The notes beneath the pieces were generated by a model that saw nothing but the letters and a program-made list of their open reading frames with translations, ran no database searches and had not been told where the DNA came from. The position numbers were made by a program, and so were the translations under genes. From Cellulosimicrobium cellulans (GTDB taxonomy: Bacteria > Actinomycetota > Actinomycetes > Actinomycetales > Cellulomonadaceae): a stretch of DNA of 64,000 bases. This document shows, in pieces, positions 1 to 64,000 of the stretch. Location of the stretch: assembly GCF_006539945.1 (NCBI RefSeq), contig NZ_BJNZ01000010.1, positions 62,001-126,000 on the forward strand. The letters are read 5' to 3'. How positions within the stretch are numbered: the stretch's first letter is position 1; each line of letters starts with the position of its first letter.

Positions 1-800
1 AGCTCGTCAAGGTCTACGGGTCCGGCACGACGGCGGTGCGCGCGCTCGACGGCGTCGACGTCGACTTCGCGCGCGGGCGGCTCACCGCGATCATGGGTCC
101 GTCCGGATCCGGGAAGTCGACGCTCATGCACTGCCTGGCGGGGCTCGACTCCCCGACGTCCGGCAGCGTCGTGATCGACGGCCAGGAGATCAGCCGCCTC
201 TCGCAGCGCCGGCTCACGGGCCTGCGGCGCACGCGCGTCGGGTTCGTCTTCCAGGCCTACAACCTCGTGCCGACCCTCACCGCGGCGGAGAACATCACGC
301 TGCCGCTCGACATCGCGCGCACGCACGTGGACCGGGAGTGGTTCGACGAGGTCGTCGACTCGGTCGGCCTGCGCGACCGCCTGCACCACCGCCCGTCCGA
401 GCTCTCCGGCGGGCAGCAGCAGCGCGTCGCGTGCGCCCGGGCGCTCGTCTCGCGGCCGTCGATCGTGTTCGCCGACGAGCCGACCGGGAACCTCGACTCG
501 CGCTCGGCCGGCGAGGTGCTCGCGTTCCTGCGCCGGTCCGTGGACGAGCTCGACCAGACCGTCGTCATGGTCACGCACGACCCGCGCGCGGCGTCGTACG
601 CGCACCGCGTGGTGTTCCTCGCCGACGGCCGCCTCGCGGGCGAGCTGCACGACCCGTCTCAGCAGGACATCCTCGACGCGCTCGCGCTCGCGGCGGACGA
701 CGGCAGTCCGCCGGCGGGGCTCGCCGCCGCCGGGCCCGTGACCCCCGCCGAGCCCGCGGCGCCGGTCGGGCGGCACGCCGCGCCGGTCGACCCCGCATGA
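1..800 (+). CDS. ABC transporter ATP-binding protein (MacB/LolD type), 5' end outside window
   Basis: This is the ATPase of an ABC exporter, energising the FtsX-like permease encoded directly after it. The frame is open from base 3, so the true start lies upstream of the window. Visible motifs in order: Walker A GPSGSGKST (about nt 97-123), Q-loop FQAYN, signature LSGGQQQRV, Walker B IVFADEPTGNLDS and switch histidine VMVTHD. These are typical of the MacB/LolD/FtsE branch. A tail of about 35 residues rich in Ala and Pro follows the ATPase core. The stop overlaps the start of the permease gene (ATGA), indicating translational coupling. The exported substrate cannot be told from sequence. Confidence 0.95.
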   Translation, partial: LVKVYGSGTTAVRALDGVDVDFARGRLTAIMGPSGSGKSTLMHCLAGLDSPTSGSVVIDGQEISRLSQRRLTGLRRTRVGFVFQAYNLVPTLTAAENITLPLDIARTHVDREWFDEVVDSVGLRDRLHHRPSELSGGQQQRVACARALVSRPSIVFADEPTGNLDSRSAGEVLAFLRRSVDELDQTVVMVTHDPRAASYAHRVVFLADGRLAGELHDPSQQDILDALALAADDGSPPAGLAAAGPVTPAEPAAPVGRHAAPVDPA

Positions 801-3466
801 TCCGCGTCGCGCTGCGGGGCGTGCGCGCGCACGTCGTGCGGTTCGTGCTCTCGGTGCTCGCCGTGACGCTCGGCGTCGCGTTCGTCGTCGGGACGTTCGC
901 GTTCCGCGGCATGCTCTCCTCCACGTTCGACGACATCATCGCGACGACGCTCACCGCCGACGTCTACGTGCGCGGGTCGCAGGAGGTCACCGGCGACGCG
1001 GCCGGTCCGGGGGGCGGAGGCGGCGGGGGCGGGAACGGGTTCGCGGGCGACCGCACGCTCGTCCCCGCCGACCTCGCGGCCGACGTCGAGGCCGTCGACG
1101 GCGTCGCGCGCGCCGTCCCGGACGTGTCCGGGCCCGTCGTGCTCGTCGCGGCCGACGGGACCGCCGTCGTGACGACCGGCCCGCCCAGCACCGCGTTCTC
1201 GGTCGACCCCGAGGACCCCAGCCTCACGCTGCTCGACGGCGCCTGGCCGGCCGCGGGCGAGATCGTGCTCGAGCAGAGCGCGGCGGAGACGGCCGGGCTG
1301 ACGACCGGCGACGAGACGACGGTCGTGCTGGGCGGCGAGCCGACGCCGGTGATCGTGTCCGGCGTCTTCGGGATCGAGGCCGCCGCGGCCGGCGCGGTGC
1401 TCGTCGGGATCGACGGCGAGACCGCGCGCGACGTGTACGCGCCGGACGGCATGGTGCCGCAGCTCTCGGTCTGGTCGTCGCAGTCGTCGGGCGACGTCGA
1501 CGAGGACGCGCTCGCGGAGCGTGTCGGGGCCGTGCTGCCCGAGGGCACCGAGGCCGTGACGGGCGAGCAGGCGCGTGCCGAGGCGAGCGAGGCCGTCGAG
1601 GAGGTGCTCGGGTTCGTCGAGACGTTCCTGCTCGTCTTCGCCGCGATCGCGCTCTTCGTCGGCGCGTTCATCATCGCCAACACGTTCGCCATGTCGGTCC
1701 GGGAGCGGCTGCGCGAGCTCGCGCTGCTGCGCGCGCTCGGCGCGTCGCCCGGCCAGGTCTTCGCGTCGGTCCTGGTGCAGGCGCTGGTCGTGGGGCTCGT
1801 GGGCGGCGGCCTCGGAGTCCTCGCCGGGGCAGGGCTCGTGCGCGTCATCCGGTGGGGGCTCGCGCTCGCCGGCATGGAGTTCTCCGGCCGCGTGCCCCTC
1901 GGCACGCCACAGGTCGTCGCGGCGGTCGGGCTCGGGGCGGTGGTCAGCGTGCTCGCGGCGGTCCTGCCCGCACGGCGTGCCGCGGCGATCCCGCCGGTCC
2001 AGGCGATGCGCGACGACGTCGCCCCCGACCGCGGGACCGGCGTCCGTGCGGTGGGCGGGATCGTGCTCGTCGCGGCGGGAGCAGGAGTCCTGTGGCTCGC
2101 GTCGTTCCTCGGGTCGTCGGTCGCCGACGCCCCGACCGGCTGGGCGTGGGTCGACGACCTGAGCCCGCGCGTGCTGCTCGGCGTCGGCGCGGGGCTCGTG
2201 CTCGTCGGCGTGCTCGTCGGGTCCCCGGCCGTCGCGCGCGGCGTGCTCACCGTGCTCGCCTGGCCGCTCGTCGTGGCGCTGCGACCGCTCGGTCGCCTCG
2301 CGCGCGGCAACGTGACGCGCAACCCGCGCCGCACGGCGAGCACCGCGGGCGCCCTGCTCATCGGCATGGCGCTCGTGTCCGTCACCGGGGTCATCGCCGC
2401 CTCGACGCAGGCGTCCGTGCGCAGCATCGTCGAGAACGAGGTGCGCGCCGACCTCGTGGTGGACTCCGCGACGCTCGTCGTCCCGGAGGGCGCCGTCGAG
2501 GCGGTGACCGCGACCCCGGGCGCCACGGTGGTGGACACCGTGCGGCTGGGCCTCGCGTCCGTGGCGACGGTCGAGGACGCCGGGGCCGCCGGTTCGGGCG
2601 ACGGCGCGGCGGACGACGGCGCGGCGCGGGGGACGGACGTGGCCGGAGTGCCCGCGGGCTTCTTCGACACCGCGCTCGACCCCGTGGCGCTCGCGGGAGA
2701 CCCGACGACGACGCTCGAGGCGGGGGACGTCGTCGTGCACCGGCGCACCGCGCGCGACCGTGGGTGGGAGGTGGGCGACACGCTGCGACTCGGCGAGGGC
2801 GCCGCCGCGGTCGAGGCGCGCGTGGGAGCCGTCATCGACAGCCAGCTCGTCGGGACCGGCATCCTCGTGCGCGACGACGAGTTCGACGCGGTCGTGCCCG
2901 CCGCGCAGGCGAGCGTCCGGATCGTCTACGTGTCGGCGGCGGAGGGGGCGACGCCGGCGGAGGTCGAGGAGCTGCGCGCGGCGCTGACGACCGTCGTCGA
3001 GCCCTTCCTCGTGGTCACCGTGCTCGACCGCGAGGACACGGCGTCCGCGTTCGCCGACCAGGTGAACCAGGTGCTCGTCATCCTCTACGCGCTGCTCGCG
3101 CTGTCGATCGTCATCGCGCTGCTCGGCATCGTCAACACGCTCGCCCTGTCGATCATCGAGCGCACGCGCGAGATCGGGCTGCTGCGTGCGGTCGGCCTCG
3201 GGCGGCTCCAGCTCGCGGGCGTCATCGCGATCGAGTCGGTGCTCACGGCCGTGTACGGCACGGTGCTGGGCGTCGCGACGGGCATCGGGATCGGCGCCGC
3301 GCTGCCCGGCGTGCTCGCCGACGAGGGCCTGAGCACGCTCGCCGTCCCCTGGGGTCAGGTGCTCGCGATCCTCGGCGTCGCCGTCGTGATCGGCCTCGTC
3401 GCGAGCGTGTGGCCCGCGATCCGCGCCGCCCGCCTCCCGGTCCTCGACGCGGTCACCGTCGACTGA
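797..3466 (+). CDS. FtsX-like ABC permease, 889 aa
   Basis: Integral-membrane partner of the preceding ATPase, MacB/LolC/E-like with the duplicated architecture common in actinobacteria. The ATG is chosen because it overlaps the ATPase stop by 4 nt and is followed at once by a charged segment and the first membrane helix (about residues 13-35). A long extracytoplasmic domain follows, with an unusual run of glycines near residues 70-82. The first FtsX block (three helices) lies at about residues 270-390, an extra helical region near 415-500, then a second external domain and a final FtsX block at about 760-880. Both FtsX blocks carry the characteristic R-E-(I/L)-LLRA-(L/V)-G motif. Substrate unknown; lipid, peptide or lipoprotein export are all possible for this family. 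Confidence 0.93.
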   Translation: MIRVALRGVRAHVVRFVLSVLAVTLGVAFVVGTFAFRGMLSSTFDDIIATTLTADVYVRGSQEVTGDAAGPGGGGGGGGNGFAGDRTLVPADLAADVEAVDGVARAVPDVSGPVVLVAADGTAVVTTGPPSTAFSVDPEDPSLTLLDGAWPAAGEIVLEQSAAETAGLTTGDETTVVLGGEPTPVIVSGVFGIEAAAAGAVLVGIDGETARDVYAPDGMVPQLSVWSSQSSGDVDEDALAERVGAVLPEGTEAVTGEQARAEASEAVEEVLGFVETFLLVFAAIALFVGAFIIANTFAMSVRERLRELALLRALGASPGQVFASVLVQALVVGLVGGGLGVLAGAGLVRVIRWGLALAGMEFSGRVPLGTPQVVAAVGLGAVVSVLAAVLPARRAAAIPPVQAMRDDVAPDRGTGVRAVGGIVLVAAGAGVLWLASFLGSSVADAPTGWAWVDDLSPRVLLGVGAGLVLVGVLVGSPAVARGVLTVLAWPLVVALRPLGRLARGNVTRNPRRTASTAGALLIGMALVSVTGVIAASTQASVRSIVENEVRADLVVDSATLVVPEGAVEAVTATPGATVVDTVRLGLASVATVEDAGAAGSGDGAADDGAARGTDVAGVPAGFFDTALDPVALAGDPTTTLEAGDVVVHRRTARDRGWEVGDTLRLGEGAAAVEARVGAVIDSQLVGTGILVRDDEFDAVVPAAQASVRIVYVSAAEGATPAEVEELRAALTTVVEPFLVVTVLDREDTASAFADQVNQVLVILYALLALSIVIALLGIVNTLALSIIERTREIGLLRAVGLGRLQLAGVIAIESVLTAVYGTVLGVATGIGIGAALPGVLADEGLSTLAVPWGQVLAILGVAVVIGLVASVWPAIRAARLPVLDAVTVD

Positions 3467-3479
3467 CCCGCCCCCCGCT

Positions 3480-3534
3480 GAGTGCATGAAATAGTCGCGG
3501 TCCGGGCACCCGAGCGCGACTATCTCATGCACTC
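3480..3534. terminator. Long inverted repeat between convergent genes (probable bidirectional terminator)
   Basis: Arms of 20 nt (3480-3499 and 3515-3534) are complementary except at one position, where a G-U pair is possible in one transcript. They enclose a 15-nt loop containing TCCGGGCAC. The right arm overlaps the MFS stop codon. It lies between genes that converge on it, as expected for a shared terminator. No clear T-tract follows. The stem is less GC-rich than its surroundings and contains GTGCATGA. Confidence 0.7.
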
Positions 3535-4903
3535 ACGGGACCGGGAGGGGTTCCGGGGCCGGGGTGCGGTAGCGGCGGAGCGGGGCGTTGCGCCACGCGA
3601 CGAGCCCGACGACGGCGCTCGCGGCCAGTCCGCCCACCGCCAGCGCGACCGGGGCGGACGTGAGCGACGCGAGCACTCCTCCACGGAAGTTCCCGACCTC
3701 CGGCCCCGCGACGCCCACGACGTGCTCGACCGACGACACGCGCCCCCGGAACTCGTCCGGCGTCTCGAGCTGGACGAGCGCGCCACGAGTCACCACGCTC
3801 ACCGTGTCGGCGGCTCCCGCCACCGCGAGGCATGCGAGCGCGAGCCACAGCGGTCCCGTGAGACCGAACCCGGCGAGGGCGACGCCCCACGTCGCGGCCG
3901 CGGCGAGCTGGAGCGCGCCCGCCCGCGGCGCCCGGGTCACCGCACCAGAGAACAGGCCCGCCCCGATGCCACCCACCGCGACGGCCGACAGGAACAGACC
4001 GAGCGTGCGCGGGTCGCCGTCGAACCGGAGCTCGTTGACGAGCGGGAAGAGCGAGATCGGCATCGCGAGCACGGTCGCCGCGACGTCGGTCGCGAACGAA
4101 CCACGCAGCGTCGGCTTGCGCCACACGATCCACCACCCGCCCGCGGCGGCCCGACGGCGTGGCGCGGGCGCGGCGGTCGGCGCGCCCGTCGCCCGGGTCT
4201 CGTCCAGCGCCTCCGCCGCCACCGCACGGTCGTCGCCGGGCGCGCCGACGGGGACGACCGGAGTCACGGCGTCGGACGGTCCCGGAGGTGTCGCGGGTGG
4301 TCGGCCCGGCGGGAGCGGCGGGAGGCGAACGAGCCCGAGCAGCGCGACGATCGCCGCCACGGCCTGCAGCCCGTACGCCGCCGGGAGGTCCCAGCGTGCG
4401 AGCACCAGACCCGCCAGCGCGGGGCCCGCGAGCATCGCGACCTGGAACGCGAGGTTCTGGAGCGCGAGGCCTGCGGCGACCTGGTCGGGCGGGAGGAGGC
4501 GCGGTGGCACCGTCCGCCGGGCCGGGGAGCCCAACGCGTTGCACGCGGCGCCGAGGCTCACGAGCCCGAGGAGCACCCACACCGACCGGTTCCCCGCGAG
4601 CGCCTGCGCGGCCAGCCCGACCGCGGCGAGCACCTGCCCGGCCGCGGCGAGCCGCATGATCGTGCGCCGGTCGTGCACGTCGGCGAGGTGGCCGCCGACG
4701 AGCCCGAGCGTCAGGAGCGGGATGGCCGTGGCGAGGCCGATCGTGCCCGTCCACAGCGGGCTGTGGGTGAGCTCCCACACTTGGAGCAGCACGGCGACGT
4801 TGGCGATCTGGAACCCCAGCCCGCCGACGGCGGACCCGGCCCACAGGTCGCGGTACGCGCGGTGGGAGCGCAGGGGGCGGACGTCGAGGACGTGGTCGCG
4901 CAC
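3533..4903 (-). CDS. MFS transporter, 456 aa
   Basis: Probable drug or metabolite exporter of the major facilitator superfamily. The sequence reads as about 12 hydrophobic helices, with the motif-A-like segment GLVGGHLADVHDRR after helix 2 and a long hydrophilic Pro/Ala/Arg linker (about residues 200-255) between the two six-helix halves. The GTG start lies one base after the stop of the upstream MarR gene (TGAGGTG), so the two are almost certainly co-transcribed and coupled. A MarR-MFS pair usually means ligand-induced efflux; the ligand is unknown. The stop codon lies inside the long inverted repeat that separates it from the FtsX-like permease. Confidence 0.92.
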   Translation of the reverse strand: MRDHVLDVRPLRSHRAYRDLWAGSAVGGLGFQIANVAVLLQVWELTHSPLWTGTIGLATAIPLLTLGLVGGHLADVHDRRTIMRLAAAGQVLAAVGLAAQALAGNRSVWVLLGLVSLGAACNALGSPARRTVPPRLLPPDQVAAGLALQNLAFQVAMLAGPALAGLVLARWDLPAAYGLQAVAAIVALLGLVRLPPLPPGRPPATPPGPSDAVTPVVPVGAPGDDRAVAAEALDETRATGAPTAAPAPRRRAAAGGWWIVWRKPTLRGSFATDVAATVLAMPISLFPLVNELRFDGDPRTLGLFLSAVAVGGIGAGLFSGAVTRAPRAGALQLAAAATWGVALAGFGLTGPLWLALACLAVAGAADTVSVVTRGALVQLETPDEFRGRVSSVEHVVGVAGPEVGNFRGGVLASLTSAPVALAVGGLAASAVVGLVAWRNAPLRRYRTPAPEPLPVP

Positions 4904-4904
4904 C

Positions 4905-5441
4905 TCAGCGGTCCTCGGGCGGGGCAGCGTCGGGGGCGGACGCGGCAGGCAGCGGGTAGCCCGCCGCGTCGAGCCGCTCCACGAGCCGCTCGCGCAGGGA
5001 GCGGCGCGCCAGGACCCGCTCGAGCTCGGTGACCACCGCGCTCAGGGCGTGCGGCAGCTCGTCGTCGATCTCGGCGACGGACTCCTCGGTCGCGCGCCAC
5101 TCCGCCTCCAGGAGGGGCACGAGCGACCGGGCCTCCGCCGTGAGCGCGACGCGACGCGTGCGGGCGTCCGTGCCGGTCTCGGTCTCGACGAGCCCCTCGC
5201 CCCGCATGGCGGTCACGGTCTGGCTCATCGCCGAGTGGGTACGACCGAGCGACTCCGCGAGCTCCCGGATGGTGAGCGGTCCGGTGTGCGCGAGCCGGAT
5301 CAGCGGGTAGACGAAGCGCGGGCGCACCCCGACGATCCCGCGGTCCGCGTAGACGGTCTCGATCTCGTCGTCGAGGCGCCGGAGCACGGCGTGCAGGGAG
5401 TCCCAGCGACCGGGGACCGTGGTCGGGTCCAGAGAAGTCAT
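4905..5441 (-). CDS. MarR-family transcriptional regulator, 178 aa
   Basis: Winged-helix repressor expected to control itself and the MFS gene behind it. The wHTH core reads PLTIRELAESLGRTHSAMSQ (recognition helix, about residues 55-75), followed by a wing with DARTRRVALT, and a C-terminal dimerisation helix. The N-terminal segment carries a variable ligand-pocket helix. The ATG stands 4 nt after a perfect 12-bp palindrome that also contains a -10-like TATAAC, 6 nt before the ATG, so the mRNA is probably leaderless and the palindrome is the likely operator. Length is slightly above the usual 140-160 residues because of an Ala/Pro-rich tail. Confidence 0.92.
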   Translation of the reverse strand: MTSLDPTTVPGRWDSLHAVLRRLDDEIETVYADRGIVGVRPRFVYPLIRLAHTGPLTIRELAESLGRTHSAMSQTVTAMRGEGLVETETGTDARTRRVALTAEARSLVPLLEAEWRATEESVAEIDDELPHALSAVVTELERVLARRSLRERLVERLDAAGYPLPAASAPDAAPPEDR

Positions 5442-5445
5442 AGCA

Positions 5446-5457
5446 CTGTTATAACAG
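5446..5457 (-). promoter_or_regulatory. Palindromic operator overlapping -10 of the MarR-MFS operon
   Basis: CTGTTATAACAG is a perfect 12-bp palindrome in an otherwise very GC-rich region. Read on the minus strand it contains TATAAC, a -10-like hexamer, ending 6 nt before the ATG of the MarR gene. Such placement would let bound MarR block RNA polymerase directly. No convincing -35 element is seen. Operator identity is inferred from position. Confidence 0.6.
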
Positions 5458-5527
5458 CACTCATGCGATACGTCGAGGACGACTCGGCGAGGGTCGCCCA
5501 GAGAGCGCCGTTCTCTTCGTCGCTAGG

Positions 5528-5562
5528 TTGCCTCGCTAACTAGATAGCCGTACTGTCTAGCC
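5528..5562 (+). promoter_or_regulatory. Promoter/operator of the padR operon
   Basis: TTGCCT (5528-5533), a 17-nt spacer and TACTGT (5551-5556) make a good sigma-70-type promoter, with the ATG beginning 6 nt after the -10; this predicts a leaderless transcript. An imperfect dyad with 8-nt arms (5540-5547 and 5553-5560, CTAGATAG...CTGTCTAG) covers the -10 and is the likely PadR operator. Confidence 0.6.
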
Positions 5563-6027
5563 ATGAGGTTCGACGAGCGGCTCGACCGCGAGCTCCTGCG
5601 CGGCGTCCTGCCGCTGTGCGTGCTCGCGGTCGTCGCGACCCATGGCCCCACCTACGGCTACGCGATCACGCGGTCGCTCGCCGAGGCGGGCCTCGGCACC
5701 GTCAAGGGCGGCACGCTCTACCCGCTGCTGCAACGCCTGGAGGACGACGGTCTCGTCACGGCCTCCTGGCACCAGGGGGACCGCGGACCGAGCCGTCGGT
5801 ACTACGCCGTCACGGACCAGGGTCGTGTCGCGCTCGCCGACGCGACCTCGCGCTGGGACGCCGTGACGTCGGCGGCGACCTCCCTCCTCGCGGGCGCCTC
5901 CGGCACGCCCTCGCCGGACGGCCCGCGCCCGGTCCCCGACCCGGGGCCAGGACCGGTCCCGGAGCCGGGCGCGATCCCGGCAGACGCATCCCCTCCCGAC
6001 CCCACCCCGACAAGGACCCCCCGATGA
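5563..6027 (+). CDS. PadR-family transcriptional regulator, 154 aa
   Basis: Winged-helix repressor of the PadR family. The N-terminal wHTH is clear: HGPTYGYAITRSLAEAG, then the family motif KGGTLYPLLQRLEDDGLV and the wing with GPSRRYYAVTDQGR. The last 55 residues are a Pro/Asp-rich low-complexity tail not typical of the family. Its stop overlaps the ATG of the next gene by 4 nt. PadR genes often sit with a small membrane protein whose cytosolic N-terminus resembles HAAS/DUF1700 domains, as here; such pairs regulate envelope or efflux functions. Autoregulation is likely through the dyad covering its own -10. Confidence 0.93.
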   Translation: MRFDERLDRELLRGVLPLCVLAVVATHGPTYGYAITRSLAEAGLGTVKGGTLYPLLQRLEDDGLVTASWHQGDRGPSRRYYAVTDQGRVALADATSRWDAVTSAATSLLAGASGTPSPDGPRPVPDPGPGPVPEPGAIPADASPPDPTPTRTPR

Positions 6028-6761
6028 GCGACACGACCCGCTACACGATCGAGCGCCGCCACGCGCCGCACGTCGACCCGCGCTGGGCCGAGGCGCTCCT
6101 GCTGGAGCTGCGGCTCCAGGGCGTCGCCGGAGCGCGCATCGGCGCGGTGCTCGCCGAGGTGGACGCGCACGTCGTCGACTCCGGCGAGACCGCCCAGGAG
6201 GCGTTCGGCGATCCCGTGGCGTACGCGCGCTCGCTCGACCTGCCGGAGGACCCCGCCCAGTCGAGCTCCTCGATCGGCCGGACGGTCGCCGCCTCCGCCG
6301 TGCAGACGGTCGGGATGCTCGGCGTGCTGTGGACGCTGCGGCCCGCGCTCGACGGCGCCGCCCTCGTGGTCCCGGCCGGGATGCTCCTCGTCCTCGTCGC
6401 CGCGCTCGCGGGGTTCGTCGGGCTGTGGCGCGCCGGCGACCGGCTGCTGCGTGCCGCGCTCGCCCACCCCGTGCTGACCGTCCTCGGGAACATGGTCGTG
6501 ACGGCTGCCCTCGTGGCCGTCGCGGTCACGCTGCGCGCCCCGGTCGCCACCCTGCCCGCGGTCCCCGTCCTGGTCGCGGCCGCGCTCGCCCTCGTCGCAG
6601 GGACCGTCTGGGGTCTGCGCGAGCAGAGCTCCGGCGATCCCGTCGTGGACCCGCTCGACGACGCACCGAGCGACCGCACCGACCGCACCGGGCGCTGGGG
6701 TGTGCTGCTCCTGCCCGCCGTGACGGTCGTGCTCGGCACGATCACGCTGCTGGCCCGCTGA
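6024..6761 (+). CDS. PadR-associated multi-helix membrane protein, 245 aa
   Basis: The N-terminal 80 residues are soluble and helical (YTIERRHAPHVDPRWAEALLLELR...), resembling the HAAS/DUF1700-like signalling domains that accompany PadR regulators. They are followed by about six hydrophobic helices between residues 90 and 245. The ATG overlaps the padR stop (ATGA), showing operon membership and coupling. Function unknown; by analogy with padR-linked membrane proteins it may sense or modify an envelope process. No catalytic motif is seen. A hairpin follows about 17 nt after the stop. Confidence 0.8.
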   Translation: MSDTTRYTIERRHAPHVDPRWAEALLLELRLQGVAGARIGAVLAEVDAHVVDSGETAQEAFGDPVAYARSLDLPEDPAQSSSSIGRTVAASAVQTVGMLGVLWTLRPALDGAALVVPAGMLLVLVAALAGFVGLWRAGDRLLRAALAHPVLTVLGNMVVTAALVAVAVTLRAPVATLPAVPVLVAAALALVAGTVWGLREQSSGDPVVDPLDDAPSDRTDRTGRWGVLLLPAVTVVLGTITLLAR

Positions 6762-6777
6762 CCCGGGCGGGACCAAG

Positions 6778-6823
6778 GTCACGCGCCCCGGCGTCCCGGT
6801 GGTGGTCCCCGGGGACGCGTGAC
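6778..6823 (+). terminator. Hairpin after padR operon
   Basis: Arms GTCACGCG-CCCCGG (6778-6791) and CCGGGGACGCGTGAC (6809-6823) pair with one bulged base and a 17-nt loop. It sits between the padR operon and glycerol dehydrogenase, so it is a plausible intrinsic terminator, though it lacks a T-tract. Confidence 0.5.
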
Positions 6824-6906
6824 ACGGTGGGAAAGGCCGGCGGGCACCGGCCTCGCACGGCTGCGGCGCGCCCGACGGCGACCCACCGACTCCACAGGAG
6901 GCCACG

Positions 6907-8052
6907 ATGTCCGAGGTTCCCGTCCGCACGCTCATCAGCCCGCTGCGCTACGTCCAGGCCCGCGGTGCGCTCACGCGGCTCGGCGAGTTCGTCCGACCGG
7001 TCGGCACGAAGCCGCTGCTCGTCGCCGACGACGTCGTGTGGGGCATCGTCCAGGACACCGTCGCCGTGTCCTTCCAGGAGCAGGACCTCCCCCGCCACCG
7101 CACCGGGTTCGGCACGTACGCGACCGCCGCCGAGGTCGACCGGCTCGCGCGCGAGATCGACGAGCTCGGCGCCGACGTGATCGTCGGCATCGGCGGCGGC
7201 TCGACCATCGACGCGGTCAAGGCCGCGGGCCACCTGCGCGGCATCCGCTGGGTGTCCGTGCCGACCGTCGCGTCCACCGACGCCCCGTGCTCCGCGCTGT
7301 CCGTCATCTACACCGAGGACGGCGCCTTCGAGGAGTACCGGTTCTTCCCGCACAACCCGGACCTCGTGCTCGTCGACACGGGCCTCGTCGCGAACGCGCC
7401 CGTGAAGTTCCTCGTCGCCGGGGTCGGGGACGCGCTCGCGACGTGGATCGAGGCGCGCGCCGTCGCCGAGGCGAACGCGTCGACCATGGCCGGTGGCCTC
7501 CCTCTCGTCACCGGCACGGCGCTCGCGCAGCTCTCGTGGGACATCCTCTGGGAGAACGCGCTGCCCGCGATCGACGCGGTGGAGAACCACCTCGTGACGC
7601 CCGCGGTCGAGAAGGTCGTCGAGGCGAACACGCTCCTGTCCGGGCTGGGCTTCGAGTCCGGCGGCCTCGCGGCGGCGCACGCCATCCACAACGGCCTCAC
7701 CGCCGCGCCCCAGACGCACGGGCTCACGCACGGCCAGAAGGTGAACATCGGCTCCGTGACGCAGCTCGTGCTGGAGGGCGCGCCGACCGAGGAGATCGAG
7801 GAGTTCGTGCGCTTCACGACGCGCGTCGGCCTGCCGAACACGCTCACCGAGATCGGCCTCACCACGGCCGACGTCCACGACCTCACGCGCGTCGCGGAGG
7901 CGGCCACGGTCGAGGGCGAGACGATCCACGCCATGCCGTTCCCGGTACGCGTCCCCGAGCTCGTCGACGCCCTGCGCTCCATCGAGGGCTTCTCGCGACG
8001 CGTCCGCGCCGAAGCGGGCCTCCCCGAGCCGGTCGAGCACACCGCGCACTGA
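6907..8052 (+). CDS. gldA: Glycerol dehydrogenase, iron/zinc-type alcohol dehydrogenase family, 381 aa
   Basis: NAD-dependent oxidation of glycerol to dihydroxyacetone (family knowledge). The sequence shows the NAD-binding GGGSTIDAVKA motif (about residues 97-107), the VPTVASTDAPCSA segment, the metal-ligand region GVGDALATWIEA and the C-terminal histidines in HAIHNG and HGLTHGQKVNIG. Length equals that of bacterial GldA. An AGGAGG ribosome site (6896-6901) precedes the ATG by 5 nt. It stands alone, ending at a strong 26-bp inverted repeat shared with topA. Related enzymes such as glycerol-1-phosphate dehydrogenase are less likely given the GldA-like active site. Confidence 0.93.
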   Translation: MSEVPVRTLISPLRYVQARGALTRLGEFVRPVGTKPLLVADDVVWGIVQDTVAVSFQEQDLPRHRTGFGTYATAAEVDRLAREIDELGADVIVGIGGGSTIDAVKAAGHLRGIRWVSVPTVASTDAPCSALSVIYTEDGAFEEYRFFPHNPDLVLVDTGLVANAPVKFLVAGVGDALATWIEARAVAEANASTMAGGLPLVTGTALAQLSWDILWENALPAIDAVENHLVTPAVEKVVEANTLLSGLGFESGGLAAAHAIHNGLTAAPQTHGLTHGQKVNIGSVTQLVLEGAPTEEIEEFVRFTTRVGLPNTLTEIGLTTADVHDLTRVAEAATVEGETIHAMPFPVRVPELVDALRSIEGFSRRVRAEAGLPEPVEHTAH

Positions 8053-8067
8053 CCGGTTCCGGCCGGT

Positions 8068-8123
8068 CGAGCAGGTGGTCGTGGCGCGTCCGGCGACCCG
8101 GACGCGCCACGACCGCCTGCTCG
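8068..8123. terminator. Bidirectional terminator between gldA and topA
   Basis: Arms of 26 nt (8068-8093 and 8098-8123) match with a single mismatch around a 4-nt loop (CGAC). Both flanking genes converge on it. This is the strongest hairpin in the window by length and loop size. Confidence 0.85.
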
Positions 8124-8135
8124 GCGGGAAGAGCG

Positions 8136-10898
8136 CTACTTCTTGGCCGCGGGCTTTCTCGCCGCCGGCTTGCGCGTCGTCGTGCGCTTCTTGGCCGGGC
8201 CCTGCGCGCGCTTCTCGGCGAGCAGCTCGATCGCGCGCTCCGGGGTGATCGACTCGGGCGTGACGTCGCGCGGGAGGGTGCGGTTCGTCTCGCCGTCCGT
8301 GACGTATGCGCCGAACCGGCCGTCCTTGACGACGATGGGCTTGCCGGTGGTCGGGTCGTCGCCGAGCTCGCGGAGCGGAGGGGTCGCGGCGCGCTGGCCG
8401 CGGCCACGCTTGGGCTGCTTGTAGAGCTCGAGCGCCTCGTCGAGGGTGACGGTGAACATCGACTCCTCGTCGGGCAGCGACCGCGAGTCGGTGCCCTTCT
8501 TGAGGTAGGGGCCGTAGCGACCGTTCTGCGCCGTGATCTCCTCGCCCGACTCCGGGTCCGTCCCGACGACACGCGGCAGCGACAGCAGGCGCAGCGCGTC
8601 GTCGATCGTGATCGTGTCGAGCGACTGCGTCTTGAGCAGCGACGCCGTGCGCGGCTTGGGCTGCGCGGCCTTGGCCTTCTTCTGCGCGGCGGCCGAGAGG
8701 CTCGTGTCGATCGGCGGGAGGTCGAGCACCTCGGTCACGTACGGGCCGTAGCGACCCGCCTTGGCGATGATCTCGTTGCCGGACACCGGGTCGGTGCCGA
8801 GGACCTTGCCGTCGTCGGCGCCGGCGGCGAGCAGCTCGCGCGCCTTGGCGACGGTCAGCTCGTCGGGGGCGACGTCGTCGGGCACGGACGCGCGCGGCGG
8901 GTTCTCGCCCTCCTTGACGGGGACGGAGAGGTCTTCGACGTAGGGCCCGTAGCGCCCGACGCGGAGCTGGATGCCCTCGCCGATCGGCACCGAGTTGATG
9001 CCGCGCGCGTCGATGTCGCCGAGGTTCGCGACGAGGTCGCGCAGGCCCTCGGCGTCCTCGCCCTTCGCGGCGTCGCCGAAGTAGAACTCGGTGAGCCACG
9101 CGACGCGGTCGCGTCGTCCGGCCGCGATCTCGTCGAGGTCGGCCTCCATGCGCGCGGTGAAGTCGTAGTCGACGAGCCGGTCGAAGTGCTCCTCGAGCAG
9201 CCGCACGACGGCGAACGCGAGCCAGCTCGGCACGAGCGCCTGCCCGCGCGACAGCACGTACCCACGGTCCTGGATCGTCGAGATCGTCGAGGCGTACGTC
9301 GACGGCCGCCCGATCCCGAGCTCCTCGAGCGCCTTGACGAGGCTGGCCTCCGTGTACCGCGGCGGCGCGGACGTGGAGTGCCCGTCGGCGGTGAGGTCGT
9401 CGCCGCGCAGGGCGTCGCCCTCGCTCATCTGCGGCAGGCGCGCGTCGTCGTCGCCCTTGGCGCCGACGACGGGCGCGTCCTCCGCGTACCGGTCGACGTC
9501 CGAGCTCTCCTCGTACGCAGCCAGGAACCCGCGGAACGTGATGACGGTGCCCGACGCCGCGAACACCGCGTCGCGGCCCGCGACGTCGCCCGCGTCCGCC
9601 GACAGCGTCGCGCCGAGCCGCACGGACGCCGTCGACCCCTTCGCGTCCGCCATCTGCGACGCGACGGTGCGCTTCCACACGAGCTCGTAGAGCTTGAACT
9701 GGTCGTCGCTCAGCTCGCGCTTGACCTGCGCGGGCGTGCGGAACGAGTCGCCCGCGGGACGGATCGCCTCGTGCGCCTCCTGCGCGCCCTGGTTCTTCGC
9801 GGCGTACACGCGCGGCTTCTCCGGGACGAACTCGGGGCCGTAGAGCTCGGCGGCCTGGCGCCGGGCGGCCGTGGTGGCCTCCGCCGACAGCGACGGCGAG
9901 TCCGTACGCATGTAGGTGATGTAGCCGTTCTCGTAGAGCGACTGCGCGGTGCGCATGGCCTGGCGCGACGACATGCGCAGCTTGCGGCTCGCCTCCTGCT
10001 GGAGGGTCGACGTCGTGAACGGCGCCGCCGGGCGGCGCGTGTACGGCTTGGTGTCGAGCGACCGCACGGCGAACGCCGCGTCCGCGAGGCCCGTCACGAC
10101 GGCGCGCGCCGTCGTCTCGTCGAGGTGCGCGACGCCGTCGCGCGCCGCCCCCGGCTTGAGCTGCCCGCGGTCGTCGAAGTCACGACCCGAGGCGACGCGG
10201 GCGTCGCCGAGCTGCACGAGCCGGGCGCCGAACGCCTTGCCCGCGTCCGGTGCCGAGGCGTCGGCGTGCTCGAAGGTCCCCGTGACGTCCCAGTACTCCG
10301 CGGCGACGAACGCCATGCGCTCACGCTCTCGCTCGACCACGAGGCGCGTCGCGACCGACTGCACGCGCCCGGCCGAGAGGCCCTGCGCGATCTTGCGCCA
10401 CAGCACGGGCGAGACCTCGTAGCCGTAGAGGCGGTCGAGGATGCGGCGGGTCTCCTGCGCGTCGACGAGGTGCTCGTCGAGGTCGCGCGTGTTCTGGAGC
10501 GCCCGCTGGATCGCCTCGCGCGTGATCTCGTGGAACACCATGCGCTTGACCGGGACCTTGGGCTTGAGCGCCTCCAGCAGGTGCCAGGCGATGGCCTCGC
10601 CCTCGCGGTCCTCATCGGTCGCGAGGTAGAGCTCGTCGGCGTCCTTGAGCGCGCGCTTGAGCTCGGCGACCTTCTTCTTCTTGTCCGCGTAGACCTCGTA
10701 GTACGGGTCGAAGCCGTGGTCGACGTCGACCGCGAACTTCCCGTAGGGGCCCTTCTTCATGTCCGCGGGCAGCTCGGACGGCTGCGGCAGGTCGCGGATG
10801 TGCCCGACGCTCGCCTCGACCTCGTAGTCGTCGCCGAGGTAGCCCTGGATCTTGCGAGCCTTGGCGGGCGACTCGACGATCACGAGCTTGCGTGGCAT
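8136..10898 (-). CDS. topA: DNA topoisomerase I, 920 aa
   Basis: Type IA topoisomerase relaxing negative supercoils. The Toprim domain opens with VIVESPAKARKIQGYLG and contains the acidic DEDREGEAIAWHL motif (about residues 115-127). The catalytic tyrosine is in GYITYMRTDSPSLS near residue 330. The C-terminal half carries four topoisomerase C-terminal repeats marked by GR(Y/F)G(P/A)Y(V/L), and the protein ends in a basic K/R/A/T/P-rich tail as in mycobacterial and other actinobacterial TopA, without zinc fingers. The tail in actinobacteria aids processivity. Starts at ATG with an AGGAT ribosome site. Essential housekeeping gene; length is normal for the phylum. Confidence 0.98.
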   Translation of the reverse strand: MPRKLVIVESPAKARKIQGYLGDDYEVEASVGHIRDLPQPSELPADMKKGPYGKFAVDVDHGFDPYYEVYADKKKKVAELKRALKDADELYLATDEDREGEAIAWHLLEALKPKVPVKRMVFHEITREAIQRALQNTRDLDEHLVDAQETRRILDRLYGYEVSPVLWRKIAQGLSAGRVQSVATRLVVERERERMAFVAAEYWDVTGTFEHADASAPDAGKAFGARLVQLGDARVASGRDFDDRGQLKPGAARDGVAHLDETTARAVVTGLADAAFAVRSLDTKPYTRRPAAPFTTSTLQQEASRKLRMSSRQAMRTAQSLYENGYITYMRTDSPSLSAEATTAARRQAAELYGPEFVPEKPRVYAAKNQGAQEAHEAIRPAGDSFRTPAQVKRELSDDQFKLYELVWKRTVASQMADAKGSTASVRLGATLSADAGDVAGRDAVFAASGTVITFRGFLAAYEESSDVDRYAEDAPVVGAKGDDDARLPQMSEGDALRGDDLTADGHSTSAPPRYTEASLVKALEELGIGRPSTYASTISTIQDRGYVLSRGQALVPSWLAFAVVRLLEEHFDRLVDYDFTARMEADLDEIAAGRRDRVAWLTEFYFGDAAKGEDAEGLRDLVANLGDIDARGINSVPIGEGIQLRVGRYGPYVEDLSVPVKEGENPPRASVPDDVAPDELTVAKARELLAAGADDGKVLGTDPVSGNEIIAKAGRYGPYVTEVLDLPPIDTSLSAAAQKKAKAAQPKPRTASLLKTQSLDTITIDDALRLLSLPRVVGTDPESGEEITAQNGRYGPYLKKGTDSRSLPDEESMFTVTLDEALELYKQPKRGRGQRAATPPLRELGDDPTTGKPIVVKDGRFGAYVTDGETNRTLPRDVTPESITPERAIELLAEKRAQGPAKKRTTTRKPAARKPAAKK

Positions 10899-11066
10899 CC
10901 GATCCTGCTTTCGTCCGTGCGTACGTGTCCGTGGCGGGCGCTCCCCGCCCGACGGCGGCCGGGCACCACCCGGGGCGCGGCCGGTGCGTCGTGGTGCCGC
11001 GAGAACGACCCTCCGGTCGTCCGCCGTGGCAGCCTACGACGTTACGCCAATCGCGCCAGCCGCACC

Positions 11067-12161
11067 CTACCGCCCAACCGGACGGGCGTCGGGGCGGGCT
11101 GTGGACTGGCGGACGAGGAGCAGGACGGCGAACGCCGCGGCGGTCACCGCGAGCACTCCTGCCACCCCGCCGGCGTACGCGGTCACCTCCTGCGCGGCCG
11201 TCGTGTCCCACGTCGCGGGCGTCGCCCGCAGCGCGAGCGCCGCCGCCACACCGGCCGCAGCCGCCCCGAGGAGGAGCAGCACGGCCATGACCGTCGAGCC
11301 CGGCGACGCGCCGGCGCCCGGGTCGAGCGCGGAACGCGGCGTGAAGGCGCACACGAGCGCGGCCCACGCCAGGACGACGAGCACCGCGGCGACGACGTCG
11401 CTCGGCCGGTGCCACTGCCCGACGAGCGTCGAGACCCCGGTGGCGGCCGTGTACGCGCCGCCGAGGACCGCCACGAGCGGTCGTGCCGCGCGCGGCACGA
11501 CGAGCAGCAGGGCCGCGGCGACCGACCCGGCGACGGTGGTGTGACCGCTGGGCAGCGAGTTCTCCCAGTGCCAGCCGCCGATGAGCTCCTCACGGCCGAG
11601 GAGCGAGTGCTTGACGAGCTGTGTCGTGACGTTCGCCCCGACGACGAGGAACGCCACCTGCACGGCGAGGCCCCAGCGGCGGCGCAGGAGCGCGATCCCC
11701 ATGGAGGCGCCGAGGCCGCCGACGACGAACGCGACGGAGACCGTGTCCAGGACCGGCTTGGCCACCGCCCAGAGCTCGCCCTGGCCGGTGACGGCGCCGT
11801 CGAACGCGGCTCGCTCGAGCATCTGCCCGGCGAAGGTGTCGACGAAGAACCGCCACACGAGCCACGCGCACGCGACGGCGAGCACCGCGACGACGGCGGC
11901 GACGACGCGCGACGCGGTGCTCGGGCCGTCCGCCTCGACGGTCGGGAGCGGGCGGGGCGCCGGCTGCGGCGCCGGCGGGTAGGACGCCCCGGGCGGGTAC
12001 GGGCCGGCCGGCGGGTACGGCGCCGGAGGGGGTGGAGCGACCGGCGGGTACGGGGCGCCGGAGAGTGTGGGCGGCAGCACCGGCGGCGTCGCCGGGAGCG
12101 GTCGCGTCCCTGACCCGCCGCTGGTCGGCAGCGGCCGGGTCTGGGCGTGGTCGGCAGGCAT
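11067..12161 (-). CDS. PAP2-family membrane phosphatase, 364 aa
   Basis: Membrane phosphatase of the phosphatidic-acid phosphatase type 2 superfamily, acting on lipid or isoprenoid (pyro)phosphates. The N-terminal 75 residues are a Pro/Tyr-rich repeat segment (PPAPYPPAGPYPPGASYPP). Membrane helices follow from about residue 85. Active-site motifs are visible: PSGHTTVAGS (motif II) and GQWHRPSDVVAA (motif III). A further pair of helices ends the protein. The chosen ATG has GGAGG only 1 nt before it, too close for normal initiation; the frame continues open upstream to about 12581, so a longer N-terminus from a GTG at 12498 is possible and is described separately. Confidence 0.85.
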   Translation of the reverse strand: MPADHAQTRPLPTSGGSGTRPLPATPPVLPPTLSGAPYPPVAPPPPAPYPPAGPYPPGASYPPAPQPAPRPLPTVEADGPSTASRVVAAVVAVLAVACAWLVWRFFVDTFAGQMLERAAFDGAVTGQGELWAVAKPVLDTVSVAFVVGGLGASMGIALLRRRWGLAVQVAFLVVGANVTTQLVKHSLLGREELIGGWHWENSLPSGHTTVAGSVAAALLLVVPRAARPLVAVLGGAYTAATGVSTLVGQWHRPSDVVAAVLVVLAWAALVCAFTPRSALDPGAGASPGSTVMAVLLLLGAAAAGVAAALALRATPATWDTTAAQEVTAYAGGVAGVLAVTAAAFAVLLLVRQSTARPDARPVGR

Positions 12162-12498
12162 CCCTCCACGGTAGAGGACGCGTGTGTGCGTTCGGGGAAG
12201 ACGGCGGGAAGAGCCTCCGTGCGCTGCTCCCCCGCGCTGGGCACCGGCCGCGTGAGGACGAGCGACGCGGCCGGGGCTCGTCGGCTGCGGCGACGCGTAC
12301 GGGTCGACGTCCGAGGGGAAGCCGGAGTACGCGACGGTCGAGGACTGGGCGGCCGTCGGCCGGCCGAGGAGCGGGATCGCCGGGACCTGGTCCACGTCGA
12401 CGTGCTGGATCGTGGCCAGCGCCGCCGCGCGCGCCGCCTCGTCGGTCGAGGACCCCGCGGCGCGGACGGGGCGGCGGGCGTCGGTGCGAGTGGTCACG
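12162..12498 (-). other. Open, codon-biased stretch in frame with the PAP2 gene (N-terminal extension or gene remnant)
   Basis: From a GTG at 12498 the minus strand reads VTTRTDARRPVRAAG..., and about 80 codons have almost only G or C in third position (segments such as VDQVPAIPLLGRPTAAQS and YSGFPSDVDPYASPQP), which is the signature of real coding sequence here. Third-position bias then weakens for about 30 codons before the PAP2 ATG. It may be a genuine 112-residue extension giving a 477-residue protein, or a separate gene whose end was lost by frameshift. I recognise no domain. Confidence 0.4.
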
Positions 12499-12582
12499 CG
12501 GGGCTCTCGGCGAGTCCGTGATCTGCGGCGACGCCGGGCTCCGTCGCCCTCGACGCCGTTCCGGAGGCGATTCCACCACACA

Positions 12583-12600
12583 TTACTGACTCGTCAGTAA
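12583..12600. promoter_or_regulatory. Palindromic TetR operator
   Basis: TTACTGAC-TC-GTCAGTAA is an 18-bp perfect dyad with 8-bp arms, 30 bp before the TetR start at 12631 and within the intergenic region shared with the divergent PAP2 frame. Its size and position fit a TetR-family autoregulatory operator. A second, smaller dyad GACC-AACTG-GGTC follows at 12601-12613. Confidence 0.65.
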
Positions 12601-12630
12601 GACCAACTGGGTCACAGTATGGTTACCGTC

Positions 12631-13338
12631 ATGACCGACGCCACCCCCGCGCGGAGCGCCACCGACGCCGCCCCCGCACGGACGCCCCGCCCCCGCCGCA
12701 CGCGACCCGCGACGCTCGAGCGTCGCGAGGAGATCCTGCGCGCGGCGATGCGCGTGTTCGGGTCCAAGGGCTACCACCAGGGCTCGCTCGCCGAGGTCGC
12801 CGAGCAGGTGGGCATCACCCACGCCGGGGTGCTGCACCACTTCGGCTCCAAGGACCGCCTGCTCACCGAGGTGCTGGAGTTCCGGGACCGCGTCGACGTC
12901 GAGCACCTCGAGGGACAGCACATCCCGGGCGGGCTCGACCTCTTCCGGCACCTCGTCAAGACCGCCGCGATCAACGCGGAGCGGCCCGGGATCGTCCAGG
13001 CCTACACCGTGCTCACGGGCGAGGCCGTCACCGACGGCCACCCGGCCAGCGCCTGGGTCACCGAGCGCTTCACCGGGCTGCGCGCCGACATCGCGGGCGC
13101 GCTGCGCGAGGTCGTCGAGGAGCGCCGCGCCGCGGGCGACACCGACACGGACTACGAGCTCACCGACGCCGCGCTCGACCTCGCCGCGTCCACGATCATC
13201 GGCGCGATGGACGGCCTCCAGATCCAGTGGCTCCTCGACCCCGACGCCGTGGACCTCGCCGAGTCGACCGCGTTCGCGATCGAGTCGATCCTCGCCTCGA
13301 CCCTCGCCGGGGCACGGCGACCGCGCCCGCTCGGCTGA
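12631..13338 (+). CDS. TetR-family transcriptional regulator, 235 aa
   Basis: One-component repressor with an N-terminal helix-turn-helix: RREEILRAAMRVFGSKGYHQ, GSLAEVAEQVGITHAGVLHHFGSKDRLL (recognition helix in the GVLHHFGSK part), followed by an all-helical ligand domain of about 160 residues. Two starts are possible: ATG at 12619 or ATG at 12631. I prefer 12631 because TATGGT (12618-12623) lies 7 nt before it like the other apparent leaderless promoters in this window. A perfect 18-bp dyad lies upstream. Target genes other than itself are not evident; the divergent PAP2 frame is the nearest candidate. The downstream neighbour jetC converges on it. Confidence 0.93.
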   Translation: MTDATPARSATDAAPARTPRPRRTRPATLERREEILRAAMRVFGSKGYHQGSLAEVAEQVGITHAGVLHHFGSKDRLLTEVLEFRDRVDVEHLEGQHIPGGLDLFRHLVKTAAINAERPGIVQAYTVLTGEAVTDGHPASAWVTERFTGLRADIAGALREVVEERRAAGDTDTDYELTDAALDLAASTIIGAMDGLQIQWLLDPDAVDLAESTAFAIESILASTLAGARRPRPLG

Positions 13339-13380
13339 CCGGTCGTCGTCGGGCACGGCGTCCGCCCAGGAGTGCCGCCG

Positions 13381-13422
13381 GGACCAGCGCTCTCCCTCGC
13401 GAGGCCAGCGTTCTACCTCGCG
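13381..13422 (-). repeat. 21-nt repeat family, site A (2 copies)
   Basis: Two 21-nt units read on the minus strand: CGCGAGGTAGAACGCTGG(CCT) at 13402-13422 and CGCGAGGGAGAGCGCTGG(TCC) at 13381-13401. They belong to the family with core GAGGTAGARCC found at four other sites in this window. The TAG of the first unit is the stop codon of jetC, preceded in frame by GCG AGG (Ala-Arg). Confidence 0.75.
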
Positions 13423-16400
13423 GCGGGCTCGGGCGCCGCTGCGGTCTCGAGTCCGGCGTCCGACGGCGGCGCCTCGCCGGCCGGACGACCGTCGCGGTAC
13501 GCGGCGATCGACAGGGTCCGCAGGCGTGACGACCGGCCCGACGGGTTGTCCACGAACCCGACGGCGGAGATGTACGGCTCGATGACGTGGATCTTCTGCA
13601 ACGGCGTGACGATGAGCAGCTGGAGCCCGAGGCGGCGGAACAGCTCGAGCGCGAACCGGGTCGACTCGTCCGACCCCCGGCCGAACGCCTCGTCGATGAC
13701 GACGAACCGGAACGCCGTCGATCGCACCGCGCCCCAGTCGAGCTTGAACTGGTAGGCGAGCGACGCCGCGAGCACCGTGTACGCGAGCTTCTCCTTCTGC
13801 CCGCCCGACTTGCCGCCGGAGTCCGAGTAGTGCTCGTGCTCGGAGTCGTCGGCGCGCGAGCGCTCCGACGCGGAGAGCACGAACCAGTTGCGCACGTCCG
13901 TCACGCGCCGGCGCCACGCCTCGTCGAGGTCGGTCATGCCCTCACGCCCGCGGAACCGCTCGACGAGCGCCTTGACCCGCAGGAACCGGTCCTCCGAGTA
14001 CGACAGCGCGTCGGTGTCCCCCGCGACGGACCCGTCGCCCTCGGCGAGCGCGCGGTCGTCCTCGGCGAGGATCCCGTCCCCGTCCGTGCACGCGCGCAGG
14101 TCCTGCTGGAACTCGCGCACCTCCAGGTTCGGCGTGCGCGACATCTCGAGCCGGATGTACCGGCCCGGGTTGTAGTCGATCGCGCGCAGCGAGTCGTTGA
14201 TCGTGTCGATCCGGTCGCGGATGACGTCGGCCTGCTTGGCGAGCTCCGCCGCGAAGCCCGCGATGTCGCGGATCGCGTTGGTGTTGAGGTACGCCTTGAA
14301 GTCGGCCTCGAAGCGCGGGAGGTCGTCGCGGACGAGCCGGTCGTGGATCTCGCGGTAGCCGGCGGCCGACCGCACGTCCGCGTCGAGCTCCGCCGTCTCC
14401 ACCGGGTACGCCGACCGGAACGACGCCATCTGGCCCGCGACGCGCGTCCCGAGGTCGGCGCGCTCGCGCTGGGCCTGCTCGGCCTCGGCCGTGAGCCGCG
14501 AGCGCACCGCGTTCTCGACGGCGTCCAGGTCGGCCGCGCGCGTCGGGCCGACGGCCCCCTCCCGGTCGCGGGAGGCGGGCCCTACCGCCGCGAGCTCGCG
14601 GTCGAACTCCGCGGCGAGCGCCGCCGTCGTCTCCTCGTCGAGCGTCTCGCCCGCGCCGTCGAGCACCGCCCGCGCCCGCTCACGCGCGGTGCGCGCCTCG
14701 TCGAGCGCGTGCCGGTCGGCACCGAGCGTCGCGACGACGCGGTCGCGCTCGGCCTCCAGCTCGCCGTGGCGGCGCGCGTTGTCGTCGAGCAGGCCGGCGA
14801 TCCGGCCGAGCTCGTCGCTCGCCTGCTCGAGGCGTCGCTTCTCCTCGGCGAGCTCCGCGATGCGCGCCGTCTCCGCGCCGCGGTCGAGCTCGTCCCAGTC
14901 GCGGTAGACGTCGAGCCGCCCGAGCGCGGCCGAGCGCGCCTGGAGCCCGCCGCGCACGGCGGTGGCCTCGTCGCGGCGCCGCGCGAGGGTGTCGCGCCGC
15001 GCGGTCACCTCGGCCGCCTGCTCCAGCAGCGCGTCGATCTTGGCCTGCGTCGACCACCCGAGCACGTAGCCGCGACGGTCGTCGACGGCGCGCGTGTCGT
15101 TCTTCTCGTGGTGGTCCGGCGAGTGCTTGACCTGGCCGGCGCGCGTGATCGCGCGGGGCAGCCGCCGGAACGCGTCGAGGTCGGGCGCGCACGCGTGGTC
15201 CGCGCGGCGCTCCAGCTCGGCCTCGACCCACGCCGTGAGCGACGGCGCGTCGTCGAGGCTGCGCACGTCGAGCAGGTCGGCGAGCAGCGGGACGTCGTCG
15301 CGCGGCGCGGGCCGGGCGGCAGGCACGCGCTCGGGCACCCGGTGGTACACGAGCCGCAGGCCCAGGTGCTCGCGGTCGACCCACGCGGCGACGGCCTCGT
15401 AGTGCGCCGCCGGCACGAGGAGCGAGAGCGCGAAGCCGCGCAGCACGCGCTCGGCCGCGCCCTCCCAGTCGGCGTGCTCGGGGCGCACCGCGAGCAGCTC
15501 GCCGACGAACGGCACGTCGCCCGGCGCGAGCCCGACGCCGGCGCACAGGCGGTCACGGACCTCCAGGTGGGTGCGCGGGAGGTTCGAGCGGCGGTCCGCG
15601 AGGCTCGCGAGCTCGGCCTTGACGTCGGCGGTCTCCTGCTCGACCGCGCGGACCTCGGCCGCGACCTCGCTCACCCGCTCCTCCGCCCGGGCGAGGTCGT
15701 CGCGCACCCGCACCGCCGCGTCGTCGGCCCCGCGCCGCAGCGCGGCGAACGCCTCGGCGTCCACGAGCGCGGCGGCCACGGCCGCCGCCCCGCCGCCGGA
15801 CCCGAGGGCGTCGTCACCGCGACCGCCGAACCCGGGGATGTCGCCAGGTTCGGCAGCGTCGGGGCTGCCGAGCGCGAGGCCTGCCGCGGCGGCGTAGCCC
15901 GCGAGCTGGGCGACGCGGCGCTCGCGCGCGGCGCGCTCGACCTCGCGACGGGCGATCTCGCCCTCGATCGCGGCGAGCCGGTCGCCGCCGTGCCCCGCGC
16001 GATCGAGCTCGAGCCGCTGGCGCTCGGCGGCGAGGAGTCCCAGCTCGTCCCCGACGCGCTGCCGACGGGTCTCGCCGTCCGCCACGCGCTCGTCGAGCGC
16101 GCCGATGAGCCCGTCGAGGTCGGCCACGCGACGCGACGCGGTGAACGCGCGCAGCGCGTCGCGCCGGGCCACGAGCGCGGCGGACCGCTCCCCCAGCGCG
16201 TCGTGCGCGTCGCAGTCCGCGAGCAGCGGCGCGAGGCGCTCGATCTGCGCGGTGGCCCGCACGACGGCGTCGTGCGCGCTCGTGAGGTCGTCGAAGTGCG
16301 CGACGAGCCGGTCGGTCCAGCGGTCGGCGTCGAACGGCTCGAGCATGTGCTCGCGGACGAACTCGCCGAGGTCACCGACCGACTTCATGGACACCGTCTG

Positions 16401-17057
16401 GTGGAACAGGTCCATCGCCTGCTCCGACGGGATCCCGAGCAGGCGGCGGAAGTCGCGCCCGTACTCGGGGAAGTGGTCGCGCACCTGCGCGCCCGACTCG
16501 CGCAGCCGGCGCCGCAGCGCCGCCACGTCGCCGCCGAACCCCGCGAAGTCCTCGGTGATCGTCAACGGACGGTCGGCCGTGACGAAGAACCGGTCCGGCT
16601 GGCCGGACTGGCCCTGCGCGAGCCAGAACACCTGGGCGAGCGTGACCTCCTGGTCGAACCCGCGGTTGGAGAACCGACCCAGCACCACGGAGTACGTGCC
16701 ACGCTCGCGGAGCCCGACGTGGCGCGTCGCGCCCGTCGCCTCGTCACGCTCGGACTTGTAGTGGCCCGCGACGTACGAGCGCAGGGACCGCTCGCGCGCG
16801 CCCGCGCCCGCCGCCTTGTTGTAGGAGATGCGGTGCGACGGCACGAGCAGCGTCGTGACCGCGTCGACGATCGTCGACTTGCCCGAACCGATGTCGCCCG
16901 TCAGGAGCGCGTTACGACCGTCGAGGTCGAACGCCCACACGCGCTGGTCGAACGTGCCCCAGTTGAGCACCTCGAGCCGCTCGAGGCGGAAGCCCGCCCG
17001 GGCGTCGAGGTCCGCCGCCGGGTCGTGCAGCTCGACGGCGCTGAACAGGCCCTCCAT
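13413..17057 (-). CDS. jetC: JetC/MksB-like SMC ATPase, 1214 aa
   Basis: SMC-like motor of a Wadjet/MksBEF condensin, which loops and scans DNA. The N-terminal head contains the family signature: [15 protein letters not shown], Walker [21 protein letters not shown] and [20 protein letters not shown]. Two long coiled-coil stretches (about residues 200-480 and 620-930) flank a hinge-like region. The C-terminal head holds the ABC signature [20 protein letters not shown] and Walker [17 protein letters not shown], then [22 protein letters not shown]. Overlaps jetB by one base (TGATG). After [13 protein letters not shown] there is a short Ala/Pro tail whose last codons and TAG stop derive from the 21-nt repeat. 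No JetD gene follows. Confidence 0.95.
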
Positions 17058-17809
17058 CACGCCACCGTCCTCGTCGTCGTGCCTGCGCCCGTACCTGCGC
17101 CCATCCCCGTGCCCGCCGTGCCCGACGACGTCCCGCGCGGCCCGCCGTCCGCGGCGAGCTCCAGGTACTGCGCGAGGCGCGCGTCGAAGTCCGCGAGCCA
17201 CTGCGCGTCGACGAACGCCTTGAGGATGCGGCGCACCTCGTACCGCCGCGCGTCGCCCGCGGCCGGGTCGACGTCCTCGACCGGGGCGACCCCGCCGTCG
17301 GGCGCGCCGTCCGGGTCGGGACGACCCGCGGGCCGCAGGAAGCCGAGCTCCACGACGCGTCGGACGAGCCCGTCGACCCGGTCGACGAGCCGCGCCTCGT
17401 TGGCGGCGGCGCCCGCGTCCTGCGCGAGGAAGACCCGCAGCAGGTCGACGATCTCCGTGCGCGCGAGCACGAGGCGCGTCTCGCCGCCCTCGGAGTCCGC
17501 CTGCGCGAGCCGCTTGCGCAGCAGCGCGAGCAGCAGGCTCACGTCGAACGGCAGCTCGCGGCGCGGGATCAGGCGGGGCACGCGCTCGTCGCGCTCGTGC
17601 TCGGGCTGCGAGCGCAGGTAGGCGTAGCCGTCGCCCTCGTCGACGACGACCTGCAGGCCCATCATCGCGACGGTGTCGCGCACCTGCGCCTCGCGCGCGA
17701 GCAGGTCGCGCCACAGCGCCTCGCCGGACTCACGGTAGACGACGCCCTTGAGCATCGACGTCACGACGACGGACAGCTCCGGGTCGCGCGCGGTGCGGGT
17801 GGTGCTCAC
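17057..17809 (-). CDS. jetB: JetB/MksE-like kite subunit (DUF4194), 250 aa
   Basis: Winged-helix kite protein that bridges the SMC heads and the kleisin in Wadjet and MksBEF complexes. The sequence matches DUF4194 in layout: [20 protein letters not shown], the [25 protein letters not shown] block, then [23 protein letters not shown], and [18 protein letters not shown] near residues 200-220. A Gly/Thr/Ala-rich tail of 30 residues ends it. GTG start overlaps the jetA stop by 4 nt (GTGA), and its own stop overlaps the jetC ATG, so the three subunits are translated from one coupled message, as expected for a stoichiometric complex. Confidence 0.93.
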
Positions 17810-19506
17810 GGGGTCTCCTCCGGGGCGGGGTCGGTGGTGTCGTGCGGGTTCTCGTCGGGTCGGGTCGCGGACGGGCCGCCCGGGACAGGGTCGCGCGGCA
17901 CCGGCGGTGCCCCGCCGCCCGCCCCCGTGCGCCGCGCGTACGTGACGCGGGGCAGCCGGGCGACGCGCACCACCGGGTCCGGCGCGCCGTCGTCGGCGAC
18001 CGGCCCCGCCGGGGCCTCGCCCTCCCAGCGCACCTCGTCGGTGCGCTCGTCGTCGTGCACGACGACGAAGCGCGGGTCCTCCAGCGACAGGTACGTCACG
18101 AGCTCGGCCAGGCCGTGCTCGAGCGGCACCGCCTCGAGCAGGTCGGCGAGCGCGACCTCCCCCGGTCCGCCCGGGGCGGTGAGCGTGGCGCGCACCGTGC
18201 GCGCGAGCCGCTCGGGGTCCACGTGCACCTGGTCGTAGAGCGCGTCGACCTCGAAGTCGTCGTCACCGGCCTCGACGTGGTCGGAGTCGAGCCGCGCCGT
18301 GGGTCGCGGCGTGAACAGCGGCCGCTCCGTCGGCAGCACGACCTCCGGGGCGACGGCGTCGATCGCCATGCCGGGCGGGCCGCCCGGTCCGCGACGGACG
18401 TCGCGCGCCGCGAGCGCCTTGGCCTCGACGCCGCGCAGGATGTCCATGACGCGCCGGTTCTCCAGCCACACCTGGTCGTCGAGGAAGCGGCGGAGCTGCT
18501 CCGAGAGCGTCCGCACGGTCGCCTGCGTCCGCTCGCCGGCGTCGAGCCAGTCGTAGTGGACGCGCCGCAGCCGGCGGTGCTCTCGCTCCCGTGCCGCCGC
18601 GTCCGTCGCGGCGGCGTCCACGACCGGGCCGGGCGCCCCCGGGGCCGGCCGGACGACGTCGGGCGTGATCGCGTCGAGGGACTGCACGCGCTCCACGAGC
18701 GCGGCGAACTCCTCCTGGCGGCGACGGTCGAGCAGGAAGTCGTAGAACGCGTGGAACGAGCGGCCCTGGTCCGACTCCGCGATCGCCGTGCGCGACCGCA
18801 CGACCTCCTCCAGCAGCTCGCCCTTGGCGCCGTCCCAGCCGGTGATGCGCTCGCGCAGCTCGCGGTCGAGCGAGCGGAAGTTCGCCTCGACCTCGCGGAA
18901 GTCGGAGAGCAGGTCGGCCGCGGTCTGCGTGAGCTGCTGGTAGCGGTCGCGCTGCGCCGCGGCGTCGAGCACGGCCACGCGCCCTGCGCGCACCTGCGCG
19001 ATCTCCTCGTCGATGGCGGCGCGCCGCTCCTCGAGCTCGCGCAGGCGCTCCGCCGGGTCGGTCTGCGTGCCGACGGCGAGCTGGCGCAGGAGCTCGAACA
19101 CCGTGTTGAGCCGCGACTCCGTGCCCACGAAACCGCGCCCGCGCAGCGACGCGACCCAGCGCACGGCCTGCTCGACGGCGGGCGTCGCGTCGTAGTGCGG
19201 CTCGCCGGAGCCCGGCGGGTACCAGGCGCGCAGCCAGCCCTGGTCCGGGTGGGCCCAGTGGTCGACGTACGCCTGCGGGGCGCGCGGGTAGCGGGGTTCC
19301 GAGCCGGACGCCCGTGCGGACCGGCCGTCGACCGCCCACAGGTGGTCGTCGAGCCGGGCGACGAGCTCGCTCTCGGGGATCGCGCGCACGTTGTCCTCGA
19401 CGAACAGCGTGCCGAGGAACGACAGCACGAGGGGTGCCGTGTCCGCGCGCAGGAGCCGCCACGCCGCGCTCGACCGTCGCAGGGAGTCGACGTCGTCGTG
19501 CTGCAC
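17806..19506 (-). CDS. jetA: JetA/MksF-like kleisin (DUF3375), 566 aa
   Basis: Kleisin-like subunit of the Wadjet/MksBEF condensin. The N-terminal DUF3375 pattern is unmistakable: LLRADTAPLVLSFLGTLFVE, then YVDHWAHPDQGWLRAWYPPG, then RGRGFVGTESRLNTVFELLRQLAVGTQTDP (read as consecutive blocks around residues 60-170), followed by a coiled coil (about 175-260) and a helical C-terminal region. The last 50 residues are Pro/Asp-rich. The GTG start is preceded by AGAGGA 6 nt upstream; the frame is open further but loses codon bias. First gene of the jetABC operon. In canonical Wadjet type I operons the order is jetA-jetB-jetC-jetD; the fourth is absent here. Confidence 0.93.
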   Translation of the reverse strand: MQHDDVDSLRRSSAAWRLLRADTAPLVLSFLGTLFVEDNVRAIPESELVARLDDHLWAVDGRSARASGSEPRYPRAPQAYVDHWAHPDQGWLRAWYPPGSGEPHYDATPAVEQAVRWVASLRGRGFVGTESRLNTVFELLRQLAVGTQTDPAERLRELEERRAAIDEEIAQVRAGRVAVLDAAAQRDRYQQLTQTAADLLSDFREVEANFRSLDRELRERITGWDGAKGELLEEVVRSRTAIAESDQGRSFHAFYDFLLDRRRQEEFAALVERVQSLDAITPDVVRPAPGAPGPVVDAAATDAAAREREHRRLRRVHYDWLDAGERTQATVRTLSEQLRRFLDDQVWLENRRVMDILRGVEAKALAARDVRRGPGGPPGMAIDAVAPEVVLPTERPLFTPRPTARLDSDHVEAGDDDFEVDALYDQVHVDPERLARTVRATLTAPGGPGEVALADLLEAVPLEHGLAELVTYLSLEDPRFVVVHDDERTDEVRWEGEAPAGPVADDGAPDPVVRVARLPRVTYARRTGAGGGAPPVPRDPVPGGPSATRPDENPHDTTDPAPEETP

Positions 19507-19881
19507 GCAGGTCCTCTCGGGGGGCTCGGGCCGGTCGGCGCCGCGGGGAGCGCGGGCGCCCCCAGATCTTAGGTCGCGACTCCCCCACGACCTGGACGAC
19601 CCACCGGGCGGACGGACCTGGCCAGCCGTCGAGCGCTGCGTCCGTGCGCGACGGATGCGTCCCCGGACGCATCGCTCGAGCGGGAGCGCATCGCTCGGCA
19701 GCGGCCTGAGCGCGGCCCCGCATCCGGGACCATGGTCCCTGTCGGCGGCGGGCGCGCGCTCCGTAACCTGGGTGCGGCGCCGAGCCGGCAGCGCGCCCAC
19801 CCTGCCGGCCGGCGCCACCTTCTGCCCGCCCGCCGGGGCGTCCCCCGACCCGGCGGGGCCCCGCGGACCCGAGGACCGCCC
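19507..19881. other. Divergent intergenic region between jetA and the VKOR gene
   Basis: No gene seen. It holds a 9-bp hairpin GATGCGTCC-CC-GGACGCATC (19654-19673), a perfect 14-bp palindrome GGGACCATGGTCCC (19726-19739), and a twice-repeated GCATCGCTCG around 19670-19700. TAACCT at about 19763-19768 is a weak -10 candidate for the VKOR gene. The clustered dyads could be operators for either operon. Confidence 0.45.
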
Positions 19882-20586
19882 GTGACCGGAACGACCACCG
19901 CCCTGACGGACGACGCGCGACCGGGCGACCGGACGCCGTCGGGCACGGAGCGCGTGCAGGACGCGGCGTTCGACCCGTTCGCGAGACCGACCGGGTGGAC
20001 CCACTCCCGCGGTGTGCTGTTCGGCGAGATGCTGCTGTTCGGCCTGCTCAGCCTCACCGCGGCGTTCGTGCTGTCGTACGACGCCGTGCTCCTCGCCGCG
20101 AACCCCACCGCCACGCTCTCGTGCGACGTCAACACCGTGCTGTCGTGCGGCACGGTCGCGCAGTCGTGGCAGGCGCAGGTGTTCGGGTTCCCCAACGCGT
20201 TCCTCGGCCTGGTCGCGGAGCCGATCGTCATCACGACGGCGGTCGCGGCGTTGGGCGGCACGCGGTTCCCCCGCTGGTTCCTCTTCGCCGCGCAGTGCGT
20301 GTACTTCCTCGGGGTCGTGTTCGCCTACTGGCTCTTCTACCAGTCGATGTTCGTCATCGGCGCGCTGTGCCCGTGGTGCCTGCTCATCACGGTCTCGACG
20401 ACGCTCGTCTTCGCGTCGCTCCTGCACTGGAACGTCCTGGAGGACAACCTGTACCTGCCGCGGGCCGCGCAGGCACGGATGCTCGGCTTCGTCCGCTCGG
20501 GGGCCTACGGGTACCTGGTGGCCGCGTGGCTCGTGGGGCTGGCGATCCTCGTGGTGCTCAAGTACGGCCCGGCGCTGCTGGCCTGA
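19882..20586 (+). CDS. Vitamin K epoxide reductase (VKOR) family protein, 234 aa
   Basis: Polytopic membrane quinone reductase that regenerates disulfide-bond-forming DsbA-like partners in actinobacteria (family knowledge). The protein has about five hydrophobic helices. The paired redox cysteines are visible: CDVNTVLSCGTVAQS (outer loop cysteines) and the active-site CPWC near residue 165 (GALCPWCLLITVSTTLVFAS). GTG start is preceded by GAGGAC at 5 nt spacing and coding bias begins there. No fused thioredoxin domain. Monocistronic, ending at a branched hairpin shared with the convergent methyltransferase gene. Confidence 0.92.
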   Translation: MTGTTTALTDDARPGDRTPSGTERVQDAAFDPFARPTGWTHSRGVLFGEMLLFGLLSLTAAFVLSYDAVLLAANPTATLSCDVNTVLSCGTVAQSWQAQVFGFPNAFLGLVAEPIVITTAVAALGGTRFPRWFLFAAQCVYFLGVVFAYWLFYQSMFVIGALCPWCLLITVSTTLVFASLLHWNVLEDNLYLPRAAQARMLGFVRSGAYGYLVAAWLVGLAILVVLKYGPALLA

Positions 20587-20641
20587 CGAGACCCCCGCGC
20601 TCGGCGTGCCGCGATCACGTCCCCGCCCCCGGAAGCAGGAC

Positions 20642-20699
20642 GGGCCTCCGGGACTGCGCGAGCGCGCAGTCTGCCTCCGCGAGCGCCTGGAGGAGGCCC
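20642..20699. terminator. Branched hairpin between convergent VKOR and methyltransferase genes
   Basis: An inner perfect hairpin GACTGCGCG-AG-CGCGCAGTC (20652-20671) is enclosed by outer arms GGGCCTCC (20642-20649) and GGAGGCCC (20692-20699). Position between converging genes supports a bidirectional terminator. Confidence 0.6.
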
Positions 20700-20733
20700 C
20701 GGAGCGGCGACGGCGGCCCCACGGCCACGGCTC

Positions 20734-22422
20734 TCAGCCGACCGGGGTCAGGAAGCCGTCGCGCACGAGGCCCCGCACGGACGGCAGCAGCTCGCCCGCG
20801 AGGTCGTCGGCCGCCACCTCGAAGAGCGCGGCGATCGCTCCGACGAGCTGCCCGACCGTGAGCTCGCCGTCGCTCGCCCCGACGAGTGCGGCGAGCCCGG
20901 TCGACGCCTGGACGGCCCGCCCGAACCCGTCGCCCTGACGCAGCAGGACGACCGTGGGGTCGGGGGCGCCCGGCGTGTGGAACCGCTCCTCGGTCACGTC
21001 GGGCGCGACGGCGAGGCGCGCGCCCGCGAGCGCGTCGTCGTCGCGGGCCGTGAGCCAGTCGTGCGCGGCGAGCGCCGCCGCGAGGTGCCCCCCGAGCGGC
21101 TGGCGGACCGGCCCGGTGCGCTCCTCGAGCCGGCGCAGGGTGGGACGCGCGCCGTCGAGCGGGCGCCGCAGCGTCACGATCCCGAACCCGACGGCCTCCA
21201 CGTCACGGGCCGCGAAGTCGTCGAGCCACGCGTCGTAGGCGGCCGCCCAGGCTGCGGGCTCCCGCTCCGGGGTCGTGCCGCCGTCGCGGATCCACGTCTC
21301 GGCGTACTCGGCCGGGTCCTGCACCTCGCGCTGGACCACCCAGCCGTCCAGCCCCGCCGCGTCGAGCCACGCCCCGACGCGCTCGTCCCACGGGACGCCG
21401 CGCCGGTGCTCCCAGTTGCCGAGGAGCTGCGCCACGCCACCGGGCGCGAGCACCGCGCCGACGCCCGTCACGAGGCCGCGCACGACGTCGTCGCCCGCAC
21501 GCCCGCCGTCGCGGTACTCGTACTCGGGCAGGGCGTCCGCGCCGCCGCCCCCGCCGCGCGGGGTGATGACGAACGGCGGGTTCGACACGACCAGGTCGAA
21601 CCGCTCGCCCGCCACGGGCTCGAGCATCGACCCCGCGCGGAGCTCGATCGGCGCGCCGGGCCCCGCGACCCCGGCGTCGGCCACCGTGCTGGTCGCCGCG
21701 CCGAACGCTGTGTTGACGGCTGTGTTGAACGCTGCGAACCCCAGGGCGCGGCGCGAGATGTCGGTGCCGACGACCGACCGCGCGTGCCGCGCGGCGTGCA
21801 GGGCCTGGATGCCGCAGCCCGTCCCGAGGTCGAGCACGCTCCCGACCGGGGTCCGGACCGTCACCTGCGCGAGCGTCAGGGACGCCCCGCCCGCGCCCAG
21901 TACGTGGTCCGGGGCGAGCCGGCGGCCCGTCGCGAGCTCGCCCAGGTCCGACGACAGCCACCACGTCACCGGGCCTGCCGCGTCCGACGCCGCGTAGGGC
22001 CGCAGGTCCACGACGGCGCGCACGGCGTCGTCGTCGCCCGCGCCCGCCGCCTCGACCAGCCCGAGCCGCCGCGCGCCGTCGACCCCCGTGCGCCCGAGGG
22101 CCACGTCGAGCGCGGCGCGCGGGACGTCGTCGCCCAGGAGGAACAGCGCGGCCAGAGCGGCCGCCGGGTCGGACCCGCGGCCCCGCAGCGCGCGCCGCGC
22201 CGCCACGGCCTGCTCGCGGTGCAGCGCGGCCGAGGCCACCGGGCCGAGCACCCGCTCGACGCCGTCGACCGTGAAGCCCGCCGCCGCGAGGTCCTCGCGC
22301 AGCGTCGCCGCGGCGGCCGCGAGCTCCGCCGGCGCCAGGCCCGCACCGGGCGGGGGCGGGCTCACGACGACGTCCGGCGCGGCGGGCGTGGGGGAGGCAG
22401 GGGCGGCGTCGGCGGGAGGCAT
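20734..22422 (-). CDS. SAM-dependent methyltransferase with N-terminal helical and C-terminal winged domains, 562 aa
   Basis: Class I methyltransferase of the HemK/RlmG-like N-methylating group. Motif I reads VLDLGTGCGIQALHAARHA, followed by VVGTDISRRALGFAAFN and the substrate-binding NPPF in FDLVVSNPPFVI, which in this family marks modification of glutamine, adenine or guanine amino groups. About 160 N-terminal residues form an accessory helical domain and about 190 C-terminal residues a further domain, as in the large actinobacterial members. Start ATG at 22422 chosen because upstream codons lose bias. Exact substrate (release factor, ribosomal RNA or protein) cannot be decided from sequence. 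Confidence 0.88.
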   Translation of the reverse strand: MPPADAAPASPTPAAPDVVVSPPPPGAGLAPAELAAAAATLREDLAAAGFTVDGVERVLGPVASAALHREQAVAARRALRGRGSDPAAALAALFLLGDDVPRAALDVALGRTGVDGARRLGLVEAAGAGDDDAVRAVVDLRPYAASDAAGPVTWWLSSDLGELATGRRLAPDHVLGAGGASLTLAQVTVRTPVGSVLDLGTGCGIQALHAARHARSVVGTDISRRALGFAAFNTAVNTAFGAATSTVADAGVAGPGAPIELRAGSMLEPVAGERFDLVVSNPPFVITPRGGGGGADALPEYEYRDGGRAGDDVVRGLVTGVGAVLAPGGVAQLLGNWEHRRGVPWDERVGAWLDAAGLDGWVVQREVQDPAEYAETWIRDGGTTPEREPAAWAAAYDAWLDDFAARDVEAVGFGIVTLRRPLDGARPTLRRLEERTGPVRQPLGGHLAAALAAHDWLTARDDDALAGARLAVAPDVTEERFHTPGAPDPTVVLLRQGDGFGRAVQASTGLAALVGASDGELTVGQLVGAIAALFEVAADDLAGELLPSVRGLVRDGFLTPVG

Positions 22423-22472
22423 GGGTCCATCCTGGCGGATCCGCACGGGGACGGCCGGTCCGGCCCTGGACG

Positions 22473-22512
22473 CACCGGACCCCGGCGCGCCGAGGCGGGC
22501 CGGGGTCCGGTG
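22473..22512 (-). terminator. Terminator hairpin after lipoprotein gene
   Basis: CACCGGACCCCGGC (22473-22486) and GCCGGGGTCCGGTG (22499-22512) form a perfect 14-bp stem with a 12-nt loop, 13 nt beyond the stop of the lipoprotein gene at 22526 on the minus strand. Confidence 0.7.
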
Positions 22513-22525
22513 GGAGCAGGGGACG

Positions 22526-23062
22526 TCAGCAGTTCTGCGTGCCGTACACCGCGACGTTCTGCGCGGAGGTCTGGAAGGACTCGTCGGTCATGAGCGACGT
22601 GATGGCGGACAGGTCGGCGCTGGCCGGGTCGTCCACGGCGGTCTCGAGCGTGTCGGTGAGCTGGCGGAACACACCCGTGACCGTGTCCCAGTCTCCGCTG
22701 ATCTCGGCCGGGGCCTCAGCCGCCTCGAGGGACGCGGTGAACGTCTCGAACTGGGTGACGGCGGCGGCCGGGTCGCTGGAGTCGATCGAGCCGAGCGTGC
22801 TCTGGGCGTCGAGGAGCGTCTGGTAGGCGGTGCAGAAGTCGCCCGACGCCTCGGCGTCGCCGCTCTCCTCCTCCGTGGCGTCCTCCGACTCGGTGGTGTC
22901 GCTGGCCTCGTCCTCGGCCGGGGTCGTCTCCTCCGACGCGGTGGTCTCGGAGTCGGTGCTCGCGTCGTCGCCCGAGCCGCCGCAGGCGGCGAGGCCGAGC
23001 ACGAGAAGGGCGCTCGTCGCGAGGGCGGTCGTGGTCTTCGTGATCGTCAGTCGGTTGCGCAT
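22526..23062 (-). CDS. Putative lipoprotein, 178 aa
   Basis: Secreted lipoprotein of unknown function. The start gives a basic n-region (MRNRLTITKTTT), a hydrophobic core and the lipobox LGLAACGG, with Cys about residue 27 as the lipidation site. An acidic Ser/Thr/Glu/Asp-rich linker (about residues 30-70) tethers a helical domain of about 105 residues beginning DFCTAYQTLLDAQ and ending in GTQNC; its two cysteines probably form a disulfide. This domain is homologous to that of the next upstream gene on the same strand (23171-23791), pointing to a tandem duplication. Nearby ATGs at 23071 and 23080 are alternative starts. Confidence 0.8.
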   Translation of the reverse strand: MRNRLTITKTTTALATSALLVLGLAACGGSGDDASTDSETTASEETTPAEDEASDTTESEDATEEESGDAEASGDFCTAYQTLLDAQSTLGSIDSSDPAAAVTQFETFTASLEAAEAPAEISGDWDTVTGVFRQLTDTLETAVDDPASADLSAITSLMTDESFQTSAQNVAVYGTQNC

Positions 23063-23170
23063 GGGTCCCATGGTTTCCCATGCCGGCGCCGTGCGCGCCC
23101 CCAAACCGCCGAGGTGGGGAGCCCTCCCCATGTGTCGAGCGCCACCGGGTGAAAAACCGCCGTGCACCGG

Positions 23171-23791
23171 TCAGCGCGCGCAGCCCGCCCGGAAGTAGTC
23201 CGTGACGGCCTGCGACGACGTCGTGAGCGCGGCCGTGTCGATGCGCCGCCCGACGCGGTCGATCGCCCGGGACAGCTCGTCCGTGTCACGCGCGCCCGTC
23301 GCCTCGACCTCGTCGGCGATCATCGTGAGGTAGGTCGTCACGACGGCCCAGTCGCGGGCGATGTCGCCCGGTGGCGTGGCGCCGGTGAGCGCGTCCCGCG
23401 CCGTCGTGAAGCCCTCGACCAGCGCCTCGGGGTGCTCGACGGTGAGGTTGACCTGCGCCTTGGCCGCGGCACCCCACGCGACCTCCGCGTCCCGGCAGAC
23501 CGGGTCGACGGCGGTCGGGGCGGCGGGGTCCGCCGTCGCACCGTCGACCCCGTCCCCCGGCTCGGCCGCCCCGTCGTCGGGCACGGCCCCCGGGGTGTCG
23601 GCGCCGCCGTCGTCGTCCGCCGGGGCGGCGTCGCCGCCCTCCGCCGCGGCGGGCGGGGACGGTGCGGCGGCAGGTGCCGCGTCGGGCAGCGACACGACGT
23701 CGAAGGCGCCGCTCGCGACGACGGCGAGGCAGAGCCCGGCGACGACGGCGAGGACCGCGGCGTGTGCCACGACGCGCACCGGTGATTGCAT
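23171..23791 (-). CDS. Secreted or membrane-anchored protein, paralogue of the lipoprotein, 206 aa
   Basis: Unknown function. An N-terminal hydrophobic segment (VVAHAAVLAVVAGLCLAVVASG) acts as signal anchor or uncleaved signal; a Pro/Ala/Asp-rich linker (about residues 35-95) leads to a C-terminal domain that starts VCRDAEVAWGAAAKA and ends TDYFRAGCAR. It aligns with the neighbour's domain: both have an early Cys, a P-(A/G)-(E/D)-I-x-x-DW block followed by a helix, and a final Cys. The lipobox of the neighbour is missing here. Both run in the same direction with a 108-nt gap, so co-expression is possible. Confidence 0.75.
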   Translation of the reverse strand: MQSPVRVVAHAAVLAVVAGLCLAVVASGAFDVVSLPDAAPAAAPSPPAAAEGGDAAPADDDGGADTPGAVPDDGAAEPGDGVDGATADPAAPTAVDPVCRDAEVAWGAAAKAQVNLTVEHPEALVEGFTTARDALTGATPPGDIARDWAVVTTYLTMIADEVEATGARDTDELSRAIDRVGRRIDTAALTTSSQAVTDYFRAGCAR

Positions 23792-23884
23792 GGCCCTATG
23801 ATGACGCCTCCCGCACGCGAGGCGAACCCCGCGAGCCGTCCCGGCCCACGGGGTCCTGGCCTGCCGCTCGGCGTCGGCCCGGCA

Positions 23885-24595
23885 TCAGCCCATCGTGTTG
23901 ACGACGAGCCCGATGTGGGTGAAGAAGTTCATGGCGCCGAACAGCAGGAAGGCCACCCCGGACAGGCCCCAGGCCCAGCCGATGACGGTTCGCACGGCGC
24001 GGCGACCGGAGCGCACCGCGAACGGGAAGAGGATCGCCCCGACGCCGACGAGCGCGATGAGGCCGGACATGAAGATCGCCTCGACGAGCGGGTAGGCGGC
24101 GAACGCGCCCGAGATGGGCTCCTCCGGCGGCGCGGCGAAGAGCTGGTACGTCACGCCCGCGATCGCGATGGCGACGAGCCCGAGGCCCATGCCGAGCACG
24201 AACACCGAGACGGGGCGGGCCACGGCCTGAAGGTGCTCGGTCGCGTCCGCGCGCTCGAGCGCCGCCCGGCCGCGCGTCCACAGGTAGAACGCCGCCGCGA
24301 GCAGCAGCACGCCGAACGCGAGGCTCGTCTCGCCGAAGATGATGTTGTCGAACGGGAAGCCCCCCGCGGCGAGCGGCCATGTGAGCGTCATGTGCAGCCC
24401 CGTCGCCGTGAGGATCGTGCCGAGCACGCCGAACGCGAGCGACCACCCCTCGACGACGACCTTCCCCGGCGCCCGCAGCAGCTCACGGCCGAGCATGACG
24501 AGCAGGATCAGCCCGGCCCCGACGGCGACGGACATCACGGTGTTGTAGGTGGGCATCTGCGCCCAGTCGATGACGAGCCCCTCGGCGGCGACCAT
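23885..24595 (-). CDS. DUF981-like multi-pass membrane protein, 236 aa
   Basis: Integral membrane protein of unknown function. It opens with a short external N-terminus containing DWAQMPTYNTVMSVAVGAGL, which resembles the DUF981 family start, then shows about seven hydrophobic segments with conserved GLHMTLTWPL, NIIFGETSLAFGVLLLA and a C-terminal NFFTHIGLVVNTMG. Histidines and an Asn in helices suggest a functional membrane core, but no cofactor motif is recognisable. ATG preceded by AGGAG 9-10 nt upstream. A 27-bp AT-rich dyad lies about 52 bp upstream, probably its operator or promoter. Confidence 0.8.
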   Translation of the reverse strand: MVAAEGLVIDWAQMPTYNTVMSVAVGAGLILLVMLGRELLRAPGKVVVEGWSLAFGVLGTILTATGLHMTLTWPLAAGGFPFDNIIFGETSLAFGVLLLAAAFYLWTRGRAALERADATEHLQAVARPVSVFVLGMGLGLVAIAIAGVTYQLFAAPPEEPISGAFAAYPLVEAIFMSGLIALVGVGAILFPFAVRSGRRAVRTVIGWAWGLSGVAFLLFGAMNFFTHIGLVVNTMG

Positions 24596-24646
24596 CTCTG
24601 TCCACTCCTCGTTCGTTCCCCTGAGTCGCGCTCACGACTCGAGGGC

Positions 24647-24673
24647 AATAACCATACGAACGTATAGGTTATT
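24647..24673. promoter_or_regulatory. AT-rich dyad upstream of the DUF981 gene
   Basis: AATAACC-ATACG-AA-CGTAT-A-GGTTATT forms a near-perfect palindrome with one bulged base. It is strikingly AT-rich for this genome and contains -10-like TATACG/TATGGT strings on the minus strand. The geometry suits a TetR-type operator; the TetR gene at 25350 is the nearest candidate regulator, which is inference only. Confidence 0.5.
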
Positions 24674-24727
24674 CCCCACCCATTGCTCCAGATCCGTTCG
24701 AGCCGCCACAGCGGGCCCCTGCGACGC

Positions 24728-24853
24728 CGAGGTAGAGCCGTGGTCGGCCGAGGTAGAGCCGTGGTCCGCCGAGGTAGAGCCGCGGTCCGCCGAGGTAGAG
24801 CCGCGGTCCGCCGAGGTAGAGCCGTGGTCCGCCGACGGAGAACCATGGCCGTG
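24728..24853 (+). repeat. 21-nt repeat family, site B (6 tandem copies)
   Basis: Six head-to-tail 21-nt units with consensus CGAGGTAGAGCCGYGGTCCGC; units 2-5 differ at single positions and unit 6 (CGACGGAGAACCATGG...) is degenerate. No spacers lie between units, so it is not CRISPR. It points toward array C, which has the opposite orientation 290 bp away. Confidence 0.9.
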
Positions 24854-25011
24854 CCGGACGGCCGGGTCCGCCCGCCGGGGCCGGGGGGGTGGTCGCTCGA
24901 CCCGCGCTGGCCAGCATTGGTACGCGCGAGGCACCTCACGGCACCGCAGAGGACGAATTGACACCGCGGGCGGTCGCCCGCGGTGAGGACCGACCAAGGC
25001 GAGACGACGCC

Positions 25012-25110
25012 GGGCGGGGTGGGTGGTGGTGCCGCGTCGTGGCGGGCCTGGCGGGAGCCGCGAGGAACGAGCGGCGGATGGTAGACGCGGCACCACCACC
25101 CACCCCGCCC
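25012..25110. repeat. 27-bp perfect inverted repeat between the two facing repeat arrays
   Basis: Arms 25012-25038 and 25084-25110 are perfectly complementary over 27 nt (including GGGTGGTGGTGCCGCGTC) with a 45-nt loop. A smaller hairpin CACCGCGGGCG-GT-CGCCCGCGGTG lies just before it (24962-24985). No coding bias is seen in this 290-bp interval. Could be a structured RNA, a cruciform or the remnant of a mobile element end pair. Confidence 0.75.
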
Positions 25111-25142
25111 ACCCAGGGCAACCACACGCCGTCGAACCCAAG

Positions 25143-25310
25143 AACCACAGCTCTACCTCGCGCAACCAGGGCTCTACCTCGCGCGACCTCGGCTCTACCT
25201 CGCGCAACCAGGGCTCTACCTCGCGCGACCTCGGCTCTGCCTCGCGCAACCAGGGCTCTACCTCGCGCGACCAGGGCTCTACCTCGCGCAACCAGGTCTC
25301 TACGTCGGCG
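25143..25310 (-). repeat. 21-nt repeat family, site C (8 tandem copies)
   Basis: Eight contiguous 21-nt units; on the plus strand they read AACCAGGGCTCTACCTCGCGC with alternating GACCTCGG variants, giving a partial 42-nt higher-order period. In the minus-strand orientation the core is GCGCGAGGTAGAGCC, the same as at sites A, B, D and E. The last unit has drifted (CTCTACGTCGGCG). No spacers. Confidence 0.9.
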
Positions 25311-25349
25311 GCTCCGGGCGGGTGGTGCCGGGCTCACTACGATGGCCGC

Positions 25350-26057
25350 GTGGACGACGGAGCGGGCACCATCGACCGGGCAGCGCGGCGCGACGGGGAG
25401 AGTGCGGGGGCCGGCGCGGCGCGCGGGGCGACCCACGACGCGACGCACGGCGCGACGCACGGCGCGACGCACGGCGCGCGCGCCACGGTGCAGGGACGCA
25501 GCGCGCAGCGGCAGCGCGCGATGGTCGAGGCGGCGGCGCACCTGCTCATCGCGGAGGGCTTCGGCGCCGTGACCCACCGCCAGGTGGCTCGCGCGGCGGG
25601 CGTGCCGCAGGGCTCGGCGTCGTACTACTTCCCGACGAGCGCGTCGCTGGTCTCGACGGCGGTCGAGGCCGCGGAGGACGTGCGCGCGACGGCGGCGCAG
25701 GAGCGGGCCGACGCGCTGTCGCGGGAGCCTCGGTCGAGCGCGGCGACGGCGCGCGAGCTGATCGAGACGCTGTACGCGCCGCACGTGGACGACACGGTGG
25801 TCGACGTGCGGCTGGACCCGATGCTCACGGCGATGCGCGACCCTGCGCTGCGGCCGATCATGCGCGCGTCGCGGCCGCGCCTGCTCGCCGCGGCGCAGAC
25901 CGTGCTGGACGCGTCGGGGCACGCGCACGTGACGGACGTCGACCTCGTGGCGCACGTGGTCGACGCGGCGCTGCTCTCCGCGGCGGCCGCGGAGGACGGC
26001 CGCGTGCTGGACCATGCGACGGAGACGGTCGCGCGCTTCCTGGACCACTGGCACTGA
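25350..26057 (+). CDS. TetR-family transcriptional regulator, 235 aa
   Basis: Repressor with the DNA-binding block QRQRAMVEAAAHLLIAEGFG, AVTHRQVARAAGVPQGSASYYFPTSASL (recognition helix GSASYYFPT), then a helical ligand domain. The GTG start is supported by TACGAT (25338-25343) exactly 6 nt before it, consistent with a leaderless transcript. Residues 27-43 are encoded by four 12-nt tandem units (25428-25475) giving GATH-DATH-GATH-GATH, a low-complexity N-terminal extension that may vary between strains. Upstream lies the repeat array C; downstream a GH3 glycosidase in the same direction but with its own promoter. Ligand unknown. Confidence 0.9.
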   Translation: MDDGAGTIDRAARRDGESAGAGAARGATHDATHGATHGATHGARATVQGRSAQRQRAMVEAAAHLLIAEGFGAVTHRQVARAAGVPQGSASYYFPTSASLVSTAVEAAEDVRATAAQERADALSREPRSSAATARELIETLYAPHVDDTVVDVRLDPMLTAMRDPALRPIMRASRPRLLAAAQTVLDASGHAHVTDVDLVAHVVDAALLSAAAAEDGRVLDHATETVARFLDHWH

Positions 26058-26070
26058 GGCTCCAACTTAC

Positions 26071-26100
26071 TTACCGGTTATTCAGTTTTACCGGTAGAGT
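26071..26100 (+). promoter_or_regulatory. Promoter and paired LacI-like operators of the GH3 gene
   Basis: TTACCGGT occurs twice (26071-26078 and 26088-26095), 17 nt start to start, each centred on the palindromic ACCGGT typical of LacI-family operators. TAGAGT (26095-26100) is a good -10 candidate, with TTACCG (26071-26076) at -35 distance (18 nt). This arrangement suggests repression by a sugar-responsive LacI regulator not encoded in this window. Confidence 0.5.
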
Positions 26101-26192
26101 GGCGGCGCCCGGGCCCCCGAGCGCGTCGGTGGCGACCCGCCCGACACGCACCGCCGCGGGCAGCCGTCGCCGTCGCCGTGGAAGGACCGTCC

Positions 26193-28430
26193 GTGAGCAC
26201 CCTCCCCTACCTCGATCCCGCTCTGCCCGTGGCCGACCGCGTCGAGGACCTCCTCGCGCGGATGACGCTCCCCGAGAAGGTCGGGCAGATGCTCCAGCTC
26301 GACGCGCGCGACGGCGTCGAGCCGGCGGTCCTGGACAAGCACGCCGGGTCGCTGCTGCACACGTCCCCGCAGAACGTGGTCGAGGCTCACGCGCTCACGG
26401 GGCAGACCCGGCTCGGCATCCCTCTGCTGGTCGCCGAGGACTGCATCCACGGCCACTCCTTCTGGGTCGGCGCGACGATCTTCCCCACGCAGCTCGGGAT
26501 GGCCGCCACGTGGGACCCCGAGCTCGTGGAGCGGGTCGCCCGCGCCACGGCGGTCGAGGTCGCCGCGACCGGCATCCACTGGACGTTCTCCCCCGTGCTG
26601 TGCATCGCGCGCGACCTGCGCTGGGGGCGCGTCGACGAGACGTTCGGCGAGGACCCGTACCTCATCGGCGAGCTCGCGTCGGCGATGGTGCGCGGGTATC
26701 AGGGCGACGGCCTCGCGGACCCGACCGGGGTCCTCGCGACCGCCAAGCACTTCGCCGGCTACTCCGAGACGCAGGGCGGCCGCGACGCGAGCGAGGCCGA
26801 CATCTCGCCGCGCAAGCTCCGGTCCTGGTTCCTGCCCCCGTTCGAGCGCGTCGCGCGCGAGGGCTGCGCGACCTTCATGCTCGGCTACCAGTCCATGGAC
26901 GGCGTGCCCGTCACCGTCAACGGCTGGCTGCTCGACGACGTCCTGCGCGGCGAGTGGGGTTACACGGGCACCCTCGTCACCGACTGGGACAACGTCGGCC
27001 GCATGGTCTGGGAGCAGCACATCCAACCCGACTACGTGCACGCCTCCGCCGCCGCCGTGCGCGCGGGCAACGACATGATCATGACCACGCCGAAGTTCTT
27101 CGAGGGCGCGCTCGAGGCGGTCGCGCGCGGGCTCGTCGACGAGGCCGCGATCGACGCGGCGGTGCGCCGCATCCTCACGCTCAAGTTCCGGCTCGGGCTG
27201 TTCGAGGACCCGCGCCGCCCCGACGTCGCGCGCCAGGAGGCCGTCATCGCCTCGGCGGCTCACACCGCCGTCAACCTCGAGGTCGCCCGGCGGTCACTGG
27301 TCCTGCTCGCGAACGACGGCACGCTCCCCTTCACCGGCGGGCGCACGGTCGCCGTCGTCGGCCCGAACGCGGACGACGACCACACCCAGCTCGGCGACTG
27401 GGCGGGCGCGTCGGGCCAGGCCGACTGGCTGCCCGACGGCCACCCGCGCGAGATGACCACGACCGTCCTCGACGGCTTCCGCGCCCTCGTCCCCGAGGGC
27501 TGGACCGTCACGCACGCGCGCGGCGCCGACATCCTCACGCTCGAGCCCGACCCCGAGGGCGAGCTGTTCCCCGACGGCCAGCCGCGCCCGCAGGTCGTCG
27601 TGCCCGCGGAGCCCGACGACGGGCTGATCGCCGAGGCCGTGGCCGCGGCACGCGACGCGGACCTGGTGGTGGCCGTCGTCGGCGACCGCATCGAGCTCGT
27701 CGGTGAGGGCAGGTCGACCGCGACGCTCGAGCTCGTCGGCGGCCAGGTCGCCCTGCTCGACGCGCTCGTCGCGACCGGCACGCCCGTCGTGGTCGTCGTC
27801 GTCGCGTCCAAGCCGCTCGTGCTCCCGCCGTCCGCCCACGCGGCGGCCGCGATCGTCTGGGCCGCGAACCCGGGCATGCGCGGCGGCCAGGCCGTCGCCG
27901 AGCTCGTCCTCGGGCGGATCGAGCCCGAGGGCCGGCTCCCGATCTCGTTCGCCCGGCACGCCGGCCAGCAGCCCACGTACTACAACGTGGTCCGCGGGCA
28001 GCACGGCGACCGGTACGCCGACCTCACCCAGAGCCCGGCGTTCGCCTTCGGCGAGGGCCTGAGCTACACGACGGTCGACTACGCGGACCTGCGCGTCCTC
28101 GGCTCGGTGCACGGCCCCGACGACGTCGTGCGCGCCCAGGTCACGCTCACCAACACCGGCACGCGGCCCGTCCGCGAGACCGTGCAGGTCTACGTGAGCG
28201 ACACCGTGACGTCCGTGACGTGGGCCGAGAAGGAGCTCAAGGCGTACCGCAAGGTCGCGCTCGGCCCGGGCGAGTCCACGGTCGTCGACCTCGAGGTCCC
28301 CGTCGCGGACTGCACGCTCGTCGACGCCCTGGGACGTCGCGTCGTCGAGCCGGGCGAGTTCGAGCTCCGGGTCGGCCCGTCCTCGCGCGAGAACGCGCTC
28401 CTGCGCGCGCCGTTCGTCGTCAAGGGCTGA
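26193..28430 (+). CDS. Glycoside hydrolase family 3 beta-glucosidase/xylosidase, 745 aa
   Basis: Intracellular exo-acting glycosidase (no signal peptide) that would cleave imported oligosaccharides. The GH3 N-terminal barrel runs to about residue 330, with VEDLLARMTLPEKVGQMLQ at the start, the substrate-binding KHFAGYSETQGGRD and the nucleophile region TLVTDWDNVGRM (Asp in TDW). The GH3-C domain follows (about 365-590) and a C-terminal fibronectin-III-like domain (about 650-740: VTLTNTGTRPVRETVQVYV). GTG start with GGAAGGA upstream; an ATG five codons earlier is less likely. Two LacI-like operators precede it. Specificity between glucosides and xylosides cannot be assigned. Confidence 0.93.
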   Translation: MSTLPYLDPALPVADRVEDLLARMTLPEKVGQMLQLDARDGVEPAVLDKHAGSLLHTSPQNVVEAHALTGQTRLGIPLLVAEDCIHGHSFWVGATIFPTQLGMAATWDPELVERVARATAVEVAATGIHWTFSPVLCIARDLRWGRVDETFGEDPYLIGELASAMVRGYQGDGLADPTGVLATAKHFAGYSETQGGRDASEADISPRKLRSWFLPPFERVAREGCATFMLGYQSMDGVPVTVNGWLLDDVLRGEWGYTGTLVTDWDNVGRMVWEQHIQPDYVHASAAAVRAGNDMIMTTPKFFEGALEAVARGLVDEAAIDAAVRRILTLKFRLGLFEDPRRPDVARQEAVIASAAHTAVNLEVARRSLVLLANDGTLPFTGGRTVAVVGPNADDDHTQLGDWAGASGQADWLPDGHPREMTTTVLDGFRALVPEGWTVTHARGADILTLEPDPEGELFPDGQPRPQVVVPAEPDDGLIAEAVAAARDADLVVAVVGDRIELVGEGRSTATLELVGGQVALLDALVATGTPVVVVVVASKPLVLPPSAHAAAAIVWAANPGMRGGQAVAELVLGRIEPEGRLPISFARHAGQQPTYYNVVRGQHGDRYADLTQSPAFAFGEGLSYTTVDYADLRVLGSVHGPDDVVRAQVTLTNTGTRPVRETVQVYVSDTVTSVTWAEKELKAYRKVALGPGESTVVDLEVPVADCTLVDALGRRVVEPGEFELRVGPSSRENALLRAPFVVKG

Positions 28431-28516
28431 GCCCCCGGTCATTCGCCCGCGCCCGACGCTTCCACGGGCGGGCAGGACGTGCGGTCCCTCACCATCCACA
28501 GGGACGAGCTCGAGCC

Positions 28517-28545
28517 TTGGCAGGATCGCTACTTTTACGTAGCAT
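28517..28545 (+). promoter_or_regulatory. Sigma-70-type promoter of the secreted protein gene
   Basis: TTGGCA (28517-28522), 17-nt spacer and TAGCAT (28540-28545), 55 nt before the ATG at 28600. A small dyad GCTAC...GTAGC covers the spacer and -10. The surrounding 40 bp are notably AT-rich for this region. Confidence 0.65.
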
Positions 28546-28599
28546 TCTGCGACGGGTCGACAGCGGTCGGCTCGTCGTCTCGATCTCAGGGGGAAACAC

Positions 28600-29577
28600 A
28601 TGACCGTCCGCCGTACCCGGTCGATCACCGCAGTCGGGGTCTGTACCGCGCTGCTCATCTCCGTCGGCGCCACCGGCGCCTCGGCTTCCACCCGAGGAGG
28701 GTCCGGCCACCCCGGGCCGCAGGACCTCGCCGACACCACGGCGAGCCTCATCGCCGAGGTCGCCCCTGACCAGGGTCAGGTCTTGACCGGTGCGCAGCGG
28801 AGCGGGGCCGTCGTCACCGGAACCCCGCACGTCGACGCCACCGTCCCGCTCGACGGCGACGAGCCCGTCGTCCTCGAGGACGCCACCGACCGGACACCCC
28901 CGCTCACGGTGTCGCTCCCGGCAGAGACCAGCACGCACGACGGCCAGGTCGCGACGGACGGCACCGTGGTCTACGAGGCCGTCGACGACGGGGCGCACGC
29001 TGCCGTCCAGGCCCTCGACGACGGGTCCGTGCGCATCCAGACCATCACCCCGAGCGCAGACGGACCGCACGCGTTCACCTACACGTTCGGGGACGGGATC
29101 ACGCCCGTCGAGGGACGGGACGGGGCCGTCGAGCTCGTCCAGGAGATCGCGCCGGGTGTCGCCCTCACCGTCGGACAGGTCAGCGCTCCGTGGGCCGCCG
29201 ACGCCGACGGCGCTCCGCTGAGCACCACCTACCGGATCGACGGGGACGCACTCGTCCAGACCGTCGACACCGACGCGGGCACCACCTATCCGGTCGTCGC
29301 CGATCCGAAGATCACCAAGACCTGGTGGAACACCACGGTCTACCTCAACCGCTACGAGACCCGGCGGCTCGCGGACGGCGCACAGGTGACGGCGTTCGTC
29401 GCAGGACTGGTGCCGCACGCCGTCGCCAAGGCGATCGGCGCGATGGCCCAGGCGGGCTCGCTCTACGCCCGCATCTGGTACAACGAGGGGAAGTGCATCA
29501 AGTTCGTGTACTACCTCAACCGTGCCAACGTCTGGCAGCCCTACGCCGGGGCAGAAGCAGGAAGATACTGCCGATGA
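28600..29577 (+). CDS. Secreted protein with C-terminal WW/YLN...Cys domain, 325 aa
   Basis: Sec-exported protein of unknown function. The signal peptide is clear (MTVRRTRSITAVGVCTALLI...ATGASAS, cleavage near residue 30). Residues 35-220 are acidic and beta-rich. After the YPVVADP motif comes a compact C-terminal domain (about residues 235-325: KITKTWWNTTVYLNRYETRR, an Ala/Gly-rich amphipathic helix, then WYNEGKCIKFVYYLN and a final GRYCR), with two cysteines likely bridged. Similar C-terminal modules recur in actinobacterial secreted proteins of unknown role. GGGGGA ribosome site at 8 nt. Its stop overlaps the start of a small membrane protein, a layout also seen in secreted toxin/immunity pairs. 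Confidence 0.85.
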   Translation: MTVRRTRSITAVGVCTALLISVGATGASASTRGGSGHPGPQDLADTTASLIAEVAPDQGQVLTGAQRSGAVVTGTPHVDATVPLDGDEPVVLEDATDRTPPLTVSLPAETSTHDGQVATDGTVVYEAVDDGAHAAVQALDDGSVRIQTITPSADGPHAFTYTFGDGITPVEGRDGAVELVQEIAPGVALTVGQVSAPWAADADGAPLSTTYRIDGDALVQTVDTDAGTTYPVVADPKITKTWWNTTVYLNRYETRRLADGAQVTAFVAGLVPHAVAKAIGAMAQAGSLYARIWYNEGKCIKFVYYLNRANVWQPYAGAEAGRYCR

Positions 29578-29813
29578 CCGACACGAACCTCTGGCTCGTG
29601 CTGTGCGGGTCCGTCGGGCTGCTCGTGGCCTGGTCACAGCACGTCGCCGAGCAGCGGGAGTCGGCACGGACCGTGACGACCGTGACGACGATCGGTGTCG
29701 TCTCGGCCGGTGCTCTGTGCGCCGCCGCGGAGGGGCAGTGGCTCGCGGCAGGTGGGGCGGTCCTGCTGCCCTACGTCGCACTGCGGCTCATCCTGGGCCG
29801 TGGTCACCGGTAG
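29574..29813 (+). CDS. Small membrane protein, 79 aa
   Basis: Three predicted hydrophobic helices (NLWLVLCGSVGLLVAW, VTTIGVVSAGALCAAAE and WLAAGGAVLLPYVALRLIL) and a basic C-terminus GRGHR. The ATG overlaps the stop of the secreted-protein gene by 4 nt, so the two are translationally coupled. No recognisable family. It could protect against, help export, or anchor the upstream product; this is inference from gene order only. Confidence 0.75.
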   Translation: MTDTNLWLVLCGSVGLLVAWSQHVAEQRESARTVTTVTTIGVVSAGALCAAAEGQWLAAGGAVLLPYVALRLILGRGHR

Positions 29814-29844
29814 CGGTAGACTCCGCGACGACCACGCCGCACCG

Positions 29845-30003
29845 TCGCCCTCGTGACCTGCCGGAACCGAGGGCGATCGCCCTCACCACCCCGGACTCGG
29901 GGAGGTGAGGGCGGACCGGGTGTCTGACGCCGCCCTGGCACCCTCCCACCCGGCACCCGGTCGAGTCTCTCGACCGCGGGGTGTTCCGCACCCCGCGGTC
30001 GAG
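29845..30003. terminator. Cluster of overlapping hairpins between convergent genes
   Basis: Three dyads: TCGCCCTCG/CGAGGGCGA (29845-29853 with 29868-29876); GCCCTCACCACCCCG/CGGGGAGGTGAGGGC (29879-29893 with 29898-29912, one mismatch); and CTCGACCGCGGGGTG/CACCCCGCGGTCGAG (29969-29983 with 29989-30003, perfect). The palindrome GAGGGCGATCGCCCTC joins the first two, so they can form alternative structures. It separates the secreted-protein operon from hppA. Confidence 0.65.
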
Positions 30004-30103
30004 GGTCCCCGACCCCGGCAACAGCTCGGCTGCTCAGTGAGCACCGGACCACCATGCACAGGGACGGACGACGCACGACCCGCGCGCACCGGTCCGCGAT
30101 CGG

Positions 30104-32419
30104 TCAGGCGCCGGTCGCGACGCGCTCGGGCTCGACCGTGGACTGCTCGCGGTCGACGCGCGCCGCGCGGAGCCGGGACATGATCACCGCGCCGAACGCG
30201 ATCGCCGCCGCGACGACAGCGATGCCGATCCGCAGCGTGTGGTTCGCGTCCGCGGGGACGCTCATGAGCACCACCGCCGGTGCGATCAGCACCGACACGA
30301 GGTTCATGACCTTGATGAGCGGGTTGATCGCCGGCCCGGCCGTGTCCTTGAACGGGTCGCCGACGGTGTCACCGATGACGGTCGCCGCGTGCGCCTCGGA
30401 GCCCTTGCCGCCGTAGGCACCGTCCTCGACGATCTTCTTCGCGTTGTCCCACGCGCCGCCCGAGTTGGCGAGGAACACCGCCATGAGCACACCCGCACCG
30501 ATCGCCCCGGCGAGGAAGCCGGCGAGCGGGCCGACGCCCAGGCCGAACCCGACCGCGATGGGCGCGAACGCGGCGAGCAGACCCGGCGTCGCGAGCTCGC
30601 GCAGCGAGTCGCGCGTGCAGATGTCCACGACCTTGCCGTACTCCGGGCGCTCCTGGAACGTCATGATCCCGGGGTGCTCGCGGAACTGGCGGCGCACCTC
30701 GAAGACGATCGCCCCGGCGGCCCGCGTCACGGCGTCGATCGCGAGGCCGGAGAACAGGAAGACCGTCGCGGCACCGAGGATCAGGCCCACGAGCGTGATC
30801 GGCGAGATGATCTGGTAGTCGAGCATGGCGGTGACGAGGCCGCTGCCGACCGCCTCGACGTCGGCGAGCGCGTGGCTCACCGCGTCGGCGTACGACCCGA
30901 ACAGCGCGGTGGCGGCGAGGACCGCCGTCGTGATCGCGATGCCCTTGGTGATGGCCTTCGTCGTGTTGCCCACCGCGTCGAGGTCCGTGAGGATCTGCGC
31001 CGCCTCCGCGTCGCCGTCGCCGGACTCGCCGACCGACATCTCGTAGATGCCCTGGGCGTTGTCCGAGACCGGGCCGAACGTGTCCATCGCGACGATGACG
31101 CCGACCGTGGTGAGCAGCCCGCACCCGGCGAGCGCGACGAGGAACAGCGCGAGCCACACCGAGCCGCCCGCGAGGAGGAACAGGCCGCAGATCGCGGCGG
31201 CGATCACGCCCGCCGTGTACACCGCGGACTCGAACCCGACCCCGATGCCGGACAGGACGACGGTCGCGGCGCCCGTGCGCGAGGTGGCCGCCACGTGCAG
31301 CGTCGGCTTCGACGTCGTGCCGGTGAAGTAGCCCGTGATCCACAGGATGATGCCCGCGAGGACGATGCCGATGACGACCGCGAGGCTCGCGACGACGCGC
31401 GGGTCGGCGGCGATCCCCGACAGGTCGCCGAGGTCCGCCGTGCCGTCGAGCGCCGAGAACGACGACGGCAGGTAGACGAACGCGGCGACCGCGGCGAGCA
31501 CCGCGCCGATGAGCGCGGAGAGGTAGAACCCGCGGTAGATGGCCTTGAGCCCGTTCTCCTGGCCGCGCACGCGCGTGATGAAGACGCCCAGCACGGCGAC
31601 GAGCGCGCCGATCGCGGTGACCACGAGCGGGAAGACGAGGCCCTCCTCGCCCATGGCCGCCTTGCCGAGGATGAGCGCCGCGACGAGCGTCACGGCGTAC
31701 GACTCGAAGAGGTCGGCGGCCATGCCGGCGCAGTCGCCCACGTTGTCGCCCACGTTGTCCGCGATCGTCGCCGCGTTGCGCGGGTCGTCCTCGGGGATGC
31801 CCTGCTCGACCTTGCCGACGAGGTCCGCACCGACGTCGGCCGCCTTGGTGAAGATGCCGCCGCCGACGCGCATGAACATGGCGAGCAGCGCGGCGCCGAA
31901 GCCGAAGCCCTCGAGCACGGCCGGCGCGTCGCCCTTGTAGATCAGCACGACCCCCGCGGCACCGAGCAGGCCGAGGCCGACGACCGACATGCCGACGACG
32001 CCGCCCGTCCGGAACGCGATGCGCGCGCCCTCGGTGCGTCCGCCGGGCCGGGTCGCGGCCGACGCGACGCGCACGTTGGCCCGCACCGCGAGCCACATGC
32101 CGAGGTAGCCGATGGCCGCCGAGAACCCGGCGCCGACGAGGAACGCCACCGAGCGCCCGACGCGGATGCCGCCGTCACCAGGCAGCAGGAACAGCAGGCC
32201 GAAGACGATCACCGCGAACAGGGCGAGCGTGCGGAACTGGCGGCTCAGGTAGGCCCCGGCGCCCTCCTGCACGGCCTGGGCGATGTCCTGCATCTTCGCC
32301 GTGCCGTCGTCCGCGGCCAGGACCTGTCTGCGCAGGACGAACGCGAAGACCAGCGCCACGAGCGCGATCACCGCGATGACGGCGACGATGGTGAGACTTT
32401 CCGAACCGAGCGTGAGCAT
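30104..32419 (-). CDS. hppA: Membrane-bound proton-translocating pyrophosphatase, 771 aa
   Basis: Hydrolyses pyrophosphate and pumps protons (or possibly sodium) across the membrane. About 16 hydrophobic helices are visible. The catalytic loop motifs are intact: GGIFTKAADVGADLVGKVE, DPRNAATIADNVGDNVGDCA and the C-terminal DNAKKIVEDG plus GDTVGDPFKDTAGPAINPL. In the subtype-determining segment it reads GNTTKAITKG; lysine at this place marks K+-independent H+-pumping enzymes, whereas K+-dependent ones have alanine. AGGAGG lies 5 nt before the ATG. Ends in a Glu/Arg/Ala tail. Divergent from the ECF sigma gene. Confidence 0.97.
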   Translation of the reverse strand: MLTLGSESLTIVAVIAVIALVALVFAFVLRRQVLAADDGTAKMQDIAQAVQEGAGAYLSRQFRTLALFAVIVFGLLFLLPGDGGIRVGRSVAFLVGAGFSAAIGYLGMWLAVRANVRVASAATRPGGRTEGARIAFRTGGVVGMSVVGLGLLGAAGVVLIYKGDAPAVLEGFGFGAALLAMFMRVGGGIFTKAADVGADLVGKVEQGIPEDDPRNAATIADNVGDNVGDCAGMAADLFESYAVTLVAALILGKAAMGEEGLVFPLVVTAIGALVAVLGVFITRVRGQENGLKAIYRGFYLSALIGAVLAAVAAFVYLPSSFSALDGTADLGDLSGIAADPRVVASLAVVIGIVLAGIILWITGYFTGTTSKPTLHVAATSRTGAATVVLSGIGVGFESAVYTAGVIAAAICGLFLLAGGSVWLALFLVALAGCGLLTTVGVIVAMDTFGPVSDNAQGIYEMSVGESGDGDAEAAQILTDLDAVGNTTKAITKGIAITTAVLAATALFGSYADAVSHALADVEAVGSGLVTAMLDYQIISPITLVGLILGAATVFLFSGLAIDAVTRAAGAIVFEVRRQFREHPGIMTFQERPEYGKVVDICTRDSLRELATPGLLAAFAPIAVGFGLGVGPLAGFLAGAIGAGVLMAVFLANSGGAWDNAKKIVEDGAYGGKGSEAHAATVIGDTVGDPFKDTAGPAINPLIKVMNLVSVLIAPAVVLMSVPADANHTLRIGIAVVAAAIAFGAVIMSRLRAARVDREQSTVEPERVATGA

Positions 32420-32652
32420 CCGTCCTCCTTGACGAACCGCGCGACCGTCGCGCCGGTCCCCTGCCGGAGCGATGGGGGTGAGTCTACGCACGTGTGGCGC
32501 ACGTCACGACCACTCGTGCAGGACGTCACAAACGCATCCCCGCCGCCCTCGGCGAGCCGGTCGCGGAAGAGGCTGCACCCGACCCCAACCGAACGCTCGC
32601 GACGGACGTTGAGAAGGGCGACGGTGTTCACGACGAGCAGGAGGCATGCGCG

Positions 32653-33186
32653 ATGGCGCGATGGGAAACGGTGCTGGACGAGATCGTCCGCACCCGGCGG
32701 AGGGCGCTCGTCGGTTACGCCTATCTCCTCACCGGGAACGCCACGGAGGCGGAGGACCTCGTCCAGGACGCCCTGTTCCGGACCTTTCGCCGCGGACGTT
32801 CTGCGACGGACTTCCAGCTCGCCGAGAGCTACGTCCGCCGCTCGATCGTCACGGCGTACCTCGACGGCACCCGCCGCCGCAAGCGGTGGGACGGTGTGCG
32901 CCATCTGCTCGATCCGCGCCCCGAGGTGCACGAGCCGACCCCTACCGAAGTGCGCCTCGACATCGTGGAGGCGCTCGGGGCGCTCTCGCCACGAGAGCGC
33001 GCATGCGTCGTCCTGCGGTACTTCAGCGACCTCCCCGTCCGCGACGTCGCCGCACAGCTCGGGATCGGCGAAGGGACCGTCAAGCGCTACCTCAGCGACG
33101 CGAACACCAAGCTTGCCGCCCGACTCGGCCCCGTCCGAGCGGCCGACGACGACCTGACCGTGACGAACCAGCGAGGTGCGCGATGA
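32653..33186 (+). CDS. SigE-type (sigma-70, ECF) RNA polymerase sigma factor, 177 aa
   Basis: Extracytoplasmic-function sigma factor. Region 2 reads RRRALVGYAYLLTGNATEAEDLVQDALFR, region 4 LGALSPRERACVVLRYFSDL followed by the helix-turn-helix DVAAQLGIGEGTVKRYLSDANTKL. These match the actinobacterial SigE-family subgroup. The ATG at 32653 has AGGAGG 8 nt upstream; earlier in-frame starts add about 50 residues without family similarity. Its stop overlaps the next gene by 4 nt. That gene encodes a single-pass membrane protein with a cytosolic N-terminus, as expected of an anti-sigma factor. Confidence 0.93.
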   Translation: MARWETVLDEIVRTRRRALVGYAYLLTGNATEAEDLVQDALFRTFRRGRSATDFQLAESYVRRSIVTAYLDGTRRRKRWDGVRHLLDPRPEVHEPTPTEVRLDIVEALGALSPRERACVVLRYFSDLPVRDVAAQLGIGEGTVKRYLSDANTKLAARLGPVRAADDDLTVTNQRGAR

Positions 33187-34610
33187 ACCGGCCCATCACC
33201 GACGAGCCCTTCGACCTCGAGGGGGCCCTGCACTCCGCCGCGGACGCGGTACGGCCCACGACCGACGACGCGGTCGCCCGCGAGCGCCTGCACGGTGCCG
33301 TGCGGCGCGCCCGCCACCGCCGCGCGGGACTGGTCGGGACCGCCGCCGCTCTCGCGCTCGTCCTCGGTGGCGTGGGCGTCACGGCGGCCTGGGACCGCAG
33401 TCCCGAGCCCCTCATCCCGGCGCCCGCGCCGAGCCCCGACCCCACGCCGACGGACCCTGGCCCCACGCGCCCGGCCGACTTCCCCGCGCCGGTGACCGAG
33501 GACGACCTCCGCTGCGGCAGCCCAGCCCCGGCCGCCACCGGCGCCGACCTGCTCGCGACCGCGACCATCGAGACCACTGCCCTGTCGGTGCCTTCGCCCG
33601 GGCTCGCCGACGTCGTCGCGCAGCTCAGGATCGAGGACGGCGCCGACGTGGTCGCGCTCGACCCCACGGTGCGCGCCGGCTACGTGCTGGTCCAGGACGG
33701 CACCATCGTGTCGACCACGGCCAGGTGGCCCAACCCGGCGCAGGACGAGGCACCTACCGAGCTCGCCGCGGGGTCCGTCGTCCCCCTCACCCTCTCCGTC
33801 GACTCCTTCGCCGTCTGCGACCTCTACGGGGTGGGCGAGTCGCCCTCGCTGATGCCGGGCGAGTACGAGCTCGCCGTCATCGTGCCGTGGACCGTCCTGC
33901 CCCACGCGGCGGAGACCCACGACGACGGGGAGTCACCGTCGGGCGCGAGCGACGCTGCGCCGCTCTTCGACGGCTGGCTGGTCTCCAGCACCGTGCCGGT
34001 CGTCGTCGAACCACCGGACCAGCCCGGGCAGGACGAGGGGTCCGAGGCTCCGGACCCCCTCGGGCACGCGGCCACGGGCCCGTCCACGACGTTCCCGTCC
34101 GGGCCCACGTCCGCCGATCTCGAGTGCGGCATGCCGGCACCCACGCCGTCGACCTCGCTCCTCGCGTACCTGGCTCGACCGGGGGTGATCCAGGTGGGGG
34201 CGGGCACGACCACGACGCGTGCCTCGATGCTCTACGGCGACTCGCTCGCCCAGGTCCGGGCTGCCTACCCGACCACGGCGAGCGCCTACGTCGTGGTGCG
34301 CGACGGCCTGATCGTCAGCTCCACGAGGTCGAGCTCCCGGACGTCGGCGGACCTGCGGACCACGGTGCTCGCTGCCGAGGAGCCGGTGCCGTTCGAGTAC
34401 TCCACCGAGATCCGCTGTGACGACGGCGCCGCCACGGGAGGGACCCTCGCTCCCGGTACGTACACCTACTACGGGCTCCTGCCCTGGACGATCACGTCGT
34501 ACCGCCTGATGCAGAAGGACGGCTCCTGGGGTGCCACCCAGACCGCCGACGACGCTCCTCTCTTCGAGGGCTGGCTGATCTCCGAGCCGGCGTCGTTCGT
34601 CGTCCGCTGA
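33183..34610 (+). CDS. Single-pass membrane protein with duplicated extracytoplasmic domain, probable anti-sigma partner, 475 aa
   Basis: Cytosolic N-terminus of about 50 residues (DLEGALHSAADAVRPTTDDAVARERLH then an RRARHRR stop-transfer cluster), one helix (about 52-72), a Pro/Thr-rich linker, then two related domains of about 150-170 residues, each starting with DL-x-CG-x-PAP (about residues 107 and 313), containing GYVLVQDG/AYVVVRDG, a second Cys, a PG-x-Y-x-x-x-x-x-x-PW segment, and ending in APLF-(D/E)-GWL-(V/I)-S. The position overlapping the sigma gene and the topology suggest a sigma-regulating sensor. No zinc-binding anti-sigma motif is seen, so that role is inference. Confidence 0.8.
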   Translation: MNRPITDEPFDLEGALHSAADAVRPTTDDAVARERLHGAVRRARHRRAGLVGTAAALALVLGGVGVTAAWDRSPEPLIPAPAPSPDPTPTDPGPTRPADFPAPVTEDDLRCGSPAPAATGADLLATATIETTALSVPSPGLADVVAQLRIEDGADVVALDPTVRAGYVLVQDGTIVSTTARWPNPAQDEAPTELAAGSVVPLTLSVDSFAVCDLYGVGESPSLMPGEYELAVIVPWTVLPHAAETHDDGESPSGASDAAPLFDGWLVSSTVPVVVEPPDQPGQDEGSEAPDPLGHAATGPSTTFPSGPTSADLECGMPAPTPSTSLLAYLARPGVIQVGAGTTTTRASMLYGDSLAQVRAAYPTTASAYVVVRDGLIVSSTRSSSRTSADLRTTVLAAEEPVPFEYSTEIRCDDGAATGGTLAPGTYTYYGLLPWTITSYRLMQKDGSWGATQTADDAPLFEGWLISEPASFVVR

Positions 34611-34687
34611 GCGACCCCGGCCCCGGCCCCGGCGACGCTGGTAAGGACCGCGGGGCGCGCGTGGTGGCGCTCCCGACGGACGCACGA

Positions 34688-35458
34688 TCATCCCACGGCG
34701 CTCGCGGTCCCCCGACGGCCGGCCCCCCGCGCGAGGTGCGCGACGACGTCGGGCCGGGTGAGCGGGAACAGGTGGCCCTCGCCCGCGAGGCCGACGCGCG
34801 GGACGGCGAGCCGGTCGGAGAGCTCGCGCTGCTGGCGCAGGAAGCGCGCGCTCGCCCGGAGCCCGGTGACGAGCAGGGGTTGGACGGACGGCGGGAGGGC
34901 GCGACCGTCGTCGAGCAGGGCGCGCACGCGAGGTGCCTGCTCCCAGCTCGCGAACCACTGGTGGGCGAGCGCCGTCCACGCGTCGCGGGATCCGTAGCGG
35001 GCGCGGGAGACGTGGCGCGTGAGGCGGTCCGGCCGACGCGCGACCACCCGGACGCCCACACGGCGCAGCTCCGGTCCGGTCACGGCGAGGCCGGCCGCGA
35101 GCACGCTCGCCGCCGCGGTGCCCGCCCGGGCCAGTGCGCGCCCCGTGTGCAGCGCCGGGAGGTGCGCCTCCCACGGGCTCGTCGGGTCGAGCAGCACGAG
35201 ACGGCGGACCTCGTCCGGGTGGAGCAGCGCCCACTCGAGCGCGGTGAGCCCGCCGACGGAGTGCCCGACGAGGTCGACGGGCTCGGACCCGTCGACGCCG
35301 AGCGCCGCGCGCACCGCGGCGACCGGTCCTGTCACGGGGACGCGCCACGCGTCGAGGACGCGGACGTCGTCGGTGCCGCCCGGGGACCCGAGGGCGCGCG
35401 CGAGAGGGGCGAAGTCCTCGGGGGTCAGGGCGAGGCCCGGCAGGACGACCCAGGTCAT
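34688..35458 (-). CDS. Alpha/beta-hydrolase, 256 aa
   Basis: Serine hydrolase fold: WVVLPGLALTPEDFAPLARAL opens the protein, the nucleophile elbow is GHSVGG (LVGHSVGGLTALEWALLHP, about residues 80-100) and the late histidine appears in GEGHLFPLTRPDVVAHL. The acid residue is less certain. ATG at 35458 is chosen because the family normally begins just before the first beta strand. It is divergent from the M18 aminopeptidase with about 86 bp between. Substrate unknown; esterase or lactonase activity is typical of the fold. Confidence 0.87.
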   Translation of the reverse strand: MTWVVLPGLALTPEDFAPLARALGSPGGTDDVRVLDAWRVPVTGPVAAVRAALGVDGSEPVDLVGHSVGGLTALEWALLHPDEVRRLVLLDPTSPWEAHLPALHTGRALARAGTAAASVLAAGLAVTGPELRRVGVRVVARRPDRLTRHVSRARYGSRDAWTALAHQWFASWEQAPRVRALLDDGRALPPSVQPLLVTGLRASARFLRQQRELSDRLAVPRVGLAGEGHLFPLTRPDVVAHLARGAGRRGTASAVG

Positions 35459-35544
35459 GCGGACTCCGTTCTCCCCGTGCCACGCTCCGGCAACGGCCCC
35501 GACCACCCTACGGAGCGCTCCTGGGCGTGCGTAGGGTGGAGCCT

Positions 35545-36942
35545 GTGTCGACGCCCAGCACCCCCGTGACCGACCCGACCCCCCACGAGCGCGCGCACGC
35601 GCACGCGCTGGACCTCGCGACGTTCGTCGAGGCGTCCCCGTCGTCCTACCACGCGGCCCACGAGGTCGCGCGCCGCCTCGAGGCCGCCGGCTTCGAACGG
35701 CTCGACGAGACGGCGGCGTGGCCCTCGTCGACCGGCAACGGGGGCGACGGTCCCGCGGGCGGGCGGTACGTCGTCGTGCGCGACGGCGCGGTGATCGCCT
35801 GGGCCGTGCCCGCGGGCGCGACCGCGACGACGCCGTTCGCGGTCCTCGGCGCCCACACCGACTCCCCCGGCTTCAAGCTCAAGCCTCGGCCGAGCACCGG
35901 GCGCGAGGGCTGGTGGCAGGCCGGCGTCGAGATCTACGGCGGTCCGCTGCTCAACTCGTGGCTCGACCGCGAGCTCGAGCTCGCCGGGCGGCTGGTGACG
36001 TCGGACGGCGTCGAGCACCTCGTGCGCACCGGGCCGCTCCTGCGCATCCCGCAGCTCGCGATCCACCTCGACCGGGCCGCGAACGACGGGCTCACGCTCG
36101 ACAAGCAGCAGCACACGCAGCCCGTGTGGGGGCTCGCGTCGGCGTCGGGGCCGGCCGGGTCCGACGCCGTGGGCGCGTCCCACGGGACGAGCGGCGGGGA
36201 CGTGCTCGCGGAGCTCGCGCACCACGCGGGCGTCCGGGCGAGCGAGGTCGCCGGGTACGACGTCGTCGTCGCGGACACGCAGTCGCCGCGCGTGTTCGGC
36301 GCGCACGGGGCGTTCTTCGCGTCCGGGCGGCTCGACAACCTGCTCTCCGTGCACGCGGGGCTCGTCGCCCTGCTCGAGGTCGCCGGCTCGCCCGACCGTC
36401 CCGTCGAGGGCGACGTGATCCCGGTGCTCGCGGCGTTCGACCACGAGGAGATCGGCTCGGAGTCGCGCTCCGGGGCGTCGGGCCCGTTCCTCGCCGACGT
36501 GCTCGACCGGGCCGCGGCCGGCCTCGGCGCGACGGAGGAGGAGCGGCACCGCCAGCTCGCGGCGTCGCTGTGCGTGTCGAGCGACGTCGGACACTCGGTG
36601 CACCCCAACTACCCGGAGCGGCACGACCCCGCGAACCGGCCCCTCGCGGGCGGCGGGCCGATCCTGAAGATCAACGCCAACCAGCGGTACACGACCGACG
36701 CGCACGGCGCGGCGGCCTGGGTGCGGGCGTGCGCACGGGCCGGGGTGCCGAGCCAGGAGTTCGTGTCGAAGAACACCGTGCCGTGCGGCTCGACGATCGG
36801 CCCGCTCACGGCGACGCGCCTCGGCATCCGCACGGTCGACGTGGGCGTCCCGATCCTCTCGATGCACTCCGCGCGCGAGCTCACCGCCGTCGTCGACCCG
36901 TGGTACCTCTCCCGCGCAGTGGTCGAGGTCTTCCGCGGCTGA
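35545..36942 (+). CDS. M18-family aminopeptidase, 465 aa
   Basis: Cytosolic dodecameric zinc aminopeptidase removing N-terminal, often acidic, residues. Metal and catalytic motifs are visible: GAHTDSPGFKLKP (His ligand), the AFDHEEIGSESRSGA segment (catalytic and metal-binding Glu), SSDVGHSVHPNYPERHDP (Asp) and the late SMHSARE (His). The sequence continues to the C-terminal EVFRG, giving a full-length protein. Of three in-frame GTGs (35527, 35536, 35545), I take the third because TAGGGT (35532-35537) lies 7 nt before it, the leaderless pattern common here, and the family does not need more N-terminus. Confidence 0.94.
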   Translation: MSTPSTPVTDPTPHERAHAHALDLATFVEASPSSYHAAHEVARRLEAAGFERLDETAAWPSSTGNGGDGPAGGRYVVVRDGAVIAWAVPAGATATTPFAVLGAHTDSPGFKLKPRPSTGREGWWQAGVEIYGGPLLNSWLDRELELAGRLVTSDGVEHLVRTGPLLRIPQLAIHLDRAANDGLTLDKQQHTQPVWGLASASGPAGSDAVGASHGTSGGDVLAELAHHAGVRASEVAGYDVVVADTQSPRVFGAHGAFFASGRLDNLLSVHAGLVALLEVAGSPDRPVEGDVIPVLAAFDHEEIGSESRSGASGPFLADVLDRAAAGLGATEEERHRQLAASLCVSSDVGHSVHPNYPERHDPANRPLAGGGPILKINANQRYTTDAHGAAAWVRACARAGVPSQEFVSKNTVPCGSTIGPLTATRLGIRTVDVGVPILSMHSARELTAVVDPWYLSRAVVEVFRG

Positions 36943-37015
36943 CCCGTCCCCGCAGGCCCCGCCGAGCATGCGGCGGACTCCCGTCGCACGACCCTGACGG
37001 GGCACCACCGCACGG

Positions 37016-37675
37016 TCAGCGGGGTGCGGCGGCGTGCTCGGCGCGGGCGCGGACGCCGCGCAGCATCTTCTGCGTCATGAGGAAGCTGACCGGCTGCACC
37101 GCCTCGACGACGGCCCGGCCCGCGGCGCCCAGCGGCAGGTAGCGCTCGCGGACCAGCAGGCGCGACCGGGCCGTGCCGTCCTCGCCCGGCGGCAGCGCGC
37201 GGACGACGAACGCCCACGAGAACCGGAACGGCATCGAGTCCGGCTGCCCCGGTCCCGGGGCGCCGAGCAGCACGAGGTGCGAGGCCGGCTCGAGCGCGGC
37301 GACGCGCAGGACGGCCTCGTCGGCGAGATGGACGTCGTCGCCCACGGCCAAGCCCTGCCAGCGCTCCTCGATCGCGTCGGCACTACGGATGTCCAGGCCG
37401 ACCAGGTTCTCCAGCGCGTCGTACGAGTAGAACCCGCCGCGACCCTGGCCGAGCTGCACCAGCCACGGCCAGACCCCCGACGGCGGCGCGTCGACCGTGA
37501 CCGCCCGCGTCGCGACGACGGCGCGCGCGTCGGGCACGAGGTCGTCGCCCGGGAGCACGCACTCGTGCTCGCCCTCCCACGTGCCCCACGTCTGGGTCAT
37601 GCGCCGGGTGAGCAGGAGCGCCCCGACGGCGAGCGCCGCCGTCGCCACGACCCGGACCCCACGCACCGCTCCCAT
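37016..37675 (-). CDS. SRPBCC/polyketide-cyclase-like protein with N-terminal membrane anchor, 219 aa
   Basis: An N-terminal helix (VRVVATAALAVGALLLT) precedes a START/SRPBCC-like domain: TRAVTVDAPPSGVWPWLVQLGQGRGGFYSYDALENLVG, then GDDVHLADEAVLRVAALEP and a beta-rich end RSRLLVRERYLPLG. The W-P-W-LVQ-(L/M)-GQGR-(A/G)-G-(F/W)-Y-S-Y-D pattern is widespread in actinobacterial proteins annotated as SRPBCC-family. Function unknown; a ligand-binding cavity is expected. ATG at 37675. It converges on the M18 gene and diverges from the helicase gene. Confidence 0.8.
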   Translation of the reverse strand: MGAVRGVRVVATAALAVGALLLTRRMTQTWGTWEGEHECVLPGDDLVPDARAVVATRAVTVDAPPSGVWPWLVQLGQGRGGFYSYDALENLVGLDIRSADAIEERWQGLAVGDDVHLADEAVLRVAALEPASHLVLLGAPGPGQPDSMPFRFSWAFVVRALPPGEDGTARSRLLVRERYLPLGAAGRAVVEAVQPVSFLMTQKMLRGVRARAEHAAAPR

Positions 37676-37778
37676 GACCCGATCCTCGGCCGCGCGCCGT
37701 GCCCGGCGCGAGGGCCGGAGGTCCCGAGCGTGGCCGCCCCTCGGCCGAAGGGTGGGCCGGAGGTGGGAGACTCGGAGC

Positions 37779-40352
37779 GTGCCGCACGCCCCCGCCCCCA
37801 CCTCCCTGCGACCGACGAGCGCGGCCCTGCTCGACGTGCTGCGCGCGGGCGGGCGGCGCGACGAGCGGCTGCTGCACGTGCGCGAGCTGCCCGCGCGAGA
37901 AGGCGCGCAGGCAGAGTGGCCGGGGTGGGCCGACGCGTCGCTCGTCGCGGGCTACCGCGCGCTCGGCGTCGACCGCCCGTGGGAGCACCAGGTCATCGCG
38001 GCCGACGCCGCATGGTCGGGCCGCCACGTGGCGCTCGCCACGTCGACGGGGTCCGGCAAGTCGCTCGCGTTCTGGCTGCCCGCGCTCTCGTCGGTGCGGG
38101 CGGACGCCGCCGCGCGCGTCATGGATCCCGGCCGCATCGAGTCGGTGGTCCGGCGGGGGTCCGTGCTCTACCTGTCGCCCACCAAGGCGCTCGCCGCGGA
38201 CCAGCTCTCGGGGCTCCAGCGGCTGCTCGACGCGGCCGGGACGCGCGACGTGCGGGTCGCGACGTGCGACGGCGACACGGGGCAGGACGAGCGGCGCTGG
38301 GTCCGCGAGCACGCCGACGTCGTGCTGACCAACCCGGACTTCCTGCACTTCGCTCTCCTGCCGTACCACCGCGGCTGGTCGCGGCTGCTGCGCGACCTGC
38401 GGTACGTCGTCGTCGACGAGGGCCACGCCTATCGCGGGGTGTTCGGCGCGCACGTGTCCCTCGTCCTGCGACGCCTGCGACGGCTCGCCGCGCACTACGC
38501 GCGCGAGGGCGACCGGCCGCCGACGTTCGTCGTCGCGTCGGCCACGACCGCCGACCCCGCGACGAGCGCCGCGCGCCTCGTGGGCGTCGAGCCCGACGAC
38601 GTCGTGACGGTCGCGCAGGACACCTCGCCCGCGGGGCGCAAGACGTTCGCGCTGTGGGAGCCGCCGGTAGTCGTGGGCTTCGACGCGGCGTCCGCCGCCG
38701 GTCCCGCCGAGGGGCACGACGACGACCCGACCGTCCCGACGTCCGTCGACGCCGCACCGGAGCACCCGCGGCGCAGCGCGACGGCCGAGGCAGCGGACCT
38801 GCTCGCGGACCTCGTCATCGCGGGCGCGCGCACGCTCGCGTTCACGCGCTCGCGCCGAGGCGCGGAGTCGGTCGCGGTCCAGACGCAGGACAGCGTGCGT
38901 GTCGTCGACCCGCGGCTCGTCCGGCGCGTCGCCGCCTACCGCGGCGGGTACCTGCCCGAGGAGCGGCGCGAGCTCGAGGACGCCGTGCGCACGGGCGACG
39001 TCCTGGGCCTCGCGACGACCAACGCGCTCGAGCTCGGCGTCGACATCTCGGGCCTCGACGCCGTCCTCATCGCGGGGTGGCCGGGTACCCGCATGTCGGT
39101 GTGGCAGCAGGCGGGCCGCGCCGGGCGCGCCGGTGCGGACGGCCTCGTGGCGTTCGTCGCCCGGGAGGACCCGCTCGACACCTTCCTCGTGCACCACCCC
39201 GAGGCCGTGTTCGACGCCCCGCTCGAGGCGACCGTGTTCGACCCCGCGAACCCGTACGTCCTCGCGCCCCACCTGTGCGCGGCCGCGGCCGAGAACCCGC
39301 TGCGCTCCGACGACCTCGTGGCGTTCGGCGACCCTGACGCCGTGCGCGGCCTGCTCGACGTGCTCGTCGCCCGCGGCGCGCTGCGCCGTCGCGCGTCCGG
39401 CTGGTACTGGACGCACGCGCAGCCCGCGTCGGGCATGACCGACCTGCGCGGGTCGGGTGGCGCGCCCGTGCGGGTCGCCGAGGCCCGCACCGGCCGGCTG
39501 CTCGGCACGGTCGACGCCGCGTCCGCGGACGGGTCCGTGCACGACGGCGCGGTGTACGTCCACCAGGGGCGCACCTACGTCGTCGAGCACCTCGACCTCG
39601 CCGACCACGTCGCGCTCGTGCGCCGCCAGGACGTCGACCACGGGACGTGGTCGCGGTCCACGACGTCCATCACGATCGTCGACGACCCCGCGGACGGGGA
39701 CGTCGCCGCGGGGCGCGAGGTCGTCGAGCGGAGCTGGGGGCCGGTCGGCTGGGGCTACGGCCCGGTCGACGTGTGCTCGCAGGTCGTGAGCTTCCAGCGC
39801 CGCCGACTCCCGGACCTGCAGGTGCTCGGCACCGAGACGCTCGACCTCCCCGAGCGCACGCTCCCCACGATGGCCGTGTGGTGGACCGTCCCGCAGGCGG
39901 TGATCGAGGAGGCGGAGGTCGACGCCGACGAGCTGCCCGGCGCGCTGCACGCCGCCGAGCACGCGTCGATCGGTCTGCTCCCCCTCCTCGCGACGTGCGA
40001 CCGCTGGGACCTCGGCGGAGTGTCCACGGCGCTGCACGCCGACACCGGCGAGGCGACCGTGTTCGTGCACGACGCCTACCCCGGCGGGGCCGGCTTCGCC
40101 GAGCGCGGGTTCGAGCTCGGCGCGACGTGGCTGCGCGCCACGCGCGACGCCATCGCGCGCTGCCCCTGCCACGACGGCTGCCCGGCGTGCGTGCAGTCCC
40201 CCAAGTGCGGGTCGTACAACGCCCCGCTCGAGAAGGACGCTGCCGTCCGCCTGCTCGACGCCGTCATCGCCCACGCCCCGGAGGCCCAGGTTCTCGACCT
40301 CGGGAGCGACAGCCCCGACTCCACGAGAGACGGGCCTGACCTCGCGAGGTAG
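37779..40352 (+). CDS. DEAD/DEAH-box helicase with DUF1998 domain (MrfA/Hrq1 type), 857 aa
   Basis: Superfamily 2 DNA helicase related to Bacillus MrfA (YprA) and yeast Hrq1, which act in repair of crosslinks and bulky lesions. Motifs: Q-like WEHQVIAADAAWSGRH, Walker A ALATSTGSGKSLAFWLPAL, Ia YLSPTKALAADQL, DEGH box VVVDEGHAYRGVFGAH, motif III VASATTADP, motif V TTNALELGVDISGLDAVL and motif VI WQQAGRAGRAGADGL. The C-terminal DUF1998 metal-binding cysteines are in CPCHDGCPACVQSPKCG. The stop codon TAG and the last residues (DLAR) are encoded by the beginning of the 21-nt repeat array D. It lies beside the tad locus, like Rv3649 in mycobacteria. Confidence 0.94.
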   Translation: MPHAPAPTSLRPTSAALLDVLRAGGRRDERLLHVRELPAREGAQAEWPGWADASLVAGYRALGVDRPWEHQVIAADAAWSGRHVALATSTGSGKSLAFWLPALSSVRADAAARVMDPGRIESVVRRGSVLYLSPTKALAADQLSGLQRLLDAAGTRDVRVATCDGDTGQDERRWVREHADVVLTNPDFLHFALLPYHRGWSRLLRDLRYVVVDEGHAYRGVFGAHVSLVLRRLRRLAAHYAREGDRPPTFVVASATTADPATSAARLVGVEPDDVVTVAQDTSPAGRKTFALWEPPVVVGFDAASAAGPAEGHDDDPTVPTSVDAAPEHPRRSATAEAADLLADLVIAGARTLAFTRSRRGAESVAVQTQDSVRVVDPRLVRRVAAYRGGYLPEERRELEDAVRTGDVLGLATTNALELGVDISGLDAVLIAGWPGTRMSVWQQAGRAGRAGADGLVAFVAREDPLDTFLVHHPEAVFDAPLEATVFDPANPYVLAPHLCAAAAENPLRSDDLVAFGDPDAVRGLLDVLVARGALRRRASGWYWTHAQPASGMTDLRGSGGAPVRVAEARTGRLLGTVDAASADGSVHDGAVYVHQGRTYVVEHLDLADHVALVRRQDVDHGTWSRSTTSITIVDDPADGDVAAGREVVERSWGPVGWGYGPVDVCSQVVSFQRRRLPDLQVLGTETLDLPERTLPTMAVWWTVPQAVIEEAEVDADELPGALHAAEHASIGLLPLLATCDRWDLGGVSTALHADTGEATVFVHDAYPGGAGFAERGFELGATWLRATRDAIARCPCHDGCPACVQSPKCGSYNAPLEKDAAVRLLDAVIAHAPEAQVLDLGSDSPDSTRDGPDLAR

Positions 40353-40508
40353 AACCGCAGGCCCACGAAGGAGAACCGGCCCCACGAGGCCGAACCCCGG
40401 CGCCGCGAGACAGAACCGTGGTTGCACGAGGTAGAACCGTGGTTACACGAGGTAGAACCGTGGTTGCACGAGGTAGAACCGTGGTTGCACGAGGTAGAAC
40501 CGCGATCA
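40322..40508 (+). repeat. 21-nt repeat family, site D (8-9 tandem copies)
   Basis: Consensus CACGAGGTAGAACCGTGGTTG. Units from 40404 onward are regular 21-mers and nearly identical (40425-40508 differ at one or two bases); units before 40404 are degenerate and one is 19 nt. The first two units lie within the helicase gene's 3' end and supply its TAG stop; the last unit overlaps the stop codon of the Tad-locus gene that converges from the other side. The array thus fills the whole gap between the two convergent genes. Confidence 0.9.
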
Positions 40509-40961
40509 TCGTGCGGTCGCCGGGCCCGCGCGTGCGGCGGCGCTCGCCCGGCCCAGCGTGACACCGAGGACGGTGACGCCGGTGGTCGAGGCGACGTCCA
40601 CTCGCACGACCCCACCGTCCTGCTCGCCGCACGCGGTGACCGACACCGCGTTACGGGCCGCAACCTCGCGGGCGCGACCGCACGGGTCCCAGCCGTCGCG
40701 AGCGGCCGCGGCGGCCGCGAGCGCCGCGAGGTCGGCCCCGGTCTGCGCCGCCCCACGTGCCGCCTGGGCGTGCGCGAGCGCGGCCAGCCCGAGGGCCAGG
40801 ACGAGCACGGCGGCGACGACGCCGAGCACGAGCACCGTGCCCGCGCCGCGCTCCGCGTCGTGCGGCCCGATCCCGGCCTGGGCCGTACCGCGACCGGTCC
40901 TGCGGGCTCGCCGCGCACGCGCGGTCGGGCCTTCGCCGACCACGGCCCGTTCCGGGGTCAT
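40506..40961 (-). CDS. TadE/G-like pseudopilin (Rv3654c-type), 151 aa
   Basis: Last gene of the Tad operon. A cytosolic basic N-terminus (about 40 residues) precedes RGAGTVLVLGVVAAVLVLALGLAALAH, the hydrophobic helix of TadE-like minor pilins, then an Ala-rich coiled helix AAQTGADLAALAAAAAARDG and a small domain with two cysteines (PCGRA..., TACGEQ) probably disulfide-bonded. ATG overlaps the tadE stop by 4 nt. Its stop codon is inside repeat array D. Role by analogy: minor component or adaptor of the Flp/Tad pilus. Confidence 0.85.
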   Translation of the reverse strand: MTPERAVVGEGPTARARRARRTGRGTAQAGIGPHDAERGAGTVLVLGVVAAVLVLALGLAALAHAQAARGAAQTGADLAALAAAAAARDGWDPCGRAREVAARNAVSVTACGEQDGGVVRVDVASTTGVTVLGVTLGRASAAARAGPATAR

Positions 40962-41440
40962 GGCTCGACCCACGCGACGGCCTCGCCGCTCGCGCGCAGG
41001 GGCGACGAGGAGAGCCACCCGCCGACGACGGGGGTCGTGACGCGGACCTCGACCCACGGGTCGCCGCGTACGACGCCGACGGTCGCGTCGTCCCCAGCCA
41101 CCCGGAGCGCCGTCGCGCGCACGGTCGCGTCGTCCTCGCCGATCGCGGCAGCGCGTGCGGCGGCCCTCGCCGCGTCGGCGGAGCGCATCTGGGCGCCCGC
41201 CGCCGCGGCGAGGGTGAGGACGACGACGAGGACGAGGACGACCACCGGCAGCGCGACGGCGAGCTCGGCCGTGACCGCACCCCGCTCCTGGTCGTCGCGC
41301 GACCGGACCCCGCGGGACCGGACCCCGCGGGACCGAACCCCGCGCGAACGGACCTCCCGCGAGCAGACCTCCCGCGGGCGGAGCGCCCACGGCCGGGACC
41401 CGCGCCACGTACCGGTGCCCTTGCCTGCGTCCCGTCGCAC
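40958..41440 (-). CDS. TadE-like pilus assembly protein, 160 aa
   Basis: TadE family: ERGAVTAELAVALPVVVLVLVV is the hallmark (prepilin-like Glu after Ala-Val-Thr-Ala, then a hydrophobic helix), followed by AAGAQMRSADAARAAARAAAIG and an external domain ending SGEAVAWVEP. The first 50 residues are unusual: five-residue repeats VRSRG/VRSRE produced by a 15-nt minisatellite (about 41295-41370). The GTG start lies 3 nt after the pilin stop. The repeat-encoded extension may instead be untranslated if the true start is downstream, near DDQERGAV; no good ATG is present there. Confidence 0.85.
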   Translation of the reverse strand: MRRDAGKGTGTWRGSRPWALRPREVCSREVRSRGVRSRGVRSRGVRSRDDQERGAVTAELAVALPVVVLVLVVVLTLAAAAGAQMRSADAARAAARAAAIGEDDATVRATALRVAGDDATVGVVRGDPWVEVRVTTPVVGGWLSSSPLRASGEAVAWVEP

Positions 41441-41443
41441 GGC

Positions 41444-41650
41444 TCAGCCCAACGACAGCGCGCTGCGCACGATGCCGAGCAGCAGCTCGCGCACCTCGCC
41501 GCTCTTGAGCACGACGATGAGCAGTCCGGCGAAGCCCGCCGCCGCGACGGTCGCGATGGCGTACTCCGCGGTCGCGAGACCGGCCTCACCGTCCTGTCCC
41601 GTGCTCGTCCCCGTCAGGCGCGCAAGCACGCGCCGAATCCGTCCTGGCAT
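41444..41650 (-). CDS. Flp-type major pilin (DUF4244), 68 aa
   Basis: Short pilin precursor of the actinobacterial Tad locus. A basic leader (MPGRIRRVLARLTG) ends in DGEAGLATAEYAIATVAAAGFAGLLIVVLK; the Gly before LATAEYA is the expected prepilin peptidase site with the conserved Glu at +5, and the helix that follows builds the pilus core. The end VRELLLGIVRSALSLG matches DUF4244. GGGGAG ribosome site 8 nt before ATG. No prepilin peptidase gene is present in this window. Upstream, where tadC would normally adjoin, lies a decayed phosphotransferase gene. Confidence 0.9.
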   Translation of the reverse strand: MPGRIRRVLARLTGTSTGQDGEAGLATAEYAIATVAAAGFAGLLIVVLKSGEVRELLLGIVRSALSLG

Positions 41651-41994
41651 GTCAGGTCTCCCCTCTCGTGGCCCGCGTCCGCGGGCGGTCCAGGACACCG
41701 TGGCGGGTCGACGGCCGGGTACGCACCGTGCCCGGCGCCGCCGGTGGACGGGACCCTCGCGCGACTGACCTGTGGACGGCGTCGGTCCCCGACCCTCGGG
41801 CATCGTCGCGGAAAGGGCCCTGCCCGCGTGCACGCGCCGAGTCTCCGCGCTCGCCGGTCGCGGCCCGTCTCGGACTCCTGCTCGGGGCGCAGGATCTCCC
41901 TGCGCACGGCGCCACGCGCCACCACGTCCCGTGCGAGCGGGTACATGGTGCGCAGCCCTCGGTCGAACGGGCAGTCGCCCGCGGGGACGTCGTG

Positions 41995-42057
41995 GACCGC
42001 CGCGACCGCCGCGACCGCCGCGACCGTCGCGACCGTCGCGACCGTCGCGACCGTCGC
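41995..42057. repeat. 9-nt tandem repeat (7 copies)
   Basis: GACCGCCGC x3 followed by GACCGTCGC x4, inside the phosphotransferase pseudogene. It replaces the segment expected between the ADQ and HDVP parts of the kinase and is probably slippage-generated. Confidence 0.9.
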
Positions 42058-42083
42058 GAGGATGCTCGCCCACGCCTGGCCGA

Positions 42084-42142
42084 ACCTGGTCGGGACGGAC
42101 CTGGTCGGGACGGACCTGGTCGGGACGGACCTGGTCGGCGGG
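42084..42142. repeat. 15-nt tandem repeat (about 4 copies)
   Basis: ACCTGGTCGGGACGG repeated without interruption three times plus a partial fourth, inside the pseudogene; on the minus strand it encodes PDQVR units seeded from the kinase ADQV motif. Confidence 0.9.
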
Positions 42143-42546
42143 CGTTCCCGCCACCGAGCTGGTCGTCAGGACCGCCACGTCGGGGGCGTCCACCCATCCC
42201 AGCAGCCGGGGCCCGCGTATCCCGCTGTCGGCCGCCCACCGCACGCGGTCACGCTCACCAGCGAGCTGCGGCTACCTCGTCGCCGCTCGCGACCTTCGCG
42301 TGCCGAGCACCGTCCTTGCTCACGAAGACCCAGGTGGACGACTCGCCGCCACCGACCTCCTCCCAGAGCCGCTGGGCGAGGGCTCCCCGCTCGGTCGGGC
42401 CGACGGCGGTCGCAACCTTGGACCCGCCGTAGCGAGCGGCCCGTCGGTACGGCAGGAACGGCAAGACCGGCACTTGTGCTCGACCCAGCACGAGCAAGAA
42501 CCGGGCACGAGCACGGGCCTGGCACCGGTGCGGGACCCAGCGCTGA

Positions 42547-42605
42547 CAGTCCGTCAGTCCGTCAGTCCTTCAGTCCGGCAGTCCGGAAGTCCGGAAGTCC
42601 GGCAG
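42547..42605. repeat. 8-nt tandem repeat (7 copies) beside tadC
   Basis: Units CAGTCCGT, CAGTCCTT, CAGTCCGG and AAGTCCGG run from 42547 to 42605, ending 7 bp before the tadC stop. Eight is not a multiple of three, so it is not coding. It separates tadC from the pseudogene. Confidence 0.9.
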
Positions 42606-42611
42606 GGTCGG

Positions 42612-43229
42612 CTACCCGCCCAGCAGACCGGAGCCGAGGGAGACGAGGACGGGTACGAGCCCGACGAGCACGAACGCCGGGAGGAAGCACGCGCCGAGCG
42701 GGAGCACGAGGTGCACGGCGAGGCGCGCCGCGGCGGCCTTCGCCGAGGCGGTCCGGTCCTGTCGGGACGCCTGCGCCGCAGCCCGCAGCGCGGGTGCGGG
42801 GGCGGCGCCGTGCAGCCAGGCCGGACGCAGCGCGCGCTGCACGACCGCGAGCCGCGGTGGCGCCGTCGCCCAGGCGGCGTCCCACGACGCGCCGAGGAGG
42901 AGCGCGGCGCCCGCGGCTCGCAGGCCGGCACCCTCCCGACCACCGACGCACGACCCGACCACGTCCAGAGCACGCGGGACGGCCGCACCGGAATGGACCG
43001 CCGCCGCCAGGAGCTCGAGGAGCACGCCCGTCTCGAGGGGCCCGGCGTCGTCCGGGTCTCCCCGACCTCCGCCTCGCGCCTCCCTCCCACGCCGCGCCCC
43101 GGCGGGGCGGCCGGCGGCGCCCTGCGCGCGTCGCGACACCACGACGGCCCGCCGCGCGACGGCCGCCCGCGTCGCCCACCACGGCGCGGTCGCCGCCAGG
43201 ACCCACGCCGTCACCAGGAGCGCGGTCAC
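42612..43229 (-). CDS. tadC: TadC-like inner-membrane pilus assembly protein, 205 aa
   Basis: Type II secretion F-like membrane platform protein. A first helix (VTALLVTAWVLAATAPWW), an Arg/Gly-rich cytosolic stretch (about 25-60), the helical domain with LETGVLLELLAAAVHSGAAVPRALDVVG, and two C-terminal hydrophobic segments (LAVHLVLPLGACFLPAFVL and VGLVPVLVSLGSGLL). The GTG start overlaps the tadB stop by 4 nt (GTGA). Shorter than proteobacterial TadC, as usual for the split actinobacterial proteins (Rv3657c type). It is followed by the 8-nt repeat and the pseudogene, so its message may no longer continue into the pilin gene. Confidence 0.87.
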   Translation of the reverse strand: MTALLVTAWVLAATAPWWATRAAVARRAVVVSRRAQGAAGRPAGARRGREARGGGRGDPDDAGPLETGVLLELLAAAVHSGAAVPRALDVVGSCVGGREGAGLRAAGAALLLGASWDAAWATAPPRLAVVQRALRPAWLHGAAPAPALRAAAQASRQDRTASAKAAAARLAVHLVLPLGACFLPAFVLVGLVPVLVSLGSGLLGG

Positions 43230-43876
43230 CGGTCCTCCCCCGCGCTGCGCGCCCGCTCGACGAGACGCGCGGACCAGGTGCGGCCCGCGAGCAGGAGCAC
43301 GAGGCCGAGCAGGATCCCGGCCGTCCCGAGGCCGCCGTCGGTCGCGGTGCCGAGCGGGTCGGCACCGAGGACGTAGCCCAGCAGCACACCGACCGCCGGG
43401 AGCCACAGGAGCACGCGCGCGGTCGCCCGGGGCCCGGCGAGCGCCGCGTCCCGCTCCGCGCGGGCCTCGGCGTCCGCCGCGACCGAGGCCGCGACCTCGT
43501 CGAGCACGGAGGCGAGCGGCGCGCCCACCTCCACCGCCAGCCGGCACGCCGCCACGAGGGCCCGCGCGGTCGCGGGCCCGCCCACGTGCGGCGCGAGCTC
43601 GGCGACCCGTGGGACACCCGCGGCGTCGACCCGCACCCCGACCGCCCGCTCCCACGCGACGCCGGGCGCGGCACCGGACCGCAGGAGCGACCCCACCTGC
43701 GTCACGACGACGCGCACCAGCTCCGGCACCGCCCGCGCCCGGGACCGGCGCCGCAGGAACGCCGGTCGCCCGGGACGCGGCGACGAGGTGCCGACGACGC
43801 TCCGGGCCCGGCGCCCGCCCCGCGCTGCCACGCACCAGACCGCGGCCCCCACGAGCACGCCCACGAGGACCGTCAT
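43226..43876 (-). CDS. tadB: TadB-like inner-membrane pilus assembly protein, 216 aa
   Basis: T2SS-F domain partner of TadC. A first helix (MTVLVGVLVGAAVWCVAARGG), then a cytosolic helical domain: VPELVRVVVTQVGSLLRSGA, GVPRVAELAPHVGG..., ALVAACRLAVEVGAPLASVLDEVAAS, with two C-terminal helices around VLLWLPAVGVLLGYVLG and LGTAGILLGLVLLLAG. The ATG is 7 nt after the tadA stop. Probably forms a heteromeric platform with TadC onto which the TadA ATPase docks. Confidence 0.88.
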   Translation of the reverse strand: MTVLVGVLVGAAVWCVAARGGRRARSVVGTSSPRPGRPAFLRRRSRARAVPELVRVVVTQVGSLLRSGAAPGVAWERAVGVRVDAAGVPRVAELAPHVGGPATARALVAACRLAVEVGAPLASVLDEVAASVAADAEARAERDAALAGPRATARVLLWLPAVGVLLGYVLGADPLGTATDGGLGTAGILLGLVLLLAGRTWSARLVERARSAGEDR

Positions 43877-43883
43877 GCGCGCC

Positions 43884-45158
43884 TCACGCGCACCACCGCG
43901 CCACGAGCTCGTCCCAGGCCGGGCCGGCGACCGGCCCGGTGGCGCTCGTGCTGCCGCCGTCGCCGCCGTCGCGTGCGGAACCGTCGCGCGGGCCCGGCAC
44001 CCCGTCCCACGAGGCCGCGACGTCGACCCGGAGCCCGGCCCGGACGTCGCCACGCACGACCCCGACCTGGGCGAGCACGCGCCGGGTCGTGCCGCCCGCG
44101 CGCACACGGCGCAGGTGCAGCACGACGTCCAGCCCGCCGACCGCCTGTGCCGCCACGGCGGCACGGTCCATGCCCGCGAGCGCCGCCAGCGCCTCGAGAC
44201 GGGCGGGGATCACCTCGACGTCGTTGGCGTGGATCGTCGCCAGGCCGCCCTCGTGACCGGTGTTGAGGGCCATGAGCACCTCGCGGACCTCCGCCCCACG
44301 GCACTCGCCGAGCACGATGCGATCGGGGCGCATCCGCAGCGCGGCGCGCACGAGGTCGGCGAGGTCGACCTCTCCGGCACCCTCGACGTTCGCCCGCCGC
44401 GCGGTGAGCGGGACGACGTGCGGGTGGTCCGGGTCGAGCTCGCGCGCCTCCTCCACGCAGACGATGCGCTCGTCCGGCGGGACGAGCGCGAGCAGCGCGG
44501 CGAGCAGCGTCGTCTTGCCCGTGCCGGTGCCGCCCGAGACGAGCACGCTCGCGCGCCGGGCGACGAGCCCGCGCAGGACCGGCTCCCAGGCACCCGGGAC
44601 CGTGCCGGACGCGACGAGATCGGCCATCCCGAACGTCCGCGTCCGCAGCACGCGCAGCGAGATCACGGCCCCAGGCCCGCACACGGGCGCCACCACCGCA
44701 TGGAGTCGCGTCCCGTCGGGGAGCCGCGCGTCGACCACGGGCGACGCGTCGTCGAGGCGCTGCCCGCCCGCGGCGGCGAGCCGTACGGCCAGCGACCGCA
44801 CGGCCTCCGGCCCGCCGAGCGGGACGACGACCCGTTGGAGTCCCGCGCCACGGTCGACCCAGACCTCGTCCGGACCGTTGACGAGCACGTCGGTCACACC
44901 CGGCTCGTCGAGGTAGCGCTGGAGCGGGCCGGCGCCGAAGATCTCCGCGTGCGCCGTGCGGGTGAGCTCCCGCAGGGCGGTGGTACCGAGCACGCGCCCG
45001 GACGCCCGCAGCGCGTCGGCGACGGCCGCGTCGTCGGGTCCCGTCCCCGTCCCGCCTCCCGGCTCGGCGCCGGCCCGCACGAGGCGGTCCCGGACGCCGT
45101 CGAGCAGCGGGCCGCGCCCCCGCCCGGTCCGCCCGGGAACGGAGCCCTGCCCGCTCAC
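43884..45158 (-). CDS. tadA: TadA/CpaF-type secretion ATPase, 424 aa
   Basis: Hexameric motor of the Tad pilus. N-terminal helical region with LTRTAHAEIFGAGPLQRYLD and DVLVNGPDEVWVDRG, then the RecA-like core: Walker A VLVSGGTGTGKTTLLAALLA, the Asp box ERIVCVEEARELDPDHPHVV, Walker B RPDRIVLGECRGAEVREVLM and the His box NTGHEGGLATIHAND. C-terminal residues after GLDVVLHLRRV are arm-like, with a Gly/Ser/Asp-rich tail. GTG start overlaps the stop of the upstream ParA/MinD-like gene by 4 nt. Confidence 0.95.
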   Translation of the reverse strand: MSGQGSVPGRTGRGRGPLLDGVRDRLVRAGAEPGGGTGTGPDDAAVADALRASGRVLGTTALRELTRTAHAEIFGAGPLQRYLDEPGVTDVLVNGPDEVWVDRGAGLQRVVVPLGGPEAVRSLAVRLAAAGGQRLDDASPVVDARLPDGTRLHAVVAPVCGPGAVISLRVLRTRTFGMADLVASGTVPGAWEPVLRGLVARRASVLVSGGTGTGKTTLLAALLALVPPDERIVCVEEARELDPDHPHVVPLTARRANVEGAGEVDLADLVRAALRMRPDRIVLGECRGAEVREVLMALNTGHEGGLATIHANDVEVIPARLEALAALAGMDRAAVAAQAVGGLDVVLHLRRVRAGGTTRRVLAQVGVVRGDVRAGLRVDVAASWDGVPGPRDGSARDGGDGGSTSATGPVAGPAWDELVARWCA

Positions 45159-45871
45159 CCGGGGCTCCCCGCGTACCGCGCCGCGAGGTCCCGTCCTGCG
45201 CGGACGACCGGCCCCCGCCCGACGCACGGGCCCTGGCCGCGCTCGATCGCCCCGGCGAGCGCCCGGTCCCAGCCGACCGTCGCGGCGACCTCGAGCCCGA
45301 CGGCGTCCGCGACCTCGCCGCCGGACAACCGCCCCGGAGACGGCCGGCGCAGCACGAGCGCCGCCGCACCGGGGACCCGGTCGCGCACCGCCGCGGCGCC
45401 CGCGACCCCGGCCACGTCGAGCGGCGTCACGACCAGCACCTCGTCGCACGCCCCGAGCAGCCCGGCACCGACCGCGCCCGACCCGATCCCGGCACGGTCG
45501 ACGTCGAGCACGAGCACGCCCGACCGCGCGGACGTGACCTCGGCGAGCCCCGCCACGACGTCCGCGAGCGCCGCCGGCTCCGGTCCGCCGCCGCGCTCGG
45601 TGCTGACGACCGGGACCGTGCCCCACCGCGGCAGGCGTGCGAGGAGGTCCTCGCCGTCGAGCCGGCCGCGCGCGTCGGCGAGGTCGGGCCAGCGCACCCC
45701 CGGGTCCTGCTCGATCCCGAGGAGCACGTCGAGACCACCGCCCACGAGGGCGAGGTCGACCAGGCAGGTGGGTGCGCGGCGTCGCGCCACCGCGCGGACG
45801 AGCGAGGCCGCGACGACGCTCGCCCCCGCCCCGCCGCGTGCTCCCACCACCGCTACGACCGCTCCGCCCAT
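45155..45871 (-). CDS. TadZ/CpaE-like (Rv3660c, Ssd-type) MinD-family protein, 238 aa
   Basis: First gene of the Tad operon; localises the pilus machinery in other bacteria. It starts VVAVVGARGGAGASVVAASL, a deviant Walker A (RGGAGAS in place of KGGxGKT), so ATP binding may be altered. It continues with TCLVDLALVGGGLDVLLGIE, then SARSGVLVLDVDRAGI and CDEVLVVTPLDVAGVAGAAAV. AGGA lies upstream of the ATG. No N-terminal receiver-like domain as in CpaE. Divergent from the HAD-hydrolase gene, the same order as Rv3660c-Rv3661. Confidence 0.87.
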   Translation of the reverse strand: MGGAVVAVVGARGGAGASVVAASLVRAVARRRAPTCLVDLALVGGGLDVLLGIEQDPGVRWPDLADARGRLDGEDLLARLPRWGTVPVVSTERGGGPEPAALADVVAGLAEVTSARSGVLVLDVDRAGIGSGAVGAGLLGACDEVLVVTPLDVAGVAGAAAVRDRVPGAAALVLRRPSPGRLSGGEVADAVGLEVAATVGWDRALAGAIERGQGPCVGRGPVVRAGRDLAARYAGSPG

Positions 45872-46016
45872 CGCGTCCTCCCCCGCTGCCCTGTCGACCG
45901 GCGCCCCACCCTGCCCTGACCGGCGGGGCGTCGTCGGGCAGGCCGCGCGACCTGTGGAAGGGGCCCCCGGCGAGCGCTCCTGTGGACGGCCTCGTTCCGC
46001 GGCTAGGCTCGCGACC

Positions 46017-46838
46017 GTGACCCCGCTCCCGGACCCGACGGACCCGCCGCGCACCGGCAGGGTCGCCGCGTTCTTCGACCTGGACAAGACGATCATCGCG
46101 ACGTCGTCGGCCGCGGCGTTCTCCCGGCCGTTCTTCGCCGGCGGGCTCATCAACCGCGGGGACGTGCTGCGCAGCGCGTACGCGCACTTCCTGTTCATGG
46201 TGGGCGGGGCCGACGCGGACCAGACCGAGCGCATGCGCGCGCACCTGTCGAACCTCGTGACCGGCTGGGACGTGGCCACGGTGTCGCGCATCGTGGAGGA
46301 GACGCTGCACGAGCACATCGACCCCGTCGTCTACGCGGAGGCGGTCGAGCTCATCGAGTCCCACCACGAGCACGGGCACGACGTCGTCATCGTGTCGGCG
46401 TCGGGGAGCGAGGTCGTCGAGCCCATCGCGGCGGTGCTGGGCGCCGACCACGCGATCTCGTCGCGCATGGCCGTCGAGGACGGCCGGTACACGGGCGCGA
46501 TCGACTTCTACGCGTACGGCGAGAACAAGGCCCTCGCGCTCCGCGAGCTCGCCGAGCGCGAGGGGTACGACCTGGACGCGAGCTACGCCTACTCCGACTC
46601 CGTGACCGACGCCCCCATGCTGGGCGCCGTCGGGCACGCGTTCGTCGTCAACCCCGACCGGACGCTGCGCCGGCTCGCCGCGGAGCACGGCTGGGGCGCC
46701 CTGACCTTCTCGAAGCCCGTCGCCCTGCGGTCGCACCTCGCCGGGTCGACGCCGGCCCTCGCCGCGGCGGGGGTCGTCGCGCTCGGCGTCGCGGCGTGGG
46801 TCGTCTGGCGCGCGCTGCGCCGTCGAGGCCGCGGCTGA
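46017..46838 (+). CDS. HAD-superfamily IB hydrolase (SerB-like), 273 aa
   Basis: Phosphatase fold with motif I VAAFFDLDKTIIATSSAAAF (nucleophile Asp), motif II VVIVSASGSEVVEPIA, and motif III YAYSDSVTDAPMLGAVGHA. A C-terminal hydrophobic helix (ALAAAGVVALGVAAWVVW) and an R-rich end suggest membrane anchoring. It belongs to the actinobacterial HAD-IB proteins found beside Tad loci and not necessarily phosphoserine phosphatase. TAGGCT (46004-46009) lies 7 nt before the GTG, implying a leaderless mRNA. Substrate unknown; membrane lipids or lysophosphatidic acid are possible for this subgroup. Confidence 0.9.
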   Translation: MTPLPDPTDPPRTGRVAAFFDLDKTIIATSSAAAFSRPFFAGGLINRGDVLRSAYAHFLFMVGGADADQTERMRAHLSNLVTGWDVATVSRIVEETLHEHIDPVVYAEAVELIESHHEHGHDVVIVSASGSEVVEPIAAVLGADHAISSRMAVEDGRYTGAIDFYAYGENKALALRELAEREGYDLDASYAYSDSVTDAPMLGAVGHAFVVNPDRTLRRLAAEHGWGALTFSKPVALRSHLAGSTPALAAAGVVALGVAAWVVWRALRRRGRG

Positions 46839-47210
46839 ACGACGCGCGGGCCGGGGTCGCGAGCCGCCTCCCACCGCCCGCGGAAGGGGCCGATCCGGAC
46901 CTCCCGGACCAACCGCACCGCGGGCGTTCGAACGCTGTAGAACACGGTGTGGAAGTACCCGAGGAGCGGTTGCGCCCGCCGACCGTCCGGGCTGTGATGG
47001 AGGGACAACAGCATCTCGGCGGTACCCACGCGCAGGAAGTCCACGTAGGGACTCGCTGACCGGACGAGACCCGGCCACGACGGCCACCTCGCGCCGTTGC
47101 AGCGGACACGGTTGCACGCCTGATAGCCGCCGCGATGCTGGCGGGACGGCGCTCCTGAGGGGGCGCCGTCGTCGTGCCGGGCGCGTGGTCGCCGCGCGAT
47201 ACTGGAGACC
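46839..47210 (-). other. Gene-poor interval with a possible coding remnant on the minus strand
   Basis: No complete gene is visible. Between about 46850 and 47060 the minus strand reads SPYVDFLRVGTAEMLLSLHH, GRRAQPLLGYFHTVFYSVRT and LVREVRIGPFRGRWEAARD with mostly G/C third positions and a natural amino-acid mix, but the frame runs on without a stop into the antisense of the HAD gene and has no clear start. The stretch 46925-46960 is more AT-rich than its surroundings. It may be a fragment of a lost gene. GATACT (47198-47203) at the right edge is the probable -10 of the malic enzyme gene. Confidence 0.35.
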
Positions 47211-48701
<1,491 letters not shown>

Positions 48702-48703
48702 CC

Positions 48704-49537
48704 GTGCAGCGCGTCACCACCCGCAACGCCGCGTTCCAGCAGTGGGAGTCGCTGCTCACCAACCGCACCAAGCGGCACCGCGCGGGCGAGATGGTCGTCC
48801 AGGGGGTGCGCCCGATCACGCTCGCCGTCGAGTCGGGCTGGACCGTGCGGACGTGGCTCGTCGACGCGGACCGGTCGCTGTCGAGCTGGGCGCACGCGAT
48901 GCTCGACCGGGTGCGCACCCAGCGGTTCGCCGTGTCGTCGGAGCTGATGCGCGAGCTCGGCGGCAAGGAGGACGACGCGCCCGAGCTGCTCGCGATCGTC
49001 GCGACGCCGCCCGACGACCTGGGGCGGATCGCCGCGGGCGGCCGCGGCCCGAGGGGGGACACCGCGTTCCTCGGCGTCGTGCTCGACCGACCCACGAGCC
49101 CCGGGAACGTCGGGACCGTCGCGCGGTCGCTCGACGCGTTCGGGGGCGGCGGGCTGATCGTCGCGGGGCACGCCGCGGACCCGTACGACCCGCGCGCCGT
49201 CCGCGCCAGCACCGGCTCGATCTTCTCCGTGCCGACCGTCCGCGTGCCCGCAGGGCGCGACGTCCTCGACTGGGTCTCCACGCAGCGCTCCGCCGGGGTC
49301 CCGCTGACGCTGCTCGGGACCGACGAGCACGGCGACGTCGAGCTCGCCGAGCACGACCTGACCGGCCCGACGCTCGTCCTCACCGGCAACGAGACGACCG
49401 GTCTCAGCGCGGGATGGCGCGACGCGTGCGACGTCATGGTGAGCATCCCCATGCTCGGCACGGCGAGCTCGCTCAACGCCGCGAGCGCCACCACGGTCGT
49501 CCTGTACGAGGCCGTGCGCCAGCGCCGGGCGCGCTGA
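48704..49537 (+). CDS. SpoU/TrmH-family RNA 2'-O-methyltransferase, 277 aa
   Basis: SPOUT-fold ribose methyltransferase acting on rRNA or tRNA. An N-terminal substrate domain (about 1-100; [21 protein letters not shown] and [16 protein letters not shown]) is followed by the knotted catalytic domain: [20 protein letters not shown] (motif 1), [12 protein letters not shown] (motif 2) and [20 protein letters not shown] (motif 3, with the characteristic SLN-x-(A/S)). The GTG start is 2 nt after the malic enzyme stop, with GGAGG inside the end of that gene, so the two are co-transcribed. Exact nucleotide target unknown. Confidence 0.92.
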
Positions 49538-49621
49538 CGGGGGCCGGTTCCGGGGACCGCGCGACCGGCGCGGGTCGCAGCCCGGGCAGTTTGCGAGCGA
49601 TCCCGCCGAATGGTGGACCCT

Positions 49622-49653
49622 TGTGACCGCGCTCACGACGACGGGTCTAGACT
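49622..49653 (+). promoter_or_regulatory. CRP/GlxR-like site and -10 upstream of acs
   Basis: TGTGA-CCGCGC-TCACG (49622-49637) matches the TGTGA-N6-TCACA consensus of actinobacterial CRP/GlxR at 9 of 10 positions. TAGACT (49648-49653) is a good -10, giving a site centre near -30. acs is a known cAMP-CRP/GlxR target in mycobacteria and corynebacteria. Whether it activates or represses here is not decidable. Confidence 0.6.
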
Positions 49654-49766
49654 CCCGAAGGTCGGGGCCCGCCGCGGTGGGCGTCCGACCGCCCTGCGCC
49701 CGCCGCCGCTCCCCGGTGGCCCACGCGCGGGCGCCGCACCAGAGTCGATGCGCACCGGAGGTCAGC

Positions 49767-51785
49767 GTGCCAGAGAACGAGTCCACCACTGCCCAGCCCG
49801 GGTTGGAGAACCTCCTCCACGAGACCCGGAGCTTCCCGCCGAGCCCGGAGCTCGCCGCGCAGGCGAACGCGACGCCGGAGCTCTACGAGGAGGCGCGGGC
49901 CGACAGGCTCGCGTTCTGGGCGCGGCAGGCGAACGACCTCGTCACGTGGCGCACGCCCTTCACCGAGACGCTCGACTGGTCGCAGGCTCCCGTCGCGCGG
50001 TGGTTCGCCGACGGCACGCTCAACGCCGCGTACAACGCGGTGGACCGTCACGTCGAGGCGGGCCTGGGCGACCGGGTCGCGATCCACTTCGAGGGCGAGC
50101 CGGGCGACACGCGCACGGTGACGTACGCGGAGCTCCAGCGCGACGTGTCGCGTGCTGCCAACGCGCTCGCGGCGCTCGGTGTGGAGACGGGCGACCGCGT
50201 CGTCATCTACCTGCCGATGGTCGTCGAGGCCGTCGTGGCGATGCTCGCGTGCGCGCGCATCGGCGCCCCGCACTCGGTCGTCTTCGGCGGGTTCTCGGCC
50301 GACGCGCTGCGCAGCCGCATCGCTGACGCCGAGGCGAAGCTCGTCATCACGGCCGACGGCGGGTACCGCCGCGGCGCGGCATCGGCGCTCAAGCCGGCGG
50401 TCGACGAGGCGCTCGCGCCCAAGGAGGGCGCGGACCCGACGACGGTCGAGCACGTGCTCGTCGTGCGCCGCACGGGCCAGGACACGGCCTGGACGGACGG
50501 CCGCGACGTGTGGTGGCACGACGCGCTCGAGTCGGCCGACACGACGCACACGCCCGTGTGGGTCGAGGCCGAGCACCCGCTGTTCATCCTCTACACGTCC
50601 GGGACGACCGGGAAGCCGAAGGGCATCCTCCACACGACCGGCGGGTACCTCACCCAGGCCGCGTACACCCACCGCAACGTCTTCGACCTCAAGGCCGAGA
50701 CGGACGTCTACTGGTGCACCGCCGACATCGGCTGGGTCACAGGCCACTCGTACGTCGTCTACGGCCCGCTGCTCAACGGCGCGACGCAGGTGATCTACGA
50801 GGGCACCCCGGACTCCCCGCACCAGGGCCGCTGGTGGGAGATCGTCCAGAAGTACGCAGTCTCGATCCTCTACACCGCGCCGACCGCGATCCGCGCGTGC
50901 ATGAAGTGGGGCGAGGAGATCCCGGCGAAGTTCGACCTGTCGTCGCTGCGCGTGCTCGGGTCGGTGGGCGAGCCCATCAACCCCGAGGCCTGGATGTGGT
51001 ACCGCCGCGTCATCGGCGGCGACCGCACGCCGATCGTCGACACGTGGTGGCAGACGGAGACGGGCGCGATCATGATCTCGCCGCTGCCGGGCGTCACCGC
51101 CGCCAAGCCGGGCTCCGCCCAGGTTCCGCTCCCGGGCATCGTCGCGGACGTCGTCGACGACGAGGCGCACTCCGTGCCGAACGGCGGCGGCGGGTACCTC
51201 GTGCTGTCCGAGCCGTGGCCGTCCATGCTGCGCGGCATCTGGGGCGACCTCGAGCGCTTCAAGGACACGTACTGGTCGCGCTTCCCGGGCATCTACTTCG
51301 CGGGCGACGGCGCCAAGAAGGACGAGGACGGTGACATCTGGCTCCTCGGGCGCGTCGACGACGTCATGAACGTCTCGGGCCACCGCCTCTCCACCACGGA
51401 GATCGAGTCGGCGCTCGTCTCCCACGAGATCGTCGCGGAGGCCGCGGTCGTCGGCGCGAGCGACGACCTCACGGGCCAGGCCGTCGTCGCGTTCGTCATC
51501 CTGCGCGGCGAGCACGCGGCCAGGGCCGCGGACGCCGACGGCGCCGCCGCCGTGCAGACCGAGCTGCGCAACCACGTGGCGAAGGAGATCGGCCCGATCG
51601 CCAAGCCCAAGCGCATCCTCGTCGTGCCGGAGCTGCCCAAGACCCGGTCCGGCAAGATCATGCGCCGCCTGCTGCGCGACGTCGCGGAGAACCGCACCGT
51701 CGGCGACGCGACGACCCTCGCCGACTCGTCGGTGATGGACCTCATCTCGGTCGGCCTCCAGAAGCCGTCGTCCACCGACGACTGA
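49767..51785 (+). CDS. acs: Acetyl-CoA synthetase (AMP-forming), 672 aa
   Basis: Activates acetate to acetyl-CoA. The sequence carries the ACS signature throughout: [15 protein letters not shown], the P-loop [20 protein letters not shown] (motif A3), [33 protein letters not shown] (A5), the [20 protein letters not shown] segment (A7) and the acetylation-site lysine in [17 protein letters not shown] start with GGAGG 5 nt upstream. Length normal. A CRP/GlxR-like site lies upstream and a 19-bp terminator hairpin follows. Corresponds in context to Rv3667. Confidence 0.97.
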
Positions 51786-51802
51786 CCGGCCCACCGCCGA
51801 CC

Positions 51803-51847
51803 ACGGGGTCGGTGTCGTCCTCCGCGCGAGGACGGCACCGACCCCGT
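51803..51847 (+). terminator. Terminator after acs
   Basis: ACGGGGTCGGTGTCGTCCT (51803-51821) and AGGACGGCACCGACCCCGT (51829-51847) pair over 19 bp with one mismatch and a 7-nt loop, 17 nt past the acs stop. Confidence 0.85.
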
Positions 51848-51891
51848 TCTCGTGCGCGGACAGGCTCGGGCTCGGCGGCGGGCGTCGTCGC

Positions 51892-51904
51892 CTAAGCGGT
51901 TCAG
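51892..51904. promoter_or_regulatory. Possible LacI-type operator before the mannanase gene
   Basis: CTAAGCGGTTCAG contains the AA-N-CG-N-TT pattern common to LacI-family operators and lies about 90 bp before the mannanase start. Match is short and imperfect, so this is a suggestion only. Confidence 0.25.
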
Positions 51905-51990
51905 TCCCTGCCCGACGGCGGTCCCGCGCCCGCACGATGTCGGGGCACGCCGACCCGGGCGTGCGCAGCCGACAGAGACGAGGTCGTCCG

Positions 51991-53436
51991 ATGAGCCGCA
52001 CCGCCCCTGTACCCGACGCCGACGCCGCCCGCCCGCCCGGGACCGGACGGTCCGCCCCGTTCGTCGCGGCGCTCGCGACCGCCGCGGTCCTCGCCACGTG
52101 CGGCGCGGTCGCGACCGCCGCCGCACGGTCCGCGACCGCCGCCGAGGCGGACGCGCCGCCGGGCATCCACGTCGCGGACGGCCGGGTCGTCGAGGCCGAC
52201 GGCACGGACCTCGTGCTGCGCGGCGTCAACCACGCGCACACCTGGTACGCCCACGAGACGGGCTCCTTCGCCGACATCAAGGCCGCGGGCGCGAACTCCG
52301 TGCGTGTCGTGCTCTCGAGCGGCGACCGATGGACGCGGAACTCCCCCGAGGACGTCGCGGCGGTCGTCGACCTGTGCGAGGAGAACCGCCTCGTGTGCGT
52401 CCTCGAGGTGCACGACACGACGGGGTACGGCGAGCCGCAGCACGCGCCGGGAGCGGTGTCGCTGGACCGGGCCGTCGACTACTGGGAGGACCTGTACCCG
52501 ACGCTCGCGGGCACCGAGGACTTCGTCCTCGTCAACATCGGCAACGAGCCGTACGGCAACGACGAGACCACCAACGCGACGTGGGCCGCGGACACGTCGG
52601 CGGCGATCCAGCGCCTGCGCACGATCGGGTACGAGCACGCGGTCGTCGTCGACGCCCCGAACTGGGGCCAGGACTGGAAGCGGACGCAGTACGACCAGGC
52701 CGGGCAGGTCTTCGCCGCCGACCCGGACGCCAACACGATCTTCTCCGTCCACATGTACGGCGTGTACGCGCAGGCGGCGACGGTCACGGGCTACCTCGAG
52801 CACTTCGTCGCCGAGGGCCTGCCGCTGATCGTCGGGGAGTTCGGGAACACGCACTCGGACGGCGACGTCGACGAGGACGCGATCCTCGCCGAGTCGCGGC
52901 GCCTCGGGATCGGTTGGCTCGGCTGGTCGTGGAGCGGCAACGGTGGCGGAGTCGAGTACCTCGACCTGGTCCAGGGCTTCGACCCCGCGCGCCCGAGCGC
53001 GTGGGGCACGCGCCTGATCGACGGGCCGGACGGTCTGCGCGAGACCGCGGTCGAGGCGTCATGGTTCGGCGGCGACGGACCGGTGGACCCGCCGGACCCC
53101 ACCGACCCGCCCGACCCGACCGACCCGCCGGACGACGCGGCGTGCTCCGCGACCGTCCGGGTCGCGAACGCCTGGCCCGGCGGGTGGCAGGGCGAGCTCG
53201 TCGTCACGGCGGGGGACGCCGCGGTCACGGGCTGGACGGCGACGTTCGCGCTGCCGTCGGGCACAGCCGTCGCGCAGCTCTGGGGCGGCGTGCACGGCAC
53301 GACCGCCTCGGGCGTGCAGGTGACGAACGCTGCGTGGAACGGCGCCCTCGCCGCGGGCGGCACGGCGACCGTCGGGTTCATCGCGACGGGCGCCGCCCCG
53401 ACCACCGCCACCACGGCGGGCTGCACCGCTCCCTGA
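51991..53436 (+). CDS. Secreted GH5 (subfamily 8-like) beta-mannanase with CBM2, 481 aa
   Basis: Extracellular endo-beta-1,4-mannanase (or related GH5 glucanase). Signal peptide: a long n-region, then FVAALATAAVLATCGAVATA, cleavage near residue 50 (TAAEA). Catalytic barrel (about 55-350): LRGVNHAHTWYAHE, acid/base Glu in VNIGNEPYGN, HMYGVYAQ, and nucleophile Glu in LIVGEFGNTHSDGD; the RGVNHAHTWY start suits GH5_8 mannanases. A Pro-Asp-Thr linker (PPDPTDPPDPTDPP) joins a C-terminal CBM2 (CSATVRVANAWPGGWQGEL ... AGCTAP) with its terminal disulfide pair and surface tryptophans, which binds cellulose. ACGAGGT precedes the ATG. Confidence 0.92.
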   Translation: MSRTAPVPDADAARPPGTGRSAPFVAALATAAVLATCGAVATAAARSATAAEADAPPGIHVADGRVVEADGTDLVLRGVNHAHTWYAHETGSFADIKAAGANSVRVVLSSGDRWTRNSPEDVAAVVDLCEENRLVCVLEVHDTTGYGEPQHAPGAVSLDRAVDYWEDLYPTLAGTEDFVLVNIGNEPYGNDETTNATWAADTSAAIQRLRTIGYEHAVVVDAPNWGQDWKRTQYDQAGQVFAADPDANTIFSVHMYGVYAQAATVTGYLEHFVAEGLPLIVGEFGNTHSDGDVDEDAILAESRRLGIGWLGWSWSGNGGGVEYLDLVQGFDPARPSAWGTRLIDGPDGLRETAVEASWFGGDGPVDPPDPTDPPDPTDPPDDAACSATVRVANAWPGGWQGELVVTAGDAAVTGWTATFALPSGTAVAQLWGGVHGTTASGVQVTNAAWNGALAAGGTATVGFIATGAAPTTATTAGCTAP

Positions 53437-53451
53437 GCCCGCACGCCGGAC

Positions 53452-53495
53452 GCGGGACCGGCGACCGGACCGCCCGGGTCCGGTCGCCGTCCCGC
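53452..53495 (+). terminator. Terminator after mannanase gene
   Basis: GCGGGACCGGCGACCGGACC (53452-53471) pairs with GGTCCGGTCGCCGTCCCGC (53477-53495) with one bulged C and a 5-nt loop, 15 nt past the stop. Confidence 0.8.
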
Positions 53496-53551
53496 GCCGC
53501 GCGGTCGATATGTCCGTGCCGGGCGTCCCGCGGACGGCGTAGCGTCGAGAC

Positions 53552-54490
53552 GTGCCACCCGTTCCCGCGGCCGACGGTCGCGCCCTCCTCGTCGAGCAGC
53601 TCGACCTGCGCAGCGACTGCGCGCGCTGCACCGGCCTGTGCTGCGTGGGGCTGCACCTCGTGCGCTCCGCCGACTTCGCGATCGACAAGCCCGCGGGCAC
53701 CCCGTGCCCGAACCTGCGCTCCGACTTCGGCTGCGGCATCCACGCGCAGCTGCGCGAGTCCGGGTTCCCGGGCTGCGTCGCCTACGACTGTCTGGGTGCG
53801 GGCCAGCGCGTGACGGCGGCCGTCCGGTCCGCGCACGGCGGCGCCACGTGGCGCGACGACCCGGCCGCAGCGCGCGACGCGTTCGCCGCGCTCCCCGTCG
53901 TCACCCAGCTCCACGAGCTGCTCTGGTACCTCACCGAGGTGCTCGCGCTGCCCGCGGCGGCGCCCGTGCACGACGACGCCCGGCAGGCCCTCGACCGGAC
54001 CGCACCCCTTGCGGACCTCGCCCCGGCCGCCCTGCTCGCGCTCGACGTCGGCGCCGTCCGCCGCGACGTCGGGCCGCTCGTCGACCGCGCGAGCGTGCTC
54101 GTGCGCGACTCCGCCCGGCGCGCCGCGACGCGCCGGCTTCCCCGTCGGGGAGCGGCGGACGCCGGACCGCGGTCCGCAGGCGGCCGAGGACCCGCCGCGG
54201 GCCACGACCGGCGGAAGCCGGGGCACGCCGTCGAGCACCGGGTGCCGGACGGCGGTGTGCGGCGCCGCCTGCGACCCGGCGCGGACCTCGTCGGTGCCGA
54301 CCTGCGCGGGCTCGACCTCACCGGGTCCGACCTCCGGGGCGCGCTGCTGCTCGGCGCCGACCTGCGCGGCGCCCGGCTCGACGCCGTCGACCTCCTCGGT
54401 GCGGACCTGCGCGGTGCCGACGCGCGCGGTGCGGACCTCTCGCGTGCGCTCTTCCTCACCCCGGCGCAGGCAGCCGCGGTCCGCCGCTGA
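53552..54490 (+). CDS. Cysteine-cluster plus pentapeptide-repeat protein, 312 aa
   Basis: Two-part protein of unknown function. The N-terminal half has a dense cysteine pattern (CARCTGLCCVGLHLV, CPNLRSDFGCGIHAQL, GCVAYDCLGAGQ), resembling YkgJ-type putative zinc/iron-binding clusters. Residues 105-190 are helical. The C-terminal half contains about nine pentapeptide repeats of the A(D/N)LxG kind (LVGADLRGLDLTGSDLRGAL ... GADARGADLSRALF), forming a right-handed quadrilateral helix. The Arg/Gly-rich joint at about residues 190-235 has weaker codon bias. TAGCGT lies 6 nt before the GTG, a leaderless arrangement. Pentapeptide proteins can mimic DNA; no role is evident here. Confidence 0.85.
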   Translation: MPPVPAADGRALLVEQLDLRSDCARCTGLCCVGLHLVRSADFAIDKPAGTPCPNLRSDFGCGIHAQLRESGFPGCVAYDCLGAGQRVTAAVRSAHGGATWRDDPAAARDAFAALPVVTQLHELLWYLTEVLALPAAAPVHDDARQALDRTAPLADLAPAALLALDVGAVRRDVGPLVDRASVLVRDSARRAATRRLPRRGAADAGPRSAGGRGPAAGHDRRKPGHAVEHRVPDGGVRRRLRPGADLVGADLRGLDLTGSDLRGALLLGADLRGARLDAVDLLGADLRGADARGADLSRALFLTPAQAAAVRR

Positions 54491-54504
54491 CAGGGCACCA
54501 CGCG

Positions 54505-54568
54505 AGGTCGGCACTCACAGCCGAGATCGGCAGCCACGACGACCGATCTCGGCCGGGAGTGCCGACCT
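54505..54568. terminator. Long inverted repeat between convergent genes
   Basis: Arms of 26 nt (54505-54530 and 54543-54568) match except at two positions, with a 12-nt loop; the stem contains AGGTCGGCACTC and GCCGAGATCGG. Located between the pentapeptide gene and the MFS gene, which converge. Likely bidirectional terminator. Confidence 0.8.
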
Positions 54569-54582
54569 GGGCGGGACCGACC

Positions 54583-55941
54583 TCAGCGCAGCGTGGCCCG
54601 CCGCGCCAGCGGCGCCGCCACCACCGCGCACACGACGACGAGGGCCGCCGCGCCCCACGCGAGCGCGCCGTACGACGAGAAGCCGATGATCGCCCCGGCG
54701 AGGATGCCGCCGACCGCGCCGCCCGAGTTCATCGCGAGGTCGGAGAGGCCCTGGACGGACGTGCGTGACGGACCGGGCGTGGCGTCGACGAGCAGCGCCG
54801 ACCCGGCGACGAGCCCGCACGACCACCCGAGCCCGAGCAGCACGAGGCCGACCGTCAGCCGCGCGGAGTCCTCGCCCGGCGCACCCGCCACCACGACGGC
54901 CGCCGCGAGGAGCAGCGCACCCCCGACGTAGAGCACGCGCGCGTGCCCGACCCGGTCCGCGAGCCAGCCCACCACCGGGCTGAGCGCGTACATGCCCGCG
55001 ATGTGCGCGCTGATGACGAGGCCGACGACCTGGAGCGTCGCGCCGCCGTGGTTCATGTGGACGGGGGTCATGGACATGAGCCCGACCATGACGAGGTGGC
55101 TGAGGACGATCGCGCCGAGGGCGAGTCGCGCCGTCGGGCTGGCAGACACGACGGCCCACCCCGCGCGCAGCCCGTCGCGCCACGACGACCCCTTGCCGTC
55201 GCCCGGTCCGGAACCCGGCACGGTGCCCCCCTCATCGGTCGTCGTGCGCGACGCGAGCAGCGGGTCCGGCCGCAGCCACACCGCGACGACGGCCGCCGCC
55301 AGCGCGAACGCGACCGCCGCGAGGAGGAACGGCGCCGCGCTCGGCGCGGTCGAGCCCTGCTGCGCGTGCGCGTCGCCGAGGCGCAGGCCGGGGCCGGCGA
55401 CGCGGTCCGCGAGCCCGGCGAGCGTGGGCCCGACGACGGAACCGACCGTCGTCGCCCACACGACCACCGACAGGTCGCGCGCCCGCCGCTGGGGCGTCGC
55501 GAGGTCGGTCGCGGCGAACCGGGACGCGAGCCCGGCGGCCGTGCCCGACCCGAACAGCAGCATCGCCACGACGAGCAGGGGCCACGCGCCGACGAGCACG
55601 GCGACCGTCGCGAGGACCGCGCCGCCGGTCGCGACGCCGAAGCCGAGGAGCAGGGACGGCCGCCGCCCGCGCTGCCCGGCGACGTGCGCGAGCGGCAGCG
55701 CGACGAGCGCGGCGCCGACGACCCCCGACGTCGAGGTGAGCCCCGCGATCGCGTCGGACCCCGAGAGCGCGGACGCGACGAGCGGGGCGACCGCGATCCC
55801 GCTCGCGACGCCGACCCCCGAGAGCACCTGCGTCGCGACGAGCGTCGTGAGGGTGCGGCGCTGCGTCGGGAGGGCGGGGTCGTCGGGCGCGGACGCGGGG
55901 CGCACGGACGACGGGTCGGGGACGGGCGGTTCGGTGCTCAC
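54583..55941 (-). CDS. MFS transporter, 452 aa
   Basis: Major facilitator with about 12 helices. Begins with a hydrophilic 28-residue N-terminus and first helix LTTLVATQVLSGVGVASGIAV; the loop 2-3 motif appears as VAGQRGRRPSLLLGFG; a hydrophilic central loop lies around residues 225-250. The pattern resembles drug or small-molecule exporters; substrate unknown. GTG start, with TACCGT on the minus strand exactly 6 nt upstream, so probably leaderless. Follows, in the same direction, the flavoprotein gene with a 40-nt gap but has its own -10. Confidence 0.9.
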   Translation of the reverse strand: MSTEPPVPDPSSVRPASAPDDPALPTQRRTLTTLVATQVLSGVGVASGIAVAPLVASALSGSDAIAGLTSTSGVVGAALVALPLAHVAGQRGRRPSLLLGFGVATGGAVLATVAVLVGAWPLLVVAMLLFGSGTAAGLASRFAATDLATPQRRARDLSVVVWATTVGSVVGPTLAGLADRVAGPGLRLGDAHAQQGSTAPSAAPFLLAAVAFALAAAVVAVWLRPDPLLASRTTTDEGGTVPGSGPGDGKGSSWRDGLRAGWAVVSASPTARLALGAIVLSHLVMVGLMSMTPVHMNHGGATLQVVGLVISAHIAGMYALSPVVGWLADRVGHARVLYVGGALLLAAAVVVAGAPGEDSARLTVGLVLLGLGWSCGLVAGSALLVDATPGPSRTSVQGLSDLAMNSGGAVGGILAGAIIGFSSYGALAWGAAALVVVCAVVAAPLARRATLR

Positions 55942-55980
55942 CGGTGCACGGTAGGCCGCGGCGGGCGTCCTGACGAGGGC

Positions 55981-57138
55981 TTACACCGCCACCGCGAGGC
56001 GAGATCCTGCCGCGTCTCCGGGTACCCGGCTCGCCCGCAGGACGCGCAGCACTCCCCGCGCGGCCTCGCGACCGGCCCGGTTCGCGCCGATCGTCGACGC
56101 GCTCGGCCCGTACCCGACGAGCTGGACCCGCCGGTCGCGGGCCGCCGTCGTGCCGTCGAGGACGATCCCGCCGCCGGGCTCGCGCAGGGCGAGCGGCGCG
56201 AGGTGGTCGAGCGCGGCGCGGAACCCGGTGGCCCAGAGGACGACGTCGGCAGGCTGGAAGAGCAGGCCGTCGTCGTTCGCCCCCGCGGCCCACTCGACGC
56301 CCGACGGCGTCACCCGCTCGAACATCGGCCGGCGGCGCAGCACGCCGCTCGCGATCCCGGCGCGGTAGCGCGGCGAGAGCGGCAGCCCCGTGACCGAGAC
56401 CACGCTCCCCGGCGGGAGGCCCGCGGACGTCCGCTCGGCGACCCGCGCGACCGCGGCGCGCCCGAGCTCGGGCGAGAACTCCTCCTCGACCCAGACGGGC
56501 TCGCGGCGCGTGACCCACGTGGTGCCGGACGCGTGCGGGGCGATCTGGAGCAGGAGCTGCGTCGCGGACGCCCCGCCGCCCACGACGACGACGTGCTGCC
56601 CCGCGAAGTCCTCGGCGGCGCGGAAGTCGTGCGTGTGGAGCTGGCGGCCGCGGAACGTCTCCATCCCCGGGTAGCGGGGCCAGAACGGCCGGGTCCACGT
56701 GCCCGTCGCGTTGACGAGGGTGCGCGTGCGCACGGTGAGCCGTCGGGCGTCCGGCCCGGCGCCGACCGTCGCGCGCACGCGCAGCAGGGCCGGGTCGTCG
56801 GGGTCCTGGGCCACGTCGTCGACCGTGACCGGGCGCACGACGCGCAGGCCGTTCTCGCGCTCGTACGCGGCGTAGTAGCGCGGCACGGCGACGTTGGCGC
56901 GCTCCGCGGGGTCCCCGGCCGGCAGGGGGACGCCCGGGAGGTCGTGCACGGCGTGCGTCTCGGCCATCGTCAGCGAGTCCCAGCGGTCCTGCCACGCCCC
57001 GCCGGGGCCGCGACCGCCGTCGAGCACGAGCGGGTCCAGCCCGGCACGGCGCAGGTGGTAGGCCGCGGACAGCCCCGCCTGTCCGGCACCGACGACCACG
57101 ACGTCCACCGTCTCCCGCGCGTCCGTCACCTCGCTCAC
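55981..57138 (-). CDS. FAD/NADPH-dependent flavoprotein monooxygenase-like, 385 aa
   Basis: Flavin-containing monooxygenase/CzcO-like oxidoreductase. FAD-binding Rossmann motif DVVVVGAGQAGLSAAYHLRR at residues about 10-30, then GGRGPGGAWQDRWDSL; the NADPH-binding motif HVVVVGGGASATQLLLQI is at about 180-200, and the conserved late VVLWATGFR plus LVGYGPSASTIGANRAG complete the fold. Such enzymes oxidise N- or S-containing or ketone substrates; the substrate here is unknown. GTG start at 57138 chosen just before the Rossmann fold. Divergent from mshD across a 55-nt near-perfect inverted repeat. Confidence 0.9.
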   Translation of the reverse strand: MSEVTDARETVDVVVVGAGQAGLSAAYHLRRAGLDPLVLDGGRGPGGAWQDRWDSLTMAETHAVHDLPGVPLPAGDPAERANVAVPRYYAAYERENGLRVVRPVTVDDVAQDPDDPALLRVRATVGAGPDARRLTVRTRTLVNATGTWTRPFWPRYPGMETFRGRQLHTHDFRAAEDFAGQHVVVVGGGASATQLLLQIAPHASGTTWVTRREPVWVEEEFSPELGRAAVARVAERTSAGLPPGSVVSVTGLPLSPRYRAGIASGVLRRRPMFERVTPSGVEWAAGANDDGLLFQPADVVLWATGFRAALDHLAPLALREPGGGIVLDGTTAARDRRVQLVGYGPSASTIGANRAGREAARGVLRVLRASRVPGDAAGSRLAVAV

Positions 57139-57193
57139 GACCGCCTCAACGACCCCGGCCCGCCGAACCTTCCCGGGGCATCCGACACTGTGC

Positions 57194-57248
57194 CGAACAC
57201 GACATGGGGGTCGCTCTGGGCACGTCGACGACCCCCATGTCGTGCTCG
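57194..57248. repeat. 55-nt inverted repeat in a divergent promoter region
   Basis: Arms 57194-57213 and 57229-57248 are complementary over 20 nt with one mismatch (core ACGACATGGGGGTCG) and enclose a 15-nt loop CTCTGGGCACGTCGA. Same arm and loop length as the 3480-3534 element, and the loop shares TCYGGGCAC. It lies between divergent genes, so it cannot be an ordinary terminator for both; operator, attenuator or dispersed repeat are possible. Confidence 0.8.
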
Positions 57249-57309
57249 ACGGCGGGTGGTGTCGTTCTCGCGGACGGGCGGGAGCGGTCTGCGGGGGCAA
57301 GATGGACCG

Positions 57310-58329
57310 GTGGAGACCGCGATCCTCTGGCACACCGGCCCGCTCATCGACGACGTCGAGATCGCGCAGGTCCACGATCTCGCCGCCGCCGCCGAGCGCG
57401 AGGACGGCGTCGCCGCCCTCTCGGAGCAGCCGCTGCTCAACCTGCGCGCGGCGACGGACGACGTCGTGCACCTCCTCACGTGGCGCGCGGGCGAGCTCGC
57501 GGGGTACGCCCAGGTGGACAAGCGCGGCGAGGCGCCGAGCGCCGAGCTCGTGGTCCGCCCCGAGCACCGGCGGCACGGGCTCGGGTTCCACCTGCTCGGC
57601 AGCGCGGCCGACCGCGCGGCCGAGCCCCGCCCGAGCGACCCCGACCACGACGGGCAGCCGCACCCCGGCGCGGAGACCGACGGCGAGCCCGCCCGGACGC
57701 CGCGCCCGCCGCTGCGCGTCTGGGCCCACGGCGATCTCCCCGCGGCCCGCGGCCTCGCCGCGAGGGCCGGGTACGAGGTCGTGCGCGAGCTGCTCGTCCT
57801 CGAGCGGCCGCTCGGCGGCACGGGGGCGCACCCGCGTCCCGAGATCCCCGCGGGCCTGCGGCTGCGCGCGTTCGTGCCGGGGGACGACGACGACGCGTGG
57901 GTCGGGGCCAACGCGGCAGCGTTCGCGCACCACCCGGAGCAGGGCCGGCTCGCGGTCGACGACCTGCGCGCGCGCATGCGCGAGGACTGGTTCGACGCCG
58001 CGGGCCTCCTGCTCCTGGAGCGCACCCCGACTCCCGGTTCCGGGACGCCGGAGCTCGTCGGGTTCGTGTGGACCAAGATCCCGACCGGCCAGCCCGACGA
58101 CGCGCGCGAGGGCGAGATCTACGTCGTCGGCGTGGTCCCGACCGCCCAGGGCGAGGGGCTCGGCCGGCTGCTGACCGCCGTCGGGCTCGCGCACCTCGCC
58201 GAGCGGGGCGCGACCACCGCGGTGCTGTACGTCGACGGCGACAACGTGCCCGCCGTGCGCACGTACGAGCGCGCCGGCTTCACGCGCCGCGCGGTGCACG
58301 TGCAGTACGCACGGCCGAGCGCTCGGTGA
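57310..58329 (+). CDS. mshD: Mycothiol synthase, 339 aa
   Basis: Acetylates Cys-GlcN-Ins with acetyl-CoA, the last step of mycothiol synthesis. Two GNAT domains are present: an N-terminal one ([13 protein letters not shown] ... [18 protein letters not shown]) and an active C-terminal one ([10 protein letters not shown] ... [20 protein letters not shown], then [20 protein letters not shown]). The ending [18 protein letters not shown] is diagnostic of MshD. Slightly longer than usual owing to a His/Pro-rich insert near residues 110-135. CAAGAT lies 6 nt before the GTG (leaderless pattern). Marks the organism as an actinomycete. Confidence 0.94.
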
Positions 58330-58333
58330 CCCG

Positions 58334-58350
58334 TGTCACGCACCGTTCAC
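58334..58350 (+). promoter_or_regulatory. PHO-box-like direct repeat before ppk
   Basis: TGTCAC (58334-58339) and GTTCAC (58345-58350) are spaced 11 nt start to start, the geometry of PhoP-binding direct repeats in streptomycetes (GTTCACC units). It is 23 bp before the ppk start. A dyad CACCA-AC-TGGTG (58348-58359) overlaps its end, and CACCAT 6 nt before the ATG may be the -10. Confidence 0.55.
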
Positions 58351-58372
58351 CAACTGGTGCCACCATGAACCC

Positions 58373-60637
58373 ATGACCGACACGTCCACGCAGCGCACGC
58401 TCGACCCGGACCTCGCGGCGCACATCGCCGAGCACATCGCGGAGGAACCCGAGATCGAGCCGGTGGGCGCGGAGCTCGGCCTCGGTCCGCTGCCCGACGA
58501 CCGGTTCGCCGATCGCGAGCTGAGCTGGCTCGCGTTCAACCAGCGGGTGCTCGAGCTCGCGGAGGACCCGAGCCAGCCGCTCCTCGAGCGTGTCCGGTTC
58601 CTCGCGATCTTCGCGTCCAACCTGGACGAGTTCTTCATGGTCCGGGTCGCCGGCCTCAAGCGCCGCATGGCGACCGGCATCGCGGTCACCGCCGCGTCCG
58701 GGCTCTCGCCCCGCCAGGTGCTCGACGCGATCAGCGAGCGCGCGCACGACCTCATGGCGCGCCACGCGCGCGTGTTCGCCGACGACGTGCAGCCGGCGCT
58801 CGCCGCCGAGGGCATCACGCTCGTCCACTGGGACGAGCTCGAGACGCGCGAGCAGGAGCGCCTGCACAAGTTCTTCCGCAAGCAGATCTTCCCGGTGCTC
58901 ACGCCGCTCGCCGTCGACCCGGCGCACCCCTTCCCCTACATCTCGGGGCTGTCGCTCAACCTCGCCGTCGTGGTGGCGAACCCGACCACGGGCAAGGAGC
59001 ACTTCGCGCGCGTCAAGGTGCCGCCGCTCCTGCCGCGGTTCATCGCCGTGGACGCGCGGGGCCGCCCGAGCGCGCCGACCTCGCAGACCGCCGCCCCGGA
59101 CCGAGGACCGACGTCGTTCGTGCCGATCGAGGAGGTCATCGCCCAGCACCTCGACCACCTGTTCCCCGGCATGGAGGTGCGCGAGCACCACCTGTTCCGC
59201 GTCACGCGCAACGAGGACGTGGAGGTCGAGGAGGACGACGCCGAGAACCTGCTCCAGGCCATGGAGAAGGAGCTCCTGCGTCGGCGGTTCGGCCCGCCCG
59301 TCCGGCTCGAGCTCACGCCCGGGATCAGCCCGCGCATCCGCGCGCTGCTCGTGCGCGAGCTCGGCGTCGTCGAGGAGGAGGTCTACGAGATCCCCGAGCC
59401 GCTCGACCTCACGGGGCTCAACCTCATCGCCGACCTCGACCGCGCGGACCTGCACTTCCCGCCGTTCGTCCCGACGACGCACCGCCTCCTCGCCGAGGTC
59501 GAGAGCGCGTCGCCCACGGACGTGTTCGCCGCGATCCGCGAGCGCGACGTCCTGCTGCACCACCCGTACGACTCGTTCTCGACGTCGGTCCAGACGTTCC
59601 TCGAGCAGGCGGCCGCCGACCCCGCGGTGCTCGCGATCAAGCAGACCCTGTACCGGACGTCGGGCGACTCGCCGATCGTCGACGCGCTCATCGACGCCGC
59701 CGAGGCGGGCAAGCAGGTGCTCGCGCTCGTCGAGATCAAGGCACGGTTCGACGAGCAGGCCAACATCTCCTGGGCGCGCAAGCTCGAGCAGGCGGGCGTG
59801 CACGTCGTGTACGGGATCGTCGGGCTCAAGACGCACTGCAAGCTGTCCCTCGTCGTGCGCCAGGAGTCGGACGGCCTGCGGCGCTACTGCCACGTCGGCA
59901 CGGGCAACTACCACCCCAAGACCGCGCGCCTGTACACCGACCACGGCCTGCTCACGTGCGACCCCGACGTCGGCCAGGACCTCACGCGCCTGTTCAACCA
60001 GCTCTCCGGGTACGCGCCCCAGTCGCGGTTCCACCGCCTGCTCGTCGCGCCGCGCACCGTCCGCTCGGGGCTCGTCGAGCGCATCGACCGCGAGGCCGCC
60101 GCGGCGCAGGCCGGGCACGAGGCGTGGGTGAAGATCAAGGTCAACTCCGTCGTCGACGAGACGACGCTCGACGCGCTCTACCGCGCGTCGCAGGCGGGCG
60201 TGAAGATCGACCTCGTCGTGCGCGGCATCTGCGCCGTCCGCCCGGGCGTGCCCGGGCTCAGCGAGAACATCCGCGTGCGCTCGATCCTCGGCCGCTTCCT
60301 CGAGCACTCGCGCATCTACGCCTTCGCCAACTCCGCGGGCCCCGCCATCGGGGAGGGGCCCGACAGCGGGCCCGAGGTGTTCATCGGCTCGGCCGACCTC
60401 ATGCACCGCAACCTCGACCGCCGCGTCGAGGCCCTCGTGCGCATCACGGACCCCGACCAGGTCATCGAGCTGCTCGACCTGCTCGACGTGTCGATGTCCG
60501 AGCGCACCGCGTCCTGGCACCTCGACGCCGACGGCACGTGGCACCGACCCGAGTCGGGCCCCGACGGCACGCCGCTCGTCGACCTCCAGGCGAGCCTCGT
60601 GCAGCGACAGCGCCGCCGGCTCGTCGGGAGGCGGTAG
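58373..60637 (+). CDS. ppk: Polyphosphate kinase, 754 aa
   Basis: Reversible synthesis of polyphosphate from ATP. The four-domain PPK1 layout is complete: N domain starting [21 protein letters not shown], head domain (about 140-330), and two phospholipase-D-like catalytic domains. Active-site parts visible: [19 protein letters not shown], the arginine-rich [16 protein letters not shown], the autophosphorylated His in [20 protein letters not shown], and the late [16 protein letters not shown] 40-residue N-terminal extension is typical of actinobacteria. mutT1 begins 3 nt after the stop, the same pair as Rv2984-Rv2985. A PHO-box-like repeat precedes it. Confidence 0.97.
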
Positions 60638-60640
60638 CGG

Positions 60641-61678
60641 ATGGGTGTGCCCTCCCCCGCCCTGCGCAGCGGGCTGCCCCTCGTGGACGCCCTCGGCCCG
60701 ACGCACGTCTCCCACGCCCCGGTCATCGAGTCCGCCGGGGCCCTCGTGTGGCGCGTGCGCGGCGACGACCTCCAGGTGCGCCTCGTCCACCGGCCCCGCT
60801 ACGACGACTGGTCGTGGCCCAAGGGCAAGCTCGACCCCGGCGAGACCTTCCAGGCCGCGGCCGCGCGCGAGGTCGCCGAGGAGACGGGCAAGCCGGTCGT
60901 GCTGGGCGTCCCGCTGCCGGGACTGCAGTACCTCACGCCCGAGGGCCGCGTGAAACGCGTGCACTACTGGGCCGCGCGCCGGGCGTCGCAGAAGGTGGAC
61001 GCCGGCGCGCTCGCCGCGCGCGCGCCCGTCCCGCCCGTGTCACCGCAGGAGATCGACCGCGCCGCGTGGCTGTCGGCCGACGACGCCGCGCACCGGCTCA
61101 CGCGCGAGGCCGACCGCGCCCCGCTCGAGGCGCTCGTGCGCGAGCGCGAGGAGGGGCGGCTGGCGACGCACGTCGTCGTCATCGCCCGGCACGGCAAGGC
61201 CGTCGCGCGCGCGGCATGGCACGGCGACGAGCAGGACCGTCCGCTCACGCCCGCCGGCCATGCCCAGGCCGTCGCGCTCGTGCCGGTGCTCGCCGCCTAC
61301 GGGGTCGAGACGGTCGTCACGAGCCGCTGGGACCGGTGCGCCCAGACGATCGCGCCCTACGCCGGCGCGTCAGGCCTGGAGACCGTGAGCATCGACCACC
61401 TCACGGAGGCGCAGCACGAGCGCTCGCCGTCCCGTGTCGCCCGGACGGTCCGCGAGCTCCTCGAGGCCGAGCGGTCGTCGGTGCTGTGCACCCACCGGCC
61501 CGTGCTGCCCACCGTGCTCGACGTGCTCGGGCAGCACTCGCGGCGGCCCGTCGCGAACGCGCTCCCGACGCACGACCCCTTTCTCGAGCCGGGCGAGATG
61601 ATCGTCGCCCACGTGGCCCGCACGCCCAAGGGGCCTCGCGTCGTCGCGGCCGAGAAGGTCGCCCCGCCGCTGCACTGA
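60641..61678 (+). CDS. mutT1: MutT1-type Nudix hydrolase fused to histidine phosphatase, 345 aa
   Basis: Sanitation of oxidised nucleotides (8-oxo-GTP/dGTP, diadenosine polyphosphates in mycobacterial MutT1). The Nudix box is GKLDPGETFQAAAAREVAEE-TG at about residues 67-88, within WSWPKGKLD. After about residue 175 a histidine-phosphatase domain starts at HVVVIARHGKAVARA (RHG catalytic motif), with the later CTHRPVLPTVL containing the second catalytic His. Two-domain order equals Rv2985. Begins 3 nt after ppk, so co-expressed with polyphosphate synthesis. ATG start; converges on the pit gene with 30 nt between stops. Confidence 0.94.
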   Translation: MGVPSPALRSGLPLVDALGPTHVSHAPVIESAGALVWRVRGDDLQVRLVHRPRYDDWSWPKGKLDPGETFQAAAAREVAEETGKPVVLGVPLPGLQYLTPEGRVKRVHYWAARRASQKVDAGALAARAPVPPVSPQEIDRAAWLSADDAAHRLTREADRAPLEALVREREEGRLATHVVVIARHGKAVARAAWHGDEQDRPLTPAGHAQAVALVPVLAAYGVETVVTSRWDRCAQTIAPYAGASGLETVSIDHLTEAQHERSPSRVARTVRELLEAERSSVLCTHRPVLPTVLDVLGQHSRRPVANALPTHDPFLEPGEMIVAHVARTPKGPRVVAAEKVAPPLH

Positions 61679-61708
61679 CCGCCCCGGCAGCACGGACGCG
61701 CGAGCAGG

Positions 61709-62710
61709 TCAGAGCAGGATCGGGCTGAGGATCCAGTAGACGACGGCGGCGACGAGCGCGGCCGCCGGGATGGTCAGGACCCACGCGACGCCGATGTTCT
61801 TCGCGACGCCCCAGCGGACCGCGGACAGCCGCTTGGTCGCACCGACGCCCATGATCGCGGAGGTGATCGTGTGCGTCGTCGACACCGGCGCGTGGAAGAT
61901 GAACGCGTTCGCGTACAGCACGACCGCGGAGACCGACTCGGCGACGAAGCCGCGCGCCGGGTCGAGCTCGATGATCTTGCGGCCCAGCGTGCGCATGATG
62001 CGCCACCCGCCGGCGTACGTGCCGAGAGAGATCGCGGTCGCCGCCGACAGCTTGACCCACAACGGGATCGTGTTGTCGTCCTGGAACCCGCCCGCGACGA
62101 GCGCGAGCACGATCACGCCCATCGTCTTCTGCGCGTCCTGGAGGCCGTGGCCCAGTGCCATCGCCGCCGCCGACGCCGTCTGCGCGATGCGGAAGCGGCG
62201 GAACGCCCGGGCGGGCGCCGCGTTCCGGAACACCCACAGCAGCAGCACCATGAGCGCGAACGCGAGACCGAAGCCGATGAGCGGCGAGAAGATCATGGGG
62301 AGCACGACCTTGTCGAGGATCGCGTCCCAGTGGACCGTGATCCCTGACGCGATCCCGACACCCGCGAGGCCGCCGATGATCGCGTGCGTCGACGACGACG
62401 GCAGACCCAGCCACCACGTGATGAGGTTCCACGTGATCGCGCCGACGAGACCGCACAGCACGATCACGAGGCCCTGATGTGGTGGGACGTCGTTGACCGC
62501 GACGATGTCCTCGGCGATCGTCTGCGCGACCGCGGTGCCGAGCAGCGCGCCGATGAGGTTGAACACCGCCGCCATGAGGAGCGCCGCGCGCGGCGTGAGG
62601 GCCCTGGTCGAGACCGAGGTCGCGATGGCGTTCGCGGCGTCGTGGAACCCGTTGGTGTAGTCGAACGCCAGGGCGAACGCCACGACGACGACGACGAGCA
62701 CTGCCTCCAC
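61709..62710 (-). CDS. pit: PiT-family low-affinity inorganic phosphate transporter, 333 aa
   Basis: Secondary phosphate importer. Family signatures in both halves: DYTNGFHDAANAIATSVSTR near the N-terminus and STTHTITSAIMGVGATKRLS near the C-terminus, with GLPSSSTHAIIGGLAG and ALGHGLQDAQKTMGVIVLAL in the middle; about 10 hydrophobic helices. GTG start 5 nt beyond the stop of the DUF47 gene; AGGAG about 11 nt upstream. Shorter than E. coli PitA because it lacks the large central loop, as usual in gram-positives. Operon with DUF47 protein under a PHO-box-like element. Confidence 0.95.
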   Translation of the reverse strand: MEAVLVVVVVAFALAFDYTNGFHDAANAIATSVSTRALTPRAALLMAAVFNLIGALLGTAVAQTIAEDIVAVNDVPPHQGLVIVLCGLVGAITWNLITWWLGLPSSSTHAIIGGLAGVGIASGITVHWDAILDKVVLPMIFSPLIGFGLAFALMVLLLWVFRNAAPARAFRRFRIAQTASAAAMALGHGLQDAQKTMGVIVLALVAGGFQDDNTIPLWVKLSAATAISLGTYAGGWRIMRTLGRKIIELDPARGFVAESVSAVVLYANAFIFHAPVSTTHTITSAIMGVGATKRLSAVRWGVAKNIGVAWVLTIPAAALVAAVVYWILSPILL

Positions 62711-62715
62711 GGGGC

Positions 62716-63336
62716 TCAGGACTCCTTGAGGGCGATGGTCTCGACCGTGTTCGCGACCTTCTCGAAGGCGTCGGCCGCCTGCTCGAGGACCTCGACGATC
62801 TCCTTGAGCTTCATGAGGAGGACCGGGTCGGACACGTCGTCGAAGAGCTCGGCGAGCAGCTTGCGGTGCACCTTGTCCGCCTGGTTCTCCAGGCGGTTGA
62901 CCTCGACCCAGTACTCGGGGAGGTCGTCCATGGAGCGCAGGCGTGGCATCGCCTCGGCCGTGAGCTCCGACGCGCGCTGGAGCACCTGGACCTGCTCGGA
63001 CACACGGGCCGGGAGCTCGTCCACCTTGTAGAGGACGATGAGGTCGGCCGCCTCCTCCATGAAGTCCATGCAGTCGTCGAGCGCCGACGCGAGGGCGTAG
63101 ATGTCGTCCCGGTCGAACGGTGTGACGAACGTCTGGTTGAGCCGACGCATGATCGAGTGCGTCGCGTCGTCCGCGAGGTGCTCGGTCTCGCTGAGCTGCT
63201 TCGCGAGCTGCTTGCGCGTCGGGCGGTCCGCGCCGAGCAGCTCCGCCAGGAGCGTGGACCCTGTGACCAGGTGCTGCGCCGAGGCGGCGAGGAGGTCGAA
63301 GAACGAGGTGTCGCGCGGTGTCAGGCGCAGGCGCAC
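62716..63336 (-). CDS. DUF47-family phosphate transport regulator (PhoU-like), 206 aa
   Basis: Helical PhoU-like protein that accompanies Pit transporters. The start VRLRLTPRDTSFFDLLAASA matches the family N-terminus, supporting GTG at 63336 with GGAG 7 nt upstream; an upstream GTG at 63387 would add 17 residues not seen in relatives. Further family segments: LSETEHLADDATHSIMRRLN, TPFDRDDIYALASALDDCMD and VEVNRLENQADKVHRKLLAE, with acidic metal-binding (E/D)xxxD motifs. It probably controls Pit activity. Together with pit it forms a two-gene operon. Confidence 0.93.
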   Translation of the reverse strand: MRLRLTPRDTSFFDLLAASAQHLVTGSTLLAELLGADRPTRKQLAKQLSETEHLADDATHSIMRRLNQTFVTPFDRDDIYALASALDDCMDFMEEAADLIVLYKVDELPARVSEQVQVLQRASELTAEAMPRLRSMDDLPEYWVEVNRLENQADKVHRKLLAELFDDVSDPVLLMKLKEIVEVLEQAADAFEKVANTVETIALKES

Positions 63337-63456
63337 GGGAGGCTCCGGAAGGGACGCGGGGTAGGGGTCTGAGCTGGCGTCGGCCACAAGGGCCGCTCGG
63401 CCGCCGGACAGGCCGGCCGGCCGGGGTGGTCACGATCTCGGGTCGGATGATCTCTG

Positions 63457-63474
63457 GATGAACGCACGTCGAAC
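63457..63474 (-). promoter_or_regulatory. PHO-box-like direct repeat before the DUF47-pit operon
   Basis: On the minus strand GTTCGAC (63474-63468) and GTTCATC (63463-63457) repeat at 11-nt spacing, as in PhoP operators; a weaker ATTTGAC lies a further 11 nt upstream. Located about 120 bp before the DUF47 start. Supports joint phosphate control with ppk. Confidence 0.5.
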
Positions 63475-63484
63475 TCTCGTCAAA

Positions 63485-63837
63485 TGTAGCCGACGCGCGG
63501 AGCGATGCTGGAATCGTCGGGGCGAAGGTCCCGGATCCTCAGGACGCTCACGGCCCGCGCCCGGCGTCCTCGCCGGGGCGGCGACCCTCCGGCGCGCGGC
63601 ATCGTGCTCGCACCAGGAGGGGAAGAAGTGACGCCGGACCGGGAGCGCCTCTCGGCGCGTGGCCGCTCGTAGCGGCTGAGTGTGGAGCCCGGGGCTACCG
63701 CGGCCCGGCGTCGTGACCCATCGTACGTGCCGAGCGCCCCGCGAGGTACCCGACCGACCCCGTGTTCGCGCTCCGCGAGAACCCCGCCCGCCGACGTGCG
63801 CGCCCGCCCCGTGTCCCGCACCCTCCGCCCCGCCCGG
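63485..63837. other. Intergenic stretch without recognisable gene
   Basis: No open frame here shows coherent third-position bias or family similarity on either strand. Apart from the edges (PHO-box region on the left, repeat site E on the right) I see no strong hairpin or promoter. Confidence 0.6.
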
Positions 63838-63919
63838 CCGAGACAGAACCCGGGTCCACCGAGGTAGAACCCTCGCGCGAGGTAGAGCCGTGGTCACGCG
63901 AAGTAGAGCCGTGGTCACG
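63838..63919 (+). repeat. 21-nt repeat family, site E (4 copies)
   Basis: Four units: CCGAGACAGAACCCGGGTCC, CCGAGGTAGAACCCTCGCG (19 nt), CGAGGTAGAGCCGTGGTC, CGAAGTAGAGCCGTGGTC (the last two 21-nt units end in ACG). Core GAGGTAGARCC as at sites A-D. It lies in an intergenic region near the end of the window. Confidence 0.8.
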
Positions 63920-64000
63920 GCCGACGACGGTGGCTCGCCCAGCGCAGCCGGGTCGCCGCCATGGGCGGGCCCGCGTCCCACCGCCTGCTCGACACGATGG

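Follow-up and report, generated by a model that had tools for sequence, protein, structure and literature searches.

What kind of element is the 21-nt repeat that recurs in clusters at gene ends of Cellulosimicrobium cellulans, and how could it have come to lie there? The question arises from a 64,000-nt stretch of this genome (positions 62,001 to 126,000 of contig NZ_BJNZ01000010.1; hereafter the window), for which a sequence-only reading had reported five independent intergenic tandem arrays, sites A to E. We consider it reasonably likely that these sequences are non-coding mosaic repeats of Cellulosimicrobium that resemble REP/BIME elements and accrete at gene-end hairpin sites without any Y1 transposase, and the elements are probably non-autonomous. 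No earlier description of this repeat was found in the open-access literature that we searched, which by itself does not prove that none exists.

A high-copy 21-nt unit arranged in inverted arms

A score matrix and the sequence itself both place the 21-nt unit, with its core GAGGTAGARCC, at all five sites. The initial copy numbers stood at A, C and E (2, 8 and 4 units), whereas the matrix scored 5 units at B and 6 at D instead of 6 and 8-9, the surplus being degenerate units that can be seen in the sequence; units scoring below 12 or 14, depending on the analysis, were dropped before counting. The period of 21 nt likewise held in nearly all scored arrays; one spacing at E measures 18 nt. The expectation of hundreds of copies per genome was borne out by 274 exact cores genome-wide, compared to 8 matches of a reversed control pattern, and two-unit arrays with at most one mismatch numbered 234 against 0 for the reversed control. 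Within the window, the core with at most one mismatch matched 27 times (1.2 expected from shuffles); part of the one-mismatch matches outside the five sites are probably due to chance, and an exact core at 31520 is a single unit within a called gene (gene calls were made with our own codon-usage-based script). Around 18 of the 21 positions are kept and 3 are nearly free, as counted on units conditioned on the core pattern. The unit starts with CGAG-GTAG-A, and its GTAG tag yields stop codons.

Instead of standing independently, as first read, the arrays are organized as inverted pairs, often around a hairpin. Site B (24728..24850, + strand, 5 scored units and a degenerate one) and site C (25143..25307, - strand, 8 units) are the two arms of one complete composite element (24728..25307), in which the + arm is followed by a spacer, a core hairpin (25012..25110, + strand), another spacer and the - arm. 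This hairpin has a perfect stem of 27 bp and, within its loop, a conserved core with an inner 5-bp hairpin. Site E (63839..63916, + strand, 4 units) forms the + arm of another composite element (locus L060), whose hairpin (64154-64234) and - arm (64276-64377) lie beyond the window. Sites A (13382..13420, - strand, 2 units) and D (40324..40507, + strand, 6 scored units and degenerate ones) are lone arms. Across this genome, 36 of 55 clusters have both arms (with E counted twice) and 17 have a single arm, including 5 at contig starts and 1 cut by the window end. Each arm consists of head-to-tail 21-nt units containing GTAG, and the centre is either about 2 bp long or a spacer that mostly holds the core hairpin.

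Units of the same arm differ at 2.14-2.42 per 18 positions and units of different sites at 2.72-3.17, as predicted by slippage. At the simple sites of this genome, the arms of one site resemble each other no more closely than arms of different sites do (2.79 vs 2.72 differences per 18), a result more in keeping with recognition of the unit than with selected pairing of arm with arm. Selection for such pairing left no signal in this genome (the observed values were attained in 1131 and 335 of 2000 permutations), and an excess similarity of mirrored units appeared only at the simple sites of other genomes (7/2000 permutations). Edge units point inward at gene 3' ends (59/69 in this genome and 92/106 in other assemblies) and at 5' ends as well (22/25 and 29/40), so that this orientation reflects the paired build and no sense rule.

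Placement at gene ends and supply of TAG stop codons

The arrays lie at gene 3' ends, as had been proposed: Their median distance is 20 bp from 3' ends and 112 bp from 5' ends in this genome, and 12.5 bp and 118 bp in other assemblies. Neighboring genes are convergent at 24 of 47 clusters compared to 81 of 365 gene pairs at the same loci of this genome (Fisher, 6e-5), and at 35 of 73 clusters compared to 103 of 480 pairs in other Cellulosimicrobium assemblies (Fisher, 4e-6), with backgrounds that contain the cluster pairs themselves. These placement counts omit one-unit clusters, clusters without two called neighbors and, for the other assemblies, 7 clusters within a called gene. Because part of the sites in the other assemblies are orthologs of one another and of sites in this genome, these assemblies do not amount to an independent replicate. 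The 3'-end position is a rule and not universal, since the B-C element sits between divergent genes, a DUF981 gene (-) and a TetR gene (+).

The intergenic location that had been described holds only in part for sites A and D, where outer units hold the TAG stop of a neighboring gene. At site A, the TAG at 13413-13415 (- strand) of an SbcC-like gene (13413-17060) is inside a unit; site D starts within the 3' end of an HRQ1/MrfA-like helicase gene (37779-40352), whose TAG at 40350-40352 also falls in a unit. TAG stops are used by 23 of 67 array-facing genes vs 33 of 316 other genes in this genome (5e-6) and by 37 of 105 vs 46 of 400 in the other assemblies (7e-8), and the TAG is located in the outer unit itself for 15 and 27 of the array-facing TAG genes, respectively. 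Arrays need not be the source of every such codon, because genome G009 has the TAG stop at site D without an array.

Folding and termination features

Folding energies of three chosen simple palindromes are -61.5, -69.4 and -72.6 kcal/mol (z -9.6, -15.0 and -7.1). Two units of one arm fold no better than shuffles (z +0.96; 161/200 as good), and folding is moderate for five units of site B (z -3.3; 0/200 as good). A terminator role, as suggested at the outset, is plausible: The three chosen palindromes form stable hairpins, but no U-tract follows the 16 simple palindromes in either direction, with a mean T content of 0.75 in 10 nt vs 1.29 in the intergenic background. The B-C element has no terminator-like match, and the - strand of site D has two (0.0 in shuffles).

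The core hairpin

The hairpin is spread more widely than the arrays, with matches found in 44 of 150 family genomes and 11 of 25 genera, strong ones in 7 genera and only ones weaker than 1e-8 in the other four; counts per genome refer to the best candidates scored, at most 31. It is built from covarying stems around a fixed core. The underlying alignment started from 107 hairpin-like matches, including many chance hits in coding sequence; a stem-score filter left 29 distinct rows, and 23 of these were aligned, so that the covariation set is one selected for pairing. A second covariation test counted matches fitted to the model, and for one of its five measures, the number of pairs changed on both sides, 28 of 500 shuffles attained the observed value of 20. 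For the classing of hairpin positions, 4 of 83 rows were dropped and another at a contig end stayed unclassed. Copies also occur in-frame inside genes, among them ones named by eye as LigD and PriA. In the stems of the model, which itself favors G-T, there are 27 G-T pairs to 3 A-C mismatches; the outward extensions have 13 to 4, and mismatches of other kinds are even more frequent there. A folded single strand may be the form in which the hairpin functions. Rfam gave no match in the window at the gathering score, none in the region of B-C up to an E-value of 1, and two at ten other loci, neither of them at a hairpin.

Among the copies listed, 75 of 109 hairpins read against the replication fork (p 1e-4), as do 47 of 63 of those listed when G007 and G012 are left out. 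The four near-complete genomes alone give 58 of 90 listed copies (p 0.008) and, taken one by one, 11/16, 19/28, 16/27 and 12/19, none of them significant singly. These counts place the terminus opposite dnaA, take in 28 of 41 copies for G065 and keep close hairpin pairs; strand heterogeneity between contigs is strong in G011, G015 and G016 (61 vs 29.9 simulated). The folded strand would be on the leading-strand-template side, which does not agree with simple transposition from the lagging-strand template.

Distribution among genomes and shared sites

Copy number of the arrays is restricted to one lineage. Exact two-unit arrays occur in 13 of 200 family genomes, the sample on which rarity outside the genus was judged, and 12 of these 13 are Cellulosimicrobium. 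Congeneric genomes are positive in 12 of 17 cases and hold 0 to 142 exact two-unit matches each, and unit number and spacer differ quickly from species to species. The B-C site is occupied in G003, G005, G006, G007 and G014 and empty in G004, G008, G010 and G012. CCTC, the only candidate target duplication, was seen at this site in G003, G006 and G007 but not in G000 and G005, and no clean junction was found at two further empty sites. As for carriage by phages or plasmids, viral contigs contained no exact two-unit array, and blastn, which copies with other stems would escape, matched the hairpin on neither.

Genomes with few or no arrays have the hairpin alone where others have arrays, at nine distinct sites. 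Where hairpin-bearing intergenic regions of relatives had an ortholog among the array loci, arrays were present in 6 of 7 regions for this genome and in 7 of 7 for the other assemblies, compared to 0 of 4 and 0 of 6 for other intergenic regions, in a test of 24 regions whose loci were chosen for arrays. It comprised nine distinct hairpin regions, five of them present in both halves, after nine duplicate loci had been dropped. Tentatively, the hairpin might be a new class of dispersed structured elements, its nearly invariant core lying in stems whose sequence is replaced almost entirely while pairing is kept, that marks permissive gene-end sites for takeover by later repeats such as the 21-nt arrays, a proposal that we see as possible rather than probable.

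Discussion

The closest relatives of these repeats among known systems are GTAG REPs with their REPINs and BIMEs, which PMC3733652 describes as high-copy, clustered and forming inverted pairs with GTAG outside (head-head), situated at gene 3' ends in convergent and unidirectional spacers, and giving their neighbors TAG stops. The repeats studied here share the GTAG in the unit, the high copy number, the clusters of head-head inverted pairs, the placement and the TAG supply, and the copies of GTAG REPs in repair and replication genes have a parallel in the core hairpins within LigD and PriA. Unlike GTAG REPs as portrayed there (PMC3733652), they have no stem-loop per unit, as judged on the two-unit fold (z +0.96), have an additional conserved core hairpin, and belong to a genus without a Y1 (RAYT-type) transposase; the word "actinobacteria" does not appear in the main text of that paper. 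A RAYT was sought by PF01797, which hit 0 of 17 genus genomes in a search that was positive in 5 of 14 control genomes. Nor was an autonomous copy seen; the ORFs around loci L285 and L297 pointed to LigD-like and transporter-like surroundings, and no transposase was recognized among them by eye. Mycobacterial interspersed repetitive units (MIRU) are likewise intergenic tandem repeats of actinobacteria that overlap stop codons, but their units are longer and are not known to form inverted arms around a hairpin. MITEs share the non-coding nature, the inverted ends and the burst within one lineage; here, however, tandem arrays that vary in length make up the element ends, the candidate target duplication is limited to the CCTC of three genomes at B-C, and no parent transposon came to light.

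Could the repeats instead be dedicated bidirectional terminators or 3'-end stabilizers, with the hairpin under selection and the sequence turning over at fixed sites? Their 3'-end and convergent placement, the stable folds of the three chosen palindromes and the terminator-like matches at site D would suit such a role, as would the sites common to relatives despite sequence turnover, an array-less ortholog of L111 with an unrelated strong inverted repeat (seen by eye), and the mirrored-unit excess at simple sites of other genomes. We nevertheless find it rather unlikely, because that excess is missing from this genome, 17 of 55 clusters have only one arm (counting those at contig starts and the window end), T is low after the 16 simple palindromes, B-C lacks a terminator-like match, the complete element of the window has divergent neighbors, and close relatives have no element at the same place.

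An improbable alternative sees the arrays as binding sites for a nucleoid- or chromosome-organizing protein, for which 21 bp would keep each site on the same helix face. The nearly constant period and the conservation of about 18 of 21 positions, seemingly independent of arm pairing, agree with it, but tandem duplication alone would also yield a constant period, 5 of 17 congeneric genomes do without any exact two-unit array, and the link to stop codons and gene ends would be superfluous. Plain tandem-repeat drift, in which an inert palindrome is copied by gene conversion with neither function nor mobility of its own, would account for the fast change of unit number and spacer between species, for same-arm similarity and, through a paired build, for inward edge units also at 5' ends. 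It leaves the same palindrome at more than 50 places of this genome and the sites shared with the hairpin unexplained and is, to us, highly improbable.

If the repeats are REP/BIME-like mosaics accreting at gene-end hairpin sites, the core hairpin would be an older dispersed element that had settled gene ends, and the 21-nt palindrome would have arisen in one lineage and spread to or at these sites, its arms growing and shrinking by slippage. Transcripts from both flanks would then end in a very stable hairpin, be it as side effect or benefit, and such a hairpin could curb read-through or shield mRNA 3' ends. REP/BIME-like mosaics would thereby be known from an actinobacterial family as well, in this case without the transposase regarded as their driver in other bacteria, and the shared sites suggest that one repeat family accretes at those of another. 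The core hairpin is itself a candidate for a structured nucleic-acid family; its covariance model works, and some genomes have dozens of copies. Since at the same gene ends some related species lack the element, some have only the hairpin and others have arrays, they offer a natural comparison for testing how such repeats affect transcript ends, stop codons and the C-termini of proteins.

Distribution of the 21-nt unit

The 21-nt repeat that the sequence-only reading had described at sites A to E was found at all 5 places in the window, and its conserved part reads CGAGGTAGARCC-S-TGGT-Y with about three positions nearly free (position counts conditioned on the core pattern GAGGTAGARCC). Further copies had been expected outside the window and are indeed abundant: a genome-wide motif search of this 4.6 Mb draft (62 contigs) gave 274 core matches versus 8 for the reversed pattern, and 234 two-unit arrays versus none for the reversed control. 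Among the matches listed, arrays occur in records of Cellulosimicrobium cellulans, C. funkei, C. composti, one Cellulosimicrobium MAG, and one named Sphaerisporangium. The latter (S. cinnabarinum ATCC 31213; array loci L087 and L100) shows ~82–90 percent alignment to this genome, and the record is probably mislabelled. One two-unit match was seen in G107, a genome from another genus of the family.

Arms and hairpins form composite elements

Surveying the window together with 46 stretches from elsewhere in the genome, we counted 55 clusters, with the E element entering twice. Two arms were present in 36 of these, with a core hairpin in 17 and none found in 19, while 15 clusters had one arm, 2 had one arm with a hairpin, and 2 were single units; the 17 one-arm clusters include 5 at contig starts and 1 truncated by the window end. 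The left-hand arm is the + arm in 35/36 two-arm clusters and the − arm in one (L014). Ten of these clusters have 2 bp between their arms, six have 3–24 bp, and twenty have 123–613 bp; 17 of these twenty enclose the core hairpin. The idea of five separate sites needs revision: A and D are lone arms, B (24728–24850) and C (25143–25307) are arms of one element with a core hairpin at 25012–25110 between them, and E is part of an element running past the window. Contigs often start within or next to an array or core hairpin (13 starts in G005; C26, C34, C8, C9, C10, C13, and C17 of this genome), which suggests that assemblies break there.

The core hairpin is conserved in pairing and shares sites with arrays

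Among copies and genera, the hairpin stem changes almost completely in sequence with pairing kept, and the core CTGGCGGGAG..GAGGNACGAG..CGGATGG is nearly fixed. For the 83 model matches, whose alignment was itself fitted to the structure, paired cells make up 99.2 percent and covariation scores 0.711 versus 0.145 shuffled; 23 selected copies score 0.395 versus 0.090. The model matched 44 of 150 family genomes (17 being of this genus) and 11/25 genera, 7 of these 11 with matches below 1e-9, and six more deeply searched genomes gave 83, 45, 41, 27, 23, and 15 matches. The loop motif (≤3 mismatches) occurs in 17/17 genus genomes, including the five without arrays, with some counts near control level. 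Most classable copies (68 of 78) lie between called genes, 24 of them convergent, and 8 of the 10 within a gene are antisense; five copies share one position in a thioredoxin/NHL-type protein in two genera, and others lie in LigD and PriA (names by eye). An Rfam scan of the hairpins examined gave no match at any; an msiK RNA (Rfam) was seen close to a hairpin locus (L194 585–644). At least nine hairpin pairs <1 kb apart were noted among the matches listed (G002, G011, G015, G016, G065), all nine in the order − then +. A loop insert of ~56 nt at one point occurs in some hairpins (L008, L173, L108), and L108 differs by it from its orthologous L069 copy.

Site sharing was assessed with four relatives (G002, G016, G011, and one further genome), of which G011 has five two-unit matches and those others that were tested have none. 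Where their hairpin-bearing intergenic regions had an ortholog among array loci, arrays were present at 6/7 in this genome and 7/7 in other assemblies versus 0/4 and 0/6 control regions (Fisher 0.015 and 0.0006), with five of the nine distinct hairpin regions counted in both halves and with loci chosen for arrays, a selection that the control regions correct only in part. Three loci (L068, L065, and L129) hold arrays with no hairpin at the position where a relative carries one.

Arrays lie at gene ends and supply stop codons

Genes were called with a codon-usage script, and placement was compared under a common filter on this genome and 87 loci from other assemblies. Neighbours are convergent at 24/47 clusters versus 81/365 gene pairs in this genome and at 35/73 versus 103/480 elsewhere; TAG stops end 23/67 array-facing genes versus 33/316 others, and 37/105 versus 46/400, respectively. 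The TAG within the outer unit is itself the stop at 16/60 array-facing 3′ ends of this genome. Inward-pointing edge units prevail at 3′ ends (59/69 here, 92/106 in other assemblies) and, because the paired build requires such orientation, at 5′ ends as well (22/25 and 29/40). Seven clusters from other assemblies lie within a called gene. Judged by eye, the helicase at site D has a C-terminal extension reaching into the array in this genome, and in relatives the same gene ends in TGA without an array, in a TAG that falls within or close to a degenerate unit, or in TAG without an array (G009).

Turnover between genomes

Exact two-unit arrays are found in 12/17 congeneric genomes (maximum 142), with zero in 5. 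The B–C element, between a DUF981 gene (−) and a TetR gene (+), is present but diverged in G005 with both arms, in G003, G006, and G007 as hairpin plus − arm, and in G014, where the contig starts within the − arm; it is absent from this place in G004 and G012, which have short filler instead, and in G008 and G010, where the flanks abut. CCTC flanks the element on both sides in G003, G006, and G007 and is single in G008 and G010; G000 (this genome) and G005 do not show it on both sides. Unit number, spacer, and hairpin vary between species at other sites. Units of the same arm differ by 2.14–2.42 per 18 versus 2.72–3.17 for units from different sites, and mirrored units of opposite arms are near the between-site level (2.79–2.87), apart from those at simple sites in other genomes (2.04).

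Three further observations concern local structure. A stretch of ~5.6 kb with four called genes, flanked by two array clusters (L005 3789–9442, contig C2 of this genome), has as its ortholog in G011 0.36 kb with one hairpin. Around window position ~12454, within a called gene, G003 and C. funkei U11 (locus L164) carry ~1.44 kb extra. The palindrome CATACGNNCGTATAGG at 24640–24690, in the stretch from the DUF981 gene to site B, is retained in relatives and by eye looks like a TetR operator parted from its TetR gene by the B–C element.

Relation to GTAG-tagged REPs

We interpret the elements as gene-end mosaic repeats of a REP/BIME-like kind. The data show their build, placement, supply of stop codons, turnover, site sharing, and hairpin covariation; beyond this, hairpins may be mobile, the palindrome may spread, arms may undergo slippage, and transcript ends may be influenced. 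The palindromes have very stable predicted RNA folding with no T-runs 3′ of them, site D being an exception with two terminator-like matches; given such stable palindromes without following T-runs, any termination would probably not use the classical signal. Neither a stem–loop within the unit nor a RAYT transposase, two defining REP features, was found in our tests, and we therefore call the Cellulosimicrobium arrays similar to REPs in behaviour rather than members of that class. According to PMC3733652, GTAG-tagged REPs of other phyla have the same placement and TAG supply.
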